54,224 bases of DNA, taken from NCBI RefSeq assembly GCF_003149145.1, contig NZ_QGDQ01000031.1, forward strand, positions 1-54,224, written 5' to 3'. The stretch comes from Quadrisphaera granulorum (GTDB taxonomy: Bacteria; Actinomycetota; Actinomycetes; Actinomycetales; Quadrisphaeraceae). A program made the translations under genes and the position numbers. The notes below the pieces were generated by a model, which saw only the letters and a program-made list of their open reading frames with translations, was not told where the DNA came from and did no database searches. Positions 1-54,224 of this stretch are shown here, one piece after another (position 1 is the stretch's first letter; each line of letters begins with the position of its first letter).

Positions 1-222
1 AAGGTCACCAAGGGGCCGGGCAGCGCCAAGGCGGGGTTGGCGATGGCGTTCAAGCTCATCGAGGCTGCTCAGTGCCGGTGGCGGGCGATCACCGCCCCGC
101 ACCTGGTGGCGCTGGTGCGCGCGGGGGTCGTGTTCGAGGCCGGCAAGCGTGTGGAACGCCCCGACGAACTCGGTGAAGCCGGCGCGTCAGCGGCTGAGCA
201 GGCCCTCCCGACCGCCGCCTAA
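1..222 (+). mobile_element. IS256-family transposase, C-terminal fragment (cut by window edge)
   Basis: The frame is open from base 1 and stops at 220-222, giving about 73 residues. The tail reads GLAMAFKLIEAAQCRWRAI, then APHLVALVRAG and ERPDE, which is the characteristic C-terminus of actinobacterial mutator-type (IS256) DDE transposases. The catalytic DDE residues would lie to the left of the window, so integrity cannot be judged. The family moves DNA by cut-or-copy transposition. The next gene to the right appears to lack its 5' end, which fits insertion of this element. Family assignment rests on recalled similarity. Confidence 0.75.
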
Positions 223-227
223 ACGAT

Positions 228-256
228 CTTCATCCACAGGTCTTGACAATTTCTCC
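228..256 (+). repeat. Candidate right terminal end of the IS256-type element
   Basis: Six bases after the transposase stop the sequence runs CTTCATCCACAGG and then TCTTGACAATTTCTCC. IS256-type elements end a few tens of bases beyond the transposase stop in a 20-30 bp terminal inverted repeat, and this AT-richer stretch is the only candidate. It also contains TTGACA (243-248), which could act as an outward -35 box. The matching left end and target duplication are outside the window. Confidence 0.4.
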
Positions 257-309
257 CCGTCACCGCGGGCACCAGCTCAAAACCAGCGACGGCAACGACG
301 AGCGACGTC

Positions 310-1086
310 GTGCTGATCATGCACGGCGGGCACATGCGCGCCGGCATCGCGCTGGGTGAAGCTCCCTTGCGTGCGGCCGGACACCAGCTGCTCATCCCCT
401 CTCGACCTGGCTACGGCCGCACCCCCACCTCAGCCGGGCCCACCCCAGAACGTTTCGCCGACACCACCGCCGAGCTGTGCGCCCACCTGGGCATCAGCTC
501 CGTGCGAGCAGTCCTCGGCATCTCCGCAGGAGGCCCAGCGGCGGTAGCCCTGGCCGAACGCCACCCGTCCCTGGTGCGCTCGCTCCTGCTGATCTCCGCC
601 CGGTCCGCGCTGCCCTTTCCTACCGGTGCCACGCGCCTGGCCGCGCACCTGGCCTTCGGTGCCCACGTCGAACCCTGGACCTGGACCAGCGTGCGGGCTC
701 TGCTGCGCCGCTACCCCTCGTTGGGGCTGCGGATGATGCTCTCGAGCCTGTCGACCTCACCGGCGCACCGGGTGATGGCCGACCTGAGCCCTGGCGAGCA
801 GGACGAGCTCGTGCGCCTGTTCGCCGCCATGCGCTCAGGCCAAGGTTTTTCCATCGACGTGCGCCACCGGCTGGCTCCCGACCTCGGCCGTGCGGTCCAG
901 CAGCCCGCCCTGGTCATCGCCTCCCGTCACGACGGGCAGGTGGATTGGCGCCACGCGGAACACCTGCACCAGAACATCTGCGGGTCGCTGCTGTGGCCGA
1001 GCCCCAGCCTGAGCCACCTGGTCTGGTACGGCTCCGGAGGCGACGCGACGCAACGGCGCATCGAGGACTTCCTCAGCGGTCTGTGA
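310..1086 (+). CDS. Alpha/beta hydrolase, 5' end probably lost to IS insertion
   Basis: From GTG 310 the product is 258 residues of alpha/beta-hydrolase fold. It has an early HGG oxyanion turn (LIMHGGHMRAG), a GYGR turn, the nucleophile elbow GISAGG about 75 residues in, and a late Asp/His region (ASRHDGQVDW, SLSHLVW). Substrate unknown. The frame stays open upstream to the stop at 244-246 and reads as plausible coding (KPATATTSDVVLIMHGGH), but contains no ATG, GTG or TTG before 310. A start at 310 would leave only two residues before the first-strand motif. With the IS end immediately upstream, the gene looks decapitated; it may be expressed from 310 or be non-functional. Confidence 0.7.
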   Translation: MLIMHGGHMRAGIALGEAPLRAAGHQLLIPSRPGYGRTPTSAGPTPERFADTTAELCAHLGISSVRAVLGISAGGPAAVALAERHPSLVRSLLLISARSALPFPTGATRLAAHLAFGAHVEPWTWTSVRALLRRYPSLGLRMMLSSLSTSPAHRVMADLSPGEQDELVRLFAAMRSGQGFSIDVRHRLAPDLGRAVQQPALVIASRHDGQVDWRHAEHLHQNICGSLLWPSPSLSHLVWYGSGGDATQRRIEDFLSGL

Positions 1087-1292
1087 GTGGCTGCACCTCG
1101 CGGCACATCGGCACGTGCCGCGGAACGGTGCGCTCGGTCACCCCACGCTCTGGTACTGGAGGGGAAGTCGCGTTCACGTGCGATGAGCAAGCAGGGACTG
1201 CTCCCAGCAGGGCTGGCTGAATGGCACACCAGGGCACAACACCACTGAGGCATCCCCTGTGACGCATGATCGCGACCAACGGCGCTTTGCGC

Positions 1293-1715
1293 CTACGGAA
1301 GGCTCCCGGGGGGAGCGACCCATTCAGTCGCCTGCCCGGTGACGGCTGCGATGTGCTCGTAGTCCCTGTCGTAGTGCAGAACCGTCAGGCCGCGAGCTTC
1401 AGCCACAGCGGCAATGATCAAATCCGGAAGCGACGCTCCGCGGTGCTGCGACTCTCTGGCCAGACGCTGCTGGACCTCTTGTGCCCTCGATAGGTGACGC
1501 TCGTCGGTGTCTTGATAGAGAAAGATGCTGTTGCGGATGGTCCATATGCGGTCGTACTCGTCCGCGTTCTGGGACGAGAACAGAGCTTCGAGGTTGAGCA
1601 CCGCGCAGGTGTGGATGAGAGCTCGCTCGAGGAGCGGCTGCACTCGCTGCGCCACGGCGTCGAGGTGGAGCCGGCTGTTGGCGCTCGTGTCGAGCATGTA
1701 CTCCGTCAGCGCCAC
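1293..1715 (-). CDS. vapC: PIN-domain ribonuclease toxin of a type II toxin-antitoxin pair
   Basis: A 140-residue PIN protein, normal length for VapC toxins, which cleave tRNA or rRNA with a Mg-dependent acidic site. The acidic residues are all visible: D9 in LDTSAN, E43 in LNLEALF, D98 in LPDLIIAAVAEA, and D116 in HYDRDYEHI. So the toxin looks intact. The start is a GTG at 1715 that overlaps the end of the upstream antitoxin gene by 10 bp; ATG 1697 would remove the first conserved strand. The gene runs convergent to the hydrolase, with about 200 bp between them in which no gene was seen. Confidence 0.88.
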   Translation of the reverse strand: MALTEYMLDTSANSRLHLDAVAQRVQPLLERALIHTCAVLNLEALFSSQNADEYDRIWTIRNSIFLYQDTDERHLSRAQEVQQRLARESQHRGASLPDLIIAAVAEARGLTVLHYDRDYEHIAAVTGQATEWVAPPGSLP

Positions 1716-1906
1716 GCATCGTCCCTGGGCGAGTGACTCTGCGAAGTCCCTTGCTGCTTCATCAGCTCCATGTATTGCGCGACCAGTCGATTGCGCACAG
1801 CCTCTCGCAGTGCCTGGTTGACGGCGTCCTGTGGAGTAGGTGCGCCGAGCAGGTCCTGCGCTTCAGCGAGGATCTTCTCGTCGATGTCGTCAATGTGCGT
1901 GCTCAT
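1706..1906 (-). CDS. vapB: VapB-type antitoxin
   Basis: A 66-residue acidic protein beginning MSTHIDDIDEKILAEAQDLLGA, followed by TPQDAVNQALREAVRNR. This pattern (short N-terminal helix-strand, then an 'AVNxALREAV' helix) is that of the VapB antitoxin family. It normally binds its cognate PIN toxin and autorepresses the operon. ATG 1906 is chosen because GAGGGAGGAAG lies just upstream at good spacing; a longer frame reaching 1987 lacks such a site. It overlaps vapC by 10 bp, the usual antitoxin-first arrangement. Confidence 0.85.
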   Translation of the reverse strand: MSTHIDDIDEKILAEAQDLLGAPTPQDAVNQALREAVRNRLVAQYMELMKQQGTSQSHSPRDDAWR

Positions 1907-2132
1907 CGCTTCCTCCCTCGAAACGCCATTCAGCAGTCCCCGGTCGTGCCTCACCAGCTGGAAGCACTGCGAATGCTTGCCCCGCACCCGCTCCGCAACC
2001 TACTCGGCGCTCGGCTGGGTTGGTGCTGGAGCGCTGGCCCACGCGCGGTGCTGCGAGACGAGAATGGCGTCAGCTACGTGCTAGAGCTCCCGCGCCGCGA
2101 GGGCTTCCCGCTGTCGAGTGAGAGAGGTGTGC

Positions 2133-2456
2133 GTGTCCTCCTACGACGTGCTGCTGTTCCTGCCGCCTGACGAGCCGCACCTGTGGGGCGCCGCCGTCGA
2201 GGGTCAGCTGAAGGCCCTCGAGGAGCGCCCCACCGAGCCGGGGCTCGTGCTGGACGACTGCATCGAGCGGATCGCCGCGGCGTTACCTGAGTCGGCGTGG
2301 GCTGGGCCGCCGCGCGACACAACGACGGAGTCGGCTGTGCTGCTGGAGTTCACCCCCGACGCGGCGCCCGCGGTGAGGGATCTCGTGCTGGAGCTCGCTC
2401 CGACCCTGCGCCCCTTCGTGGCGTTTGACCTGCAGGTCGACGACTTCCTCGTCTGA
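2133..2456 (+). CDS. Hypothetical acidic protein
   Basis: A 107-residue protein starting VSSYDVLLFLPPDEPH. GTG 2133 is preferred because GAGAGAGG sits 3-4 bases upstream; an in-frame start at 2118 would add five residues. The composition is acidic with helical segments (EGQLKALEERP, LVLDDCIERIAAALPES) and a C-terminal hydrophobic-acidic part (AVRDLVLELAPTLRPFVAFDLQVDDFLV). There are no membrane segments and no motif I recognise. It resembles small immunity-type or uncharacterised actinobacterial proteins only in general terms. The 225 bases between vapB and this gene hold nothing I can assign. Confidence 0.55.
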   Translation: MSSYDVLLFLPPDEPHLWGAAVEGQLKALEERPTEPGLVLDDCIERIAAALPESAWAGPPRDTTTESAVLLEFTPDAAPAVRDLVLELAPTLRPFVAFDLQVDDFLV

Positions 2457-2667
2457 GCGACAGCTGCCTCAGCAAGGGTGTTTGCGCGTGGGGCGCGGCC
2501 AGGGCGCCTCTATCCCAGGCTGACCTGCGGAACGGCTGTCCGACCGTGTCGACTCAGCAGCCGTCACCGGGGAGAACCCGAAGCCGTTCGAGCTGGTCGT
2601 CGTCGTGCCCGAGGCGCGTGTCCCTGGCCTTGCCCCGCGTTGTCGCGGCGTCGGGGCCAGCGTCCGC
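2457..2667. other. Intergenic, no gene seen
   Basis: Between the hypothetical gene and the tail of the uridine-kinase pseudogene the short open frames on both strands are arginine/proline-rich and lack ribosome binding sites or recognisable motifs. Probably decayed sequence. Confidence 0.4.
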
Positions 2668-3139
2668 CTAGATCGTCACGTCCAGCAGCTCCAGTACATC
2701 CGGGTGGAAGAGCCCGATGACGTCGACGACGACGTCGGCCGCCGGGAGTTCCGCGGCTCCGCTAGCTCCCGCGCACGCCAGCCGTAGGGGCGGTACGTCA
2801 CCGGCTGTTCGGAGCGGAGGGGTGCGAGCACCTTTGGGCGAGCTGGTCGCGTTCCACGCCGTCCCTGTCGGATGACCGCCGGCGGAAGCGAGCGATGTCG
2901 AGGAAGTCGCCTCCGCGCAGCCGCACCGCTCCGGGGGCCCGCTGAACGAGGGCCCAACCCGGCGTTGACTTCCCTGCTCCGCCGTAGCCGGAGATCCCGA
3001 CCATCGCGGGGCGCTCGAGGTGTGTGCGAGCCGCACTGACTGGAGATGCCAGGGCTGTCGGCTCCGGACTGGGCCGGTCGTGGGGAGCCTGCAGCTTGCG
3101 TCGATCAGGCTCGCCGAAGCTCATGTTAGCGACTAACAT
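2668..3139 (-). pseudogene. Uridine-kinase-like P-loop kinase, frameshifted and truncated
   Basis: Read on the minus strand from ATG 3139, the frame gives an N-terminal segment, then MVGISGYGGAGKST (Walker A) and VRLRGGDFLD, and continues to about 2830. The homology then jumps frame to VLAPLRSEQPVTYRPYGW and about 2765 jumps again to AADVVVDVIGLFHPDVLELLD, ending at a TAG at 2668-2670. The three pieces in order are colinear with actinobacterial uridine-kinase-family proteins (about 200 residues), so two frameshifts and a 3' truncation separate it from a working gene. The intact family phosphorylates uridine or cytidine. It shares the operator at 3123-3160 with the divergent MFS gene. Confidence 0.82.
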
Positions 3140-3160
3140 AAAGGCATGTTAGTCGCTAAC
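3123..3160. promoter_or_regulatory. Large inverted-repeat operator over divergent leaderless promoters
   Basis: Perfect inverted repeat: GTTAGCGACTAACAT (3125-3139) and ATGTTAGTCGCTAAC (3146-3160) around a 6-bp centre AAAGGC. Each arm is itself a dyad (GTTAG-CGA-CTAAC). TAACAT at 3134-3139 is a plausible -10 box 6 nt before the MFS ATG at 3146, and by symmetry TAACAT on the other strand lies 6 nt before ATG 3139 of the pseudogene. TetR-family repressors commonly bind such sites, and the TetR gene 1.5 kb downstream is the obvious candidate. Confidence 0.8.
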
Positions 3161-4657
3161 TCACGAGCTACTGGTCGCGACCGGGGCCGGGGATGGCCAG
3201 CGCTGGCAGCACTGTCCCTGTCGGTCGTGGTGGTCGGGCTCGACACGACAGTCCTCAACGTCGCGCTGCCGACGATCTCCGCGGAGCTGCGGGCCGGGAC
3301 GGAAGCGCTGCAGTGGGTGGTCGACGCCTACCTGCTGGCGGTCATCGCGGTGATGCTGCCGGCGGGTCGCCTCGGTGACCGCTTCGGCCACCGCCGCGCG
3401 CTGCTGGTGGGACTCTTCGTCTTTGGTGTCGGGTCGGTGGCTTCAGCGCTGTCGACGTCGGTCGGCGAGCTGATCACAGCCCGGGCCGTCCAGGGCGCTG
3501 GGGCGGCGGTGCTCGTGCCGCTCGCCCTGGCGATCGTTACCACCGAGTTCCCGCAGGACCAGCGCGCCAGGGCCCTGGGTCTCCTCACCTCGGCGGTCGC
3601 GCTGGGACTGCCGCTCGGACCGCTCGTGGGAGGTGCGCTGCTCGCCCGGTGGTCCTGGGCGTCGGTCTTCTGGGTCAACGTGCCCGTCGTCGTCCTCGCC
3701 ATCGCCACCGTCGTCGTCGCCGTCCCGGTCCGTCCAGGGCGCCGTGACGTCCGGCTCGACGCGATCGGCGTGGTCGCCTCCGCCGTGGGCTTGGTGAGCC
3801 TCGTGGGCGCGGTGATCCAGGCGCCTTCTTCAGGCTGGACGTCGCCGCGCACGCTCGTGCTCGTCGCCGTCGCGTTGGCCGCGATGGCGGCCTTCGCGGC
3901 GAACCTGCGACGCAGTCGCCACCCACTGGTGGACGTCGCCCTGTTCGGTGACCGGCGGTTCTGCGGCGGGGTCGTCGCCGTCGCCGGAGCGAGCGCTGTG
4001 CTGCTCGCCGTCCTCTTCGTTCTCCCTCAGCTGCTGCAGGGTGTCCGGGGGTTCGACGCACCGTCTGCCGCGCTCCGGCTGCTGCCGCTCATGGTCGGCC
4101 TCCTGGTGGCAGGCGCCGCCGGTGCCCGGCTCCAGCGGGCGTGGGGCACCCGGACGACGGCCGTGGCAGGGCTGCTCGTACTTGCAGCCGGGGCCGGCGG
4201 GCTGGCCGCAGCAGGGCCAGAGGCGCCGCAGTGGCTGTTCGCAGGGCTTCTCACGATCACCGGATCCGGCATCGGTGCCGCGGTCTCCACTGCGATGGAC
4301 GCCGCCATGTCCACCGTCCCCGACACGGCAGCCGCAGCCGGTTCGGCGCTCATCAACACGCTCCGTCAGATCAGCGGTGCCTTGGCTGTGGCCGCCCTGG
4401 GCAGCCTGCTGGCGGCGACCTACGCCAACCACCTCCGGCCAGCAGTGGCCGGGTTGCCGCCGTCCTCACGTGGCCTCGCCCTCGGTTCCCTCTCCGGAGC
4501 TGGTGCCCTGCATCGCCTGGGCCTGGAGCAGGCTGCGGCGTCGGCGTTCACCACGGGCGTCGGCGCGGTGCTGCTCGCGTGCAGCGGGCTGGCCCTGGCC
4601 TGTGCGGCGACCACCTGGATGGTCTTGCCGAGCACACGAGTGCGACCTCCTGCCTGA
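3146..4657 (+). CDS. MFS multidrug efflux transporter, DHA2 (EmrB/QacA) type
   Basis: A 503-residue membrane protein with roughly 14 hydrophobic segments, the usual size for DHA2 drug:proton antiporters. Segment 1 carries VVGLDTTVLNVALPTI, the D-T-x-V-N-V-A-L-P signature of this subfamily. The motif-A loop GRLGDRFGHRR follows segment 2. Segment 5 carries the antiporter motif region LGLPLGPLVGGALL. It sits in the cytoplasmic membrane and would export hydrophobic or cationic toxicants. ATG 3146 lies inside the operator and 6 nt after a -10-like TAACAT, so the mRNA is probably leaderless. The downstream TetR gene is the likely repressor, 43 bp away. Confidence 0.9.
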   Translation: MLVANSRATGRDRGRGWPALAALSLSVVVVGLDTTVLNVALPTISAELRAGTEALQWVVDAYLLAVIAVMLPAGRLGDRFGHRRALLVGLFVFGVGSVASALSTSVGELITARAVQGAGAAVLVPLALAIVTTEFPQDQRARALGLLTSAVALGLPLGPLVGGALLARWSWASVFWVNVPVVVLAIATVVVAVPVRPGRRDVRLDAIGVVASAVGLVSLVGAVIQAPSSGWTSPRTLVLVAVALAAMAAFAANLRRSRHPLVDVALFGDRRFCGGVVAVAGASAVLLAVLFVLPQLLQGVRGFDAPSAALRLLPLMVGLLVAGAAGARLQRAWGTRTTAVAGLLVLAAGAGGLAAAGPEAPQWLFAGLLTITGSGIGAAVSTAMDAAMSTVPDTAAAAGSALINTLRQISGALAVAALGSLLAATYANHLRPAVAGLPPSSRGLALGSLSGAGALHRLGLEQAAASAFTTGVGAVLLACSGLALACAATTWMVLPSTRVRPPA

Positions 4658-4700
4658 GGTGCTGCGCCGCCGCGAGACCACGCTGTGGAGGATGACCCCT

Positions 4701-5315
4701 GTGGACGAGGGGGAGACCGCAGCGGCTGGCGCAGACCGCCACGCTCGACGACGGCAGGCCACCCGTGAGGAGCTGCACCGCCACGCGCTGAGGCTCTTCC
4801 AGGAGCAGGGCTACGCGGCGACTACCGTCGAGCAGATCGCCGCGGCTGCCGGGGTCTCGCACATGACGTTCTTCCGGCACTTCGCCGCGAAGGACCAGGT
4901 CGTCCTCACCGACGACCACGACGCGCGGCTCCAGGCTCTCGTGGCCCAGCGTCCGCACGATGAGCCCGCGCTGCAGATGGTGCGCGGTGCCATCCACCAC
5001 GTCCTCGGTGAGGTCTACCCGACGCACCGGGACGAGCTGCTGCGCCGCTGGCGTCTCGTCTTGGTCACCCCTGAGCTGCGAGCACGGCAGGCCGAGCGGG
5101 CGCTGACCACCGAGCGCCTCATCGCCGACGGGCTGGCCACCCACCCCGGACACAACGCCGGAGCGGTCGGCACGCGTGCCGCTGCGGCCGCGGGCCTCGC
5201 GTGCGCCACGGCGGCGAGCCTTCTGTGGGCCGAGCGCGATGGCGTCGATGAGCTGCCGCAGCTCGTCGACGAGGCCTTCGACGCGTTGACTCCTCGCGTG
5301 GACGACGGCGCGTGA
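4701..5315 (+). CDS. TetR-family transcriptional repressor
   Basis: A 204-residue TetR-type regulator. The N-terminal DNA-binding domain reads ALRLFQEQGYAATTVEQIAA, then AGVSHMTFFRHFAAKDQVV, the canonical TetR helix-turn-helix; the rest is a helical ligand-binding and dimerisation domain. GTG 4701 is preferred because GGAGG (4687-4691) lies 9 nt upstream; ATG 4692 is a possible alternative. It follows the efflux gene in the same direction and probably controls the operator at 3123-3160, releasing it when the exported compound binds. Confidence 0.87.
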   Translation: MDEGETAAAGADRHARRRQATREELHRHALRLFQEQGYAATTVEQIAAAAGVSHMTFFRHFAAKDQVVLTDDHDARLQALVAQRPHDEPALQMVRGAIHHVLGEVYPTHRDELLRRWRLVLVTPELRARQAERALTTERLIADGLATHPGHNAGAVGTRAAAAAGLACATAASLLWAERDGVDELPQLVDEAFDALTPRVDDGA

Positions 5316-5352
5316 GCGGACGATCGCGGCCCTGAACGCAGACCGCGCGGTG

Positions 5353-6207
5353 TCAGGTGCGCGACCAGAAGGCCGTCGGGTCGGTTGTCGGCCGGAACCC
5401 CGCCACGCTCACAGCGTCGGCGACCTCGCGCCACCGACGTCCCAGGTGCTCCGGCGCGTGGGCGTCGCTCCCGAACGAGACCGCCTGGCCGCCCGCCGCG
5501 TGCCACCACCTCACGACCAGCATCTCCATCGGCCGGGTGGTGTTCACCTCCAGCGCCCTCCCGGAGCCTGCGAGCACCGTCAGCACGTGGCGCACCTGCT
5601 CTTCGAGGTCCGCCCACGGCAGTGGCCCTGCCTCCGGCGTCCAGTAGCGCAGCGGGTAGTCGAGGTGGCCGAGCACCTCGAATGGCGCATCGCTCGCCGC
5701 CATGACGGCCGCCTCGTCGAGGTAGGTCCGCACGGCCCCCAGCAGCCCTCGCTGGGCGACGGCCCCGCGCATCTCCACCACCTCGCCCGGCAGGTGCAGG
5801 TCGGGTAGGGCGTGCAGCGAGCCCACCACCCGCTCGAAGCCCCAGCCCGCGAGCTCGGCGACCTCCGCGGGGAAGCGGTGCCCTTCGCTCAGCTCGATGC
5901 CGCAGCGGATGCGCAGGTCGGGGAAGAGGTGGCGGCACCGCTGGACCGCCTCCACGTAGGCCCGCACGTGGAGCGGCTCGGTCATGAACCGCCCGTGCTC
6001 GTCGGTGCGGCCGCGGACCGTGCCCTTCCAGCTCCACCCGCCGGGCGGCGGTCGCCATGCGCCGAAGTCTGCGTGCTCGGTGAAGGAGATGGCTGGGAGT
6101 CCGAGCTCGACGGCGCGGGCACACGTCGCCTCCATGTCACCGGCCGAGGCGTCCCACGAATACTGGGAGTGCACGTGGTCGTCCGCCGGCCAGCCACTGC
6201 CCGTCAT
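5353..6207 (-). CDS. PHP-domain phosphoesterase, histidinol-phosphatase-like
   Basis: A 284-residue PHP protein. The metal-binding motifs appear in order: DDHVHSQYSWD near the N-terminus, FTEHAD about residue 43, a GIELSEGH segment mid-protein, GHLDYP, and FGSDAHAPEHLG near the C-terminus. The family uses a trinuclear metal site to hydrolyse phosphate esters; histidinol phosphatase HisK is the best-known member, but no histidine genes are nearby, so the substrate is open. Start ATG 6207 has no clear ribosome binding site. It is convergent with the TetR gene (37 bp between stops). Confidence 0.82.
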   Translation of the reverse strand: MTGSGWPADDHVHSQYSWDASAGDMEATCARAVELGLPAISFTEHADFGAWRPPPGGWSWKGTVRGRTDEHGRFMTEPLHVRAYVEAVQRCRHLFPDLRIRCGIELSEGHRFPAEVAELAGWGFERVVGSLHALPDLHLPGEVVEMRGAVAQRGLLGAVRTYLDEAAVMAASDAPFEVLGHLDYPLRYWTPEAGPLPWADLEEQVRHVLTVLAGSGRALEVNTTRPMEMLVVRWWHAAGGQAVSFGSDAHAPEHLGRRWREVADAVSVAGFRPTTDPTAFWSRT

Positions 6208-6323
6208 GCGGGCGATGGTGTCAGCTCCCCGGGGACCGCTCGGCGCGCACCTCCGCCGTTGCCTGGCCGAAGTTCGTCCCCTACCCGCAGGCTGACGCCG
6301 GTCCTTGTCTGGGGAGGCACCCG

Positions 6324-6962
6324 TCAGCGGAGCACGGCCAGCAGAACGGGTCGATCCTGACCTAGCCAGGTGCCCGTCAGCACGAGCTCGTCCGCTGCGG
6401 CGCTCGCCGTCGTCGTTTCGAGCACGTGGAGCACGGTGAGAAGGGCGCCGTCACATTCGATGCGTGACGTCGTGCCGGCCACCGTGACTCGCGGGCCGCT
6501 CCAGCCTGCGGCGGGTGCGGAGGGGGCCGTGCCGCTGCCCCGCACGCGCGCCGAGGCAGGCTGCAGCACCAGACCGTCGGGCGTGGAGAGGAAGAGGTCG
6601 GCTTCGTGGCCACCGGTGGCGATCGTCGAGGCGAGGACGGCGGCGTAGACCGGGTCGTGGAGGGCGTCGTAGATCCAGCGGTCGCCGAGGGTGGTGTGCG
6701 TCATCGTCGTGACCAGGGATTCCTCGGCGCCGGCGCGCGGGGCTCCGCGGTAGGTCAGCGGCACCTGGAGCACCTGCCCGTCGGCGGTGGCGAGCACGTG
6801 GGTCTCCATCCCGACCTCGCCGTCCGGGTCGTCGAAGCGGTACGAGCCGAGTTTCGTCAGCGACGACGTGTCGGCTCCGGCTGCCCACGGCTGGCGAGGC
6901 ACCCACGCCGCCAGCAGCTCGGCCTTGGTGGGGACGATCGACGCCTGGTGGTGGACTGCCAT
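6324..6962 (-). CDS. Maltokinase N-terminal-cap-like (CG0192-related) protein
   Basis: A 212-residue protein starting MAVHHQASIVPTKAELLAAW, then VPRQPW, and later LGSYRFDDPDGEVGMETHVL and QVLQVPLTYRGAP. This is the signature of the stand-alone 'maltokinase N-terminal cap-like' or CG0192 family of actinobacteria, whose members share the cap fold but lack the kinase domain; function is not established. ATG 6962 gives the full conserved N-terminus. The same frame stays open much further upstream, which I treat as a GC-rich artefact. It diverges from the lipoprotein gene at 7002 with only 39 bp between start codons. Confidence 0.72.
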   Translation of the reverse strand: MAVHHQASIVPTKAELLAAWVPRQPWAAGADTSSLTKLGSYRFDDPDGEVGMETHVLATADGQVLQVPLTYRGAPRAGAEESLVTTMTHTTLGDRWIYDALHDPVYAAVLASTIATGGHEADLFLSTPDGLVLQPASARVRGSGTAPSAPAAGWSGPRVTVAGTTSRIECDGALLTVLHVLETTTASAAADELVLTGTWLGQDRPVLLAVLR

Positions 6963-6989
6963 CGCCGCAGCATCCCAGTCCGTGCTCGC

Positions 6990-6995
6990 TAGCGT
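6990..6995 (+). promoter_or_regulatory. -10 box of a leaderless gene
   Basis: TAGCGT followed by 6 nt and then GTG 7002. No ribosome binding site is present. The spacing is that of actinobacterial leaderless starts and supports 7002 as the real start codon. No convincing -35 box was found. Confidence 0.5.
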
Positions 6996-7001
6996 GGACG
7001 G

Positions 7002-7931
7002 GTGCCCTTCACGCCTGCGCACGTGGTTGCCGCGCTTCCGTTGCTGCGGACGCCGCTGCCGGCTGACGGGCGCCGCGTCGGCGCAGTGGTCGGTGGCGCT
7101 ACCGGATGCGCTGTGGTCGTCGTCCTGGCCCTGACCGGCTGCGCGAGCTCCGCCACCGATACGCAGGCCGCGCCTCAGGCGACCCCCGAGCACCGCACCT
7201 GGTCGCCGCCGCCGAGCGGGACGCGGTTCGACTACCAGCTGTCGGGCCCGTACACGCCCCCTGGCGGCGTCACGGTGGTGGCCCGCGACCGCACCGCCCA
7301 GCCCGCGGGCCTGGGCTATGACATCTGCTACGTCAACGGCTTCCAGACGCAGCCGCAGGACTCGGCCGCGTTCGCTGCGGCACACCCCGACCTGGTGGTG
7401 CAGACCGCCGACGGCCCCCTGGCGGACCCGGGTTGGCCGGACGAGCTGCTCTTCGACACCTCCACCGCCGCGAAGCGCGCCGAGCTGTCGGAGGTGGTCG
7501 GGCCGTGGATCCGCGGGTGCGCGGAGTCGGGGTTCGACGCCGTCGAGATCGACAACCTCGACAGCTGGACCCGGTCCCAGGAGCACCTCACCGCCGCCGA
7601 CAACACCGCTCTGGCCGAGGAGTACGTGCGGGTGGCGCACGAGGCCGGACTGGCGATCGCGCAGAAGAACACGCCGGAACTGTCGGCGCGGCTGCGGGCG
7701 GCGGGTTACGACTTCGCCGTCGCCGAGTCGTGCGCGGTCTACGAGGAGTGCGACGCCTACACCGACCACTACCCGGTGGTGCTCGACATCGAGTACACCG
7801 ACGGCCTGGGCGTTGATCGCTTCGACGAGGTGTGCCGACACCCCGACCGCCGCACGTCGGTGGTGTTGCGCGACCACGACCTGCTCACCCCCGACGACGA
7901 TGGCTACGCCTACCAGGCCTGCCCTGCCTGA
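7002..7931 (+). CDS. GH114-like (endo-alpha-1,4-polygalactosaminidase/TM1410) lipoprotein with DUF4184-like head
   Basis: A 309-residue protein. After a hydrophobic stretch, the lipobox LTGC at about residue 48 predicts lipidation and export. The rest is a small TIM-barrel of the TM1410/GH114 type: FDYQLSGPY, DICYVNGF, an acidic motif FDAVEIDNLDSW, AQKNTPE, AVAESCAVYEECDAY and HYPVVLDIEY. Such enzymes cleave galactosaminogalactan-like polymers, though most bacterial members are untested. Oddity: residues 1-19, MPFTPAHVVAALPLLRTPL, match the conserved start of DUF4184 membrane proteins, not a signal peptide, suggesting a fusion. GTG 7086 would give a start without that head but also without the arginines before the signal helix. 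Confidence 0.75.
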   Translation: MPFTPAHVVAALPLLRTPLPADGRRVGAVVGGATGCAVVVVLALTGCASSATDTQAAPQATPEHRTWSPPPSGTRFDYQLSGPYTPPGGVTVVARDRTAQPAGLGYDICYVNGFQTQPQDSAAFAAAHPDLVVQTADGPLADPGWPDELLFDTSTAAKRAELSEVVGPWIRGCAESGFDAVEIDNLDSWTRSQEHLTAADNTALAEEYVRVAHEAGLAIAQKNTPELSARLRAAGYDFAVAESCAVYEECDAYTDHYPVVLDIEYTDGLGVDRFDEVCRHPDRRTSVVLRDHDLLTPDDDGYAYQACPA

Positions 7932-7946
7932 GGTCAGGACAGCAGG

Positions 7947-8945
7947 TCAGGACAGTGCGCTGTTCAGGGCCCCGCGGCGGTAGGTCCCCGGCGGAAGGCC
8001 GTACTGGGCCCGGAACAGGCGACTGGCCACGGCGGGGTCCCGCAGGCCCGAGCGCCGCGCCAGCGCCGCCACCGTGTGGTCGAGCAGCGACAGGTCGAGC
8101 AGGTCGTGCTTGAAGCTCTCCAGCCGCAGCTGGCGCACGAAGGTGGAGACGGTGGTGCCGTGGGCGGCGAACACGCCGCGCACCTGGCGGACGGAGACGT
8201 GGTGCGCGGCGGCCAGCTGCTCGGCGGTGGCGTCGTCGTCGGTGAGGTGCTCCTCCAGCCACTGCGTGTACCGGGTGAAGGAGCTGGCGGCCTTCCGGGA
8301 ACGCAGGGATCCGGCGACGTCCTCCATCACGGCCCGAACCAGCGAGTGGACGGCATCGGCGCAGTGCACGCGTGCTCGCGGCGAAAGCGTCCCTCGCGCA
8401 CGGGCGACGCTGACGAGAAGGTCGGCGAGCATCCCCCCGGCGGCGTCCGCCAGGGGGATCTCGCGGGCGGCCACGTCCGCCGCCGCATCCGTCGTACTGC
8501 CCTGTCGCAAGAACCTCAGGCGGCAGACCAGCCACCGGTGGGGTCCGTCGGTGCTGATGCGGAACGGACGGCCTCCGTTGTAGAAGGCCAACCTGCCCGG
8601 CTCCAGGTGCACCGTCCTGGAGGACTGGGTGAGGGTCACACGGCCCTCCAGGCACACCCCCACCGTCAGGCCCGGCCACGTGGAGGAGCCCGGAGCGGGG
8701 CGCAGCACCGGTGCCACGTCGACGGCGCCGTCACTGACGAACTCCACCATGTCCAGGTCCCCCACGTGCCAGCTCTCGAGGCTGAGCTCCGCGCCGGGTT
8801 CCCGCCACAGGAGGGAGATCGTCTCGTCCTGGGCGAGGGAGACGGCCTCCTGACCCGGGGTCGACAGGTAGCCGGCGAGCCGGGCGGGTGCCTCGACGCG
8901 GAGCGTGACCTCGGAATCGGTGGGTGCGTGGTCCGGCGAGGTCAC
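7947..8945 (-). CDS. AraC-family transcriptional regulator
   Basis: A 332-residue regulator. The N-terminal part is a cupin-like ligand or dimer domain (WPGLTVGVCLEGRVTLTQ, VHLEPGRLAFYNGGRPFRI). The C-terminal hundred residues carry two helix-turn-helix units: EQLAAAHHVSVRQVRGVFAA, then VAALARRSGLRDPAVASRLF with the ending YGLPPGTYRRG. GTG 8945 is preceded by AGGAGG at 5 nt. It lies 44 bp downstream of the CUT2 permease in the same direction and is probably the operon's own regulator. Its 3' end is convergent with the lipoprotein gene, 15 bp apart. Confidence 0.87.
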   Translation of the reverse strand: MTSPDHAPTDSEVTLRVEAPARLAGYLSTPGQEAVSLAQDETISLLWREPGAELSLESWHVGDLDMVEFVSDGAVDVAPVLRPAPGSSTWPGLTVGVCLEGRVTLTQSSRTVHLEPGRLAFYNGGRPFRISTDGPHRWLVCRLRFLRQGSTTDAAADVAAREIPLADAAGGMLADLLVSVARARGTLSPRARVHCADAVHSLVRAVMEDVAGSLRSRKAASSFTRYTQWLEEHLTDDDATAEQLAAAHHVSVRQVRGVFAAHGTTVSTFVRQLRLESFKHDLLDLSLLDHTVAALARRSGLRDPAVASRLFRAQYGLPPGTYRRGALNSALS

Positions 8946-8989
8946 GAGGTCCTCCTGGTGGTGGCCGGGGACCTGCCCCTGGCCTCGGA

Positions 8990-10042
8990 TCATCGTCCCT
9001 TGCGGAGGCGCCCCAGGCTGGCGACGGCCACCGCGACGAGCAGGGCTGCCCCCGTGAAGACGGAGCTGACCCACGCCGGAGACCCGATCAGTGTGAGACC
9101 ACTGGTGCTGACGGCCACGAAGACCACCCCGATGGCCGTTCCCTGGACGGACGGTCGGCCGACGTCGATGACGATGGTGGACAGCAGCACGGCGGTGAGT
9201 GCCGGGAAGAGCATCGTCATCCCGTTGTCCGACGTCGCTGCACCTTGACGAGCCAGGAGCAGCACCCCCGCCGCGGCTCCCACCAGGCCGGACGCGGCGA
9301 AGGCGAGCAGCTGGGTGCGCGCCACGTCCACGCCGATGAGACGTGCGGCGTTGACGTTGGAACCGATGGCGAACAACCGGCGCCCGAAGACGGTCTGGTC
9401 CAGGACGAACCAGACCACCAGAGCGAGCAGGGCGACGACGACGACGATCGCCGGCAGTCCCGCCCAGAGGCCGGAGCCCGCGCTGGTCAGGGCCGGGGAG
9501 ATGCCTTGGGTGATCTGGAGCCCGCCCGTGTAGGCGAAGATCGCCCCGCCCAGCAGCGTCGCGGTCCCCAGCGTGGCGATGAAGGGGTTCATCCGCAGGT
9601 GCGCGACGAGCACCCCCTGGAACAGCCCGATCGTGAGGCCGGTGAGGAGGGCGAGGGCGATCGCCACCCCCAGGGGAAGCGCGTGGTGGCTCATCGCGGC
9701 GGCCGCGACCACCGACGACGTCGCCGCGACGGCACCCACGGAGAAGTCGAAGAAGCCTGCCGCCAGGGGGAACAGCAGCGCCAGGGCGACGGCGAACGTC
9801 ACCGCCTGGTTGGCGGTCAGGGTGAGCCAGTTGGCACTGCTGCGGAAGGCCGGGCCCGAGACGGGTGACGCGGAGAAGAACACCGCGACGGCGAGGAGGA
9901 GCAGGAGCAGGCCGTATCTCTCGAGGACGTTCCCGAGGCTCCGGTGGCCCTTCGCGGGCATCGACGGTGACGGCTGGCCGGACGCCGGGGAGGCGTCCTC
10001 GGAGGTGGGGTCCGTGCCGACTGCTGGACTCGCGGGACTCAT
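8990..10042 (-). CDS. CUT2 (ribose/xylose-type) ABC transporter permease
   Basis: A 350-residue RbsC-type membrane protein with about 8-10 hydrophobic segments. Typical features are FDFSVGAVAATSSVVAAAA (the 'DLSVG' motif), LRMNPFIATLGTATLLGG, and FGRRLFAIGSNVNAARLIGVDV, the cytoplasmic loop that contacts the ATPase. A proline/serine-rich N-terminal tail of about 35 residues is not part of the fold. ATG 10042 overlaps the ATPase stop by 4 bp (ATGA), and GAGAGG lies 7 nt upstream. It would form the membrane channel with the ATPase and binding protein encoded upstream. Confidence 0.88.
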   Translation of the reverse strand: MSPASPAVGTDPTSEDASPASGQPSPSMPAKGHRSLGNVLERYGLLLLLLAVAVFFSASPVSGPAFRSSANWLTLTANQAVTFAVALALLFPLAAGFFDFSVGAVAATSSVVAAAAMSHHALPLGVAIALALLTGLTIGLFQGVLVAHLRMNPFIATLGTATLLGGAIFAYTGGLQITQGISPALTSAGSGLWAGLPAIVVVVALLALVVWFVLDQTVFGRRLFAIGSNVNAARLIGVDVARTQLLAFAASGLVGAAAGVLLLARQGAATSDNGMTMLFPALTAVLLSTIVIDVGRPSVQGTAIGVVFVAVSTSGLTLIGSPAWVSSVFTGAALLVAVAVASLGRLRKGR

Positions 10043-11595
10043 CGGGGATCCTCTCGGTCTTGGTGCACTGCCAGGGCAATGGCGCTTTCGTGCAGCTCGG
10101 CGCCGGTGAGCTCGGCGCGCAGACGGCCGTCTCGCAGCACCAGGACGCGGTCGCAGAGAGCCGCGAGCTCCACGAAGTCGGAGGAGACGACCAGGGCGGC
10201 CCGGTCGTGGCCGTCGACGTGGCGATGGATGAAGGAGTGGATGTCCCTGCGTGCCATCGCGTCGACGCCCTGGCTGGGCTCGTCCAGCAGCAGCAGCCGG
10301 GGCGAGGTCCACGTGGCACGCGCCAGCACGGCCTTCTGCTGGTTGCCTCCCGACAGCGAGGCGAACGGCACCTCGCCGTGGGCGGCGTGGACGGCGAACC
10401 CTGCCGCAGCCTTCACGGCGTCGCGTCGCTCCGCGCGCCGGTCGGCCCCCCACCAGCGGGCGTAGCGGGGGAAGGCGATCGCCGAGACGTTCTCCCACAG
10501 CGGACGGTCGGGGAAGGCTGCGTCGCGGGCGCGGTCTTCCGGCACGCAGGCGACACCGTCCGCGAGCGCCGCCCGCGGTGAGCGGTGGTGGATCTCCCGC
10601 CCGGCGAGCTGGACGCTGCCGGAGGTCCGGGGGACCTGTCCGGCGAGCAGCCCCAGGAGGCGGGACCTGCCCGAGCCGAGCAGGCCGGCCACCCCGACCA
10701 CCTCCCCGGGGCGCACCTCGAGGTCCAGGGGGCCCAGCCCGGCGGTGCACAGGCCGCTGACTCGAAGCAGCGGCGCTGCTGTCGTCGGTGCCCGTGGCGT
10801 CCGTGCTGCAGGCGCTGCCTGCTCGGCCGCCAGACCCGTCATCATCGCGATGACGTGGTCTTCGGTGAGGCCGCTGACGGGTCCGCTGTAGGCCACCACG
10901 CCGTCCCGGAGCACCGTGAGGTCATCGGCCACCGCCAGCACCTCGGGGATGCGGTGGCTGACGTAGACGATGGTGTGCCCCTGCTCTCGTCGTCGGCGCA
11001 GCTCCTCGAGCAGCTCGTCGACCTCGTGGTGGGGCAGGCTCGCGGTGGGCTCGTCGAGCACGAGCACGAGGGGGTGCCCGCCGTCGTCGTCCTGGAGCGC
11101 CCTGGCGATGGCCACGCGGGTGCGGTCGCTGGGTCTGAGGGCCCGCACCGGTGCCTGCGGTGCGATGTCCAGGCCCGCAGCGGCGAGTTCCCGGGCGGTG
11201 CGCTCGTGGAGGGCCCGCCACCTCACGGCGCCGAGGCGCTGGGGGAAGCCGCTGACCAGGCCGAAGTTCGCGGCCACGCTGAGGTCGTCGACGAGGCCCA
11301 GGTCCTGGTGGACGAAGCGCAGCCCCGCTCGGTGGGCCTGCTGCGGGGAGAAGGAGTCCGCCGGGTGCGGCGTCCCGAAGACCTCGACCACGCCGCCGGG
11401 GTCGCCGCGGTAGACCCCGGCCACCACCTTGAGGGTGGTGGACTTGCCCGAGCCGTTGCCGCCCAGCAGCGCGTGCACCGTGCCCCGGGTGATCGAGACG
11501 TCGACCCCCCGGAGCACCCGCACCCCGTCGAAGGACTTGCTGATCCCGCGCAGGCGCAGCGCCGGGCCGGTGTCAGACACCCCGGACTCAGACAC
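10039..11595 (-). CDS. CUT2 ABC transporter ATPase, duplicated RbsA/XylG type
   Basis: A 518-residue protein with two ABC domains. Half 1 has Walker A GGNGSGKST, a degenerate signature (LRPSDRTRVAIARAL) and Walker B VLVLDEPTASL. Half 2 has a degenerate Walker A (GLLGSGRSRLL), a proper LSGGNQQKAVLARA signature and Walker B LLLLDEPSQGVD. This complementary degeneracy is normal for sugar ATPases of the CUT2 class, where one composite site is catalytic. The start is GTG 11595, or GTG 11580 where the VSESG/VSD repeat begins again. It overlaps the binding-protein gene by 8 bp and the permease by 4 bp. Confidence 0.9.
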   Translation of the reverse strand: MSESGVSDTGPALRLRGISKSFDGVRVLRGVDVSITRGTVHALLGGNGSGKSTTLKVVAGVYRGDPGGVVEVFGTPHPADSFSPQQAHRAGLRFVHQDLGLVDDLSVAANFGLVSGFPQRLGAVRWRALHERTARELAAAGLDIAPQAPVRALRPSDRTRVAIARALQDDDGGHPLVLVLDEPTASLPHHEVDELLEELRRRREQGHTIVYVSHRIPEVLAVADDLTVLRDGVVAYSGPVSGLTEDHVIAMMTGLAAEQAAPAARTPRAPTTAAPLLRVSGLCTAGLGPLDLEVRPGEVVGVAGLLGSGRSRLLGLLAGQVPRTSGSVQLAGREIHHRSPRAALADGVACVPEDRARDAAFPDRPLWENVSAIAFPRYARWWGADRRAERRDAVKAAAGFAVHAAHGEVPFASLSGGNQQKAVLARATWTSPRLLLLDEPSQGVDAMARRDIHSFIHRHVDGHDRAALVVSSDFVELAALCDRVLVLRDGRLRAELTGAELHESAIALAVHQDREDPR

Positions 11596-12775
11596 CCCAG
11601 GCCGCCCGGTACGCGGAGGCGTAGTCGACCGAGCCCTCGAACACGCTGCCCTCGGCGGGCAGGTTGTGCGTGGCGTCGACCAGCTGGATGCCGGCCCCGC
11701 TGTCGACCACCGGCTGCCCCGCGAAGGCGCGGTTGAGGCCGTCCATGCCGGCGTAGGCGAGCCAACCCGACGACCCGCCGATGCACATGCCGATGGCCTG
11801 CTGGCGGTGCAGGTAGCCGATGGACTCCTGCGAGCACTCGGCGCCCGCGACGGTGAGCTGCTTGCCCGACGTGCTCAGCGCCTGGGCAACGCCCGCGGGC
11901 AGCATGAAGTCGACGTCGACGGCGACGGCGTTCGCCGTCGGCGCCTGGAGCAGCGCGGTCTCGAACTTCTGCCGGATGTTGGGGATGTCGGCGGGCGTGA
12001 TGACGACGGTGGAGACGACCTCGCATCCCGTGCAGGTGGCGATCTGCTCGTTGAACGCGTCGGCGAGGTACTCACCGAAGGCGACGCCGCGGAACTCGAC
12101 GTGCACGACCTTCGCTGCGCCCTTCGTCTGGGCGATGACCCAGTCCGCGCGCAGCTTCCCCTGGTCGGTGTAGTTCTGGGCCGCGGTGCGGTCGTTGGAG
12201 AAGGGGACGTCGACGTCGAACTGCTTCTGGCCGCCGCCCTGCGTCGGGTCGTCGCAGTCGAAGGAGGTCAGCGAGGCCACGAGCACGCCCTTGGCGCGCG
12301 CCTCGGACAGCGCCTGGCTGACCGGGGCGCAGTCGATGGCCTCCAGCACGACCGCGTCGGCGCCGGCGGAGACCGCCTGCCGCACGCACTTGGCCCATCC
12401 GCCGTCGGCGTTGTTCTGACCGTCGCAGACGTTCGTCTGCCACCCCAGTGTGGTCGCGGCTTCCACGCCGCGCTCGGTGAGGTGGGCCAGACCGGGCACC
12501 TGCTGGGACGCCGAGATCAGCCACACGTTCTTGCCGGTGGCGGGCGCCGGGCCGGAGGTCGGTGGCGTCGTGCTGTCACCGGCGTAGCCGGCCTCGACGG
12601 CCGCTGCGGCACGTTCTGCGGCCGCGGTGTCGGCACCGCCCGCGCTCGCTGAGGCGGAGGTGGAGGAGGTAGTGGTGGAGCTGCACGCCGTGAGCGTCAG
12701 GAGCAGGAGGGATCCGGCGGCCAGGGCACGGAGCCGACGGCGGGGCTTTGCGGGGGACATGGTTGCTGGGGACAT
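11588..12775 (-). CDS. CUT2-type ABC substrate-binding lipoprotein, cysteine-rich
   Basis: A 395-residue binding protein. The signal peptide PRRRLRALAAGSLLLLTLTAC ends in a lipobox (LTAC, about residue 31), followed by a Ser/Thr/Ala linker. The mature part is a periplasmic-binding-protein type 1 fold (ISASQQVPG, GADAVVLEAIDC, AKGVLVASLTSFDC). Oddity: eight cysteines occur in the mature domain, including a CTGC pair, unusual for this fold and suggesting disulfides. ATG 12775 follows GAGAGGA at about 7 nt; a second ATG lies five codons in. The adjacent amidase suggests the ligand is an amide or N-acyl compound, not a plain sugar (inference). Confidence 0.85.
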   Translation of the reverse strand: MSPATMSPAKPRRRLRALAAGSLLLLTLTACSSTTTSSTSASASAGGADTAAAERAAAAVEAGYAGDSTTPPTSGPAPATGKNVWLISASQQVPGLAHLTERGVEAATTLGWQTNVCDGQNNADGGWAKCVRQAVSAGADAVVLEAIDCAPVSQALSEARAKGVLVASLTSFDCDDPTQGGGQKQFDVDVPFSNDRTAAQNYTDQGKLRADWVIAQTKGAAKVVHVEFRGVAFGEYLADAFNEQIATCTGCEVVSTVVITPADIPNIRQKFETALLQAPTANAVAVDVDFMLPAGVAQALSTSGKQLTVAGAECSQESIGYLHRQQAIGMCIGGSSGWLAYAGMDGLNRAFAGQPVVDSGAGIQLVDATHNLPAEGSVFEGSVDYASAYRAAWGV

Positions 12776-12864
12776 GGGGGGTCCTCTCGAAGTCGTCGGA
12801 ACGAGCACGTCGGAGTTCGGCGCGCGGTCAGGCGCAGCGGGATGTCTGGAGCAGCGGGTAGCTG

Positions 12865-14274
12865 TCAGTCGAAGCCGGGCGGCAGGGCCTCGGTCCAGGC
12901 GAAGGCCGGCTCGACCTGGGAGGCGAGGCGCACCAGCGTCGCCTCGTCGAAGGGACCACCGATGAGCTGCGCGCCCACCGGTACGCCGTCGCCTGTGCGG
13001 TGCACCGGGAGGCTGATGGCGGGAAGTCCGGCGATGTTGGCGAACGCGGTGAAGGCGATCATCTGGTTCTCGGTGACCCGCGGACCGTCCGGTGTGGCGT
13101 TGGCCTCTTCCAGCACGGTGCCGATCGGCGGCGCGACGGTGGCCATGGTCGGGGTGAGCAGCACGTCCCAGTCGCGTCCCCACTGGGCGTTGACGGCGCG
13201 GGTCTCGTACTGGAGACGGGCGTCAGCGACGGCGTAGTCGCCGGCGCTGCGCTGGCGCCCGCGGTCCCTGCGGTACTGCAGGTACGGCTCGGCCAGCGTC
13301 TCGTCGACGTACGGGGTAGCCAGCACCCACGCGTTGACGATGACGTCGAGGTACTCGCGCAGCGCCACGGGGGAGTACCCATCCAGCTTCGCGGGGAAGA
13401 CATGGTGCCCGAGGTGCTCCAGCTCCTCGGCCAGCCGCTGAGCGGCCGCGATGCTCTCGGCGTCGACCGGGACACCGTTGGGGGCTTCCAGCAGCAGGCC
13501 CACCCGGAGGCGGCCGGGATCACGACCGACCTCCTCGGCGAGCGGGCGCTGCAGCGCCGGGGCGTTATACCAGGACAGCGGGTCGGGAGTGGAGATGACA
13601 TCCAGCAGCGCCGCGGCGTCGAGCACGGAGCGCGTGATCATGCCGTCCACGACGCCGTGGTCCCAGGCCGCCACGAAGGCGGGGACGCGCCCTCGGCTCG
13701 GCTTGAGCCCCACCGTGCCGCAGCACGAGGACGGCATGCGGATCGACCCGCCACCGTCGGAGGCCTGGGCCGCGGGCGCCAGGCCCGCTGCCACGGCTGC
13801 CGCAGCGCCTCCCGAGGAGCCACCGGCGGTGCGGCCGAGGTGCCACGGGTTGGCGGTGCGCCCGAACCTGCGGTTGTCCGACACCGACATCGGGCCCATC
13901 TCCGGGGTGTTCGACCGACCCATGAGCACCCCGCCCGCACGGCGCAGCGCCGCGATGACGAGGTCGTCATGGGTCCGCGGTTCCGTGCTGGTGCCGAGCG
14001 AGCCGAGCGTGTTGGGTTGGCCGGCTGCGTTCGTGAGCTCCTTGACCGGGATGGGAACCCCGAGGAAGGGCGGCAGGTCGCCGCCGGTCATGAGGAGTCG
14101 TTCGGCGGCACGCGCCTCCTGGAGCGTGCGCTCGTCGTCACGCCAGACGATGGCGTTGACGGGGCCGTCGAGCCTGTCGATGCGGTCGAGGTAGTACTGG
14201 GCCGCCTCGACCGGACTGGTGCGGCGGGCACGGATCTCCGAGGCGAGTTCCGTGGCGGTGGTGGTGGGTCTCAT
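12865..14274 (-). CDS. Amidase-signature hydrolase
   Basis: A 469-residue amidase-signature enzyme. The Ser-cisSer-Lys triad is visible: Lys in GVPIPVKELTN (about residue 76), the cis-Ser in GRTAGGSSGGAAAA, and the nucleophile Ser in SDGGGSIRMPSSCCG. The C-terminal half has the usual GLPAISLPV and GVPVGAQLIGGPFDEATLVRLA. Such enzymes hydrolyse amides, including N-acyl amino acids, indoleacetamide and carbamoyl compounds; the substrate is not predictable here. ATG 14274 has GGGAGG 6 nt upstream. It is the first gene of the importer/AraC operon (89 bp before the binding-protein gene), so it probably acts on what that importer brings in. Confidence 0.9.
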   Translation of the reverse strand: MRPTTTATELASEIRARRTSPVEAAQYYLDRIDRLDGPVNAIVWRDDERTLQEARAAERLLMTGGDLPPFLGVPIPVKELTNAAGQPNTLGSLGTSTEPRTHDDLVIAALRRAGGVLMGRSNTPEMGPMSVSDNRRFGRTANPWHLGRTAGGSSGGAAAAVAAGLAPAAQASDGGGSIRMPSSCCGTVGLKPSRGRVPAFVAAWDHGVVDGMITRSVLDAAALLDVISTPDPLSWYNAPALQRPLAEEVGRDPGRLRVGLLLEAPNGVPVDAESIAAAQRLAEELEHLGHHVFPAKLDGYSPVALREYLDVIVNAWVLATPYVDETLAEPYLQYRRDRGRQRSAGDYAVADARLQYETRAVNAQWGRDWDVLLTPTMATVAPPIGTVLEEANATPDGPRVTENQMIAFTAFANIAGLPAISLPVHRTGDGVPVGAQLIGGPFDEATLVRLASQVEPAFAWTEALPPGFD

Positions 14275-14387
14275 CTGGCCCCTCCCTGTGAGGTCGTGGC
14301 GAGGAGAGTGCCCACAGCTCACTCCCCGCACTTGACGGGAACGGCAGTCTTAATGATTCCGACGGCAGCCTTCGCCAGCGGATCGTC

Positions 14388-15014
14388 CTACGCGTCGCCG
14401 CCCTCCCGGGCCGACTCCAGGCCGGTGAGCAGGCTCGTCAGGCCCAGTTCGAAGGTCGTCGCTGACCGGTCGCCCGGCCGTGACCGCGCGGCGTCGACAG
14501 CGCGCGACAGGTGGGGACGGCTGCCGTCGTCGTCGGCCCAGACCTGCGCTGGCGCGCCCGCGTCGAGGGCGGAGCCGAGCACGAAGCAGTCGAGGACGGC
14601 CACCACGTGCAGCGCGGTGGCGTCGTCGAAGCCGTCCTGGACCAGCACGTGGACGAGCGCCTCGTAGCTGGCGAGGACCGCGGGGTCGCTGACGGTCTGT
14701 GTCGTGAGCAGGGGGACGACGTGCGGGTGCGCCGCCATCGCCCCGCGGTAGCCGCGGGCCCAGTGCTCGGCGAAGGCGCGCCAGCCCTCGCTGCCGGTGC
14801 GCTCGGTGGGCATCCGCCCCGCGCAGACGAGGTTGCGCAGACCCTCGACGACGTCGGAGCGCCCGCCCGGCACGTGGTGGTACAGCGACGACGAGCTGAC
14901 GCCCAGCGCGCGGGCCAGCCGCGGCATCGTGAAGTCGCCGTCGGCGTCGACGAGTTCCAGTGCTGCGGCGAGGATCCCGCCACGGGAGAGCAGCGGCGAG
15001 GTCGGACGTGCCAC
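14388..15014 (-). CDS. TetR-family transcriptional regulator
   Basis: A 208-residue regulator with the N-terminal helix-turn-helix GGILAAALELVDADGDFTM, then RLARALGVSSSSLYHHVPGG, typical of TetR proteins of the AcrR/TetR_C group. The C-terminal helical domain has the TetR_C-like YRGAMAAHPHVVPLL and VHVLVQDGF. GTG 15014 is preceded by GAGGAGG at 6-7 nt. It follows the agmatine-deiminase gene by 23 bp and probably regulates the divergent promoter region at 16073-16214, where a dyad is seen. A very long open frame on this strand running back to 17855 is not coding. Confidence 0.85.
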   Translation of the reverse strand: MARPTSPLLSRGGILAAALELVDADGDFTMPRLARALGVSSSSLYHHVPGGRSDVVEGLRNLVCAGRMPTERTGSEGWRAFAEHWARGYRGAMAAHPHVVPLLTTQTVSDPAVLASYEALVHVLVQDGFDDATALHVVAVLDCFVLGSALDAGAPAQVWADDDGSRPHLSRAVDAARSRPGDRSATTFELGLTSLLTGLESAREGGDA

Positions 15015-15037
15015 GGCAACCTCCTCGACCGGATCCG

Positions 15038-16072
15038 TCAGGCCGGCTGCTGCTGCGTGATGCAGTGGATGCCGCCGCCGAACGCGAAGATGTCGCGGGC
15101 GTCCACGAGCACCACCTCGCGATCGGGGTAGGCCTGCGTCAGCACGCGCGCGGCGGCCGCGTCGTGCTCGTCGGCGAAGGCGCACAGCACCACGACGCCG
15201 TTGGCGACGTAGTGGTTGACGTAGGAGTGGTCGACCAGCTCCCCGTCCACCTCGCTGACCACCGGGGCGAGCAGCTCGGTGACCTGCAGGCGGCGTCCGC
15301 GAGCGTCGGTAGCGGTGCGCAGCAGCTCGAGCACCTCGGCGGAGACCTCGTGGTCGGGGTGGCCCGGGTCGGTCTGGGTGTGCACGAGCACCTGGCCGGG
15401 CGCGGTGAACGCGGCGACGATGTCGACGTGCCCGCGGGTGCCGAACTCCCCGTAGTCGGCAGTCAGCCCGCGCGGCAGCCAGATGGCCTTCGTGGTGCCC
15501 AGGTGGGCGTGGACCTCGGCCTCCACCTGCTCGCGGGTCCACCCGGGGTTGCGGTGCGGGTCCAGCTGCACCGTGTCGGTGAGCAGGACGGTGCCCTCGC
15601 CGTCCACGTGGAAGCCTCCGCCCTCGGTCACCAGCGACGACGACGCCACCGGCACCCCGGCCAGTTCCGCCACGTGGCGAGCGACCTGCGCGTCCTGGTC
15701 CCAGGCGGCCCAGCGCTGCGCGCCCCAGCCGTTGAACGTCCAGTCCACCGCCTGGATGCCGGAGGCTCCCCGCACGAACGTCGGGCCGGAGTCGCGCAGC
15801 CAGGAGTCGTCGAGGCCCACCTCGGCGAGCTCCACGCGCGGGTCGAGCAGCTCGCGCGCAGCGCCGGCGTCCTCCGGCCGCACGAGCACCGTCACCGGCT
15901 CGAAGCCCACCACGGTGTTCGCCACCCGGCTCCAGGCGACGCGCGCCCGGGCGAGGTCGGCCCCGCCCACCTCGCCGAACGTGGCGTTGGGCGGGGGGAA
16001 GGCCATCCACGTGCGGGAGTGGTGCTCCCACTCGGCGGGCATCGTCGTCGTCCTCGTCCTGGTCGTCGGCAC
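15038..16072 (-). CDS. Agmatine deiminase / porphyromonas-type peptidylarginine deiminase family
   Basis: A protein of 344 residues in the guanidine-modifying superfamily. Active-site elements in order: MPAEWEHHSRTWMAFPP, DSWLRDSGPTF, VTEGGGFHVDGEGT, TRGHVDIVAAF, and the nucleophilic cysteine in FGGGIHCITQQQPA at the very C-terminus. Agmatine deiminase converts agmatine to N-carbamoylputrescine plus ammonia. GTG 16072 has AGGAG at 5 nt; ATG 16042 (334 residues, GAGGA upstream) is equally possible. The TetR gene follows on the same strand. The opposite-facing amidase could release putrescine from the product, a role usually played by a nitrilase-family enzyme (inference). Confidence 0.88.
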   Translation of the reverse strand: MPTTRTRTTTMPAEWEHHSRTWMAFPPPNATFGEVGGADLARARVAWSRVANTVVGFEPVTVLVRPEDAGAARELLDPRVELAEVGLDDSWLRDSGPTFVRGASGIQAVDWTFNGWGAQRWAAWDQDAQVARHVAELAGVPVASSSLVTEGGGFHVDGEGTVLLTDTVQLDPHRNPGWTREQVEAEVHAHLGTTKAIWLPRGLTADYGEFGTRGHVDIVAAFTAPGQVLVHTQTDPGHPDHEVSAEVLELLRTATDARGRRLQVTELLAPVVSEVDGELVDHSYVNHYVANGVVVLCAFADEHDAAAARVLTQAYPDREVVLVDARDIFAFGGGIHCITQQQPA

Positions 16073-16167
16073 AGCTGCTCCTGCCACTCGGCCGGGGCGG
16101 CCTCGTCCGCGGTCGTCCGCGGCCCGTTGCGGACCACGCGGTCCGTGCCCCAAGATGCGGGGAACAG

Positions 16168-16188
16168 TAACCGAAAGGCTGTCGATTA
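16168..16188. promoter_or_regulatory. Candidate TetR operator between divergent genes
   Basis: TAACCGA (16168-16174), a 7-bp spacer, then TCGATTA (16182-16188), an inverted repeat with one mismatch. It lies in the only sizeable intergenic region of the divergent deiminase/amidase locus, 27 bp before the amidase start. Assignment to the TetR at 14388-15014 is by position only. Confidence 0.45.
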
Positions 16189-16214
16189 GTCAGCCTCGGC
16201 GAGAGGCGCATCGC

Positions 16215-17993
16215 ATGGCCCCCCAAACCCCTCAGCGCGACGTCGATGTGGACGTCGACGTGGACGTCGATGTGGACGTCGTCGAGGCCTCGATCGCCGA
16301 CCTGCGCGCAGCGCTGCAGGACGGTCGCGCCACCGCCGTCTCGCTGGTCGAGGCCTATCTCGCCCGCATCGCGGCCTACGACGCCCCGGGTACCGAGACG
16401 GCGCTCAACGCGGTCGTCGTCCTCAACCCGGCCGCCCGCGACGAGGCGCGGGCCTCGGACGAGCGCCGGGCCAGGGGCGAGGCTCGAGGCCCGCTCGACG
16501 GCATCCCGTACACCGCCAAGGACAGCTACCTCGTGCGCGGGCTGACGGCGGCGGCGGGCAGCCCGGCGTTCGTCGACCTCGTGGCCCAGCGCGACGCCTT
16601 CACCATCGAGCGCCTGCGCGCCGCCGGAGCGATCTGCCTGGGCCTGACCAACATGCCGCCCATGGCCAACGGCGGCATGCAGCGCGGCGTCTACGGCCGC
16701 GCCGAGAGCCCGTACAGCGCGGACTGGCTCACCGCTCCCTTCGCCTCCGGCTCCTCCAACGGCTCGGGGACAGCGACGGCCGCGAGCTTCGCCGCCTTCG
16801 GCCTGGGGGAGGAGACCTGGTCCAGCGGCCGCGGCCCCGCCAGCAACAACGGCCTGGTCGCCTACACCCCCTCCCGCGGCGTCATCTCCACGCGGGGCAA
16901 CTGGCCGCTGGTGCCGACCATGGACGTCGTCGTCCCGCACACCCGTACCGTGGCCGACCTGCTGGAGGTGCTCGACGTCGTCGTCGCCGACGACGAGCAG
17001 ACCCGCGGTGACCTGTGGCGGTCGCAGCCCTGGGTGCCCATCCCCGCCGCGTCCGAGGTGCGGCCGCAGTCCTACGCGGCGCTGGCCGTCGACGACGCCG
17101 CCGACGACGCCGCCCGTGAGCTGCTGCGCGGCGTGCGCGTGGGCGTGCCGCGGATGTACGTCAACGCCGACACCGACGCGGGCACCGGCACGGGCATCGG
17201 CGGCCCCACCGGCGAGCGGATCGAGACCCGCGCCTCGGTGATCGCCCTGTGGGAGGCGGCGCGCGCCGATCTGGAGGCTGCGGGCGCCGAGGTGGTCGAG
17301 GTCGACTTCCCCGCGGTGTCGAACTACGAGGGCGACCGCGCCGGTGCTCCGACCATCGCCACTCGCGGTCTCGTGCCCGCTGACTTCCTGCGCCGAGAAT
17401 TGACCGACCTCGCCGCGTGGGCGTTCGAGGACTTCCTCGACGCCAACGGCGACCCGGCGCTGCGCACCCTCGCCGACGTCGACGGCGAGCGGATCTTCCC
17501 CCACCCTGAGGGCGCCCTGCCCGACCGCTACACCGGTTTCGACGACGACCTGCCCACGTACCCGCAGTGGGTGCGTGACCACCCGGGCGCCTCGTACACC
17601 GACGTCCCCGGCATCGCCGACGGGCTGCGCGGGCTGGAGGCCACCCGGAAGGCCGACCTCGAGGACTGGATGGACGGGCTCGGCCTGGCCGCCGTCGTCT
17701 TCCCCGCCGTGGCGGACGTCGGTCCGGCCACCGCTGACGTCGACGCGGCCGCTGCCGACGCCGCGTGGCGCAACGGCGTATGGGTGGCCAACGGCAACCT
17801 CGCGGTCCGCCACCTCGGCATCCCCACCGTGACAGTGCCGATGGGGGTCATGCACGACGCGGGCATGCCCGTGGGGCTGACGCTGGCCGGACGCGCCTAC
17901 GACGACACCCGCCTGCTGCGCCTGGCCGCTGCTTTCGAGGCCACGGGCTCGCGGCGCGTCGCGCCGCCCCGCACGCCGCCCCTGCGAGGATGA
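16215..17993 (+). CDS. Amidase-signature hydrolase with N-terminal Asp-Val repeat
   Basis: A 592-residue amidase-signature protein, about 100 longer than typical. ATG 16215 follows GAGAGG by 8 nt. Residues 9-22 are a run of seven Asp-Val pairs. The triad is present in altered form: Lys in GIPYTAKDSYL, cis-Ser in ASGSSNGSGTA, and the nucleophile in ETWSSGRGPASNN, where the usual GGSIR loop has become WSSGR. This matches the less-studied amidase clade that also occurs in fungi. Large insertions sit before the C-terminus (VPTMDVVV, PRMYVNADTD, GIPTVTVPMGVMHDAGMPVG). It diverges from agmatine deiminase and precedes an esterase and a PucR regulator; substrate unknown, nitrogen scavenging likely. 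Confidence 0.85.
   Translation: MAPQTPQRDVDVDVDVDVDVDVVEASIADLRAALQDGRATAVSLVEAYLARIAAYDAPGTETALNAVVVLNPAARDEARASDERRARGEARGPLDGIPYTAKDSYLVRGLTAAAGSPAFVDLVAQRDAFTIERLRAAGAICLGLTNMPPMANGGMQRGVYGRAESPYSADWLTAPFASGSSNGSGTATAASFAAFGLGEETWSSGRGPASNNGLVAYTPSRGVISTRGNWPLVPTMDVVVPHTRTVADLLEVLDVVVADDEQTRGDLWRSQPWVPIPAASEVRPQSYAALAVDDAADDAARELLRGVRVGVPRMYVNADTDAGTGTGIGGPTGERIETRASVIALWEAARADLEAAGAEVVEVDFPAVSNYEGDRAGAPTIATRGLVPADFLRRELTDLAAWAFEDFLDANGDPALRTLADVDGERIFPHPEGALPDRYTGFDDDLPTYPQWVRDHPGASYTDVPGIADGLRGLEATRKADLEDWMDGLGLAAVVFPAVADVGPATADVDAAAADAAWRNGVWVANGNLAVRHLGIPTVTVPMGVMHDAGMPVGLTLAGRAYDDTRLLRLAAAFEATGSRRVAPPRTPPLRG
16239..16280 (+). repeat. Asp-Val codon tandem repeat
   Basis: Fourteen alternating GAC/GAT and GTC/GTG codons, seven copies of a 6-bp unit, inside the amidase start. 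It encodes an acidic beta-prone tail preceding the first conserved helix. Copy number could vary by slippage. Confidence 0.9.
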
Positions 17994-18029
17994 CCGTTCC
18001 TCGTCCTGACCGAGCCAAGGCGGCCCCCG

Positions 18030-18983
18030 GTGGAGCGTCCCCGTTTCGATCCCGAGCTCCGAGCGGGCCTGGCCCTCGTGGGCGGTGTCTTCCCGCCCAC
18101 CGTCACGCCTGACCTCATCGACTTCATGCGCCGGTCCTACGCGTCACGGCCGCTGGTGGAGTCGCTGGCCGGTCGGTCGGTGACCTGCGAGGACGTCGTG
18201 GTCGAAGGGTTCGCGGGGGCTCCGGTCACCGTCTCGGTCCTGCGGAACCCCCGCATCACCGGGCCGCGCCCGGGGATGCTCTACGCCCACTCCGGCGGCA
18301 TGATCTTCGGTGACCGCTTCAGCGGGCTCGACCAGGTCTTCGACTGGGTCGAGCACCTGGGCCTGGTGGTCGTGACCCCAGAGTACCGGAGAGCTCCCGA
18401 GTACCCCGATCCGGTCCCTCGGGAGGACTGCTACGCCGCGCTGGAGTGGACAGCTGCCCACGCGGCAGACCTGGGCATCCGGCTCGACCGCCTTCTCGTC
18501 GGTGGTGCCAGCGCCGGCGGCGGCCTCGCCGCAGGTCTGGCCCTGGCCGCACGTGACCGCGGCGGCCCGGCGCTGTGCGGCCAGCTGCTCGACTTCCCGA
18601 TGCTCGACGACCGCGGCGTCACGGACTCCACGCGTGCCTTCGACGGCGTGGGCGTGTGGGACCGGGTCAGCAACGAGACCGGATGGACGGCGCTGCTGGG
18701 TGCGGCGGTCGGTGGGCCGGACGTGTCGCCGTACGCCGCGCCCGCCCGGGCGACCGACCTACGCCACCTGCCGCAGGCCTTCGTCAGCGTGGGCGAGGCC
18801 GAGATCTTCCGCGACGAGGCGGTGGCGTACGCGTCCGCGCTCTGGGGTGCCGGGGTCGACGCGGAGCTGCACGTCTGGCCCGGCGGTTTCCACGCCTTCG
18901 ACATCTTCGCGCCGCACACGGCGCTCGCCCGTTCGTTGGCATCCGTGCGAAACGCCTGGTTGGAACGGGTGGTCGGCGACTGA
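18030..18983 (+). CDS. HSL-family alpha/beta hydrolase (esterase)
   Basis: A 317-residue hydrolase of the hormone-sensitive-lipase family. It has the oxyanion motif YAHSGGMIFGDR (H-x-G-G type), VVTPEYRRAPEYPDP, the nucleophile elbow LVGGASAGGGLAAG about residue 155, an acidic residue in VGEAEIFRDEAV, and the His in WPGGFHAFD. This complete triad predicts an active carboxylesterase on short acyl esters. GTG 18030 is the start; AAGGCGG lies upstream. It follows the amidase by 36 bp and belongs to the same transcript, suggesting the pathway substrate carries both an ester and an amide bond or needs sequential hydrolysis (inference). Confidence 0.87.
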   Translation: MERPRFDPELRAGLALVGGVFPPTVTPDLIDFMRRSYASRPLVESLAGRSVTCEDVVVEGFAGAPVTVSVLRNPRITGPRPGMLYAHSGGMIFGDRFSGLDQVFDWVEHLGLVVVTPEYRRAPEYPDPVPREDCYAALEWTAAHAADLGIRLDRLLVGGASAGGGLAAGLALAARDRGGPALCGQLLDFPMLDDRGVTDSTRAFDGVGVWDRVSNETGWTALLGAAVGGPDVSPYAAPARATDLRHLPQAFVSVGEAEIFRDEAVAYASALWGAGVDAELHVWPGGFHAFDIFAPHTALARSLASVRNAWLERVVGD

Positions 18984-19024
18984 GCACCGCGTCTTCCCAG
19001 GGGAGGCCCGGTCATCATGTTTCG

Positions 19025-20221
19025 GTGCAGGACCTGCTAGGACGCCTCGAAGCGCTCGACCCCGACGCCAGCCACGGGCTGCGCGTCATCGCCTGTTTCG
19101 ACGAACTGCTGGTGGGCAACGTCGGCACGAGGGGGCTCCTGTCAGCCGCAGCGGCCATGGCCGGTTGCCCTGCCGGATTCCAGTTGGAGGGAACCTCGAC
19201 GTGCCTGCGGGTCGCCAGCACCGGCACGGTGCTGGAGTCCGCGCCGGCCCCGGAGGGAACGCGGGGTGTCGACGGCGTCCTCGTCTGGCTCGAGCGCGAC
19301 GGTTCACCCGGCGGACACGATGCGCTGATCCTCGAGCGGCTCGTGCTGGCACTGCGTATCCGTCACGGCCGGGGCCGGGCAGTTCTCGCAGAGCGGCGAC
19401 ACATGGCGGTGCTCCTGGACCGGGACGTGCCGGTGGCCTGCCGGCGGCAAGCTGCCAGCGCCTTGAGAATCCGGACCGACGGACGTCACCGCGTCGTGGT
19501 GGCGCCGCTGTTCGCCCAGTGGACCTCCCATCCCGTCGTCCCCGAGGACGTCGTCCCGACACCCCACGGGCCGCTGCACGTCCTCGTCGTCCCCGAGGGG
19601 CACGCCCCGATCCCCGCAACGCCCAGCGGCGCGAGCCAGCTGGTCGCCGTCGACGACCTCCCCCGCGCTCTACAGACCGCGATCACCGCGCTGCGGCTGT
19701 GGGACGCCGCCTACGGGCCGACCTCGCACGCGGAGCGATTCGGGGGTCTCCTCGAGCTGCTCGTCGACCTCCCCGAGGACGCCGACACGCGTGACGTGGA
19801 CCGGCTCGAGGCGCTCGCGGCGCTGCCCTGGGGCGCCTCGACCCTCGCGGCCCTGACCGAGGCCACATCGGTGCGCCACGCGGCACGGCTGGCCCACGTG
19901 CACCACAGCACCCTGCACGGGCGTCTGGAGGAGGTGGTCGAGGCGCTGGGCTTCGACCCGCTCGCGGGTCTGGGGAGGGCGCGCCTGAGCGTCGCGTGGT
20001 TGAGGTGGCGCCTGAGGCACTCCCGGGTGCTCGACCTGCCGGCTCCCCGGAGGGCGTCCGAGGCACCGACAGGTGTCGGACAGGCCTCGACGCAATGCCC
20101 GACGGGTGTCGGTACCGCTGTCCACTCACATCGGCCAGGCTCTCCACCGGCGATGTTGACGCCAAGGAACGAGCGCGGCGGACGAGGACGTGTGGTGCCA
20201 CCACGAACTCCGCGGTCGTGA
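19025..20221 (+). CDS. PucR-type helix-turn-helix regulator
   Basis: A 398-residue protein ending in a PucR-family C-terminal helix-turn-helix: ATSVRHAARLAHVHHSTLHG, then RLEEVVEALGFDPLAG and RLSVAWLRWRLR. The N-terminal two thirds resemble the sensory part of PucR/CdaR regulators but are divergent. These activators often control purine, ureide or amide nitrogen use, which fits the amidase/esterase genes upstream (41 bp). GTG 19025 is the first usable in-frame start after the esterase, though the GGGAGG site is about 19 nt away, so the start is uncertain. A tail of about 70 residues beyond the HTH is low-complexity and carries two PTGVG repeats. Confidence 0.75.
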   Translation: MQDLLGRLEALDPDASHGLRVIACFDELLVGNVGTRGLLSAAAAMAGCPAGFQLEGTSTCLRVASTGTVLESAPAPEGTRGVDGVLVWLERDGSPGGHDALILERLVLALRIRHGRGRAVLAERRHMAVLLDRDVPVACRRQAASALRIRTDGRHRVVVAPLFAQWTSHPVVPEDVVPTPHGPLHVLVVPEGHAPIPATPSGASQLVAVDDLPRALQTAITALRLWDAAYGPTSHAERFGGLLELLVDLPEDADTRDVDRLEALAALPWGASTLAALTEATSVRHAARLAHVHHSTLHGRLEEVVEALGFDPLAGLGRARLSVAWLRWRLRHSRVLDLPAPRRASEAPTGVGQASTQCPTGVGTAVHSHRPGSPPAMLTPRNERGGRGRVVPPRTPRS

Positions 20222-20282
20222 CCTGGTAGACCCGCCCCTCGACTGACCGGATCTGGTTCCCCCAACCCACCGGTCAGAGGCG

Positions 20283-20323
20283 CCGTCCCTGCGCCCGCCG
20301 TTTCGCGGCGGGCGCAGGGACGG
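20283..20323. terminator. Strong bidirectional hairpin between convergent operons
   Basis: Perfect 18-bp stem: CCGTCCCTGCGCCCGCCG (20283-20300), loop TTTCG, then the exact reverse complement (20306-20323). It lies between the pucR-type stop (20221) and the metZ stop (20338) and so can end both converging transcripts. No U-tract follows, as is common in actinobacteria. Confidence 0.85.
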
Positions 20324-20337
20324 ACGTCCGACAGCCC

Positions 20338-21576
20338 CTAGCGCGTCCCGGCGGCCGCGGCGAGCGCCGCGCTGACGTCGGCGACCAGGTCGGCTTCGTC
20401 CTCCAGCCCCACCGACAGCCGCACCGTGCCGTCGGTGATGCCCGCGGCGGCGCGTCCCTCCGGGCCCAGCCGCCGGTGTGTCGTGGTGGCCGGATGGGTG
20501 GCCAGCGACTTCGCGTCACCGAGGTTGTTGGAGATGTCCACCAGCTGCAGCGCGTCGAGGAAGGCGAAGGCGGCCGGCTTGCCCCCCGCCAGCTCGAGGG
20601 TCACCACGGAGCCGCCTCCGCTCATCTGCGCCCGGGCCAGCTCGTGCTGGGGGTGGGAGGGGAGCCACGGGTAGCGCACGGACGCCAGCTGCGCCCCGGC
20701 GCCCGAGCCCGAGTCGGCGAGGCCCTGCAGGTGCTCGGCCACGGCCAGCGCCGACGCGCTCATCCGCTGCACCCTCAGTTCCAGCGTGCCCAGTGACGAG
20801 GCGAGCACCCATGCGGTGAACGGGCTCATCGACGGGCCGGTGTGACGGATGAACGTCTCGAGGTCTTCCGCGGCCTTGCTCGCGAAGAACGCCTCGGTCC
20901 CCAGTACCGCACCACCGAGCGTGCGGCCCTGGCCGTCGAGGTGCTTGGTGGTCGAGTACACGACGACGTCGGCGCCGAGCTCCAGCGGCTTCTGCAGCAC
21001 CGGGGAGGCAAAGACGTTGTCGACGACGACGGTCGCGCCGGCGGCGTGCGCCAGCTGGCTCACCGCACGCACGTCGACGAGCTCCTGCGTGGGGTTGGAC
21101 GGCGTCTCGAAGAACACCGCCGTCGTCGGCCGGGAAAGGGCGCGCTCCCACTGGCCGAGGTCGGCAGCGTCGACGAACTCCACCTCCACGCCCCAGCGGG
21201 GGAGGAGCTCGTCGCAGATGACGTAACAGGAACCGAACAGCGCCCGCGAGGCCACCACCCGGTCACCGTGGCGCACCAGCGACTGCAACGCGGCGTACAC
21301 CGCGGCCATGCCGGTGGACGTCCCCCAGCACCCGGCAGCGCCCTCGATGAGGGCGAGCCTGTCCTGCACCACCTTCACGGTGGGGTTGCTGAACCGTGAG
21401 TAGACGAACCTGTCGTGCTCCCCGGCGAAGGCGGCTTCCGCCTCGGCTGCCGAGGAGTACACGAAGCCGCTGGTGAGGTAGAGCGCCTCGGCGGTCTCAT
21501 CGAAGCCGGAGCGGGCCAGACCTCCGCGCACCGCGCGCGTGGCCGGCCCCCAGCTCTGCTCGTCGAGGGCGGTCAC
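20338..21576 (-). CDS. metZ: O-succinylhomoserine sulfhydrylase (Cys/Met metabolism PLP enzyme)
   Basis: A 412-residue PLP enzyme of the Cys/Met gamma family, matching MetZ in length and sequence. It starts VTALDEQSWGPATRAVRGGL; other landmarks are FVYSRFSNPT, FFETPSNP, VVDNVFASP, the PLP lysine in YSTTKHLDGQGR, and the C-terminal RLSVGLED. MetZ makes homocysteine directly from O-succinyl- or O-acetylhomoserine and sulfide. GTG 21576 overlaps the rhodanese stop by 4 bp (GTGA). As the last gene of the sulfur operon, it would capture the sulfide or persulfide sulfur released by the upstream enzymes. Confidence 0.93.
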   Translation of the reverse strand: MTALDEQSWGPATRAVRGGLARSGFDETAEALYLTSGFVYSSAAEAEAAFAGEHDRFVYSRFSNPTVKVVQDRLALIEGAAGCWGTSTGMAAVYAALQSLVRHGDRVVASRALFGSCYVICDELLPRWGVEVEFVDAADLGQWERALSRPTTAVFFETPSNPTQELVDVRAVSQLAHAAGATVVVDNVFASPVLQKPLELGADVVVYSTTKHLDGQGRTLGGAVLGTEAFFASKAAEDLETFIRHTGPSMSPFTAWVLASSLGTLELRVQRMSASALAVAEHLQGLADSGSGAGAQLASVRYPWLPSHPQHELARAQMSGGGSVVTLELAGGKPAAFAFLDALQLVDISNNLGDAKSLATHPATTTHRRLGPEGRAAAGITDGTVRLSVGLEDEADLVADVSAALAAAAGTR

Positions 21577-21983
21577 GGCTGGCTCCAGGGCAGCCCGTCG
21601 GCGCGCCACCCGACGGCACCGCGGTGCCCGTCGACGGTGGGGCCCTCGAAGCCGTCGAGCACGTTGAACGCCCGCGACCAGCCCGCGTCGGCGGCCGCGT
21701 CGGAGGCACCGACCGACCGCACCCCCGAGCGGCACAGGAACAGCACCGGGACGTCCCGGTCGGGGACGGCGGCCGCGAGCTCGTCGAGGAACCGCGGGTT
21801 CCGCTGCCCGTCCGGGTAGTCGTTCCACTCCAGGAGCACGGGCTGCTTGCCCAGACCGGCGAGGTCTGGCACCCCGACGAAGGTCCACTCGGCCCGGGTG
21901 CGCACGTCGACGAGCACGGCGCCCGGCTCGGTGGTCAGCACGTCCCACGCCTCGCGCGGCGTGACGTCACCGGCGCGGCTCAC
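21573..21983 (-). CDS. Rhodanese-like sulfurtransferase
   Basis: A 136-residue single-domain rhodanese. It has the N-terminal VDVRTRAEW motif and the active-site loop LCRSGVRSVGA with the persulfide-forming cysteine about residue 85, then a C-terminal VLDGFEGP segment. The six-residue loop suits sulfane-sulfur transfer. Rhodaneses fused or adjacent to MetZ are known partners that feed sulfur to it. Start GTG 21983 overlaps the DUF1737 gene by 4 bp, and its stop overlaps metZ by 4 bp, implying coupled translation in a fixed ratio. Confidence 0.9.
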   Translation of the reverse strand: MSRAGDVTPREAWDVLTTEPGAVLVDVRTRAEWTFVGVPDLAGLGKQPVLLEWNDYPDGQRNPRFLDELAAAVPDRDVPVLFLCRSGVRSVGASDAAADAGWSRAFNVLDGFEGPTVDGHRGAVGWRADGLPWSQP

Positions 21984-22210
21984 GGCTGCACCTCGTGAAG
22001 GACCGCGGGAAGCACCACGGCCTGAGCGGTGACAGGCTTGGTCCCGTCGAAGGTGATGGCGGGCGAGCCGTGCAGCACGTACCCCTGCGCCAACGCGGCG
22101 CTGACCTTCTCGCAGAAGGCACGGTCGTCGGTGCCGGTGAGCAGGCGGTAGCGCAGCAGACCACCCATCTCCGCTCCGGTCTGGGCTCCCTGGTCCGCTG
22201 GTGTCGTCAC
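21980..22210 (-). CDS. DUF1737-containing small protein
   Basis: A 76-residue protein whose core LLRYRLLTGTDDRAFCEKVS then AALAQGYVLHGSPAITFDG matches the DUF1737 family (short proteins or domains with an 'RLLTG...F...V...L..GW.LHG' pattern). Function unknown. It has one cysteine (FCEKV). GTG 22210 has AGGAG 6-7 nt upstream. It lies 28 bp after the FAD-oxidase gene and overlaps the rhodanese by 4 bp; its position between rhodanese and oxidase suggests a role in sulfur transfer or as an enzyme subunit (inference). Confidence 0.78.
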   Translation of the reverse strand: MTTPADQGAQTGAEMGGLLRYRLLTGTDDRAFCEKVSAALAQGYVLHGSPAITFDGTKPVTAQAVVLPAVLHEVQP

Positions 22211-22238
22211 GAGGTCTCCTCGAGGTTCTTCTGGATCT

Positions 22239-23666
22239 TCAGAGCGTTGTGTGCGGGTTCAGGATCCCCGATGGGTCCAGCACGGCCTTCAGCTGGTGCT
22301 GCAACTCCACCACGTCGGGCCCGAGCTCGCGGGCGGCATGCTCCCGTTTGAGCGAACCGACCCCGTGCTCCCCGGTGACCGTGCCGCCCAGGCGCAGCGC
22401 GAGGTCGAAGACCGCGTCGGCGGCGGCGAGCACCTGCGGCGGCAGCGGTGCCTCGTCCTGTCCCTCTCCGGAACCACCGGGGACGGCGATGAGCGGGTGC
22501 AGGTTGCCGTCGGCGGCGTGTGCCAGCACGTAGATCTCGGTGCCGGTCTGCGCGGCGATGCCCTGCACGCCTTCCACTGCCTCGGCCAGGCGTGACAGTG
22601 GCACCGCGATGTCCTCGATGAGCACGCGCCCGCGCCGTTCGACGGCCGGCAGCGCGGCGCGGCGGGCGGTGAGCAGCTGCTCGGCGCGTGCCGCGTCGTC
22701 GGTGGCTTCGACGGTCAGCGCCAGGGGCGTGAGCACCGCTGCGAGCCGGTCCAGCTCCCCGCGGGCAGCGGCCGAGGACGAGCCGTCGGTCTGCGCCACG
22801 AGCACCGCGCCGGACGGCCCCGTGGCCACCTGCAGCGCGGTGCCCGCGAGGGCGTCGATGGCGCCGAGCGTGGCGCCGTCCACCAGCTCCAGCACCAGGG
22901 GTCGCACGCCTGAGGACACGACGGCGCTGGCCGCCGCGGCGGCCGCCGCCACGCTGGTGAACGTCGCGAGCGCCGTGGCCACCGCCGCCGGCCGGGGGAG
23001 CAGCCGCAGCGTCGCGCCGACGACGACGCCGAGGGTGCCCTCGGACCCGGTGAACAGGCCGACCAGGTCGTACCCGGTGACGCCCTTGAGGGTGCGTCGC
23101 CCGACGTGGATGAGCCGCCCGTCGGCCAGAACGACGTCGAGCGCGAGCACGGCTTCGCGTGTGACGCCGTGCTTGGCGCCGCGCAGGCCGCCGGCGTTGG
23201 TGGCGATGTTGCCGCCGATGGTGCTGATGCCGACGCTGCCCGGGTCGGGCGCGTACATGAGGCCGTGCTCGGCCGCCGCCGCGTCGAGCGCGGCGGTGAC
23301 GACACCGGCCTCGACGACGGCCACCTGGTCGACGGGGTCGACCTCGACGATCCGGTCCAGCCTCGACAGGTCCAGCACCACCACACCTGCGCCCGCGGTG
23401 GCCGCTCCCGCCAGGCCGCTGCCCGCCCCGCGCACCACCAGCGGCGTGCGCGTGGCGGAGCACCACCGGGCGGTGTGCTGGACCTCGGCGACGCTGCGGG
23501 CGCGCACGACGACGGCGGGGTCGCCCGGCGCGGGCACCCCCGACCTGTCGCGGCGCGCGGCCTGCAGCGCCGTGGGCTCGACGGACCAGTCGCTGAGATC
23601 GGCGACCAGCCCGTCGACGAGCGATGTGTCGACCCCCGCCTCGACCCCGGTGGTCGTGCTCGTCAC
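22239..23666 (-). CDS. FAD-linked 2-hydroxyacid oxidase/dehydrogenase, GlcD type
   Basis: A 475-residue FAD_binding_4 oxidoreductase. It has the PP-loop region TPLVVRGAGSGLAGAATAG, the FAD segment DPGSVGISTIGGNIATNAGG, KHGVTREAVLALDVVLADG and TGSEGTLGVVVGATLRL. The C-terminal domain shows AHAADGNLHP and TGEHGVGSLKRE, with the catalytic/metal histidines. This is the family of glycolate oxidase GlcD and D-lactate/D-2-hydroxyglutarate dehydrogenases, which oxidise 2-hydroxyacids to 2-oxoacids. GTG 23666 overlaps the upstream rhodanese by 4 bp. In this operon a thio-substituted hydroxyacid such as mercaptolactate or sulfolactate is an attractive but untested substrate. Confidence 0.88.
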   Translation of the reverse strand: MTSTTTGVEAGVDTSLVDGLVADLSDWSVEPTALQAARRDRSGVPAPGDPAVVVRARSVAEVQHTARWCSATRTPLVVRGAGSGLAGAATAGAGVVVLDLSRLDRIVEVDPVDQVAVVEAGVVTAALDAAAAEHGLMYAPDPGSVGISTIGGNIATNAGGLRGAKHGVTREAVLALDVVLADGRLIHVGRRTLKGVTGYDLVGLFTGSEGTLGVVVGATLRLLPRPAAVATALATFTSVAAAAAAASAVVSSGVRPLVLELVDGATLGAIDALAGTALQVATGPSGAVLVAQTDGSSSAAARGELDRLAAVLTPLALTVEATDDAARAEQLLTARRAALPAVERRGRVLIEDIAVPLSRLAEAVEGVQGIAAQTGTEIYVLAHAADGNLHPLIAVPGGSGEGQDEAPLPPQVLAAADAVFDLALRLGGTVTGEHGVGSLKREHAARELGPDVVELQHQLKAVLDPSGILNPHTTL

Positions 23667-24097
23667 GCAGCGCCCTCGGCGCGTGTGTCGGTGCTGTCCT
23701 CGGTACCGGGCGTCGTGGGCAGGCCGGCCGCCTTCCACGCGGGGTAGCCGCCGGCGACGTGCACCAGCGCGGTGTAGCCGATGGCGGCCAGCGCCTCGAC
23801 CACCGGCGTCGAGCCGGCCTCGGAGCCGCAGATGACGACGACGGGGGCGTCCGTCGCGGCCAGCGTGGGGACGACCTCGGCCGCGGTGGGCTTGTCGACG
23901 ACGACGGCCTGCGGCAGCTCGCCGTGCTTCTCGCGGTAGCCCGCGGAGCGGACGTCGACGAGGAGCGCGCCGCCCGCGACGGCGGCTCCGGCGATGGCCG
24001 GGGGCACGAGCGGCACGGTCGGCGCGCTGGGCTCGGTGGCTGTGGTGTCGAAGTCGGTGCTGCTGGTGCTGGGAGTGGTGCTCGTCGTCGTGGTCAT
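23663..24097 (-). CDS. Rhodanese-like sulfurtransferase, second copy
   Basis: A 144-residue protein with a Thr/Ser-rich N-terminal tail of about 35 residues and one rhodanese domain: LLVDVRSAGYREKHGELP, then VVVICGSEAGSTPVVEAL with the putative active cysteine (loop CGSEAGS), and ending HVAGGYPAWKAAGLP. The loop differs from that of the other rhodanese (CRSGVRS), so the two are probably not redundant. ATG 24097 overlaps the ketopantoate-reductase-like stop by 4 bp, and its stop overlaps the FAD oxidase by 4 bp. Confidence 0.87.
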   Translation of the reverse strand: MTTTTSTTPSTSSTDFDTTATEPSAPTVPLVPPAIAGAAVAGGALLVDVRSAGYREKHGELPQAVVVDKPTAAEVVPTLAATDAPVVVICGSEAGSTPVVEALAAIGYTALVHVAGGYPAWKAAGLPTTPGTEDSTDTRAEGAA

Positions 24098-25191
24098 GCC
24101 GGGACCTCCGTGAGGGTGGTGGGTGTGGGAAGGGACGGTGGCGTGGATGCCGGCGGGGATGCTGGGAGGGCTGACCGCAGCAGCTCCGCGGGGAGGGGCA
24201 GCGTGCGGGTCTCGCCGGAGAACGCTGCTCCGAGCACGCGCTGGAGGAGCTCGTTGGCCGGGGTGGGCACGCCGTGCAGCCGGCCCAGCTGCACGACGTC
24301 GCCGTTGAGGTGGTCGACCTCCGATCCCGCACCGCGGGCGAAGCTCTGCCAGGTGGAGCGGCGACCGCCGACGTGACCCGGTACCTCCTCGATGACGAGG
24401 GAGCCGGGACCGACACCCACCGCGCGGGGGTCGGCGCGGGGCAGATCCGCTGCGTCGAGCACTGCCTCGGTCTCCCGGACGAGGTCGGCGGCCAGCCGGT
24501 CGAGCAGTTCCCGGTCCGCGGGAGCTTCTCGGGAGAACAGGTCCAGGCCGTTGGTGGCGTTGATGACGAGCTTGTGGGCCTTCCACCGCGCCACGTCCGG
24601 CACGCTCCACGCCGCGAAGCCCGCGGCGTCCAGGTCAGCCGCCACCGCGTGGGCCACGGGATCTGACATGTAGCCCGACTCGCGTGGGGAGCGGCCCACC
24701 CACACGAGGCCGACGCGCGGCCAGCTGGGACTCACGACGACGCCCGGCTCGGTGTGGCTGGCGGCGATCCAGATCGTGGCTCCGAGCACGGTGCGGAAGC
24801 GGCGCAGCGCCGCCCGCTCCGTGCTGACGCCGTTCTGGAACGTCACGAGCGGCAAGTCCGCGCCCACCAGGCCTGCACCGTCGTCCGAGATCACCGGCTG
24901 CCACGCCCAGGCGTCGAGCGCCGCGTCGACGTCCTGCGCCTTGGTGGTGAGCAGCAGCACGTCGTCGTGGCGAAGGTCGACGTCGTCGGGACCGGCGGCC
25001 ACCGGCACCCGGACCACCTCGGTGGACCGTGCACCGGCGCTGGCCGGCCGCAGCACCGTCAGCCCACGGCTGCGCAGCACCTCCACCTGCCGACCACGGG
25101 CGACGAGCACCACCTCGCGCCCGGCGGCGTGCAGCTGCGCAGCCAGCACGGACCCGACGGCGCCAGCGCCGATGACCACGTATCGCGTCAT
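24094..25191 (-). CDS. Ketopantoate-reductase-family NAD(P)H oxidoreductase
   Basis: A 365-residue ApbA/PanE-fold protein. The N-terminus is a Rossmann motif (YVVIGAGAVGSVLAAQL); later come VVLVARG, LLLTTKAQDVDAAL, TFQNGVSTE and the catalytic-lysine region RWKAHKLVINATNG. The C-terminal helical domain ends in a Ser/Pro/Thr-rich tail. Known members reduce 2-oxoacids such as ketopantoate; no pantothenate genes are near, so it probably acts on another 2-oxoacid or hydroxyacid in the sulfur pathway, opposite or alongside the FAD oxidase. ATG 25191 overlaps the transporter ATPase by 4 bp. Confidence 0.85.
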   Translation of the reverse strand: MTRYVVIGAGAVGSVLAAQLHAAGREVVLVARGRQVEVLRSRGLTVLRPASAGARSTEVVRVPVAAGPDDVDLRHDDVLLLTTKAQDVDAALDAWAWQPVISDDGAGLVGADLPLVTFQNGVSTERAALRRFRTVLGATIWIAASHTEPGVVVSPSWPRVGLVWVGRSPRESGYMSDPVAHAVAADLDAAGFAAWSVPDVARWKAHKLVINATNGLDLFSREAPADRELLDRLAADLVRETEAVLDAADLPRADPRAVGVGPGSLVIEEVPGHVGGRRSTWQSFARGAGSEVDHLNGDVVQLGRLHGVPTPANELLQRVLGAAFSGETRTLPLPAELLRSALPASPPASTPPSLPTPTTLTEVPA

Positions 25192-26885
25192 CGGGCCGCC
25201 TCCGCCAGCAGCTGGCCGTCGGGCGCACCGGCTCGGCGGGCCGCGCGTTGCCCTGGCACGGCGGCGAGCAGCTCCGCCGTCGTCGTCGCCTGCGGATCGG
25301 CGAAGACCTGCGCCGTGGGACCGCTCTCCACGATGCGGCCCCGGCTCATGACGGCGACGTCGTGGGAGGTGTCGGCCACCACGGCGAGGTCGTGGGAGAT
25401 GAGCAGGTAGGAGAGCCCCCGCTCGCGCTGCAGCTCCACGAGCAGGTCCAGCACCTGCGCCTGCACGGTGACGTCGAGCGCTGAGACGGGCTCGTCGAGG
25501 AGCACGAGCTCCGGATCGAGCGCGAGGGCCCGAGCGATGGCCACCCGCTGGCGCTGCCCCCCGGAGAGCTCGGCGGGGCGGCGGTCGGCGAAGGCGGCCG
25601 GCAGGTGCACGGCGTCGAGCAGCCGCTCCGCCGCGCGCGCCCGCTCCGCGGAGGTGCCGATGCCGAAGGAGTGCAGCGGCTCGGTGACGAGGTCGCGCAC
25701 GTCCCATCGGGGGTCGAGCGCTGCGAACGGGTTCTGGTGCACCAGCTGGAAGCGGCGGCGCAGCGGCCGCAGCTCCCGCCAGCCGCGGCGGGTGATGTCC
25801 TCGCCGTCGAACACGACGCGTCCCGAGGTCGGCTCCTCCAGGCGCATCGCCACCCGCAGCGCGGTCGTCTTGCCCGAGCCGGACTCGCCCACCAGCGCCA
25901 GCGTGGTGCCGCGCCGCACGCTGAGGCTGACGTCGTCGAGGGCCCGCAGCGTCCGCTGCGCCGCCCCCCGCGGCACGACGAAGTCCTTGGTGACGCCCTC
26001 CAGCCGCAGCACCACGTCGTCAGCCTGGGCCGCCTCTGCCGCCTCTGCCGACACTGCCGCTGCCGGCGCCACCAGCGTCACGCTGCGTGACCCGCCGCCG
26101 GGCGCGTCGGCCACGAGCCGCTGCGTGTACGGGTGCTGTGGGGAGCCGAGCACGTCGACGGGACGTCCGCGTTCGACGATGCGCCCGGCGGACATGACGA
26201 GCACCTCGTCAGCGCGGTCGGTGGCTACGCGCAGGTCGTGGGTGATGATTAGCAGGCCCGTGCCCGACGTCCTCACTAAGCCCTCGAGATGGTCGAGGAT
26301 CTTCTGGGCGACCGTGGTGTCGAGCGCGCTCGTGGGCTCGTCGGCGATGACCAGCTGCGGGTGTGCGGCCAGCGCGGTGGCGATGAGCACGCGCTGGCGC
26401 AGCCCCCCGGAGAGCTGGTGCGGGTGCTGGCGGGCGCGCTGGGCGGGGTCGTCGATGCCCGCGGCGGCCAGGGCCTCGAGCACCTCGGCGGGCACCGACC
26501 GGCGCGGCACGCCGCGGCGGCGCACCGCCTCGGCCACCTGCTCGCCCACCCGCAGCGTCGGGTTGAGTCCCACGGTCGGGTCCTGCGGGACGTACCCCAC
26601 CACCCGGCCGCGCACGGCGCGCCGCTCCCGCTCGGAGACGTGGGTGAGGTCGCGCCCGCCGACGTGCACCGAGCCTGCGACGACGCGGCCGGCGGCCGGC
26701 AGCAGCCCGAGCAGCGCGGAGACCGTGGTGGTCTTGCCGGAGCCGGACTCCCCGACCACCGCGACGACGCGCCCCGCGGGCACGGCGAAGCTCACGCCGT
26801 TGACCGCTTGGTGCTGGCCGTAGGCGACCGACAGGTCGCGCACCTCGACCACGGGGGTGTCCACGGCCAGGGTCGACGTGCTCAT
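25188..26885 (-). CDS. Dpp/Opp-type ABC transporter ATPase, two ABC domains fused
   Basis: A 565-residue protein carrying two complete ABC domains (DppD-DppF fusion). Domain 1: Walker A VVGESGSGKTTTV, signature QLSGGLRQRVLIATAL, Walker B LVIADEPTSALD. Domain 2: Walker A LVGESGSGKTTALR, HQNPFAALDPR, signature ELSGGQRQRVAIARAL, Walker B LVLLDEPVSALD. Both sites look catalytically competent. Fused ATPases of this type energise peptide, nickel or opine importers. ATG 26885 overlaps the permease gene by 4 bp. It forms one importer with the two permeases and binding protein just upstream. Confidence 0.92.
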   Translation of the reverse strand: MSTSTLAVDTPVVEVRDLSVAYGQHQAVNGVSFAVPAGRVVAVVGESGSGKTTTVSALLGLLPAAGRVVAGSVHVGGRDLTHVSERERRAVRGRVVGYVPQDPTVGLNPTLRVGEQVAEAVRRRGVPRRSVPAEVLEALAAAGIDDPAQRARQHPHQLSGGLRQRVLIATALAAHPQLVIADEPTSALDTTVAQKILDHLEGLVRTSGTGLLIITHDLRVATDRADEVLVMSAGRIVERGRPVDVLGSPQHPYTQRLVADAPGGGSRSVTLVAPAAAVSAEAAEAAQADDVVLRLEGVTKDFVVPRGAAQRTLRALDDVSLSVRRGTTLALVGESGSGKTTALRVAMRLEEPTSGRVVFDGEDITRRGWRELRPLRRRFQLVHQNPFAALDPRWDVRDLVTEPLHSFGIGTSAERARAAERLLDAVHLPAAFADRRPAELSGGQRQRVAIARALALDPELVLLDEPVSALDVTVQAQVLDLLVELQRERGLSYLLISHDLAVVADTSHDVAVMSRGRIVESGPTAQVFADPQATTTAELLAAVPGQRAARRAGAPDGQLLAEAAR

Positions 26886-27805
26886 CGGGCCACCTCCTCG
26901 AGGCTCTTGGCGACGTGGTTCAGCGACAGCACGAGCAGGCCCACCGCGAGGCCGGGCAGCAGGCTCAGCCAGGGGTTGGTGACGAGGTAGGTCCTGCCGC
27001 TGGCGATGAGAGAGCCCCAGTCGGCGTGCGGCGGCTGCGCCCCGAAGCCGAGGAAGCTCAGCGACGACACCGCGAGGATCGCGGTGCCGACGTCGAGCAC
27101 GGCGAGCACCACGACGGGGCCCCACGTGTTGGGCAGCACGTGGCGGCGCAGCACGCTGGTCCAGGTGGCGCCGCCGGAGCGGGCCGCTTCGATGTAGGGC
27201 AGCGTCTTGACGCGCAGCACCTCGGCGCGGGTGATCCTCGCGAAGCCGGGTACGAGCGCCACGCCCACGGCGATGGCCACGTTGACGGTGCCGAAGCCGA
27301 GCGCCGTGATGATCGTCAGCGACAGCAGCAGCGTCGGGATGGCGAGCACCACGTCGACCCCGCGCATCAGCACGACGTCGACCCACCCACCGCAGAACCC
27401 CGACACGAGGCCGACGAGCAGTCCGGCGACCACCGCGATGGCCAGCGCCACCAGCGTCGCCTGGACGGTGAGTGCGCTGCCGTGCACGACCCGCGCGAAC
27501 AGGTCGCGCCCGAGCTCGTCGGTGCCGAACCAGTACTGCCCACCCGGCGGCAGCAGCTTGTCGGCAGGGTGAGGCTGTTGCGGGTCCACGCCGGTGTACA
27601 GCCCCGGCACCGCCGCGGTGCCGAGGGCGAGCAGCACGTAGAGGACGGCGACGACGACGCCGGGACGGCGCAGCAGCTGCGCACGGCGCGAACGCCGCCC
27701 CCCAGGCAGGAGAGCAGGCTCGGCGGCAGCCGTCGTCGCGTCGGCGGCAGCCGTCGTCGTCGAGGTCGTGTGCGATGTCTGGGTGGGTGAGGTGAGCGTG
27801 GTCAC
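26882..27805 (-). CDS. Dpp/Opp-type ABC permease (DppC-like)
   Basis: A 307-residue membrane protein. After a Thr/Ala-rich cytoplasmic tail of about 45 residues come six hydrophobic segments. The DppC hallmark PGGQYWFGTDELGRDLFARV follows the first, and the EAA loop LPYIEAARSGGATWTSVLRR then HVLPN contacts the ATPase. It ends with LSFLGFGAQPPHADWGSLI, typical of DppC. GTG 27805 has GAGGAGG 5 nt upstream. It pairs with the DppB-like permease 10 bp upstream. Confidence 0.9.
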   Translation of the reverse strand: MTTLTSPTQTSHTTSTTTAAADATTAAAEPALLPGGRRSRRAQLLRRPGVVVAVLYVLLALGTAAVPGLYTGVDPQQPHPADKLLPPGGQYWFGTDELGRDLFARVVHGSALTVQATLVALAIAVVAGLLVGLVSGFCGGWVDVVLMRGVDVVLAIPTLLLSLTIITALGFGTVNVAIAVGVALVPGFARITRAEVLRVKTLPYIEAARSGGATWTSVLRRHVLPNTWGPVVVLAVLDVGTAILAVSSLSFLGFGAQPPHADWGSLIASGRTYLVTNPWLSLLPGLAVGLLVLSLNHVAKSLEEVAR

Positions 27806-27815
27806 GGCGGCCTCC

Positions 27816-28778
27816 TCAGGCGGCCCGGACGGCGAGGCGGCTGACCACCACGCGCGGGTCCAGGAGCGGGTAGATCAGGTCGACGACGAGGTTGACCAGC
27901 ACGAACGCCGCCGCTGCCACCACGACGATGCCCATGACGAGCGGGATGTCCTGCGCGAGCACGGCCTGCTGCGTCAGCCGGCCCAGCCCGGCCCGGGAGA
28001 AGATCGTCTCGGCGACGATCGACGCGGTGACCGCGGAGCCCACGAGCACCCCGAGGATCGTCAGCGCCGGCAGGGCGGCGTTGCGCAGCGCGTGCTTGCC
28101 GTGCACCACGAGCCGGTGCAGCCCCTTGGCATGCGCGGTGGTGACGTACGCCTCGCCGAGGGTGTCCGACAGCCCCCGCACGAGCACCTGGGCGAGCATG
28201 CCCGCGGCGGGGATCGCCATCGTCACGGCGGGCAGCGCCAGCGAGGAGAGCCCCTGCGAGCCGGTCGCGGGGAACAGCCGCAGGTTGAAGGAGAACACCT
28301 GCAGGAGCAGCAGCCCGATGAAGAACGTCGGGAACGACACCCCCAGCGCCGGGACCCGCTCCAGCAGGGTCCGCAGCCACGGGCGGCGCACGTACGTGGC
28401 GACGAACGCCAGCACCAGCCCGGCCACCACGGTGATGGCGATGGCCACCACCGCCAGTGCCAGCGTGCTCGGGAGGTTCTCCTCGAGCAGTGTGCTCACC
28501 GGGGTGCCCAGCGAGACGGACCTGCCGAGGTCACCGGTGAGGGCAGCGCCGAGCATCGTCACGTACTGCACGGGCACCGGCCTGTCGAAGCCGTACTCCG
28601 CCTTGATCGCCGCGACCTGCGCCGCACTCGCAGCGCCCTTCGCGCCGCCCGCGGTGTCCACGAGGATCGACACCGGGTCGCTGGGGAGCAGGTAGAGGAC
28701 GACGAACGTCACGGTGTACGCCGCCCACAGCACGACGACGGCCTGCCCGATGCGTCCCGCGACGTACCGCGCGGTCAC
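27816..28778 (-). CDS. Dpp/Opp-type ABC permease (DppB-like)
   Basis: A 320-residue permease beginning MTARYVAGRIGQAVVVLWAA, with FVVLYLLPSDPVSILVD after the first membrane segment, YGFDRPVPVQYVTML, and the EAA loop AYVTTAHAKGLHRLVVHGKH then ALRNAALP. Six membrane segments are expected. This matches DppB/NikB-type proteins. GTG 28778 overlaps the binding-protein stop by 4 bp (GTGA). The importer type can carry peptides, glutathione-like thiols, nickel complexes or opines; here the operon suggests a sulfur compound. Confidence 0.9.
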   Translation of the reverse strand: MTARYVAGRIGQAVVVLWAAYTVTFVVLYLLPSDPVSILVDTAGGAKGAASAAQVAAIKAEYGFDRPVPVQYVTMLGAALTGDLGRSVSLGTPVSTLLEENLPSTLALAVVAIAITVVAGLVLAFVATYVRRPWLRTLLERVPALGVSFPTFFIGLLLLQVFSFNLRLFPATGSQGLSSLALPAVTMAIPAAGMLAQVLVRGLSDTLGEAYVTTAHAKGLHRLVVHGKHALRNAALPALTILGVLVGSAVTASIVAETIFSRAGLGRLTQQAVLAQDIPLVMGIVVVAAAAFVLVNLVVDLIYPLLDPRVVVSRLAVRAA

Positions 28779-30448
28779 TTCGAGATCCAGACGTCGTTGA
28801 GCCGCAGGAAGCTCTCGAGGGTGAACTTCAGGTCGTGCACCGTCGCCGCCGTCGCAGCGGTCTGCACGCGGTCCTGGAGGGGGAAGAGCGCGCCGCTGGA
28901 GATGAGGATCTTCTGGATGTCCGCGAAGACGGCCTTGCGCTTGACCGGGTCGGTCTCGCTGATCTCCTGGGCGAACAGGGTGGTCAGCTGCGCGGCGGTC
29001 TGCGGTTCCTGGTTGTAGGCGCCCGGGCCGGTGCCGGGCTTGACGACGCTCTGGTCGTAGTAGGTGCGCAGGATGTCGGCGTCACCGCGGGTGAAGTAGG
29101 TGGCGGTGAGGTCGAAGTCGCCGCTGTTGCTCGCGGTGGTGAACTCCGCGGGCGTCACCACGCGCTGCACGAGGGTGATGCCCACCTCCCCGAGCTGGCT
29201 CTGCACGAGGTCCCAGCCGGCCCACGGGCCACCGACGACGAGCGTCAGCGACAGGGGCTTGCCGTCCTTGGACCGCGTGCCGTCCGAGCCGGCCACCCAT
29301 CCGGCCTGGTCGAGCAGCGCCTTGGCGCCGGTCGGGTCGTGCTCCAGCAGGGAGGAGTTGTCGGCCCACTGCGGGGTGGTGGAGTCGATGACGCTCTTGG
29401 CCACCGGGTAGCCGTCGTAGAAGACGGTCGAGGCCCACTCGGCCCGGTCGAGGGCCTTCTGCAGGGCCTGACGGACAGCCGGGTCACCGAGGATCCCGTT
29501 GACGTTGGGAATGATGTTGTACGTCAGGCCGGGCAACACGGCGCTCAGCACCGTCGCGCCCGCGGCCTTGACCGAGGTCTGCGCAGCTTCGGACAGCGGG
29601 GTCCGCGGCCACGCGACGTCGATCTGCCCCGAGGTGAGGCTGCCGGTGAGCACGCCCTCCTCGGGGATGAAGGTCACCTCGAGCGCATCGATGTGCGCGG
29701 CGCCGGTGTTGGCGTTGATGCCGGAGCCCCAGGCGTAGTCCGCGCGCTTGGCCAGCTTGATGGACTGCTGCTGCACGTACTCGGTGAGCGTGAACGGCCC
29801 CGACCCGACGTAGTCGCCCTTGGCGCGGGCCTCGGGGGTCTTGCTGTAGGAGGCGGGGGAGAGGATCCCCAGCGTGGTCGTGGCCGTCGCCTGCAGAAAC
29901 GCCGCGTTCGGTGTCGAGAAGTCGACGCGCACCCGAGTCGGTGAGAGCACCGTGGTGCCCGCGTACCCGGAGATGTACGTGGCGCCGAGGGAGGCCTTGG
30001 CACCGAGCGCCTTGATGCCGTCGAGTGCGGTCTTCACGGCGGTGGCGTCGAACTTCGTGCCGTCGCTGAAGGTGACGTCGTCGCGCAGGTCGAAGGTGTA
30101 GCTCTTCGCGTCGGGCGCGACCTCCCACTTCGTGGCGAGCCACGGGACGATCTCACCGGTCTTCGGGTCCTGGTCGGTGAGGGAGTCGACGAGGTTGCGG
30201 TTGATGCTGCGCGACTCGATCCAGAAGTTCTGGTTCGGGTCGAGGTTGCCGTAGACGTCGGAGGTGAACGCCAGGCGCAGCGTGCCGCCCTCGACGATCG
30301 CCGCGGAGGTCGCGGTGCCCGCTGCGGGGTCGGCCTCGAGGGTCTTCGGGTCGACGGCGCAGCTGGACAGCAGCACCGCCAGCGAACCGGCAGCGGTCAG
30401 ACCGAGGAAGGATCTGCGAGAGGGCGCGTGGGACTGCTCGAAGGACAC
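28775..30448 (-). CDS. ABC extracellular solute-binding lipoprotein, family 5
   Basis: A 557-residue SBP family 5 protein. The N-terminus has a twin-arginine-like SRRSFLG followed by a hydrophobic helix and lipobox LSSC (about residue 30), so it may be Tat-exported and lipid-anchored. Family landmarks: GTLRLAFTSDVYGNLDPNQ, NLVDSLTDQDPKTGEIVPWL, KSYTFDLRDDVTFSDGTKF, DYVGSGPFTLTEYV, and GDADILRTYY near the C-terminus. Family 5 proteins bind peptides, glutathione, nickel chelates and similar. GTG 30448 has AGGAG 5 nt upstream. It lies 49 bp after the flavin-dependent dehydrogenase gene, the largest gap in this part of the operon. Confidence 0.9.
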   Translation of the reverse strand: MSFEQSHAPSRRSFLGLTAAGSLAVLLSSCAVDPKTLEADPAAGTATSAAIVEGGTLRLAFTSDVYGNLDPNQNFWIESRSINRNLVDSLTDQDPKTGEIVPWLATKWEVAPDAKSYTFDLRDDVTFSDGTKFDATAVKTALDGIKALGAKASLGATYISGYAGTTVLSPTRVRVDFSTPNAAFLQATATTTLGILSPASYSKTPEARAKGDYVGSGPFTLTEYVQQQSIKLAKRADYAWGSGINANTGAAHIDALEVTFIPEEGVLTGSLTSGQIDVAWPRTPLSEAAQTSVKAAGATVLSAVLPGLTYNIIPNVNGILGDPAVRQALQKALDRAEWASTVFYDGYPVAKSVIDSTTPQWADNSSLLEHDPTGAKALLDQAGWVAGSDGTRSKDGKPLSLTLVVGGPWAGWDLVQSQLGEVGITLVQRVVTPAEFTTASNSGDFDLTATYFTRGDADILRTYYDQSVVKPGTGPGAYNQEPQTAAQLTTLFAQEISETDPVKRKAVFADIQKILISSGALFPLQDRVQTAATAATVHDLKFTLESFLRLNDVWISK

Positions 30449-30497
30449 GGAAGCTCCTGGTGGTGAGGGCTGGATTTCGGGGCGTCAGCGCGCCCGA

Positions 30498-31715
30498 TCA
30501 ACGCGTGAGGGCCCGCGAGCCGAGGGCGATGAGGGCGGTGTCGTCCTGGGGCGGGTGGATGCGCGAACAGAGCACGTCGCGCAGGTGCCGCTGCAACGGG
30601 GAGCGGCGCGACAGGCCCGGGTTGCCCGCGGCACCCACGAGGGTCTCCACCGCGGTGATCGCGGCACGCGTGACCAGCAGCTTCGCGACACCGGAGCGCT
30701 CCAGCGCCTGCTGGCGGTCGGTGCTGCCGGGGGTGCTCTCGTCGACGGCCCGCGCCAGCGACGTGAGGATCACCTCGGCGCCCAGCAACTGCGCCTCCAC
30801 CTCACCGGCCACGGCGCGGATCCGGTCGGTGGTCGCGATGGGGCGTCCCAGCGCGGCGGGCACTCGGTCATGGGCGAAGTCGGTGAACGCGGCCTGTGCG
30901 GCACGTGCGACGCCGAGGTAGAGCGCCGGCAGCCCCAGGTGCAGCGCGTCCACTGGCGCGGCGTTGTTCGGCACCGTGCCCACCGGCGCCCCGGCGAAGT
31001 GGTCGAGCGGCACCTCGACGCCGGAGTAGACGACGTCGTGGGTGCTGGTGGCGCGCATGCCGAGGTGGTCCCACGTCCTGACGACCTCGATGCCCGGGGT
31101 CGGCGTCCCGTCGTCCCGCCGCGCCGGCACCACCACGTGGCCGACGCGGGGCGTCGGCTCGTCGGTGACCGCCCACACCAGGTGGTAGGCGAGTCCCTCG
31201 GAGCCGGTGGCGTAGGCCTTGTGCCCGTCGAGCACCCAGCCGAGTCCGTCACCGCCGCTGGTACCGGCGCGGCGCAGGGTGGTGGCCGGCAGCCCACCGC
31301 GCGCGGGCGCGCCGAGCTCGGGCTCGGCGCGCACCGCGTTGAGCAGGGTGGGCCCCTCGGCCGACTCCCGCAGCAGCCGCTCGAGCAGCCGCTGCGGGAA
31401 GGTGCGGGCGGCCAGGGGGTGCAGGAACACCGTCATGGCGGCCAGCAGCGCCACCGACGGGTCGCCCGCGCCGAGAGCGGTGAACACCCGCACGGCATCG
31501 ACACCCGACAGGTGCCGACCGCCTGCGGTCGCGGTGAGCAGCCCGGCGGAGTGCACTGCGCGCAGTCCCTCCCACGGGAACTCCGCGGTCTCGTCCACCT
31601 GCGGTGCCGTGGCGGCGAGCTGCGCCCGCAGGGCCTCGAGGCGCTCGGGGGAGGTGTCGACGGCGGGCAGCCCGGGTGTTGTTGGTGCGGGTGTCGTGAG
31701 CGCGGGCGCGCTCAC
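30498..31715 (-). CDS. Acyl-CoA-dehydrogenase-fold flavin enzyme, SfnB/DszC-like
   Basis: A 405-residue protein of the acyl-CoA-dehydrogenase fold. It has an N-terminal helical domain (ERLEALRAQLA, GLLTATAGGRHLSGVDAVRV), a middle beta-domain with WVLDGHKAYATGSEGLAYHL and DHLGMRATSTHDVVYSGVEVP, and a C-terminal four-helix domain. The catalytic glutamate loop of true acyl-CoA dehydrogenases is not evident, and the relatives are sulfur-acquisition oxidoreductases (SfnB) and DszC-type flavin monooxygenases that oxidise organosulfur compounds. Sitting next to an SsuD-like monooxygenase in a sulfur operon supports that. GTG 31715 overlaps the LLM gene by 4 bp. Confidence 0.85.
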   Translation of the reverse strand: MSAPALTTPAPTTPGLPAVDTSPERLEALRAQLAATAPQVDETAEFPWEGLRAVHSAGLLTATAGGRHLSGVDAVRVFTALGAGDPSVALLAAMTVFLHPLAARTFPQRLLERLLRESAEGPTLLNAVRAEPELGAPARGGLPATTLRRAGTSGGDGLGWVLDGHKAYATGSEGLAYHLVWAVTDEPTPRVGHVVVPARRDDGTPTPGIEVVRTWDHLGMRATSTHDVVYSGVEVPLDHFAGAPVGTVPNNAAPVDALHLGLPALYLGVARAAQAAFTDFAHDRVPAALGRPIATTDRIRAVAGEVEAQLLGAEVILTSLARAVDESTPGSTDRQQALERSGVAKLLVTRAAITAVETLVGAAGNPGLSRRSPLQRHLRDVLCSRIHPPQDDTALIALGSRALTR

Positions 31716-32887
31716 GAGGCGACTCGTTCGCGGGCGTGCGCCTGCTCGCGTGCGCGCACGACGTCGTCCACCGGCGGTGCGTCGACGACGGACCCGCGCC
31801 GGCCCTGCTCGCGGGCGGCCAGCTCACCGCGCACGAGCGGCAGCACGTAGCGGCCGTAGTCGATGGCGTCGTTGAGGTTGTCGTAGCCGCGGATGGAGAT
31901 GAGGTCGGCGCCGAGGTCGACGTAGTCGAGGATCGCCGCGGCCACCGTGTCCGGTGTCCCGACCAGCGCCGTCGACGCGCCCTGGGCGCCCGTCGCGGTG
32001 GCGGTCGGGAACCACAGGGCACGGTCGTGCAGGTCACCGCGCGCCGCGATGTCGAGCAGGCGCTGGCTGCCGACGTTCTCCGGTCCGGCGCTCGCGGAAC
32101 GGCGGGTTCGCCACAGACCCGCTCCGCCGCGACCGGAGAGCACGTCGAGGGTGGCGCGGGCTCGCTCCCACGCGAGCTCCTCGGTGGGCGCGATGATCGG
32201 CCGGAACGTCACCCACGTGCGCGGGGTGTCGGTGCGGCCGGCGGCTCGGGCGGCCTCGGCGACCCGGCTGATCTGCTCCGCCGTCTCCGCGAGCGGCTCG
32301 CCCCAGAGACCGAAGATGTCGCCGAGGGCACCTCCCACGCGGTACGCGTCGTCGGAGGAGCCCCCCACGGACACCGGGATGGTGCCGTTGACGGGCTGTA
32401 CGCGGGAGACGAAGTCCTCGAAGGAGTAGTACGTGGCGGTGTGGTCGAACGGCTCGGTGGACGTCCAGACCTTGCGCAGGATCTCGATGTACTCCGCCTG
32501 CCGCGCGTACCGCTCGGTCTTGGAGAGGCGGTCTCCCTCGCGGGCCTGCTCCTGGGTGCTGCCCCCGGCGATGAAGTGGACCACTGCGCGACCGCCCGAG
32601 AGCTGGTCGAGCGTGGCCAGGGCCTTGGCCGCCACGGTGGGGTAGATGGTGTTGGGGCGCAGCGCGATGATCGGCTTGATGCGTTCGGTGTGTGCCACCA
32701 CGGTCGCGGCCACGGTGAACGGGTCGTAGGACGGCGAGCCGTACGGCACCAGCGTGTAGTCGAAGCCGGCCTCCTCCAGCGTGCGGGCGTACCGCGCGAG
32801 GTACTTCGGGTCGATCCGGGTGTCGGTGGAGCCGTTGATCTCGTTGGCGGGGTTGACGTTGATCGCGCTGATGAACTCGACGGTCAT
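31712..32887 (-). CDS. LLM-class flavin-dependent monooxygenase, alkanesulfonate monooxygenase-like
   Basis: A 391-residue bacterial-luciferase-like TIM-barrel protein of the SsuD group: NEINGSTDTRIDPKYLARYA, then FDYTLVPYGSPSYDPFTVAA, IKPIIALRPNTIYPTVAAK, LDQLSGGRAVVHFIAGGS, and TERYARQAEYIEILRKVW, then FDHTATYYSFEDF. SsuD uses FMNH2 and O2 to split alkanesulfonates to aldehyde plus sulfite. No flavin reductase gene is adjacent, so FMNH2 must come from elsewhere. ATG 32887 overlaps the sulfurtransferase stop by 4 bp. Confidence 0.88.
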   Translation of the reverse strand: MTVEFISAINVNPANEINGSTDTRIDPKYLARYARTLEEAGFDYTLVPYGSPSYDPFTVAATVVAHTERIKPIIALRPNTIYPTVAAKALATLDQLSGGRAVVHFIAGGSTQEQAREGDRLSKTERYARQAEYIEILRKVWTSTEPFDHTATYYSFEDFVSRVQPVNGTIPVSVGGSSDDAYRVGGALGDIFGLWGEPLAETAEQISRVAEAARAAGRTDTPRTWVTFRPIIAPTEELAWERARATLDVLSGRGGAGLWRTRRSASAGPENVGSQRLLDIAARGDLHDRALWFPTATATGAQGASTALVGTPDTVAAAILDYVDLGADLISIRGYDNLNDAIDYGRYVLPLVRGELAAREQGRRGSVVDAPPVDDVVRAREQAHARERVAS

Positions 32888-33813
32888 CGGGGGGCTCCTG
32901 CAGGCTCAGCGAGGGAGGACGGGGTGGGCTGGGTTCCGGTGGCGACGGGGCGCCCGGGGGTGTTGGACCACTGGCTCCAGGAGCCGGGGTAGAGCGCGCC
33001 GCGCAGACCGGCGAGTTCCAGGGCCAGCACGGTGTGCGAGGCGGTGACACCGGAGCCGCAGTAGGCACCGACGGGCGTCTCGCCGTCGTCGTCCTCCCCG
33101 GTCACCGGCACCCCGACCGACGCGAACGCCTCACGCAGCTGCTCCGGGGTGCGGAACCGGCCGCCGTCGACATGGCTCGCGGTGGGCAGGCTCACCGCCC
33201 CCGGGATATGCCCGCCGACCGGGTCGACCGGCTCGACCTCACCGCGGTACCGCTCCCCGGCGCGGGCGTCGAGGAGCACCCCGCGCTCGGGCAACGCAGC
33301 GGCCTCGTCGATGGTCAGCACCGGCTGGTGCCCCCAGCTCAGCTCCACCGAGCCCGGCGCGGGAGTGACGTCGCCGGTCTCGAGAGGTTGGCCGGCGGCC
33401 TTCCACGCGGACAGGCCGCCGTCGAGCACGCGGACGTCGACGATGCCGGCGTGGCGCAGCAGCCACCACGCGCGGGCCGCGGCGAAGGAGTCCCAGTCGT
33501 CGTAGACGACGACGGCGTCGCCGTCGTGCAGCCCCCAGCGCCGCGCGGAGGCCTGTAGGGCCTCGCGGGTGGGCAGCGGGTGGCGGCCGTCGGCGGGGCC
33601 GTGCTCGGAAGCGGGGACGGCGAGCTCGGTGTCGAGGTCGACGTAGACCGCACCCGGCACGTGGCCCGCGGCGTGCTGATCGCGGCCATCGGCGGCGCCG
33701 AGGCGCCAGCGGACGTCGAGCACGCGAACGGGGGTGCCGTCGGTGGTGCGCCAGCCGCGGGCGGCGGTGGCCGCCAGCTCGGCGGCGTCGATGAGGGGTG
33801 GGCGGAGAGACAC
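32884..33813 (-). CDS. sseA: Two-domain thiosulfate / 3-mercaptopyruvate sulfurtransferase
   Basis: A 309-residue tandem rhodanese. Domain 1 (inactive) has VRVLDVRWRLG, AGHVPGAVYVDLD and VVVYDDWDSFAAARAWWLLR; domain 2 has LLDARAGERYRGEVEPVDPV, GHIPGAVSLP and the active loop AYCGSGVTASHT with the persulfide cysteine. The CGSGVT loop is the 3-mercaptopyruvate-sulfurtransferase type, unlike the CRxGxR loop of thiosulfate sulfurtransferases. GTG 33813 has AGGAG 5 nt upstream. It is the first structural gene of the operon, about 200 nt after the leader peptide. Confidence 0.9.
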   Translation of the reverse strand: MSLRPPLIDAAELAATAARGWRTTDGTPVRVLDVRWRLGAADGRDQHAAGHVPGAVYVDLDTELAVPASEHGPADGRHPLPTREALQASARRWGLHDGDAVVVYDDWDSFAAARAWWLLRHAGIVDVRVLDGGLSAWKAAGQPLETGDVTPAPGSVELSWGHQPVLTIDEAAALPERGVLLDARAGERYRGEVEPVDPVGGHIPGAVSLPTASHVDGGRFRTPEQLREAFASVGVPVTGEDDDGETPVGAYCGSGVTASHTVLALELAGLRGALYPGSWSQWSNTPGRPVATGTQPTPSSLAEPAGAPR

Positions 33814-33984
33814 AGGAGCTCCTGGGTGGGGTGGCCGACAGTGCGGCAGGTGGAGGTACTGCGGGTGGACAGAGGGCATCGCCCGACCGGCGTCGACCTG
33901 TCGCCGGGGCCCTCGCGCTCCTCAGAGCACGCGAAAGCGACCGGCCGGTGCTACCGGGCGGGTGGTGCGGTGGTGCTGGTGGCG

Positions 33985-34003
33985 GACCGCTGCGGCAACG
34001 GTC
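33985..34003 (-). promoter_or_regulatory. Hairpin just after the leader ORF, possible attenuator element
   Basis: On the transcribed (minus) strand GACCGTTG, loop CCG, CAGCGGTC forms an 8-bp stem with one G-U pair. It begins 12 nt after the leader stop codon, where a ribosome stalled or released at the Cys codon would influence folding. Only position and pairing support a role. Confidence 0.4.
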
Positions 34004-34015
34004 GCGGAGGTGGGG

Positions 34016-34102
34016 TCAGCGGCGACAGAGCGCGCTGGCGTGGTGCAGCAGGTCGACGTGGCGACGGCGCACGAGCGACAGCCCAGCGGGCGGCATGACC
34101 AT
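34016..34102 (-). CDS. Leader peptide of the sulfur operon (RHVDL...SALC type)
   Basis: A 28-codon ORF ending in RRRHVDLLHHASALCRR. Short peptides with a C-terminal R-H-V-D-L ... S-A-L-C core are recurrent putative leader peptides upstream of sulfur-assimilation and sulfonate-transport genes in actinobacteria. ATG 34102 has GGGAG 6-7 nt upstream; ATG 34096 is also in frame. The single Cys codon is third from the end, and the ORF precedes sseA by about 200 nt. A likely mechanism is cysteine-responsive translational or transcriptional control: ribosome behaviour at the Cys codon would report the Cys-tRNA supply. The family match is from memory; the mechanism is inferred. Confidence 0.8.
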   Translation of the reverse strand: MVMPPAGLSLVRRRHVDLLHHASALCRR

Positions 34103-34203
34103 GGTGATCTCCCATCGGTCCTGGCGGTAGCACCGGCCCTCGCGGGTGGTTGCTGCGACGTCGACGAGCCAGGTCTCTCGGTCGCTCTGGATGGCTGTGA
34201 GGG

Positions 34204-34233
34204 ACTTTAGGTGGCGACGGCAACGAGTGTCAA
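34204..34233 (-). promoter_or_regulatory. Sigma-70-type promoter of the sulfur operon
   Basis: On the minus strand, TTGACA (34233-34228), an 18-nt spacer, then TAAAGT (34209-34204). Transcription would start near 34197, about 95 nt before the leader-peptide start. It is the best consensus promoter noticed in the window. Confidence 0.65.
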
Positions 34234-34427
34234 CGAGACCGGGCGCCGGGGTGTCGTTCCCTGCTTGACGAGTCCGCGGGTGGTGAGGTGGAATCCGACC
34301 AGTAGGTCACGAGCGTCGACCCAAAGGCCCCGGCTGGTCGACCGGCAACCCCCACCACGCAGGGGTGCCCCGGGTGAGGACCAGGCGTCGCGGAGCGCGG
34401 CGCAAGACCGTGGCGGGGAGAACTCTC

Positions 34428-35315
34428 GTGAGCAGTGGGCGCACCTCACAGCGCACTGCTCGCCGGACCGCGGGGTTGCTGCTGCTGGCGCCCAGCCTGC
34501 TAGGCACCACCGTCTTCCTGCTGGTGCCTGTCGCCGTGGCGCTGTGGCTCAGCCTGCAGCGGTGGGACTTGGTGAGCCCGCCGACCTGGGCCGGGCTCGA
34601 CAACTACGCCGCCATCGCCGCCGACCCGGCCGTGCGCCGGTCGCTGGTGACGACGGTGCTCTTCACCGCGCTCGTCATCCCCGTCCAGACGGCCCTCGGG
34701 CTGGCGTCGGCGCTGCTGCTGGACCGGCGCCTTCCCGGATCGGCAGTGTTCCGCGTCACCTTCGTGGTGCCGTGGGTGAGCGCGCCGCTCGTCGTCGGGC
34801 TGGTGTGGCGGTGGGTGCTCGATCCGTCGACGGGGGCGCTCAACGCCCTCACCGGCGTGCGGGTCGAGTGGCTGACGTCACCGGCGCTCGCGCTACCCGC
34901 CGTCGCCTTCGTCACCGTGTGGACGCACGTCGGGTACGTGGCGCTGTTCTACCTCGCCGGTCTCGCCGCGATCCCGCAAGAGCTGGGGGACGCCGCCCGC
35001 ATCGACGGGGCCGGCGCCTGGCGGCGCTTCTGGTCGATCACCCTGCCGCTGTTGCGCCCCACGACGTCGTTCGTGCTGGTCACCGGGATCATCGCCAGCT
35101 TCCAGGTGTTCGACACCGTCTACGCGATGACCCGCGGCGGCCCCGGCGGCGCCACCCAGGTCATCGCCTACCAGATCTACGCCGAGGCGTTCACCGCGCT
35201 GCGCATGGGACGGGCGGCGGCGCTGTCCGTCGTCCTGCTCGTGGTCATGGTGGCGCTCACCGTGAGCCTGCGCTGGTGGTTCGCCCGCCGCAGCACGTAC
35301 GAGATGGTCGTATGA
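34428..35315 (+). CDS. CUT1 sugar ABC permease (MalF/UgpA-like)
   Basis: A 295-residue permease with six hydrophobic segments, beginning MSSGRTSQRTARRTAGLLLL. It has LAPSLLGTTVFLLVPVAVAL, AGLDNYAAIAADP, and the EAA loop ELGDAARIDGAGAWRRFWSI, then TLPLL. GTG 34428 is preferred because GGGGAG lies 7 nt upstream; an in-frame GTG at 34365 would add 21 basic residues without such a site. It opens a three-gene importer operon divergent from the sulfur operon. The sugar is not predictable. No cognate ATPase is encoded, so a shared MsiK-type ATPase elsewhere is likely. Confidence 0.9.
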   Translation: MSSGRTSQRTARRTAGLLLLAPSLLGTTVFLLVPVAVALWLSLQRWDLVSPPTWAGLDNYAAIAADPAVRRSLVTTVLFTALVIPVQTALGLASALLLDRRLPGSAVFRVTFVVPWVSAPLVVGLVWRWVLDPSTGALNALTGVRVEWLTSPALALPAVAFVTVWTHVGYVALFYLAGLAAIPQELGDAARIDGAGAWRRFWSITLPLLRPTTSFVLVTGIIASFQVFDTVYAMTRGGPGGATQVIAYQIYAEAFTALRMGRAAALSVVLLVVMVALTVSLRWWFARRSTYEMVV

Positions 35316-36169
35316 GTGCCCGTCTTCGTAGCCGCCGCCTCGGCGGCCTGAGCCCGCTTGCCGCCGCGGCCACCTATCTCGTGCTCCTCGCCGGGGCGCT
35401 GCTGGCGCTGGCGCCGTTCGCGCTGTCGGTGCTGACCTCGCTGAAGCAGCCGGTGCAGCTGGCGCGTCAGGCCACGTTGACCTGGCCCGATCCGCTGACC
35501 TTCGACAACTACACCGAGCTGCTCAGTGGAGCGTCCAGCCTGGTGCCGGCGCTGGTGGTCACGGTGCAGGTGGCGCTGGTCCTGCTGGTCGGGCAGCTGA
35601 CGTTCTCCGTGCTGGCCGCGTACGCCTTCGCGCGGTACGACGTACCGGGCGGGCGGCTGCTGTTCGGCGCCTACCTGGCCACGATGATGGTGCCGCAGGT
35701 GGTCACCGTGGTGCCGCTCTACGTGATGTTCTCCCAGACCGGGCTGCGCAACACGTTCTGGGGCATCGTGCTGCCCACCCTCTTCGGCAGTCCCTTCGCG
35801 GTGTACCTGCTGCGCGAGCACTTCCGCGCCGTCCCCGTGGAGCTGGAAGACGCCGCCCGCCTCGACGGCTGCGGCTCGCTGCGCGTGCTGCGGCACGTGG
35901 TGCTGCCGCTGTCGCGTCCGGTGCTGGCCACACTCGCCGTCATCACCGTGGTGAGCCAGTGGAACAGCTTCCTGTGGCCGCTCATCATCACGACAGGACC
36001 GACGTGGCAGACCTTGACGGTCGCCACGGCCGCCCTGCAGAGCCAGTACAACGGCAACTGGACGCTCGTCACAGCCGCCACCACCCTCGCCATCGCCCCG
36101 CTCGTGGTGCTGTTCCTCCTCGTTCAGCGCCACGTCACCGACTCCCTCACCGCCACCGGCTTCCGCTGA
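35312..36169 (+). CDS. CUT1 sugar ABC permease (MalG/UgpE-like)
   Basis: A 285-residue permease, partner of the one just upstream. It has six hydrophobic segments, FALSVLTSLKQPVQLAR, TFDNYTELLSG, FSVLAAYAFARYDVPGGRLL, MVPQVVTVVPLYVMFSQTGL, and the EAA loop ELEDAARLDGCGSLRVLRHV, then VLPLSRP. ATG 35312 overlaps the previous stop by 4 bp. The C-terminus has the family's TVATAALQSQYNGNWTLVTA segment. The binding protein follows at 36196. Confidence 0.9.
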   Translation: MSARLRSRRLGGLSPLAAAATYLVLLAGALLALAPFALSVLTSLKQPVQLARQATLTWPDPLTFDNYTELLSGASSLVPALVVTVQVALVLLVGQLTFSVLAAYAFARYDVPGGRLLFGAYLATMMVPQVVTVVPLYVMFSQTGLRNTFWGIVLPTLFGSPFAVYLLREHFRAVPVELEDAARLDGCGSLRVLRHVVLPLSRPVLATLAVITVVSQWNSFLWPLIITTGPTWQTLTVATAALQSQYNGNWTLVTAATTLAIAPLVVLFLLVQRHVTDSLTATGFR

Positions 36170-36195
36170 TGGGCGCTGTCCCCTTGGAGACCTCC

Positions 36196-37557
36196 GTGAC
36201 GAATCACCCCGGCCGCCGCACCACATCCCCGACGGCCCTCGCCGCATCCCTCGCCGCCCTGCAGCCCACCCGCCGGGCGGTGCTGCGTTCGGGCCTGCTC
36301 GTCGGGCTGTCAGGAGCGGCCGGATGCTCCATCGCTGACGACCCGGCCACCAGCAGCGGTACCAGCGCGGCCGCGACCACCGTGACGGTGCGGATCTGGG
36401 ACGACACGGTGCAGCCCGGCTACGAGAAGAGCTTCTCGGCGTTCACACAGGCCAACCCCGACATCTCCGTTGCCGTGGAGTTGGTGCCGTGGGCCAGCTA
36501 CTGGGACCGGCTGCCCGTGGATGTAGCCGGCGGCACCCTGCCCGACATCCTGTGGATCAACAGCTCCAACTACGACAACTACGTCGAGGCGGGAACCTTC
36601 GAGAACATCTCGAAGGCCCTGCCCGACGCCCTGGCCGGGTTCCAGCAGTCGGTGGTGCAGCAGTTCACCCGCGACGGCGCCCTGTGGGGTGTGCCGCAGC
36701 TGTCCGACGCCATCGCCCTGTTCGTCAACACCGACCTGGCCTCGGCCGCGGGCGTGGACGCCTCCGACCTCGTGTGGAACCCCGCCGGGACCGGCGACAC
36801 CCTGCTGCCCGCCGCGAAGGCCCTCACCACGCTCGGCGGGGCCCGGCCGCAGTACGGCTTCAACGCGGCCTTCGACCTGCAGGCCATCTACTACAACTTC
36901 GTCGGGTCCAACGGCGGTCGCTGGCAAGCCGACGACGCCAGCTACGTCTTCGGCGACGACCCGAAGTCCGTCGAGGCGATCCAGTACGTCGTCGACCTCA
37001 TCAACCGGCACAAGGTCGCGCCGTCCGCGGCGGACACCAACGCCAACGGCGACTTCAGCCGCGACCAGTTCACGCAGGGCAACCTCGCGCTGTTCCAGTC
37101 CGGCACCTACAACCTCCGGAACGTGGCCGACGGCCTCACGGCGAAGTGGGCCGTCGCACCCGCGCTCACCGGCCCGGCCGGGCGGGTCACCGTCACGAAC
37201 GGCATCGTCGCGGTGGCCAACGCCAAGAGCCCGCGCCGTGAGGCCGCGCTCGAGGTGCTGCGCTGGCTCGCCTCGCCCGAGGGTGCCCTGTTCATCGGCG
37301 CCGAGGGGGCGGCGTTCCCCGCGGTGACCGCGGCGCAGCAGACCTACCTGGACTACTGGAAGCAGCAGGGGGTCGACGTGTCGCCGTTCCTCGACGCTGC
37401 CGCGGGGGAGACCATCAGAGCACCGTTCGGGCGGAGGGCGCAGATCGGCGGGCAGGCGGCCCAGCCGTTCCTCCGGGAGGTCATCGCCGGGCGTCTGGCG
37501 GTGGCTGACGGGATGCGCCAGGCCCAGGACGCCGCGAACACGGCCATCGCCGGTTAG
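36196..37557 (+). CDS. Sugar ABC extracellular binding lipoprotein, family 1
   Basis: A 453-residue binding protein. The signal region PTRRAVLRSGLLVGLSGAAG has a twin-arginine-like start and ends in a lipobox (GAAGC), suggesting Tat export and lipidation. Mature landmarks of family 1 (maltose-type): TVTVRIWDDTVQPGYEKSF, ELVPWASYWDRL, GTLPDILWINSSNYDNYVEA, GALWGVPQLSDAIALFVNTD, and ANGDFSRDQFTQGNLALFQS. GTG 36196 has TTGGAG 6 nt upstream; ATG 36169, which overlaps the permease stop, is an alternative. Its stop overlaps the converging DUF4395 gene by 4 bp. Confidence 0.9.
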   Translation: MTNHPGRRTTSPTALAASLAALQPTRRAVLRSGLLVGLSGAAGCSIADDPATSSGTSAAATTVTVRIWDDTVQPGYEKSFSAFTQANPDISVAVELVPWASYWDRLPVDVAGGTLPDILWINSSNYDNYVEAGTFENISKALPDALAGFQQSVVQQFTRDGALWGVPQLSDAIALFVNTDLASAAGVDASDLVWNPAGTGDTLLPAAKALTTLGGARPQYGFNAAFDLQAIYYNFVGSNGGRWQADDASYVFGDDPKSVEAIQYVVDLINRHKVAPSAADTNANGDFSRDQFTQGNLALFQSGTYNLRNVADGLTAKWAVAPALTGPAGRVTVTNGIVAVANAKSPRREAALEVLRWLASPEGALFIGAEGAAFPAVTAAQQTYLDYWKQQGVDVSPFLDAAAGETIRAPFGRRAQIGGQAAQPFLREVIAGRLAVADGMRQAQDAANTAIAG

Positions 37558-38033
37558 GTCAGGCGGGCCCGCACCAGCCAGACGTACATCAGGCACCCGA
37601 GGCAGACGTCGAACACGGCGTTCAGCAACGCGGCGACCAGCGCCAGCGCTGCGGCCACGGCTGCCGCCCACGGCACGCCGAGCAGCGCCAGCACCACGCC
37701 CGCGGCGGTGATGACCAGGCCCACTCGCTGCGCGAACGTCGGGGGCGCCGGGTCCTCCAGCTCAGCGGGAGGACCCAGGCGCGGGCGCACGAACCGTCGG
37801 TACAGCACGCCGTAGGGGTGGCGGCGAATCCCCGCGAAGCCTCCCCACGCGAAGACCACGGCGAGGACGGCCAGCAGCGCGACGCCCACGGCCTCCGTGC
37901 CGCGCGTGAGCGTGAGCAGGAGGGTCACGGCCAGCAGCACCGACGTGATGGCCGCACCGAAGCGGGGCGAGCGGGGGTCGATGCCCTGGCTGGTGGGCAG
38001 GGCCGCAGGCGTGGTGGGGCGGGTGTCAGGCAC
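37554..38033 (-). CDS. DUF4395 membrane protein
   Basis: A 159-residue membrane protein with about four hydrophobic segments. The DUF4395 pattern is visible: GIDPRSPRFGAAITSVLL (the 'D.R.pRf...i' start), FAWGGFAGIRRHPYGVLYRR, then VRPRLGPPAELEDPAPPTFA, and a C-terminal FDVCLGCLMYVWL with the conserved C-x2-C motif. DUF4395 proteins often neighbour thioredoxins and sulfurtransferases and may relay thiol redox through the membrane (inference). GTG 38033 overlaps the thioredoxin gene by 8 bp. Confidence 0.85.
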   Translation of the reverse strand: MPDTRPTTPAALPTSQGIDPRSPRFGAAITSVLLAVTLLLTLTRGTEAVGVALLAVLAVVFAWGGFAGIRRHPYGVLYRRFVRPRLGPPAELEDPAPPTFAQRVGLVITAAGVVLALLGVPWAAAVAAALALVAALLNAVFDVCLGCLMYVWLVRARLT

Positions 38034-38466
38034 CGGTGTGCTCCTGGTCGAGGACGGCGGTGAGGGACGAGGTGACCTCAGCGGGACGGGGCTGCCCGCC
38101 GAAGCGGGAACGGACGGCCAGGGCGCTGTCGACGACCAGCACTGTCGGGGTCTGCATGACGTCGAAGCGCGCCGCGAGCTCGGGCCGCTCGGTGAGGTCG
38201 ATCTCGAGGCGGGCGACTCCGGGGTGCCGCGCCGCGAGCGCGTCGAGCTGGCGTGCCGTGGCGGGGCAGCGGGCGCAGGTGGGCGTGGAGAACTGCACGA
38301 GGGTCGCCTTCTCGCCGAAGTGCGACGCGGGGGCCACGCCGACGACATCACCGGCGGCGGGGCGCGCCCGACCAGCGCGGCTGCGCATCACCAGACCCAT
38401 CACGACCGTCACGACGACGACGGCGAGCAGCACCAGCACAGCGGTTCCAGCAGGCACGAGTCCCAC
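38026..38466 (-). CDS. Membrane-anchored thioredoxin-like protein
   Basis: A 146-residue protein: one N-terminal membrane helix (VPAGTAVLVLLAVVVVTVVM), a basic linker (RSRAGRARP), then a thioredoxin fold with VQFSTPTCARCPATARQLDA (active-site C-A-R-C), LEIDLTERPELAARFDV and the cis-proline MQTPTVLVV. The domain would face the cytoplasm or the outside depending on topology, since the positive linker follows the helix. It pairs with the DUF4395 protein, whose CLGC motif could exchange disulfides with it. The arrangement resembles the ThiX-DUF4395 pairs seen with sulfurtransferase genes in mycobacteria (from memory). Start is GTG 38466. Confidence 0.86.
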   Translation of the reverse strand: MGLVPAGTAVLVLLAVVVVTVVMGLVMRSRAGRARPAAGDVVGVAPASHFGEKATLVQFSTPTCARCPATARQLDALAARHPGVARLEIDLTERPELAARFDVMQTPTVLVVDSALAVRSRFGGQPRPAEVTSSLTAVLDQEHTGA

Positions 38467-38763
38467 GGTAACCAGGCGACGGAGCAGCGTGCGACCGTGC
38501 TGCGGGCGGAATCGCCCGGCGATGCGTCGCCCTCTGGTGACGCCGTTTCCGAGCGTTGCTCCCTTGTCACTCAGGGTTGCCGAATCTGCGTGGGTGGCGT
38601 GCCGGCTGCCGTGGCGCCTCGGGAGGACGGACGGCTGCTGGACATCTGCTCAGGTCGCCTGTAGTGATCCCTGGCTCTGAAGCCATGTGTGGGTGTGACG
38701 ACACCACGAGCACCGGGCCCGACGGTCGACCCGCCGGCACCCACACGCGGATCGGGGGAGGCG
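38467..38763. other. Divergent intergenic region, no gene seen
   Basis: Separates the thioredoxin gene (minus) from the ECF sigma gene (plus) and must hold both promoters. I found no consensus -35/-10 pair or long dyad. A GTG-initiated extension of the sigma frame to 38689 lacks a ribosome binding site. Confidence 0.4.
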
Positions 38764-39321
38764 ATGGGCGGCGCGAACGACGAGCGCTTCGCCGTCCTGT
38801 TCCGCTCCACGTACGAGGACCTGCTGCGCTTCACCGAGCGCCGCATCCACCCGCTGGCTGCCGAGGACGTGGTCGCGGAGGTCTTCGTGGTGGCCTGGCG
38901 GCGCCTGGCCCACGTGCCGACAGAGCACGACCAGGCCCGAGCGTGGCTGTTCGGCGTCGCTCACCGGCTCCTGGCCAGCCAACGTCGCACCGACGCCAGG
39001 CGCGACGCCCTCACCAGCCGGATCGGGCAGGTGCTGCCCCCGGAGGGTCAGCTCGCGGACGGCAGCGAGCACGTCGTGTCCCAGATCGACCTGGCCAGGG
39101 CCTGGTCGCTGCTCAGCCCCGCTGACCAGGAGGCGCTGACCCTCACCGCGCTCGACGACCTCAGCAACACCCACGCGGCGCAGGTGCTCGGCATCAGCAC
39201 CACGGCGTTCAGCGTGCGGCTCATGCGTGCCCGTCGGCGGCTACGCGTCCACCTCAACTCCCCGGCGCGCCGAGCCCGGCTGCGTCCCTCGAACACCACC
39301 ACCCCTGGAGGTCTCCGGTGA
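38764..39321 (+). CDS. ECF-type RNA polymerase sigma factor
   Basis: A 185-residue sigma-70-family ECF factor. Region 2 reads FAVLFRSTYEDLLRFTERRI, then AAEDVVAEVFVVAWRRL and ARAWLFGVAHRLLASQRR. Region 4 reads LLSPADQEALTLTALDDLSN, then HAAQVLGISTTAFSVRLMRA, RRRL. ATG 38764 follows GGGGGAG by a short 3-nt gap; GTG 38689 would add 25 Pro/Arg-rich residues. The downstream membrane protein overlaps by 4 bp and probably acts as its anti-sigma partner, so the pair would form a signal-responsive switch. Target promoters are unknown. Confidence 0.88.
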   Translation: MGGANDERFAVLFRSTYEDLLRFTERRIHPLAAEDVVAEVFVVAWRRLAHVPTEHDQARAWLFGVAHRLLASQRRTDARRDALTSRIGQVLPPEGQLADGSEHVVSQIDLARAWSLLSPADQEALTLTALDDLSNTHAAQVLGISTTAFSVRLMRARRRLRVHLNSPARRARLRPSNTTTPGGLR

Positions 39322-40133
39322 ACCAGCAGCGCATCACCCTCGACGACGTCGACCTACGCCGTCTCGACCCGACCAGCATCGATACCTCGACGCGACGCCA
39401 GGACCGTTCCCGTTCGGCGACCGCCGACCAGATGCTGGCGCGGATCTTGACCACGCCGCAGGAGGAGCCCTTCCGCGCAGCAGGCGAACCTCGTCAACGC
39501 GATGTCCACCGTCGCTGGTGGGTGCTGGGCGGAGTCGCCGCAGCTGCGACGGCAGTCGCCGTCGTCGTTCCCTCACTGCTGGAGGGTGGTTCGTCGGCGT
39601 TTGCCTCCTGGACCCCGACCCCGACACCGCTCAGTGATGATCGGGCCGCAGCGCTTCAGGCGGACTGCCTGTCGACCGGAGCTGCCCTCGGCTTCGGGGG
39701 GGCGCAGGTTGCCGGGCTGAGCGAGGCCCGGGGCACGTACTCCTTCACCGTGGTGGCCACGCCCATCGGCGTCGGAAACTGCTTCCTGCTCGACGAGGCC
39801 CCCGTTGGCACCGACGGAGAGCAGGAGCAGGGCGCGGTCTCCTGGGGCTTGTCCGCTGACCTGCCGGCGCCGGCGCCAGACGGCACCGCCGTCTCCTGGG
39901 GGGCGACCTCCAGCACCGCGGCCGGGACCTTCACCAGCGCCATCGGACGAGTCGGCGACGACGTCACCGCAGTGCGGCTGACGACGGCGGACGGCCGCCA
40001 CGTCCTGGCCACCGTCGCTGACGGGTACTTCGCCGCCTGGTGGCCCGGGAAGGCCGAGCAGGAACTGACCATCCAGGTGACGCTGAAGGACGGCCGGACC
40101 GCTGAGCGACTGGTGCGCTCCGGCGAGCGCTGA
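39318..40133 (+). CDS. Sigma-factor-linked single-pass membrane protein, putative anti-sigma
   Basis: A 271-residue protein translationally coupled to the sigma gene (GTGA overlap). Residues 1-65 are a soluble, charged N-terminus (TLDDVDLRRLDPTSID, ATADQMLARILTTP), followed by one membrane helix (VLGGVAAAATAVAVVVPSLL) and an outside domain of about 180 residues with two cysteines (ADCLSTG, GNCFLLD). It lacks the zinc-binding H-x3-C-x2-C motif of classical ZAS anti-sigma factors. It resembles the CU044_5270-like partners of SigE-type factors, so an anti-sigma role is inferred from position and topology. Confidence 0.7.
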   Translation: MNQQRITLDDVDLRRLDPTSIDTSTRRQDRSRSATADQMLARILTTPQEEPFRAAGEPRQRDVHRRWWVLGGVAAAATAVAVVVPSLLEGGSSAFASWTPTPTPLSDDRAAALQADCLSTGAALGFGGAQVAGLSEARGTYSFTVVATPIGVGNCFLLDEAPVGTDGEQEQGAVSWGLSADLPAPAPDGTAVSWGATSSTAAGTFTSAIGRVGDDVTAVRLTTADGRHVLATVADGYFAAWWPGKAEQELTIQVTLKDGRTAERLVRSGER

Positions 40134-40224
40134 GCCGGAGCGCGCCAGCCGTCCTCACCGACCGGGGTACGGCATGACTCCATCCTTCGCTGCGTTGGAG
40201 GCGGCGGAGTCCACCGGGTAGCGG

Positions 40225-41433
40225 CTATCGGGAGTGGCTCAGCGCGGTGTCGGCCTCGGGCTGCTGAGCCTGTCGGCGCAGCTCGCCGCCGGGTGCGAAT
40301 CCCGCGACGAGGAGCACCCCGAGACCAGCGAGGGTCACCAGGGCACCTGCCCACAGGGGCGAGGTGTAGCCGAGGCCGGCGGCGATGGTGATCCCGCCGA
40401 TCCACGCGCCGAAGGCGTTGCCGACGTTGAACGCGGCGATGTTGGCGCCCGAGCCGAGGGCCTGGGCGCTCGCGGCGTGGCGCATGATGCGGATCTGCAG
40501 CGCGGGCACGGTCGCGAACCCGAACACGCCCATGAGCACGAGGGCGACCACCGTGGCGATCTGGCTGGTGGCCACTGCCGCGAACCCGGCCAGGACGAGC
40601 ACCAGGCCGGCGAGGGTGACCAGCAGCGTGGCGCCGACGTTCTTGTCGGCGGCGCGGCCTCCCACCACGTTGCCGAGGAACAGGCCGACGCCGAACAGCA
40701 CCAGCAGCCAGGGGACCACGGCGGGAGCGAAGCCGGAGACACCGGTGAGGGTGAAGGCGATGTAGGTGAAGGCGCCGAACATGCCGCCGTACCCGAGGAT
40801 CGTGAGGAGGATCGACGCCCACACCTGCCCGGACCTAAAGATCCGGAACTCACCGAGGATGCTGCCGGTGGCGCTGGGTGCCTTGACCGCGGCGGCCGGG
40901 ATGAGGGCGAGGATGCCGATCAGGGCGACGACGCCGATGACGGTGATCGCCCAGAACGTCGAGCGCCAGCCCGCGGCCTGACCGAGGAACGTCCCCAGCG
41001 GGACACCGAGCACGTTCGCGATGGTCAGACCACCGAACATCATCGAGATGGCGGCGGCCTGGCGGTGGGCCGGGACCAGGCTCGCGGCGACGACGGAGCC
41101 GATGCCGAAGAACGCGCCGTGGCACAGCGCGGCCACGATGCGCCCGGCAAGCATCACGTCATAGGTGGGTGCGAGCGCAGACATCGCGTTGCCGACGAGG
41201 AACAGGACCATGAGCAGGACGAGGACGAGCTTCCGGTTCACACGTGACATGGCCACCGTCAGCGCGATGGCGCCGATCGCGACGGCCAGGGCGTAGCCGG
41301 AGATGAGGTAGCCGGCGACCTGCTCGGTGACGCCGAAGTCGGCGGCCACCTCGGGGAGCAGGCCTGCGATGACGAACTCGGTGAGTCCGATGCCGAACCC
41401 GCCGAGGGCGAGCGCGACGAGGGCGATGGGCAT
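40225..41433 (-). CDS. MFS exporter, DHA1 type (AraJ/PbuE-like)
   Basis: A 402-residue transporter with about 12 hydrophobic segments: MPIALVALALGGFGIGLTEF at the N-terminus, then GLLPEVAADFGVTEQVAGYL, the short motif-A equivalent SRVNRKLVLVLLMVLF, and AAISMMFGGLTIANVLGVPL. The family includes sugar-efflux, purine-efflux and chloramphenicol exporters; the substrate here is unknown. ATG 41433 has GGAAGGA 7-8 nt upstream. It diverges from the marR gene, whose product is probably its repressor, over an intergenic region with two perfect direct repeats. Confidence 0.88.
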   Translation of the reverse strand: MPIALVALALGGFGIGLTEFVIAGLLPEVAADFGVTEQVAGYLISGYALAVAIGAIALTVAMSRVNRKLVLVLLMVLFLVGNAMSALAPTYDVMLAGRIVAALCHGAFFGIGSVVAASLVPAHRQAAAISMMFGGLTIANVLGVPLGTFLGQAAGWRSTFWAITVIGVVALIGILALIPAAAVKAPSATGSILGEFRIFRSGQVWASILLTILGYGGMFGAFTYIAFTLTGVSGFAPAVVPWLLVLFGVGLFLGNVVGGRAADKNVGATLLVTLAGLVLVLAGFAAVATSQIATVVALVLMGVFGFATVPALQIRIMRHAASAQALGSGANIAAFNVGNAFGAWIGGITIAAGLGYTSPLWAGALVTLAGLGVLLVAGFAPGGELRRQAQQPEADTALSHSR

Positions 41434-41492
41434 GGGGAAGTCCTTCCGGAGGAAGTCCAGGACGACGCGAACGCAACAACCGGCGTTCGCAG

Positions 41493-41532
41493 TAGTTGCA
41501 GGCGCGGGATAGATAGTTGCAGGCGCGGGATA
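41493..41532. promoter_or_regulatory. Two 19-bp direct repeats, putative MarR operators
   Basis: TAGTTGCAGGCGCGGGATA occurs at 41493-41511 and again at 41514-41532, exactly 21 bp apart (two helical turns, same DNA face). The second runs into a near-palindrome around GGATATCC. It sits between the MFS (start 41433) and marR (start 41593) genes. Confidence 0.7.
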
Positions 41533-41592
41533 TCCGCGCAAGTGAGGTACGGTGGTTCCCGATCGTCGAGGGAGTCGACAAGGGGGTTGCAG

Positions 41593-42039
41593 ATGGGCAT
41601 CGCCGACGACGCGGTCGAGGTGCGTGCACGTGGCTGGCGGACGCTCGCCGCCCTGCACGGGCTCATCGAGGCCGCGCTGGAGCGGTCGCTGCAGCGCGAG
41701 CACGAGCTCTCCGTCGTGGAGTACACCGTGCTCGATGCCCTCAGTCGCCAGCGTGGCTGGCACATGCGCATGCAGCAGCTCGCTCGCGCTGCGGCGCTGT
41801 CGAGCAGTGCGACCACGCGCCTGGTCACTCGCCTCGAAGACCGCGGGCTCCTGATGCGCGTCTTGTGCGCCGACGACCGGCGCGGCATCTACACCGAGCT
41901 CACCCCGGCCGGCCAGCACCTGCTCGCCGACGCCCGCCCCACCCATGACCGCGTCCTCGAGGAGTCCCTGGCGACGGCGGAGGGCATGCCGGAGCTGGCC
42001 CCCCTCGCGCGGGCACTGCATGCGAGCGTGAGTGCGTGA
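41593..42039 (+). CDS. MarR-family transcriptional regulator
   Basis: A 148-residue MarR protein. It has the N-terminal dimer helix (AALHGLIEAALERSLQREHE), LSVVEYTVLDAL, the winged helix MRMQQLARAAALSSSATTRL, then VTRLEDRGLLMRV, and the wing CADDRRGIYTELTPAG. MarR proteins are mostly ligand-released repressors of efflux or catabolic genes. ATG 41593 follows AAGGGGG by about 6 nt. It is coupled to the ABM gene (4-bp overlap) and divergent from the MFS exporter, a typical exporter-repressor layout. Confidence 0.9.
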   Translation: MGIADDAVEVRARGWRTLAALHGLIEAALERSLQREHELSVVEYTVLDALSRQRGWHMRMQQLARAAALSSSATTRLVTRLEDRGLLMRVLCADDRRGIYTELTPAGQHLLADARPTHDRVLEESLATAEGMPELAPLARALHASVSA

Positions 42040-42335
42040 TCATCAGGGTGTCCGAGGCCAGCGTCCGGCCCGACCGGGTCGAGGACTTCATGATCCGCCT
42101 CCACGAGCTGGTGGCGGGCTTCCCCGAGGCGCACCCCGGCCTGCTCCGGCACGAGGTGCTCGTCGACCTCGAGGACCCGACGCGGGTGCAGTACGTCAGC
42201 TGGTGGCGCGACGAGGGCAGTCTCGTGCGCTACGCCGGGCCGCACTGGCGCCACGAGCCGGTGACCTTCCCCGACGAGGCCTTGCTGCTGCAGGCCCCGT
42301 TGACGCTGCGCCACTTCCTCGCCGACAAGGAATAG
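42036..42335 (+). CDS. Antibiotic-biosynthesis-monooxygenase (ABM) domain protein
   Basis: A 99-residue ferredoxin-like alpha/beta barrel monomer: IIRVSEASVRPDRVEDFMIR, then FPEAHPGLLRHEVLVDLEDP, RVQYVSWWRDEGSLVRY. Small ABM proteins include cofactor-free quinone-forming monooxygenases and heme-degrading enzymes; which applies is not visible. GTG 42036 overlaps the marR stop by 4 bp, so it is co-expressed with the regulator and is likely to detoxify the compound that MarR senses. Confidence 0.82.
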   Translation: MIIRVSEASVRPDRVEDFMIRLHELVAGFPEAHPGLLRHEVLVDLEDPTRVQYVSWWRDEGSLVRYAGPHWRHEPVTFPDEALLLQAPLTLRHFLADKE

Positions 42336-42346
42336 ACCCGCGTCGG

Positions 42347-42383
42347 CCCCCGCAGGCATGGGGCTCACGCTGCAGCGGGGGCG
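42347..42383. terminator. Hairpin between convergent ABM and GntR genes
   Basis: GCCCCCGC (42347-42354) and GCGGGGGC (42376-42383) form an 8-bp GC stem with a 21-nt loop, between stops at 42335 and 42384. No U-tract. It may end both transcripts. Confidence 0.55.
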
Positions 42384-43088
42384 CTACGCCGGATGCTCGA
42401 CGGGCGGGCTGTCGGAAGCGGTCTGGGTCGATCCCATGAACGACTCGATGCGCCCCCTGGCGCTCAGCAGCGACTCTCTCGTGGCCGCTGCGGCTTCCTG
42501 GCCGTCCTGGCGGCGGGCGGCCTCGACGAGTCGGGCCGGGTACGCCCAGAGTGCGTCATCGCCCACGGCCAGTGCCGTCTTGGCGCCGAAGATCTTGAAG
42601 ATGCGGCACTTGCGCCACAGGCCCTCGACGAGCTCGACGAGATGGCGGTTGGGCTGGCTTCCGTAGAGGACGCGCAGCAGGTCCTCGTCGCGGTCCAGGG
42701 TGCCGTCGACGTCGCCTCGGTCCGCTGCGGTGCGCAGGTGCTCGAGCTGCTCGGCCATCAGGGCAACCCGCTGGGGAGTGGCGTCCCGTGCGCCACGCTC
42801 CGCGGCGTCCGTCTCGAGCAGGATGCGGATGTCGTAGATGTGCAGCAGCTCGTCCTTGCTCACCTCCCGCACCACCGCTCCGCGGTGGGGGCTGCTCACC
42901 GCGAGGCCCGCCTCCTCGAGGCGGCGGATCGCCTCGCGCACCGGCATGACGCTCGTGCCGACCTCGTCCGCGATCTGGCGGATGCGCAGCCGGGTCCCAC
43001 CGGGCAGGTGGCCGTTCACGATCATGTCGCGCAGCGTCACGAAGACCTGGTCGGCCAGCAGTGACGGTGCAGCCGGGGTCATCGCCAC
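42384..43088 (-). CDS. GntR-family regulator, FCD (FadR) subfamily
   Basis: A 234-residue regulator. The N-terminal winged helix reads LADQVFVTLRDMIVNGHLPG, then RLRIRQIADEVGTSVMPVRE, AIRRLEEAGLAVSSPHRGAV, and the C-terminal FCD domain has LLHIYDIRILLETDAAERGA and helical repeats with metal-binding-type His/Asp. GTG 43088 is chosen because GGAGG lies 6 nt upstream; ATG 43082 is the next choice. FCD regulators usually sense small organic acids or amines and repress an adjacent operon. A palindrome at 43216 lies between it and the divergent amine-catabolic genes. Confidence 0.88.
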   Translation of the reverse strand: MAMTPAAPSLLADQVFVTLRDMIVNGHLPGGTRLRIRQIADEVGTSVMPVREAIRRLEEAGLAVSSPHRGAVVREVSKDELLHIYDIRILLETDAAERGARDATPQRVALMAEQLEHLRTAADRGDVDGTLDRDEDLLRVLYGSQPNRHLVELVEGLWRKCRIFKIFGAKTALAVGDDALWAYPARLVEAARRQDGQEAAAATRESLLSARGRIESFMGSTQTASDSPPVEHPA

Positions 43089-43215
43089 CGTGATCCTCCG
43101 AGCAGTCGGTGCCGCACAGCCTTCCACGGCCAGGGCACCAGCGCTTCCCTGTGGCTTTCCCCTGTTGCCGTCATGTTAAAGCTGCGGGCGCTGCCACTCA
43201 TCCTCTTGTGTGATC

Positions 43216-43225
43216 TGTGATCACA
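43216..43225. promoter_or_regulatory. Perfect palindrome, candidate GntR operator
   Basis: TGTGATCACA, preceded by the related half TGTGTGATC (43207-43215). FCD-type GntR sites are commonly short dyads of this kind. It lies in the 304-bp region between the GntR start (43088) and the first plus-strand start (43393), which otherwise holds no gene. Confidence 0.5.
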
Positions 43226-43392
43226 TCCTAGGTTCTCATCAACGCCGCACGCCAGGGCCGGCCGCTGGGACGCGAGACACCGCTCGCGCACCAGCCCGGC
43301 GCTGTGGACGCCAGCACCGCCGATCGACCGCGAGCTCACCGTCGAGCCCGTTCACGTCTCGAACGCCGATCGCACCACCAGGAGAAGACACC

Positions 43393-43609
43393 GTGAACAG
43401 CTCTTCGTCGTTCCTCGTCAAGATCGCGCTCGCCGCCTCCCCATGAGATCGGCTTCGCCCGCAGCGTGGCCGACGAGGTGGTCTTCATGTCCGGCGGCAC
43501 GGTCCCCGAGATCGGCCCTCCCTCCCAGGTCATCGACGATCCGCAGGTGGAGTCCACGCGTCAGTTCTTGCGCTCCATGTCCGAGCGCACCACAGCCCCG
43601 GTCCGCTGA
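43393..43609 (+). pseudogene. Deletion scar of an amino-acid ABC transporter operon
   Basis: GTG 43393, with GGAGAAG upstream, starts MNSSSSFLVKIALAAS, like the signal peptide of a binding lipoprotein, and stops after 17 codons. One frame over, from about 43439, the sequence reads HEIGFARSVADEVVFMSGGT, then IGPPSQVIDDPQVESTRQFL, stopping at 43607-43609. That is the C-terminus of a GlnQ/ArtM-type polar-amino-acid ATPase, beginning at the H-loop histidine. The simplest reading is an internal deletion that removed the rest of the binding protein, the permease and most of the ATPase and fused the two ends out of frame near 43438-43444. Confidence 0.8.
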
Positions 43610-43652
43610 GCGACCACCCACCTATCCGCTTCCTCGTCCCGGAGGTCTCCTG

Positions 43653-45188
43653 ATGTCCACCACCGCCACTGCCACTGCCACCGCGACCGCCACCGCGGGC
43701 CCCACCGCGGTGCGCCGCGCCGCCGCCGGCTCCGTGCTCGTCGAAGACGGCGACCTGCCCGCCCTGCAGCACTGGATCGCCGGCGCGCCGGCCTCGAGCA
43801 CCTCCACCGAGACCCTCGACGTCTTCGACCCCTGCACCGGTCAGAAGATCGCCGCCGTACCCGCCGGCTCGGTCGAGGACGTCGACGCCGCCGTGGCCGC
43901 CGCTCGCGCCGCCGGCCGCGCGTGGGCCGCCACCACGCCCAAGGAGCGCTCGCTGGTGCTGCTGCGCATCGCCGAGCGGATCGAGAGCTCCGCCGAGGCC
44001 CTGGCGCGCCTGGAGTCCTTCGACACCGGCAAGCCGCTGTCGGTCTCCGGCGACGACGTCGCCCAGGCCGTCGACACGTTCCGCTTCATGGCCGGTGCGC
44101 TGCGCACGGCCACGTCGGCCGCTGCCGACGAGTTCGTCACCGACCACCTCTCGGTCATCCACCGCGAGCCGGTCGGGGTGGTCGGGGTCATCACCCCCTG
44201 GAACTACCCGCTGCTCATGGCCGCCTGGAAGATCGCCCCGATCCTCGGGGCGGGCAACGCCCTGGTGCTGAAGCCCTCGGAGATCACCCCGCTGGCCACC
44301 CTGAAGCTTGCCGAGCTGATCGCGGACCTGCTGCCCGCCGGCGCCTTCAACGTGGTCACCGGCACCGGCCCCGTGGTGGGCCAGCGTCTCTCGACCCACC
44401 CCGACGTCGCCCTGGTCGCCCTCACCGGGTCGGTCGGCAGCGGGCGGGCGGTGGCCACGTCGGCGGCAGCCTCCCTCAAGCGCGTGCACCTCGAGCTCGG
44501 TGGCAAGGCCCCCGTCGTCGTCTTCGCCGACGCCGACCTGGCCGCCGCCGCCAGCTCCCTGCGGGCGGCCGGGTACTGGAACTCCGGCCAGGAGTGCGGC
44601 GCCGGCTGCCGCGTGCTGGTCCACGCCTCGGTGGCCGAGGAGTTCACGCGCCTGCTGGTCGCCGAGGTCGAGTCCCTCGTGGTGGGCGAGCCCGGCGCCG
44701 GCGACGACGTCGAGATCGGCCCGCTGGTCTCGAAGGGCCACTACGAGAAGGTCGTCGGGTTCCTCGACCGCGCCCGCGAGGCCGGCATCTCCGCCGCCGT
44801 GGGCGGCGGCCCCGCCGAGGGACCGGGCTGGTTCGTGGCCCCCACCGTGCTGGTCGACGTGCCCGCCGGCGCCGAGTGCGCCCGTGAGGAGATCTTCGGC
44901 CCCGTCGTCACGGTGGAGACCTTCACCGAGGAGGACGAAGCCATCACCCGCGCCAACGAGGTCGTCTACGGCCTTGCCGCGTCGGTGTGGACCCGCGACG
45001 CCGCCCGCAGCCACGACGTCGCCCGTCAGCTCGACTTCGGCACGGTCTGGGTCAACTGCCACCTGGTGCTGGCCAGCGAGGTGCCGTGGGGCGGGTTCAA
45101 GGGGTCCGGCTACGGCCGCGACCTCTCGATCTACGCCCTTGACGACTTCTCCCGCACCAAGCACGTCATGCACAACCGCACGCGCTGA
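43653..45188 (+). CDS. Aldehyde dehydrogenase, gamma-aminobutyraldehyde dehydrogenase-like
   Basis: A 511-residue NAD(P)-dependent aldehyde dehydrogenase. It has the N-glycine/cofactor motifs VGVITPWNYPLLMAAWKIAP, LVLKPSEITPLATL and LTGSVGSGRAV, the general-base Glu in LELGGKAPVVVF, the catalytic Cys in NSGQECGAGCRV, and a C-terminal EIFGPVV. The sequence resembles the PatD class that turns 4-aminobutanal into GABA. Residues 2-15 are a Thr-Ala repeat, likely disordered. ATG 43653 has GGAGG 7 nt upstream. It heads the amine-catabolic operon and would act on the aldehyde made by the next gene's product. Confidence 0.88.
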   Translation: MSTTATATATATATAGPTAVRRAAAGSVLVEDGDLPALQHWIAGAPASSTSTETLDVFDPCTGQKIAAVPAGSVEDVDAAVAAARAAGRAWAATTPKERSLVLLRIAERIESSAEALARLESFDTGKPLSVSGDDVAQAVDTFRFMAGALRTATSAAADEFVTDHLSVIHREPVGVVGVITPWNYPLLMAAWKIAPILGAGNALVLKPSEITPLATLKLAELIADLLPAGAFNVVTGTGPVVGQRLSTHPDVALVALTGSVGSGRAVATSAAASLKRVHLELGGKAPVVVFADADLAAAASSLRAAGYWNSGQECGAGCRVLVHASVAEEFTRLLVAEVESLVVGEPGAGDDVEIGPLVSKGHYEKVVGFLDRAREAGISAAVGGGPAEGPGWFVAPTVLVDVPAGAECAREEIFGPVVTVETFTEEDEAITRANEVVYGLAASVWTRDAARSHDVARQLDFGTVWVNCHLVLASEVPWGGFKGSGYGRDLSIYALDDFSRTKHVMHNRTR

Positions 45189-45224
45189 CCCGGCCGCACC
45201 CACGCACGCAGAGAAGAGCACGAG

Positions 45225-46607
45225 ATGAAGGACGTCGTCGTCGTCGGAGCGGGACTGGCGGGACTGGCCGCCGGGTGGCGCCTGCGCCACTGGGACGGGC
45301 TGGTGCTGGAGGCCGACCACCGCGTGGGCGGGCGCATCAAGTCCGAGCGCCGCGGGGACTACTGGCTGAACTGGGGCGGGCACGTCTTCGCCGGCCCGGG
45401 ATCGTCCACCGACGCGCTGTTGAACGAGGTCGGGGTGATGGCCGTGGCCGTCCCCGGGTCGCTGCAGGCGCTGTCGATGAACGGGAAGTTCCTGCGCAAG
45501 GGGCACATCGCCACGTACCCGCTGCGCATCCCCATGCCGCTGGCCTCCCGCATCGCCACCGTGACCGCCGGCATGAAGGTGGTGACGGGGGTGGCCAAGT
45601 ACACCGACGTCGTCCGCAAGCGGGCGGGGGAGTCCGGGGCGATGCGCCAGCAGCGCATCTACGACTTCGCCAACACCCAGACCTTCGCCGACCTCATCGG
45701 CGACCTGCCCGAGGACGCCGCGGCCCTGTTCAAGACCACCGTGACGCGCTCGGCCGGTGACATGGACCAGATCTCCGCGGGCGCCGGCATCGGCTACTTC
45801 AGCCTCGTGCTCGGCTTCGGGCAGGGTCTGAACTGCGGCATCGTCGGCGGCCCGTCCACCCTGACGGAGACCGTGGCTGCTGCTCTGGGCGAGCGGGTGC
45901 AGCTCGGCGCCGTCGTCACCGAGGTCGTCCACCGGCCCCGATCGGTGCTGGTGAGGTACACCCAGGACGGCGTCGCCAAGGAGGTCGAGGCTCGCGCGGT
46001 GGTGCTCGCCACCACCGCCGACGTCACGAACCGCATCGGCGTGGACCTGCCGGCCGACCTCAAGGAGGCCCTCGGCATGGTGAAGTACGGCCCCCACGTC
46101 AGCTCCGCGTTCCTCACCGACGAAACGGGCCCGCAGCCGTGGGACGACATCTACGCGATCGCCGCGCCCAAGCGGTCCTTCGCCATCGCCCTGAACCAGG
46201 CCAGCATCGTGCGCGGCTCGGAGACCGTCCGCCGCCCCGGCGGCAGCTTCATGACGTTCTCCCCGGCCGCCCTCGGCAGGGCGCTGCTCGACAAGAGCGA
46301 CGACGAAGTCGTGGCCACCCACCTGCGCGACCTCGAGGCGGTGCTGGACTGCCCGGGGTTCTCCAAGACCGTTGTCGAGGCGAAGGCCTCCCGCTGGGCC
46401 GTCGCCTCCCCGTACTCCTTCCCCGGGCGAGCGAAGATTCAGTCGACCCTGACTCGCGGCGCTGGTCGCGTGTTCCTCGCGGGTGACTACCTCGGAACCC
46501 TCTACACCGAGACGTCCATCACCTCCGGCTTCTCCGCCGCCCAGGACGCCGCCAGCGTGCTGGCCACCGACCGCCAGAGCGCACCCTTCGCGCTGTCCAT
46601 CCCGTGA
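45225..46607 (+). CDS. Flavin-dependent amine oxidase / NAD(P)-binding FAD protein
   Basis: A 460-residue flavoprotein. It begins with a Rossmann dinucleotide motif (VVVVGAGLAGLAAGWRL), then LVLEADHRVGGRIKSERRGD, the amine-oxidase GG doublet, and ends with the FAD-contact RVFLAGDYLGTLYTETSITS, GF. The middle substrate domain (TFADLIGDLPEDAAALFKTT) is divergent. Related flavin amine oxidases include putrescine oxidase, tyramine oxidase and protoporphyrinogen-oxidase-like proteins. Sited after an aminobutyraldehyde-type dehydrogenase, an amine-oxidising role is likely. ATG 45225 follows GAGAAGAG. The gap to the dehydrogenase is 36 bp. Confidence 0.82.
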   Translation: MKDVVVVGAGLAGLAAGWRLRHWDGLVLEADHRVGGRIKSERRGDYWLNWGGHVFAGPGSSTDALLNEVGVMAVAVPGSLQALSMNGKFLRKGHIATYPLRIPMPLASRIATVTAGMKVVTGVAKYTDVVRKRAGESGAMRQQRIYDFANTQTFADLIGDLPEDAAALFKTTVTRSAGDMDQISAGAGIGYFSLVLGFGQGLNCGIVGGPSTLTETVAAALGERVQLGAVVTEVVHRPRSVLVRYTQDGVAKEVEARAVVLATTADVTNRIGVDLPADLKEALGMVKYGPHVSSAFLTDETGPQPWDDIYAIAAPKRSFAIALNQASIVRGSETVRRPGGSFMTFSPAALGRALLDKSDDEVVATHLRDLEAVLDCPGFSKTVVEAKASRWAVASPYSFPGRAKIQSTLTRGAGRVFLAGDYLGTLYTETSITSGFSAAQDAASVLATDRQSAPFALSIP

Positions 46608-46631
46608 ACCCCCCTGAACCAGGAGCACCCT

Positions 46632-47522
46632 GTGACCACTGACCTGCGAGGCGTCCTCACCGCCCTCACGACCCCCTTCGACAGCGACGACGCCATCGAC
46701 GTCCCCCTGCTCAAGAAGGTCGTCGACCGCTCCATCGACGCCGGCGTCGACGGTGTCGTGGCGGCCGGCTCCACCGGCGAGGTCGGCGCCCTCAGCTCGG
46801 AGGAGCGCCGCCAGCTCGTCGACGTCGTCGTCGAGCACACCGCCGGGCGCGTCCCCGTCATCGCCCAGACCGGCGCCACCACCACCGCCGAGGCCATCCG
46901 CCTCTCCCGCGCCGCGCAGGTCTCCGGCGCCGACGTGCTGATGCTCATCTCGCCGTACTACGAGCCGCTGTCCACCGAGGAGACGGTCGCCTACATCAAG
47001 GACGTCGCGGCCGCGGTCGAGCTGCCGATCATGCTCTACAACATCCCGTCGGTGACGGGCCTCAACCTTGACCCGGCCACCGTGCGCCGGCTGGCCACCG
47101 AGGTCGACAACGTCAAGTACATCAAGGACTCCAGCGCCGACTGGGAGCAGGCGCTGCGCCTGATCCACCACCACTCCGACGTCATCGGCACCTTCATCGG
47201 CTGGGACGCCTACCTCTACAGCGCCCTCGTCGAGGGCGCCGCCGGGGTCATGGCCGGCACCGCGAACGTCGTGCCGGCCGAGGTCGTCCAGGTCAGCCGT
47301 CTCATCGCCGCCGGTGACCTCGCCGGTGCCCTGGCGGCGTGGAAGACGCTCTACCCCGTCATCGACGCGCTGCTGTCGGAGCCGTTCATCCCCGCGGTCA
47401 AGGCCGCCCTCGCCCTGCAGGGGGAGCCGGTGGGAGTTCCGCGTCGTCCGACGGCGCCCTCCAGCGACGAGGCCATCGCCAGCATCCGCAAGGCGCTCGA
47501 GGGGCTCCCGCAGCACGCCTGA
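46632..47522 (+). CDS. DapA/NanA-family class I aldolase-lyase
   Basis: A 296-residue (beta/alpha)8 barrel of the dihydrodipicolinate-synthase superfamily: GVLTALTTPFDSDDAIDVPL, VAAGSTGEVGALSSEERRQL, SPYYEPLSTEETVAYIKDV, the proton-relay tyrosine in MLYNIPSVTGLNL and the Schiff-base lysine in VKYIKDSSAD. The GTGE-equivalent loop is STGEVGAL. The catalytic machinery is complete, but with no lysine-biosynthesis neighbours it is probably a catabolic lyase or 2-oxoacid aldolase. GTG 46632 lies 24 bp after the amine-oxidase stop with AGGAG upstream, so it belongs to the operon; its exact substrate is unknown. Confidence 0.88.
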   Translation: MTTDLRGVLTALTTPFDSDDAIDVPLLKKVVDRSIDAGVDGVVAAGSTGEVGALSSEERRQLVDVVVEHTAGRVPVIAQTGATTTAEAIRLSRAAQVSGADVLMLISPYYEPLSTEETVAYIKDVAAAVELPIMLYNIPSVTGLNLDPATVRRLATEVDNVKYIKDSSADWEQALRLIHHHSDVIGTFIGWDAYLYSALVEGAAGVMAGTANVVPAEVVQVSRLIAAGDLAGALAAWKTLYPVIDALLSEPFIPAVKAALALQGEPVGVPRRPTAPSSDEAIASIRKALEGLPQHA

Positions 47523-47547
47523 GCGGCACGCTCGCTTCACGAGCAAC

Positions 47548-47590
47548 GAGCCCGCACTAATCGCCCGGTCAGGACGAGCAGTGCGGGCTC
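47548..47590. terminator. Inverted repeat between convergent genes
   Basis: GAGCCCGCACT (47548-47558) and AGTGCGGGCTC (47580-47590) form a perfect 11-bp stem with a 21-nt loop, 26 bp after the dapA-like stop. Likely the operon terminator. Confidence 0.65.
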
Positions 47591-47594
47591 GACC

Positions 47595-47614
47595 CCGCGG
47601 TCAGCTGACCGCGG
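47595..47614. terminator. Perfect 20-bp palindrome upstream of the glnA stop
   Basis: CCGCGGTCAGCTGACCGCGG is its own reverse complement. It lies 4 bp from the preceding inverted repeat and 17 bp from the glnA stop, so it may serve as the glnA terminator. A zero-loop palindrome can also be a protein-binding site. Confidence 0.5.
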
Positions 47615-47631
47615 TCATGCGCTCGCGAGGA

Positions 47632-49056
47632 TCAGATGTCGTAGTACATCTCGAACTCGTGCGGGTGCGGGCGGAAGCGGATCGGGTCGATCTCGTTCTT
47701 CCGCTTGTACTCGATCCAGGTCTCGATGAGGTCCTCGGTGAAGACCCCGGAGTCGGTCAGGTACGTGTGGTCTTCCTCGAGGGCGTCGAGGACGGCGCCG
47801 AGCGAACCCGGGACCTGCGCGATGGAGTCGTGCTCCTCCGGCGGCAGCTCGTAGAGGTCCTTGTCCACCGGGTCCGGCGGCTCGATGCGGTTCTGGATGC
47901 CGTTGAGGCCGGCGAGCAGCATCGCGGAGAAGGCCAGGTACGGGTTGCACGACGGGTCCGGCACGCGGAACTCGATGCGCTTCGCCTTGGGGTTGGAGCC
48001 CGTGATCGGGATGCGCACGCACGCGGAGCGGTTGCGCGCCGAGTACACGAGGTTCACCGGCGCCTCGTAGCCCGGCACCAGGCGGTGGTAGCTGTTCACC
48101 GTCGGGTTGGTGAAGGCGAGCAGCGACGGAGCGTGGTGCAGCAGGCCGCCGATGTACCAGCGGGCCATGTCGGACAGGCCGCCGTAGCCGGACTCGTCGT
48201 AGAAGAGCGGCTTGCCGTCCTTCCACAGCGACTGGTGCACGTGCATGCCCGAGCCGTTGTCACCGAACAGCGGCTTCGGCATGAAGGTGACGGTCTTGCC
48301 CGCCTGCCAGGCCACGTTCTTGATGATGTACTTGAAGAGCATGATCTTGTCGGCCGACTTCGCGAGCGTGTCGAACCGGTAGTTGATCTCGGTCTGGCCG
48401 GCGGTGCCCACCTCGTGGTGGGCGCGCTCCACGCCGAGGCCCTGCGCGTCGAGCGCAAGGCTCATCTGGTCGCGCAGGTCGGAGTAGTGGTCGGTCGGCG
48501 GGACCGGGAAGTAGCCGCCCTTGTAGGGCGTCTTGTACCCGCGGTTACCGCCCTCCTCCACGCGACCGGTGTTCCACGCGGCCTCGATGGAGTCGATGTG
48601 GTAGTAGGCCTCCTGCTGGGAGGTCTTGAAGCGCACGTCGTCGAAGATGTAGAACTCGGCCTCCGGCGCGAAGAACGCCGTGTCGGCGATGCCCGTGCTC
48701 TTGAGGTAGGCCTCGGCCTTCGCGGCGATCTGGCGGGGGTCGCGGCTGTACGGCTCGCCCGTGATCGGGTCGACGATGCTCATGTTGATGTTGAGCGTCT
48801 TCTCGACCCGGAACGGGTCGATGTACGCCGTGTCGAGGTCCGGGATGAGCTTCATGTCGGACTCGTTGATGGCCTGGAAGCCGCGGATCGAGGATCCGTC
48901 GAACATCTGGCCCTCGGTGAAGAAGTCCTCGTCGACCGAAGCGGCGGGGACGTTGAAGTGCTGCATCACACCGGGCAGGTCGCAGAACCGGACATCGACG
49001 AACTTGACGTCGTTGTCGGTGATGTACCTGGTGACCTCGTTCGCGTCCTTGAACAT
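47632..49056 (-). CDS. glnA: Type I glutamine synthetase
   Basis: A 474-residue glutamine synthetase I, normal length. Landmarks: [37 protein letters not shown], the metal-binding [52 protein letters not shown], and NRSACVRIP. The adenylylation tyrosine sits in [10 protein letters not shown]. The enzyme makes glutamine from glutamate, ammonia and ATP in the cytoplasm and is the main ammonia-assimilating enzyme. ATG 49056 has GAGGAGG 5 nt upstream. It diverges from the RDD gene; the 177 bp between them hold the promoters. Confidence 0.96.
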
Positions 49057-49221
49057 CCACCCTCCTCGGGGGGTCGCGCTGGCGCTCGTGCGTCTGCCGT
49101 CGTCGCACGATGAGGAGCACGTGTCCCCGGCTGGCGACGCCGGCACCAGCGCAGGTTACGCGGGGGCTGGTCAGGCCGGATCACCGGGACCGGACGTCGG
49201 ACCGTGCACCAGCCCTCCACG

Positions 49222-49227
49222 TACTGT
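49222..49227 (+). promoter_or_regulatory. -10 box of the leaderless RDD gene
   Basis: TACTGT, 6 nt, then GTG 49234; no ribosome binding site. Confidence 0.5.
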
Positions 49228-49233
49228 GGCGCT

Positions 49234-49635
49234 GTGACGGCACCTGCTGACGCCTGGCCGGGGCAGGGCCTGGGCCTGCCCGAGAGCGGGCGCGGTTCGC
49301 TGGCGGCCCCCGGGCGGCGCGTCGCTGCGCTCACCGTCGACTGGCTCGCCTGCTCCCTCGTCTCCTTCGCGTTCTTCGACTACAACCCCGTCGTCACGCT
49401 GGGCATCTTCGTCCTCGAGCAGGTGCTGCTCATCGCCACGCTCGGCGGAAGCTTCGGGCACGTCCTCCTGGGGATGCGGGTGCACCGCACCGTCGACGGC
49501 GCCACGCCTCCCGCGCCGCTGGCGGCGCTGGTGCGCGCGGTGCTCGTCGGGCTGTTCGTGCCAGCCCTGCTGCCCGGTGGGGACGGCCGCCAGCTGCACG
49601 ACAAGGCGGCGGGCACGCTGCTCCTGCGTCGCTGA
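49234..49635 (+). CDS. RDD-family small membrane protein
   Basis: A 133-residue membrane protein: a Pro/Gly-rich head, then LAAPGRRVAALTVDWLACSL (the R-x6-DW version of the R-D-D motif), a second hydrophobic segment FVLEQVLLIATLGGSFGHVL with LLGMRVHR, and a third, LAALVRAVLVGLFVPALL, followed by GGDGRQLHDKAAGTLLLRR (final Asp). RDD proteins flank glnA in most actinobacteria; function is unclear, possibly ion exchange or assembly. GTG 49234 is probably a leaderless start. The NUDIX gene follows by 31 bp. Confidence 0.88.
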   Translation: MTAPADAWPGQGLGLPESGRGSLAAPGRRVAALTVDWLACSLVSFAFFDYNPVVTLGIFVLEQVLLIATLGGSFGHVLLGMRVHRTVDGATPPAPLAALVRAVLVGLFVPALLPGGDGRQLHDKAAGTLLLRR

Positions 49636-49653
49636 GCGCCGGTGAGGCTGTCG

Positions 49654-49659
49654 TAGCGT
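49654..49659 (+). promoter_or_regulatory. -10 box of the leaderless NUDIX gene
   Basis: TAGCGT, 7 nt, then GTG 49667; no ribosome binding site in the 31-bp gap after the RDD gene. Confidence 0.45.
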
Positions 49660-49666
49660 CGCCCGC

Positions 49667-50215
49667 GTGGAGCCCCTCGAGAGTCGCGTCGTCTACGCCA
49701 ACCCGTGGATCAGCGTCCGGGAAGACCTCGTGCGCCGCGAGGACGGCAGTACCGGCGTGTACGGGGTGGTCGACAAGCCGGACTTCTGCATCGTGCTGCC
49801 CCGCACCACCGCCGACGACGGACCGGGCGAGGGATGGTGGCTCGTGGAGCAGTACCGCTACCCGGTGCGCGCCCGCCGCTGGGAGTTCCCTCAGGGCACC
49901 TGGCCCTCCGGGGCCTCCGGCTCCCTGGAGGACCTCGCCCGCGCCGAGCTCGCGGAGGAGACCGGCCTGCGCGCTGCGCGGCTCACGCTGCTGGGCAGCT
50001 TCGACCTGGCCGCCGGCATGGCCTCGCAGCGCGGCCACGCCTGGCTGGCCGAGGGCCTCACCCCGGGCGAACAGCACCTGGAGGAGACCGAGGCGGACCT
50101 CATCACGCGCTGGGTCTCCCGCCAGGAGTTCGCCGCGATGGTCACCGGAGGTCGACTTGTCGACGCGGTGTCCCTCGCGGCGCTCTCCCTGCTCGCGGCG
50201 TACGAGGGGGGCTGA
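49667..50215 (+). CDS. NUDIX hydrolase, ADP-ribose-pyrophosphatase-like
   Basis: A 182-residue NUDIX protein. It has VVDKPDFCIVLPR, EQYRYPVRARRWEFPQGTWP (the ADPRase-type pre-box) and a nudix box that reads GASGSLEDLARAELAEETGL. In the canonical G-x5-E-x7-R-E-U-x-E-E the Arg is replaced by Ala, while the metal-binding E-x-x-E-E glutamates remain. Family members split nucleoside diphosphate derivatives such as ADP-ribose or GDP-mannose. GTG 49667 is likely leaderless. It converges on the permease gene (14 bp between stops). Confidence 0.85.
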   Translation: MEPLESRVVYANPWISVREDLVRREDGSTGVYGVVDKPDFCIVLPRTTADDGPGEGWWLVEQYRYPVRARRWEFPQGTWPSGASGSLEDLARAELAEETGLRAARLTLLGSFDLAAGMASQRGHAWLAEGLTPGEQHLEETEADLITRWVSRQEFAAMVTGGRLVDAVSLAALSLLAAYEGG

Positions 50216-50229
50216 CCCTCGTCGTCGTC

Positions 50230-51594
50230 CTACTCCTCCAGCGAGGCCATCGGGCGGCGGAAGCCGCGCGTGTAGACGATCAAGTACGTGAGGCCGATCG
50301 CGGCCCAGATCCCGCCGGCGATGAGAGCGTCGCTGTGGAGCTGGGTCCACAGCAGGGCGGTCAGGAGCGTGGCGATGCCGGGCACCACCGCGTTGACGAT
50401 CCACTCGCGGGGCGTACGGAGCTCGCGCCGGCGGATGGCGAAGTGGGCGATGACCGAGGCGTTGACGAACGTGAACGCCACCAGCGCGCCGAAGTTGATG
50501 AACGCCGAGACCAGTTCGAGGGAGAGGTCCACGGCCAGCAGGCACACCGCTCCGACGATGATGATGTTGACCACAGGCGTGTGCGTGCGGGGGTTGACCC
50601 AGCGCAGGGCCTTGCCGGGCAGAGCGCCGTTGCGGCCCATCACCAGCAGCATGCGGGAGACGCTGGCGTGCGAGGCGAGGCCGGAGGCGACGGTGGCCAT
50701 GAATGCGGCACCCACGAGGACGGCCTGGAACGCCGGGCCGCCGACGATGCGCGCGATCTGGGGCAGCGGGTCGTCGGTGAACTCGCCGAACGGCGTGTTG
50801 TCGGGGAAGCGCAGCTGGGTCACGTAGGCCGCCACGAGGAAGATCGCGCCGCCCAGCAGCACGGTCAGCATGATCGCCCGGGGCATGATCTTCGGGCTCT
50901 TGGCTTCCTCGGCGTACATGGTGACGGCGTCGAATCCGATGAAGGAGAAGCACACCACCGTGGCGCCCGTGAGCACCAGGGGCAAGGTGGTCTCCGGGCC
51001 CGCGAAGGCGCGGCCGCTGACGAGGGTGCCCGCGCCTTCTCCCTGCAGCAGCTGGTAGCTGGCGATGACGACGAACGCGGCCATTACCACAACGGCCGTT
51101 ACGAGAAGGACGAGGTTCACACGTGACGTGCCGCGCATGGTGATGGCCACGAGCGTGGTGGTGCACACCGCGTAGACCAGCACGACCAGCCAGCTGGGCA
51201 CCTGAGGCAGCATCTGCTCGACGTAGAGCTTGATGATGAGCGCATTGACCATGGGCAGGAGCAGGTAGTCCAGCAGTGACGACCAGCCCACCATGAACCC
51301 GAGGTTCGGGTGCATCGTCTCGCGGACGTAGGTGTAGGCCGATCCCGCCGAGGGGAAGGCCATGACGAGCTTGCCGTAGCTGAGCGCGGTGAGCGCCATG
51401 ACCACCAGCGCTGCGAGGTAGGCCGAGGGCACCGCCCCCGCCGTGGTTTCGGAGACCGTCCCGAAGGTGTCGAAGATCACCGTGGGCGTCATGTACCCCA
51501 GGCCGAGCCCGACCAGGGCAACCAACCCCAGGTTGCGGGCCAGACCGCCATCCTTAGTATTCGTACCGAGACCTGAAGTGCTCGTCGCTGTCAT
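50230..51594 (-). CDS. APC-family amino-acid permease
   Basis: A 454-residue transporter with about 12 hydrophobic segments: LGLVALVGLGLGYMTPTVIF with FDTFG (the helix-1 unwound Gly motif), AYLAALVVMALTALSYGKL, FPSAGSAYTYVRETMHPNLG (the classical consensus), CFSFIGFDAVTMYAEEAKSP, and SRMLLVMGRNGALPGKALRW. It belongs to the APC amino acid/polyamine/organocation superfamily and imports or exchanges an amino acid or amine at the cytoplasmic membrane. ATG 51594 has GGAGG upstream at good spacing. Proximity to amine-catabolic and glnA genes suggests nitrogen uptake. Confidence 0.92.
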   Translation of the reverse strand: MTATSTSGLGTNTKDGGLARNLGLVALVGLGLGYMTPTVIFDTFGTVSETTAGAVPSAYLAALVVMALTALSYGKLVMAFPSAGSAYTYVRETMHPNLGFMVGWSSLLDYLLLPMVNALIIKLYVEQMLPQVPSWLVVLVYAVCTTTLVAITMRGTSRVNLVLLVTAVVVMAAFVVIASYQLLQGEGAGTLVSGRAFAGPETTLPLVLTGATVVCFSFIGFDAVTMYAEEAKSPKIMPRAIMLTVLLGGAIFLVAAYVTQLRFPDNTPFGEFTDDPLPQIARIVGGPAFQAVLVGAAFMATVASGLASHASVSRMLLVMGRNGALPGKALRWVNPRTHTPVVNIIIVGAVCLLAVDLSLELVSAFINFGALVAFTFVNASVIAHFAIRRRELRTPREWIVNAVVPGIATLLTALLWTQLHSDALIAGGIWAAIGLTYLIVYTRGFRRPMASLEE

Positions 51595-51720
51595 GGTCGT
51601 CCTCCGCCTGCCCGATGCGCGCCTCGTCGGAGCGCCTGCGCAACTGTTCGGTGCCGGAGATCGTCTGTCCACGGCCGGGCGAGCATTGGTGACATGCCTT
51701 GCGGGCATGGCCGCTCGCGC

Positions 51721-52205
51721 TCAGCGGTCCAGGGTCGCGAGGAAGAGCCGCAGGTTCGTTGCGCCCGTGAAGAGGTAGGCCACCATGCCCGCCGCCTCCG
51801 CACCGGCGACGTGGCGCGGGGAGTCATCGACGAAAGCGCACGCCGATGGCGGCAGCCCGAGGTCGTCGGCGACGTGCCGATTCACGGCCGGGTCGGGCTT
51901 GGCGACGCCCAGGCGCCACGTCGCGTAGACGGCGTCCACCTCGTCGTCCACACAGAGGCGGACCAGGTGGCGACGACGTCGCGCGCGCTCTCCAGCGGCA
52001 CCCCGTGCGTCTGTGCGAGGCGCTCCGCAGTGCCGTCGAGCCACTGGGCGTCGGTGGCGCGCCCGGTGACGACGTCATGCAGCGCCGTCCTGTCGAAGGC
52101 GGCTCGCTAGAGCGCCCCGCGGGGCACCCCAGCCCGGGCCTCGGCGGTGACCCACAGCTGCGGATCCCAGCGGCGCAGGACGCCGTCGACGACGAGCGCG
52201 CGGAT
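51721..52205 (-). pseudogene. HAD-superfamily hydrolase, broken by stop, deletion and frameshift
   Basis: Reading the minus strand from about 52205: RALVVDGVLRRWDPQLWVTA (degraded HAD motif I), then an in-frame TAG at 52107-52109, then in the same frame AFDRTALHDVVTGRATDAQW, LDGTAERLAQTHGVPLESAR and ATWSA. At about 51967 the homology shifts frame to RLCVDDEVDAVYATWRLGVA, KPDP (motif III region) and AFVDDSPRHVAGAEAAGMVA (motif IV), ending at 51721. Roughly 40 residues expected between ATWSA and DEVDAV are missing. So at least one nonsense change and one deletion-frameshift have inactivated it. It sits between the DUF4191 and permease genes. Confidence 0.8.
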
Positions 52206-52225
52206 CCGCTGCCTAGGGCTGCTGC

Positions 52226-52978
52226 TCAGCGGCCCCTCACCGCGCGGCGGTCGGGCCGGGCGCGGAACGGGTCGATGCCCTTGGGGATCGGGGGACGCAC
52301 GCCGCCGAGGGCTTTGAGGCGCTTGGTGACCTCGGCGACCTCCTGCTTGGTCAGCTTGCGCTCCAGGCGCTGGACCTTCTTCGGCAGCTTCGGCAGCGGA
52401 GTCTGGCCCTCGCCGCGGCCGCACTGGATGGTGTGCAGGGGGACGTCGCGCAGGACGCGTGCGGTGCGGCGCTTCTCGTCCTCCAGGAGGCGGTTGACGC
52501 GGGGCGCGGGGCCGTCGGAGACGAGGATGACGCCGGGCCGCCCGACCACGCGAAAGACGACGTCGCGGGTGCGCGGGTCGATGGCGACCGGCTCTTCCTC
52601 GACCAGCCAGCCGCGGCGCAGCGTGCGCAGCGCAGCGCCGGCAGCACCCGGCTGCCCCTCGAGGCTCTTGTACGCCGCGGACTCCGCGCGCCGCGCGAGA
52701 ACGAACAGCGCGGCGAGCACGGAGAAGAGCAGACCGATGATGCCGAAGTAGATCCAGTGGCCCGTGATGAGGCCGATGACCTCGAACACCGCGAACGGGA
52801 TGAGCAGCGCGCCGAGCATCCACCACTTGACGGAGGGGTCGACGCGGGCGGTCATCTTGTAGACCTCGCGCATCTGCGCGATGCGCCCGGGCCCCGTGCG
52901 GGGCTTGCGGCGGAACAGCCCTCGACGACGTCCCTCCGCCGGGGCGGGGGAGGGCGCGGGGTCGGAGCGTCGGGCCAT
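52226..52978 (-). CDS. DUF4191 membrane protein
   Basis: A 250-residue protein of the DUF4191 family, found next to lipA in actinobacteria. It has a basic N-terminus (MARRSDPAPSPAPAEGRRRG), the conserved IAQMREVYKMTARVDPSVKW, two membrane segments (LGALLIPFAVFEVIGLITGH and IYFGIIGLLFSVLAALFVL), then AESAAYKSLEGQPGAAGAAL, GVILVSDGPAPRVNRLLEDE, and a basic Lys/Arg-rich tail (VQRLERKLTKQEV). Function unknown. ATG 52978 gives the full N-terminus. The 79 bp up to the lipA stop hold nothing noted. Confidence 0.9.
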   Translation of the reverse strand: MARRSDPAPSPAPAEGRRRGLFRRKPRTGPGRIAQMREVYKMTARVDPSVKWWMLGALLIPFAVFEVIGLITGHWIYFGIIGLLFSVLAALFVLARRAESAAYKSLEGQPGAAGAALRTLRRGWLVEEEPVAIDPRTRDVVFRVVGRPGVILVSDGPAPRVNRLLEDEKRRTARVLRDVPLHTIQCGRGEGQTPLPKLPKKVQRLERKLTKQEVAEVTKRLKALGGVRPPIPKGIDPFRARPDRRAVRGR

Positions 52979-53057
52979 GAGACGAGATTCTAGGCGCGCT
53001 GGCAGACGCCGCCCAGGGCGCGGTGCGGCGACCAGGCGACGGCCGTCCGGAGGGTTG

Positions 53058-54086
53058 TCAGCTGTGGCGGGCCAGCACAGCGGAGGCCTCCTGGCGTGCC
53101 GGCCCCGCGGCCGAGGCAGCCCCCAGGTGCGCCAGGTGCTCCGGCAGCACCCCACCGCGGGCGGCCAACGCCTGGGCGTACAACCGCCCCGCCCGATACG
53201 ACGAACGCACCAACGGCCCCGCCAGCACCCCGGTGAACCCGATCCGCACCGCCTCCTCCTGCAACTGCACGAACTCCGCCGGCTTGACCCACCGATCCAC
53301 CGGAAGGTGACGCGGGGAGGGCCGCAGGTACTGGGTGATCGTGATGATGTCGCAGCCCGCCTCATGCAGATCCCGCAGCGCAGTGACCACCTCCTCGGTG
53401 GTCTCCCCCATCCCCAGGATGAGGTTGGACTTGGTCACCAACCCCGCCGCCCGGGCATCGGTGATCACCCCCAGGGAGCGTTCATAGGTGAAGGCGGGGC
53501 GGATCCGCTTGAACACCCGCGGCACCGTCTCCACGTTGTGCGCCAGCACCTGCGGGGCTGAGGAGAACACCTCCGCCAACTGCGCCTGATCGCGGTTGAA
53601 GTCCGGGATCAGCAGCTCCACCCCCGTGCCCGCACCATCAACGGTGGGGTTGTCGTGGATGCGTCTGACCGTCTCGGCGTACAACCACGCCCCACCATCG
53701 GCCAGGTCATCACGGGCGACGCCGGTGATGGTGGCGTACCGCAGCCCCATCGAGGCCACGCTCTCGGCGACGCGGCGGGGTTCGTCGGTGTCGAAGGCGG
53801 CGGGTTTGCCGGTGTCGATCTGGCAGAAGTCGCAGCGGCGGGTGCACTGGTCACCGCCGATGAGGAAGGTGGCTTCCTTGTCTTCCCAGCATTCGAAGAT
53901 GTTGGGGCAGCCGGCTTCCTGGCAGACCGTGTGCAGGCCTTCGCGTTTCACCAGGGAGTGCAGGGCCTGGTACTCCGGGCCCGTTTTGGCGGTGGTGCGG
54001 ATCCACTCGGGTTTGCGCTCGATCGGTACGGCGGCGTTGCGGGCCTCCACCCGAAGCATCCGACGTCCCTCAGGTGCCAGCGTCAC
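53058..54086 (-). CDS. lipA: Lipoyl synthase
   Basis: A 342-residue radical-SAM enzyme that inserts two sulfurs into octanoyl-protein to make lipoyl groups on E2 and GcvH. Both [4Fe-4S] sites are present: the auxiliary cluster [12 protein letters not shown] and the SAM cluster CTRRCDFC. It also has [41 protein letters not shown], and the C-terminal RSSYRAG whose Ser ligates the auxiliary cluster. GTG 54086 fits a leaderless start: TACGCT on the minus strand lies 6 nt upstream (54098-54093). The neighbouring lipB expected upstream is not visible before the window ends. Confidence 0.96.
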
Positions 54087-54224
54087 CCCTCCAGCGTAGG
54101 TCAGCCGCTGGGGGACACCCACGACGCGCTCAGCCTCGATCCACCGCGTCGTGACCTCGCGGCGAGGTGATCTTGGCGGAGGGGGCTTCGCGGTGCTGGT
54201 CCACTCGGTGGGCAGCAGGTAGCC
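54087..54224. other. Window end upstream of lipA, no gene recognised
   Basis: The lipA -10 box lies at 54093-54098. Beyond it, three minus-strand frames read Pro/Arg-rich or hit stops, and none matches the C-terminus of LipB. A gene ending further right may be cut by the window edge. Confidence 0.4.

What the first reader, a model, noticed from the sequence alone, without database searches (positions are those of the whole stretch)
20338..34102. Thirteen-gene organosulfur import and desulfurisation operon with its own leader peptide
One transcription unit joins an uptake system, two different flavin enzymes of C-S-cleaving families (SsuD-like and SfnB/DszC-like), three sulfurtransferases, a GlcD-type FAD oxidase, a ketopantoate-reductase-like enzyme, DUF1737 and MetZ. 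Most junctions are 4-bp stop-start overlaps (seen directly). Each family is known separately, but I do not know of this combination as a described pathway. The logic would be: import, oxidation of the C-S bond, sulfane-sulfur relay through SseA and rhodaneses, then homocysteine formation by MetZ. A Dpp-type importer (not the usual SsuABC) suggests a larger or peptide-like sulfur source.
Basis: partly seen in the sequence, partly recalled or inferred. Interest (0 to 1): 0.8.

Follow-up and report, generated by a model that had tools for sequence, protein, structure and literature searches.

The report
Putative SAM- and cysteine-gated sulfur operon
An actinobacterium carries a 13-gene operon that probably imports an organic sulfur compound, frees its sulfur and builds homocysteine from it, behind an unusual RNA control in which a SAM riboswitch sits directly in front of a tiny leader gene that ends in a cysteine codon.

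Summary
In detail: 13 co-directional genes (33813/33879 to 20338, minus strand), 9 of 12 junctions exact 4-bp overlaps, behind a 28-codon leader ORF.

Order is not accidental. Nine genes (LLM-ACAD-SBP-PermB-PermC-ATPase-PanE-SseA-GlcD) stand in one order in 5 of 30 ACAD loci; PanE and SseA are fused in 12 of 22 inspected. The last three (DUF1737-rhodanese-MetZ) form a unit in 19 of 29 DUF1737 loci, SAM-riboswitch-led in 8 of 14 scanned. None of the 30 joins both sets; 5 of 5 congeners show no MetZ match (E 1e-60).

An SsuD-type reading fails: both sulfonate-binding arginines are missing in 16 of 16 aligned sequences. I favour thioether cleavage, mercaptopyruvate-type sulfur transfer and homocysteine synthesis, on when SAM and cysteine are low. 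Substrate and mechanism are untested.

Of 57 SAM-I sites in 29 genomes, 22 have a short ORF at the aptamer, 16 with a late Cys codon (shuffles: mean 1.1, maximum 4); about half are orthologous copies.

The parts
34204..34233 (-). sigma-70-like promoter TTGACA-18-TAAAGT
   Evidence: 10 of 12 consensus matches; the only one found in 33700-34600; mean 0.0 in 50 shuffles. A consensus match only, no transcript data.
34109..34197 (-). SAM-I (S-box) riboswitch aptamer, RF00162; its last 8 nt GATGGGAG (3' strand of P1) contain the leader's Shine-Dalgarno-like GGGAG
   Evidence: 53.0 bits against gathering 44.4, E 1.9e-9; E 2.5e-11; 2 of 8 P1 pairs not standard
34016..34102 (-). leader ORF MVMPPAGLSLVRRRHVDLLHHASALCRR, one Cys codon, third from the end
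   Evidence: resembles NCBIfam NF042934 'putative leader peptide' (E 2.3e-4, 20.7 bits, below cut-off 27)
33814..34015 (-). 202-nt spacer, C-rich and G-poor in its first 80 nt (C 0.53, G 0.25): candidate Rho loading region
   Evidence: p 0.018 against random 150-nt stretches; no intrinsic terminator found
32884..33813 (-). SseA: sulfurtransferase with a mercaptopyruvate-type CGSGVT loop
31712..32887 (-). LLM flavin monooxygenase, own subfamily without the SsuD/MsuD sulfonate-binding arginines
30498..31715 (-). acyl-CoA-dehydrogenase-fold flavoenzyme, SfnB/DszC superfamily
28775..30448 (-). substrate-binding protein, SBP_bac_5 (best NCBIfam hit TIGR04028, 267.6 of 468.5 bits)
27816..28778 (-). 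ABC permease, Dpp/Opp/Nik B type
26882..27805 (-). ABC permease, Dpp/Opp/Nik C type
25188..26885 (-). fused double ABC ATPase (DppD-DppF / YejF / GsiA type)
24094..25191 (-). PanE/ApbA-type 2-oxoacid reductase; fused to SseA in relatives
23663..24097 (-). single-domain rhodanese Rhd1 (Cys90, CGSEAG)
22239..23666 (-). GlcD-type FAD D-2-hydroxyacid oxidase/dehydrogenase
21980..22210 (-). DUF1737 protein with a conserved Cys
   Evidence: Cys invariant in 25 of 25 rows, all from one order
21573..21983 (-). single-domain rhodanese Rhd2 (Cys84, CRSGVR)
20338..21576 (-). MetZ, O-succinylhomoserine sulfhydrylase
   Evidence: PRK07810 623.5 bits (cut-off 618), TIGR01325 566.6 (cut-off 510.05)
34305..34414 (+). 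divergent SAM-IV riboswitch aptamer, RF00634
   Evidence: 74.9 bits against gathering 38
34428..37557 (+). divergent SAM-IV-led unit: two CUT1 sugar-type ABC permeases and a binding protein, no ATPase gene seen (start 34428 by eye)

Best explanation
A composite sulfur-salvage operon made of two separately conserved modules. Module A (LLM, ACAD, Dpp-type importer, PanE, SseA, GlcD, plus Rhd1) imports an organosulfur compound and frees its sulfur. Module B (DUF1737, Rhd2, MetZ) puts reduced sulfur on O-succinylhomoserine to give homocysteine. Inferred chemistry: the two flavin enzymes cleave the C-S bond of an imported thioether (not a plain alkanesulfonate). The three-carbon thiol product is brought to 3-mercaptopyruvate level by the 2-hydroxyacid/2-oxoacid redox pair GlcD and PanE. 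SseA moves the sulfur onto a thiol as persulfide, and Rhd1, Rhd2 and the DUF1737 cysteine pass it on to MetZ, with methionine and SAM as end products. Inferred control: with SAM high, the aptamer's P1 helix covers the leader's ribosome-binding site and transcription stops early, perhaps by Rho in the C-rich spacer. With SAM low the leader is translated; charged Cys-tRNA lets the ribosome finish and leave, while shortage stalls it and lets transcription go on. So the operon is ON only when both SAM and cysteine are low. Shown: gene content, order, conservation, aptamer match, promoter match, leader ORF position. Inferred: substrate, reactions, gating, Rho.
For: Nine module A genes in identical order and strand in 5 of 30 ACAD loci; 0 of 30 hold module B genes or Rhd1. 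PanE-SseA in one ORF in 12 of 22 loci inspected; loop YCGSGVT in the best SseA match of 19 of those 22 (no match printed for L155, L161, L162; a second, weaker SseA-like match in L160 lacks it). An Agrobacterium plasmid locus with annotated sseA, FAD-binding protein, ABC importer, LLMs, acyl-CoA dehydrogenase and msuE. DUF1737-Rhd2-MetZ together in 19 of 29 DUF1737 loci; SAM-I or SAM-IV just upstream in 8 of the 14 such loci that were Rfam-scanned, also L273. SAM riboswitch just before related Dpp-type importers in L164 and L165. SAM-I over the gathering score, with promoter match and leader ORF in register. Tandem recurrence: 16 of 57 against shuffles 1.1, maximum 4. C-rich stretch after the leader in 10 of 10 RR-type leader loci. 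LLM lacks the sulfonate-binding arginines.
Against: No expression, binding or growth data. Modules A and B are joined in none of 30 other ACAD loci, so the fusion could be a recent accident. No Rfam match at gathering score in 7 module A loci of family f36, nor in L032, L159, L160, L163, and a motif scan found no leader of this type in the module A loci fetched by then; 14 of 30 have a LysR relative instead. The leader is below the NF042934 cut-off, has one Cys codon, and that model also gives weak matches in 6 of 14 control genomes. About half of the 16 Cys-leader sites are orthologous copies in congeners, so they are not independent. The isolated RNA does not fold better than shuffles (z 0.83 and 0.37) and its minimum-energy fold is not the aptamer. 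No flavin reductase lies in the operon, although L161 and L162 have msuE. In R. qingshengii IGTS8 two rhodaneses were down, not up, on an organic sulfur source (PMC8557817, passages). GlcD and PanE could act on unrelated hydroxyacids.
Confidence: 0.55

Rival explanations
1. A sulfonate desulfonation operon: an SsuD-like LLM releases sulfite from a sulfonate such as sulfolactate, with SseA and rhodaneses handling thiosulfate.
For: The best solved relatives of the LLM are alkanesulfonate monooxygenases; best NCBIfam hit is the same.
Against: TIGR03565 173.8 of 518.2 bits. SsuD R226, H228 and R297 align to T227, R229 and T299; T or S at the first and T at the last in 16 of 16 aligned rows, window included (three rows have an Arg five residues before the last; the rhizobial LLMs are not in the alignment). 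The MsuD paper names W195, R225, R296 and A299 of an RGGA loop as the sulfonate-binding motif and reports R296A without sulfite production (PMC8234197, passages). No sulfite reductase among the 13 genes.
Confidence: 0.12
2. Import and breakdown of peptide-bound or conjugated cysteine (glutathione or cysteine S-conjugates) by the Dpp/Gsi-type importer.
For: The importer family is Dpp/Gsi/Nik; the rhizobial loci have a DsbA-family / 2-hydroxychromene-2-carboxylate isomerase gene beside it.
Against: No peptidase, gamma-glutamyl hydrolase, deacetylase or aminotransferase among the 13 genes.
Confidence: 0.2
3. The leader ORF is a chance ORF and the control is a plain SAM-I translational switch.
For: Below the NF042934 cut-off with a single Cys codon; at many SAM-I sites in relatives the first gene follows directly.
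Against: RRHVDL..C in the right place; 9 of 57 SAM-I sites match an RR-x-(H/F/R)-x-DL pattern, 7 of them also with Cys in the last eight codons, against 0 in every one of 200 shuffle rounds, and 16 of 57 have a late Cys codon against 1.1 (maximum 4); C-rich stretches after the nine and after the window's.
Confidence: 0.2
4. Modules A and B are accidental neighbours and do not form one pathway.
For: Joined in none of 30 other ACAD loci; the five congeners show no match for MetZ (E 1e-60) or DUF1737 (E 1e-5).
Against: Tight packing with 28 nt between GlcD and DUF1737, one promoter-riboswitch-leader at the head, and a shared sulfur theme.
Confidence: 0.2

Closest known systems
Mycobacterium tuberculosis Mbox (pe20) leader that controls a small uORF (PMC12810186, abstract and outline seen), and B12 riboswitches with uORF translation (PMC11260477, search listing and start of abstract)
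   Same: A riboswitch acts on a small upstream ORF; Rho-dependent early stop shown there for the Mbox, here only suggested by a C-rich spacer.
   Different: Here the aptamer is SAM-I and the uORF is itself a candidate cysteine sensor, so two signals would be read in series; no experiment here.
Cysteine attenuators of Actinobacteria: candidate Cys leader peptides (PMC1262725, passages) and polycysteine leaders of mycobacteria (Canestrari 2020; not held; seen only as a reference in PMC13236596)
   Same: Short ORF with Cys near its stop upstream of sulfur genes, no obvious intrinsic terminator.
   Different: RRHVDL..C type with one Cys codon, placed behind a SAM-I aptamer whose P1 strand overlaps its Shine-Dalgarno sequence.
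SfnG/SfnB, DszA/DszC and SsuD/MsuD organosulfur flavoenzymes
   Same: An LLM paired with an acyl-CoA-dehydrogenase-type flavoenzyme beside an importer.
   Different: No curated cut-off of these families reached; sulfonate-binding arginines absent; tied to PanE-SseA-GlcD.
DUF1737-rhodanese-MetZ unit of the order, often under SAM-I or SAM-IV
   Same: Last three genes of the window, same order.
   Different: Elsewhere it often has its own riboswitch; in the window it is the tail of a 13-gene operon. (Rhodanese-metZ adjacency in mycobacteria is recalled, from no call.)
Rhizobiaceae plasmid loci L161 and L162
   Same: SBP, two permeases, fused-size ATPase, LLM, ACAD; sseA and an FAD-binding gene annotated in L161.
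   Different: A second LLM and msuE in both, a molybdopterin oxidoreductase in L161, DsbA-like and TetR genes; no riboswitch search was run on them.

Membership tests
SAM-I riboswitch (RF00162) | covariance-model score over the curated gathering score | tested here: met
   53.0 bits, gathering 44.4, full model 1-108
SAM-I riboswitch (RF00162) | binds SAM and switches expression | not testable with these tools
   no experiment
NF042934 putative leader peptide | curated score cut-off of 27 bits | tested here: not met
   20.7 bits, E 2.3e-4; 19.8 bits. Filed as resembling, not as member
Ms4527A polycysteine leader (NF042936) | curated cut-off 45 bits | tested here: not met
   12.2 bits; one Cys in the peptide
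Alkanesulfonate monooxygenase SsuD (TIGR03565) | score cut-off 518.2 | tested here: not met
   173.8
Alkanesulfonate monooxygenase SsuD/MsuD | R225/R226, R296/R297 and the RGGA sulfonate-binding loop | tested here: not met
   T227 and T299; TGAQGA at the loop; the Trp of WGEP is kept
SfnB (TIGR04022) | score cut-off 430.9 | tested here: not met
   77.8
DszC (NF043015) | score cut-off 850 | tested here: not met
   40.9
3-mercaptopyruvate sulfurtransferase | CG[S/A]GVT active loop (motif recalled) | tested here: met
   Cys252 CGSGVT
3-mercaptopyruvate sulfurtransferase (PRK11493) | score cut-off 250 | tested here: not met
   144.1
GlcD glycolate oxidase subunit (TIGR00387) | score cut-off 567.9 | tested here: not met
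   345.8; Pfam superfamily cut-offs met
MetZ O-succinylhomoserine sulfhydrylase | score cut-offs of PRK07810 (618) and TIGR01325 (510.05) | tested here: met
   623.5 and 566.6
DUF1737 (PF08410) | gathering score 24 | tested here: met
   71.2
Riboswitch-controlled uORF with Rho-dependent stop | aptamer directly before the uORF, Shine-Dalgarno sequence within the aptamer's end | tested here: met
Riboswitch-controlled uORF with Rho-dependent stop | Rho-dependent termination | not testable with these tools
   C-rich spacer only

The most novel reading that the evidence does not exclude
A two-input RNA gate not met in the searches made: a SAM-I aptamer whose P1 strand holds the ribosome-binding site of a cysteine-sensing leader peptide, so that SAM decides whether the cysteine sensor is read at all. 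It is used repeatedly in this lineage on operons with C-S-cleaving flavoenzymes. Here it drives a pathway in which a dedicated PanE-SseA-GlcD set turns a thioether-derived thiol acid into sulfane sulfur for direct homocysteine synthesis, with DUF1737 as a small persulfide carrier.
Probability: 0.35. Interest if true: 0.75.

Novelty: new variant of a known kind. Interest (0 to 1): 0.55.

Why it matters
It gives a testable assignment to three obscure pieces: DUF1737 (a conserved-Cys protein in a unit with a rhodanese and MetZ, often SAM-riboswitch-led), the PanE-SseA fusion, and an LLM subfamily that scores nearest to SsuD but lacks its sulfonate site. It also points to a serial SAM/cysteine RNA gate that recurs in a genus and can be tested with a simple reporter. 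If true it would explain how some bacteria link the use of an organic sulfur source to both end products of sulfur assimilation.

Tried and rejected
GlcD as a marker for the operon: 79 loci, nearly all without the partner genes; L031, L032 and L069 were the informative ones. ACAD was the better marker. SBP as marker in 59 genomes: matches in 53, but the family is large and the best match outside the own genome was 43% identical.

SsuD-type desulfonation: rejected on residues. MFE folding of the leader: no signal above shuffles, and not the aptamer fold. DUF1737 structure: single-sequence model, mean pLDDT 49.5, not used.

Papers: I met no described counterpart of the operon or of the SAM-I plus Cys-leader tandem in the listings and passages of the ten searches; the library holds only open-licence papers and most listed papers were not opened. 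Of the three DUF1737 papers none was read; by title two concern phages and one Acinetobacter.

Class-wide SAM-I search: 168 of 246 genomes match; 30 loci were given, and one search printed only the bases after the aptamer without turning the loci on the minus strand, so I give no count for the tandem outside the 29 genomes.
Full report
What is there. On the minus strand, 13 ORFs run from 33813 (or 33879) to 20338. Nine of the 12 junctions are exact 4-bp overlaps; the other gaps are 49, 10 and 28 nt.

The head of the operon. In order on the minus strand: a promoter-like site TTGACA-18-TAAAGT at 34233-34204 (10 of 12 matches, mean 0.0 in 50 shuffles), a SAM-I riboswitch at 34197-34109 (53.0 bits, gathering 44.4), a leader ORF with ATG at 34102, a 202-nt spacer, and SseA. 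The last eight aptamer bases, the 3' strand of P1, are GATGGGAG; GGGAG is the only Shine-Dalgarno-like stretch I see before the leader (by eye). Two of the eight P1 pairs are not standard. No intrinsic terminator was found in 33700-34600. The spacer is C-rich and G-poor at its start. The isolated RNA does not fold better than shuffles (z 0.83 and 0.37), a result against an easy structural reading. On the plus strand a SAM-IV riboswitch (34305-34414, 74.9 bits) leads two CUT1 permeases and a binding protein.

Is the leader real? The peptide resembles NCBIfam NF042934 but misses its cut-off (20.7 against 27 bits), and that model gives weak matches in 6 of 14 control genomes too. In 29 genomes (own included), one search listed 57 SAM-I sites; all 57 were read (56 fetched, plus the window). 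A 7-50 codon ORF starts 2-12 nt after the aptamer in 22 of 57 (shuffles 5.1); 16 of 57 have Cys in the last eight codons, against a mean of 1.1 and a maximum of 4 in 200 shuffle rounds (two sites, L234 and L261, had under 120 nt left). Nine sites match an RR-x-(H/F/R)-x-DL pattern: L219, L222, L230, L231, L244, L250, L254, L260, L266; seven of these also have the late Cys, against none in the shuffles. The window's RRHVDL..C, which that pattern does not catch, makes ten. These ten come from three families of the order (f1, f14, f16). Caution: L230, L231, L250, L254 and L266 precede the same pair of genes in five species of the genus, and L221/L223/L224/L232 and L240/L242 are likewise copies, so the 16 sites make about eight independent cases. 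Other sites show Cys-rich ORFs (L220, L240, L242) or an 8-codon ORF with Cys-Met (L221, L223, L224, L232). After all ten RR-type leaders an 80-nt C-rich stretch follows; against random 150-nt stretches the per-site p runs from 0.004 to 0.064. In L266, another place in the same genome, the tandem leads an O-acetylhomoserine-sulfhydrylase-like gene and an NtaA/DmoA-like LLM, both below their cut-offs: again a likely C-S enzyme with a sulfhydrylase.

Is the gene order accidental? The ACAD was sought in 394 class genomes; 35, the own genome included, match at E 1e-60 or better, with 43 non-own places listed. Thirty ACAD loci were examined: 27 of those 43 places and three plasmid loci. LLM-ACAD-SBP-PermB-PermC-ATPase-PanE-SseA-GlcD stands complete in that order and strand in 5 of 30 (L141, L144, L145, L148, L151); on the ACAD's strand within 13 kb an LLM match is found in 21 of 30, SseA in 17, PanE in 14, GlcD in 11. 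Several loci end at contig ends, so these are lower bounds; the ABC genes may include matches to other transporters. Four loci (L146, L170, L173, L174) show the ACAD with none of the other eight. PanE and SseA are one ORF in 12 of 22 loci inspected. A relative of an alpha/beta-hydrolase-like gene (named by eye) is found in 19 of 30 and of a LysR gene in 14 of 30. In Agrobacterium pAt (L161) the annotated neighbours are sseA, an FAD-binding protein, a molybdopterin oxidoreductase, the importer, two LLMs, the acyl-CoA dehydrogenase and msuE. None of the 30 holds a match to Rhd1, DUF1737, Rhd2 or MetZ at E 1e-8.

The tail. DUF1737 was sought in 198 order genomes: 41 match, own included. Of 29 non-own loci fetched (of 40), 19 have DUF1737, Rhd2 and MetZ together. 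Twenty of the 29 were scanned with Rfam; 14 of these are such trios, and 8 of the 14 have a SAM-IV (L314, L316, L320) or SAM-I (L323, L328, L336, L338, L340) just upstream; 6 of the 14 have none at gathering score. L273 shows the same with SAM-I, and L272 has SAM-I-Rhd2-MetZ, both SAM-I matches being below gathering. The Cys of DUF1737 is invariant in 25 of 25 rows, all from one order. So the tail is often a SAM-controlled homocysteine unit in its own right.

Within the genus. Of five congeners, none shows a MetZ match at E 1e-60 or a DUF1737 match at E 1e-5, and a GlcD orthologue (81%) is found in two, G003 and G005, where it stands with SseA as a pair. Quadrisphaera sp. INWT6 (L069) shows the same pair, so the window is probably from Quadrisphaera (inference). 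The 13-gene form looks like a local assembly of an old pair, a module A and a module B; loss in the congeners is the alternative.

What the LLM is not. In SsuD numbering R226, H228 and R297 align to T227, R229 and T299. In 16 of 16 aligned rows, window included, T or S stands at the first and T at the last, and R229 of an FRP motif is invariant; three rows have an Arg five residues before the last; the rhizobial LLMs were not in the alignment. The MsuD paper (PMC8234197, passages) names W195, R225, R296 and A299 of an RGGA loop as the sulfonate-binding motif and reports R296A without sulfite production. Hence a plain alkanesulfonate is unlikely.

How it most likely works. Import by the Dpp-type system; C-S cleavage of a thioether by the two flavin enzymes with a flavin reductase from elsewhere; GlcD and PanE set the oxidation state of the three-carbon thiol acid; SseA (MST-type loop) makes pyruvate and a persulfide; the rhodaneses and perhaps DUF1737 carry the sulfur to MetZ. 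The PanE-SseA fusion is the best single argument that PanE's substrate is on SseA's path. All reactions are inferred from families. Expression is proposed to need low SAM (leader translated) and low cysteine (ribosome held at the Cys codon). Precedents: a riboswitch that drives a uORF with Rho-dependent stop in M. tuberculosis (PMC12810186, abstract; PMC11260477, listing and start of abstract), and candidate Cys leaders in Actinobacteria (PMC1262725, passages). Omics passages are mixed: Gordonia alkanivorans on dibenzothiophene raises sseA, an LLM, SfnB- and acyl-CoA-dehydrogenase-type genes (PMC11852219); Gordonia NB4-1Y raises several sulfurtransferases on organosulfur (PMC7661421); but R. 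qingshengii IGTS8 lowers two rhodaneses on dibenzothiophene (PMC8557817). None of these passages describes this operon.

Verdict. It is a new variant of known kinds, with two points of real interest: the SAM-I plus cysteine-leader tandem and the PanE-SseA-GlcD module.

Noticed in passing
window 34305-37557 (+): Divergent SAM-IV riboswitch before two CUT1 sugar-type permeases and a binding protein without an ATPase gene: a candidate SAM-repressed importer of unknown substrate back to back with the operon.
   Followed up: partly
L141, L142, L143, L144, L145, L147, L148, L149, L150, L151, L154, L176: PanE and SseA fused in one ORF of 612-726 aa.
   Followed up: yes
L165 5713-16796 (congener G001): Two divergent SAM-IV riboswitches; one leads a Dpp-type importer with an NtaA/DmoA-family LLM and an SfnB-like enzyme, the other what look by eye like a permease and an LLM.
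   Followed up: partly
L164 9246-19900 (G057): Sulfur island: SAM-I before a Dpp-type importer related to the window's, SAM-I before MetF/MetE-like genes (by eye), SAM-IV before a SufS-like cysteine desulfurase, an Rhd1 relative (53%) and two LLMs.
   Followed up: partly
L221, L223, L224, L232: SAM-I aptamer followed by an 8-codon ORF VSxCMxxR before a binding-protein-like gene; L220, L240, L242 have Cys-rich ORFs instead.
   Followed up: no
L266 (G000:C27): A second SAM-I plus RRLHIDL..C leader tandem in the same genome, before an OAH-sulfhydrylase-like gene and an NtaA/DmoA-like LLM.
   Followed up: yes
L321, L322, L332: DUF1737 gene upstream of a SAM-IV riboswitch and an ABC ATPase gene, an alternative context for DUF1737.
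   Followed up: no
window 8990-17993: AraH/AraG-like ABC permease and ATPase, and two amidases on opposite strands (one PRK06565, 1014.8 bits, matching only residues 264-834 of an 836-aa ORF, so its start looks overcalled).
   Followed up: no
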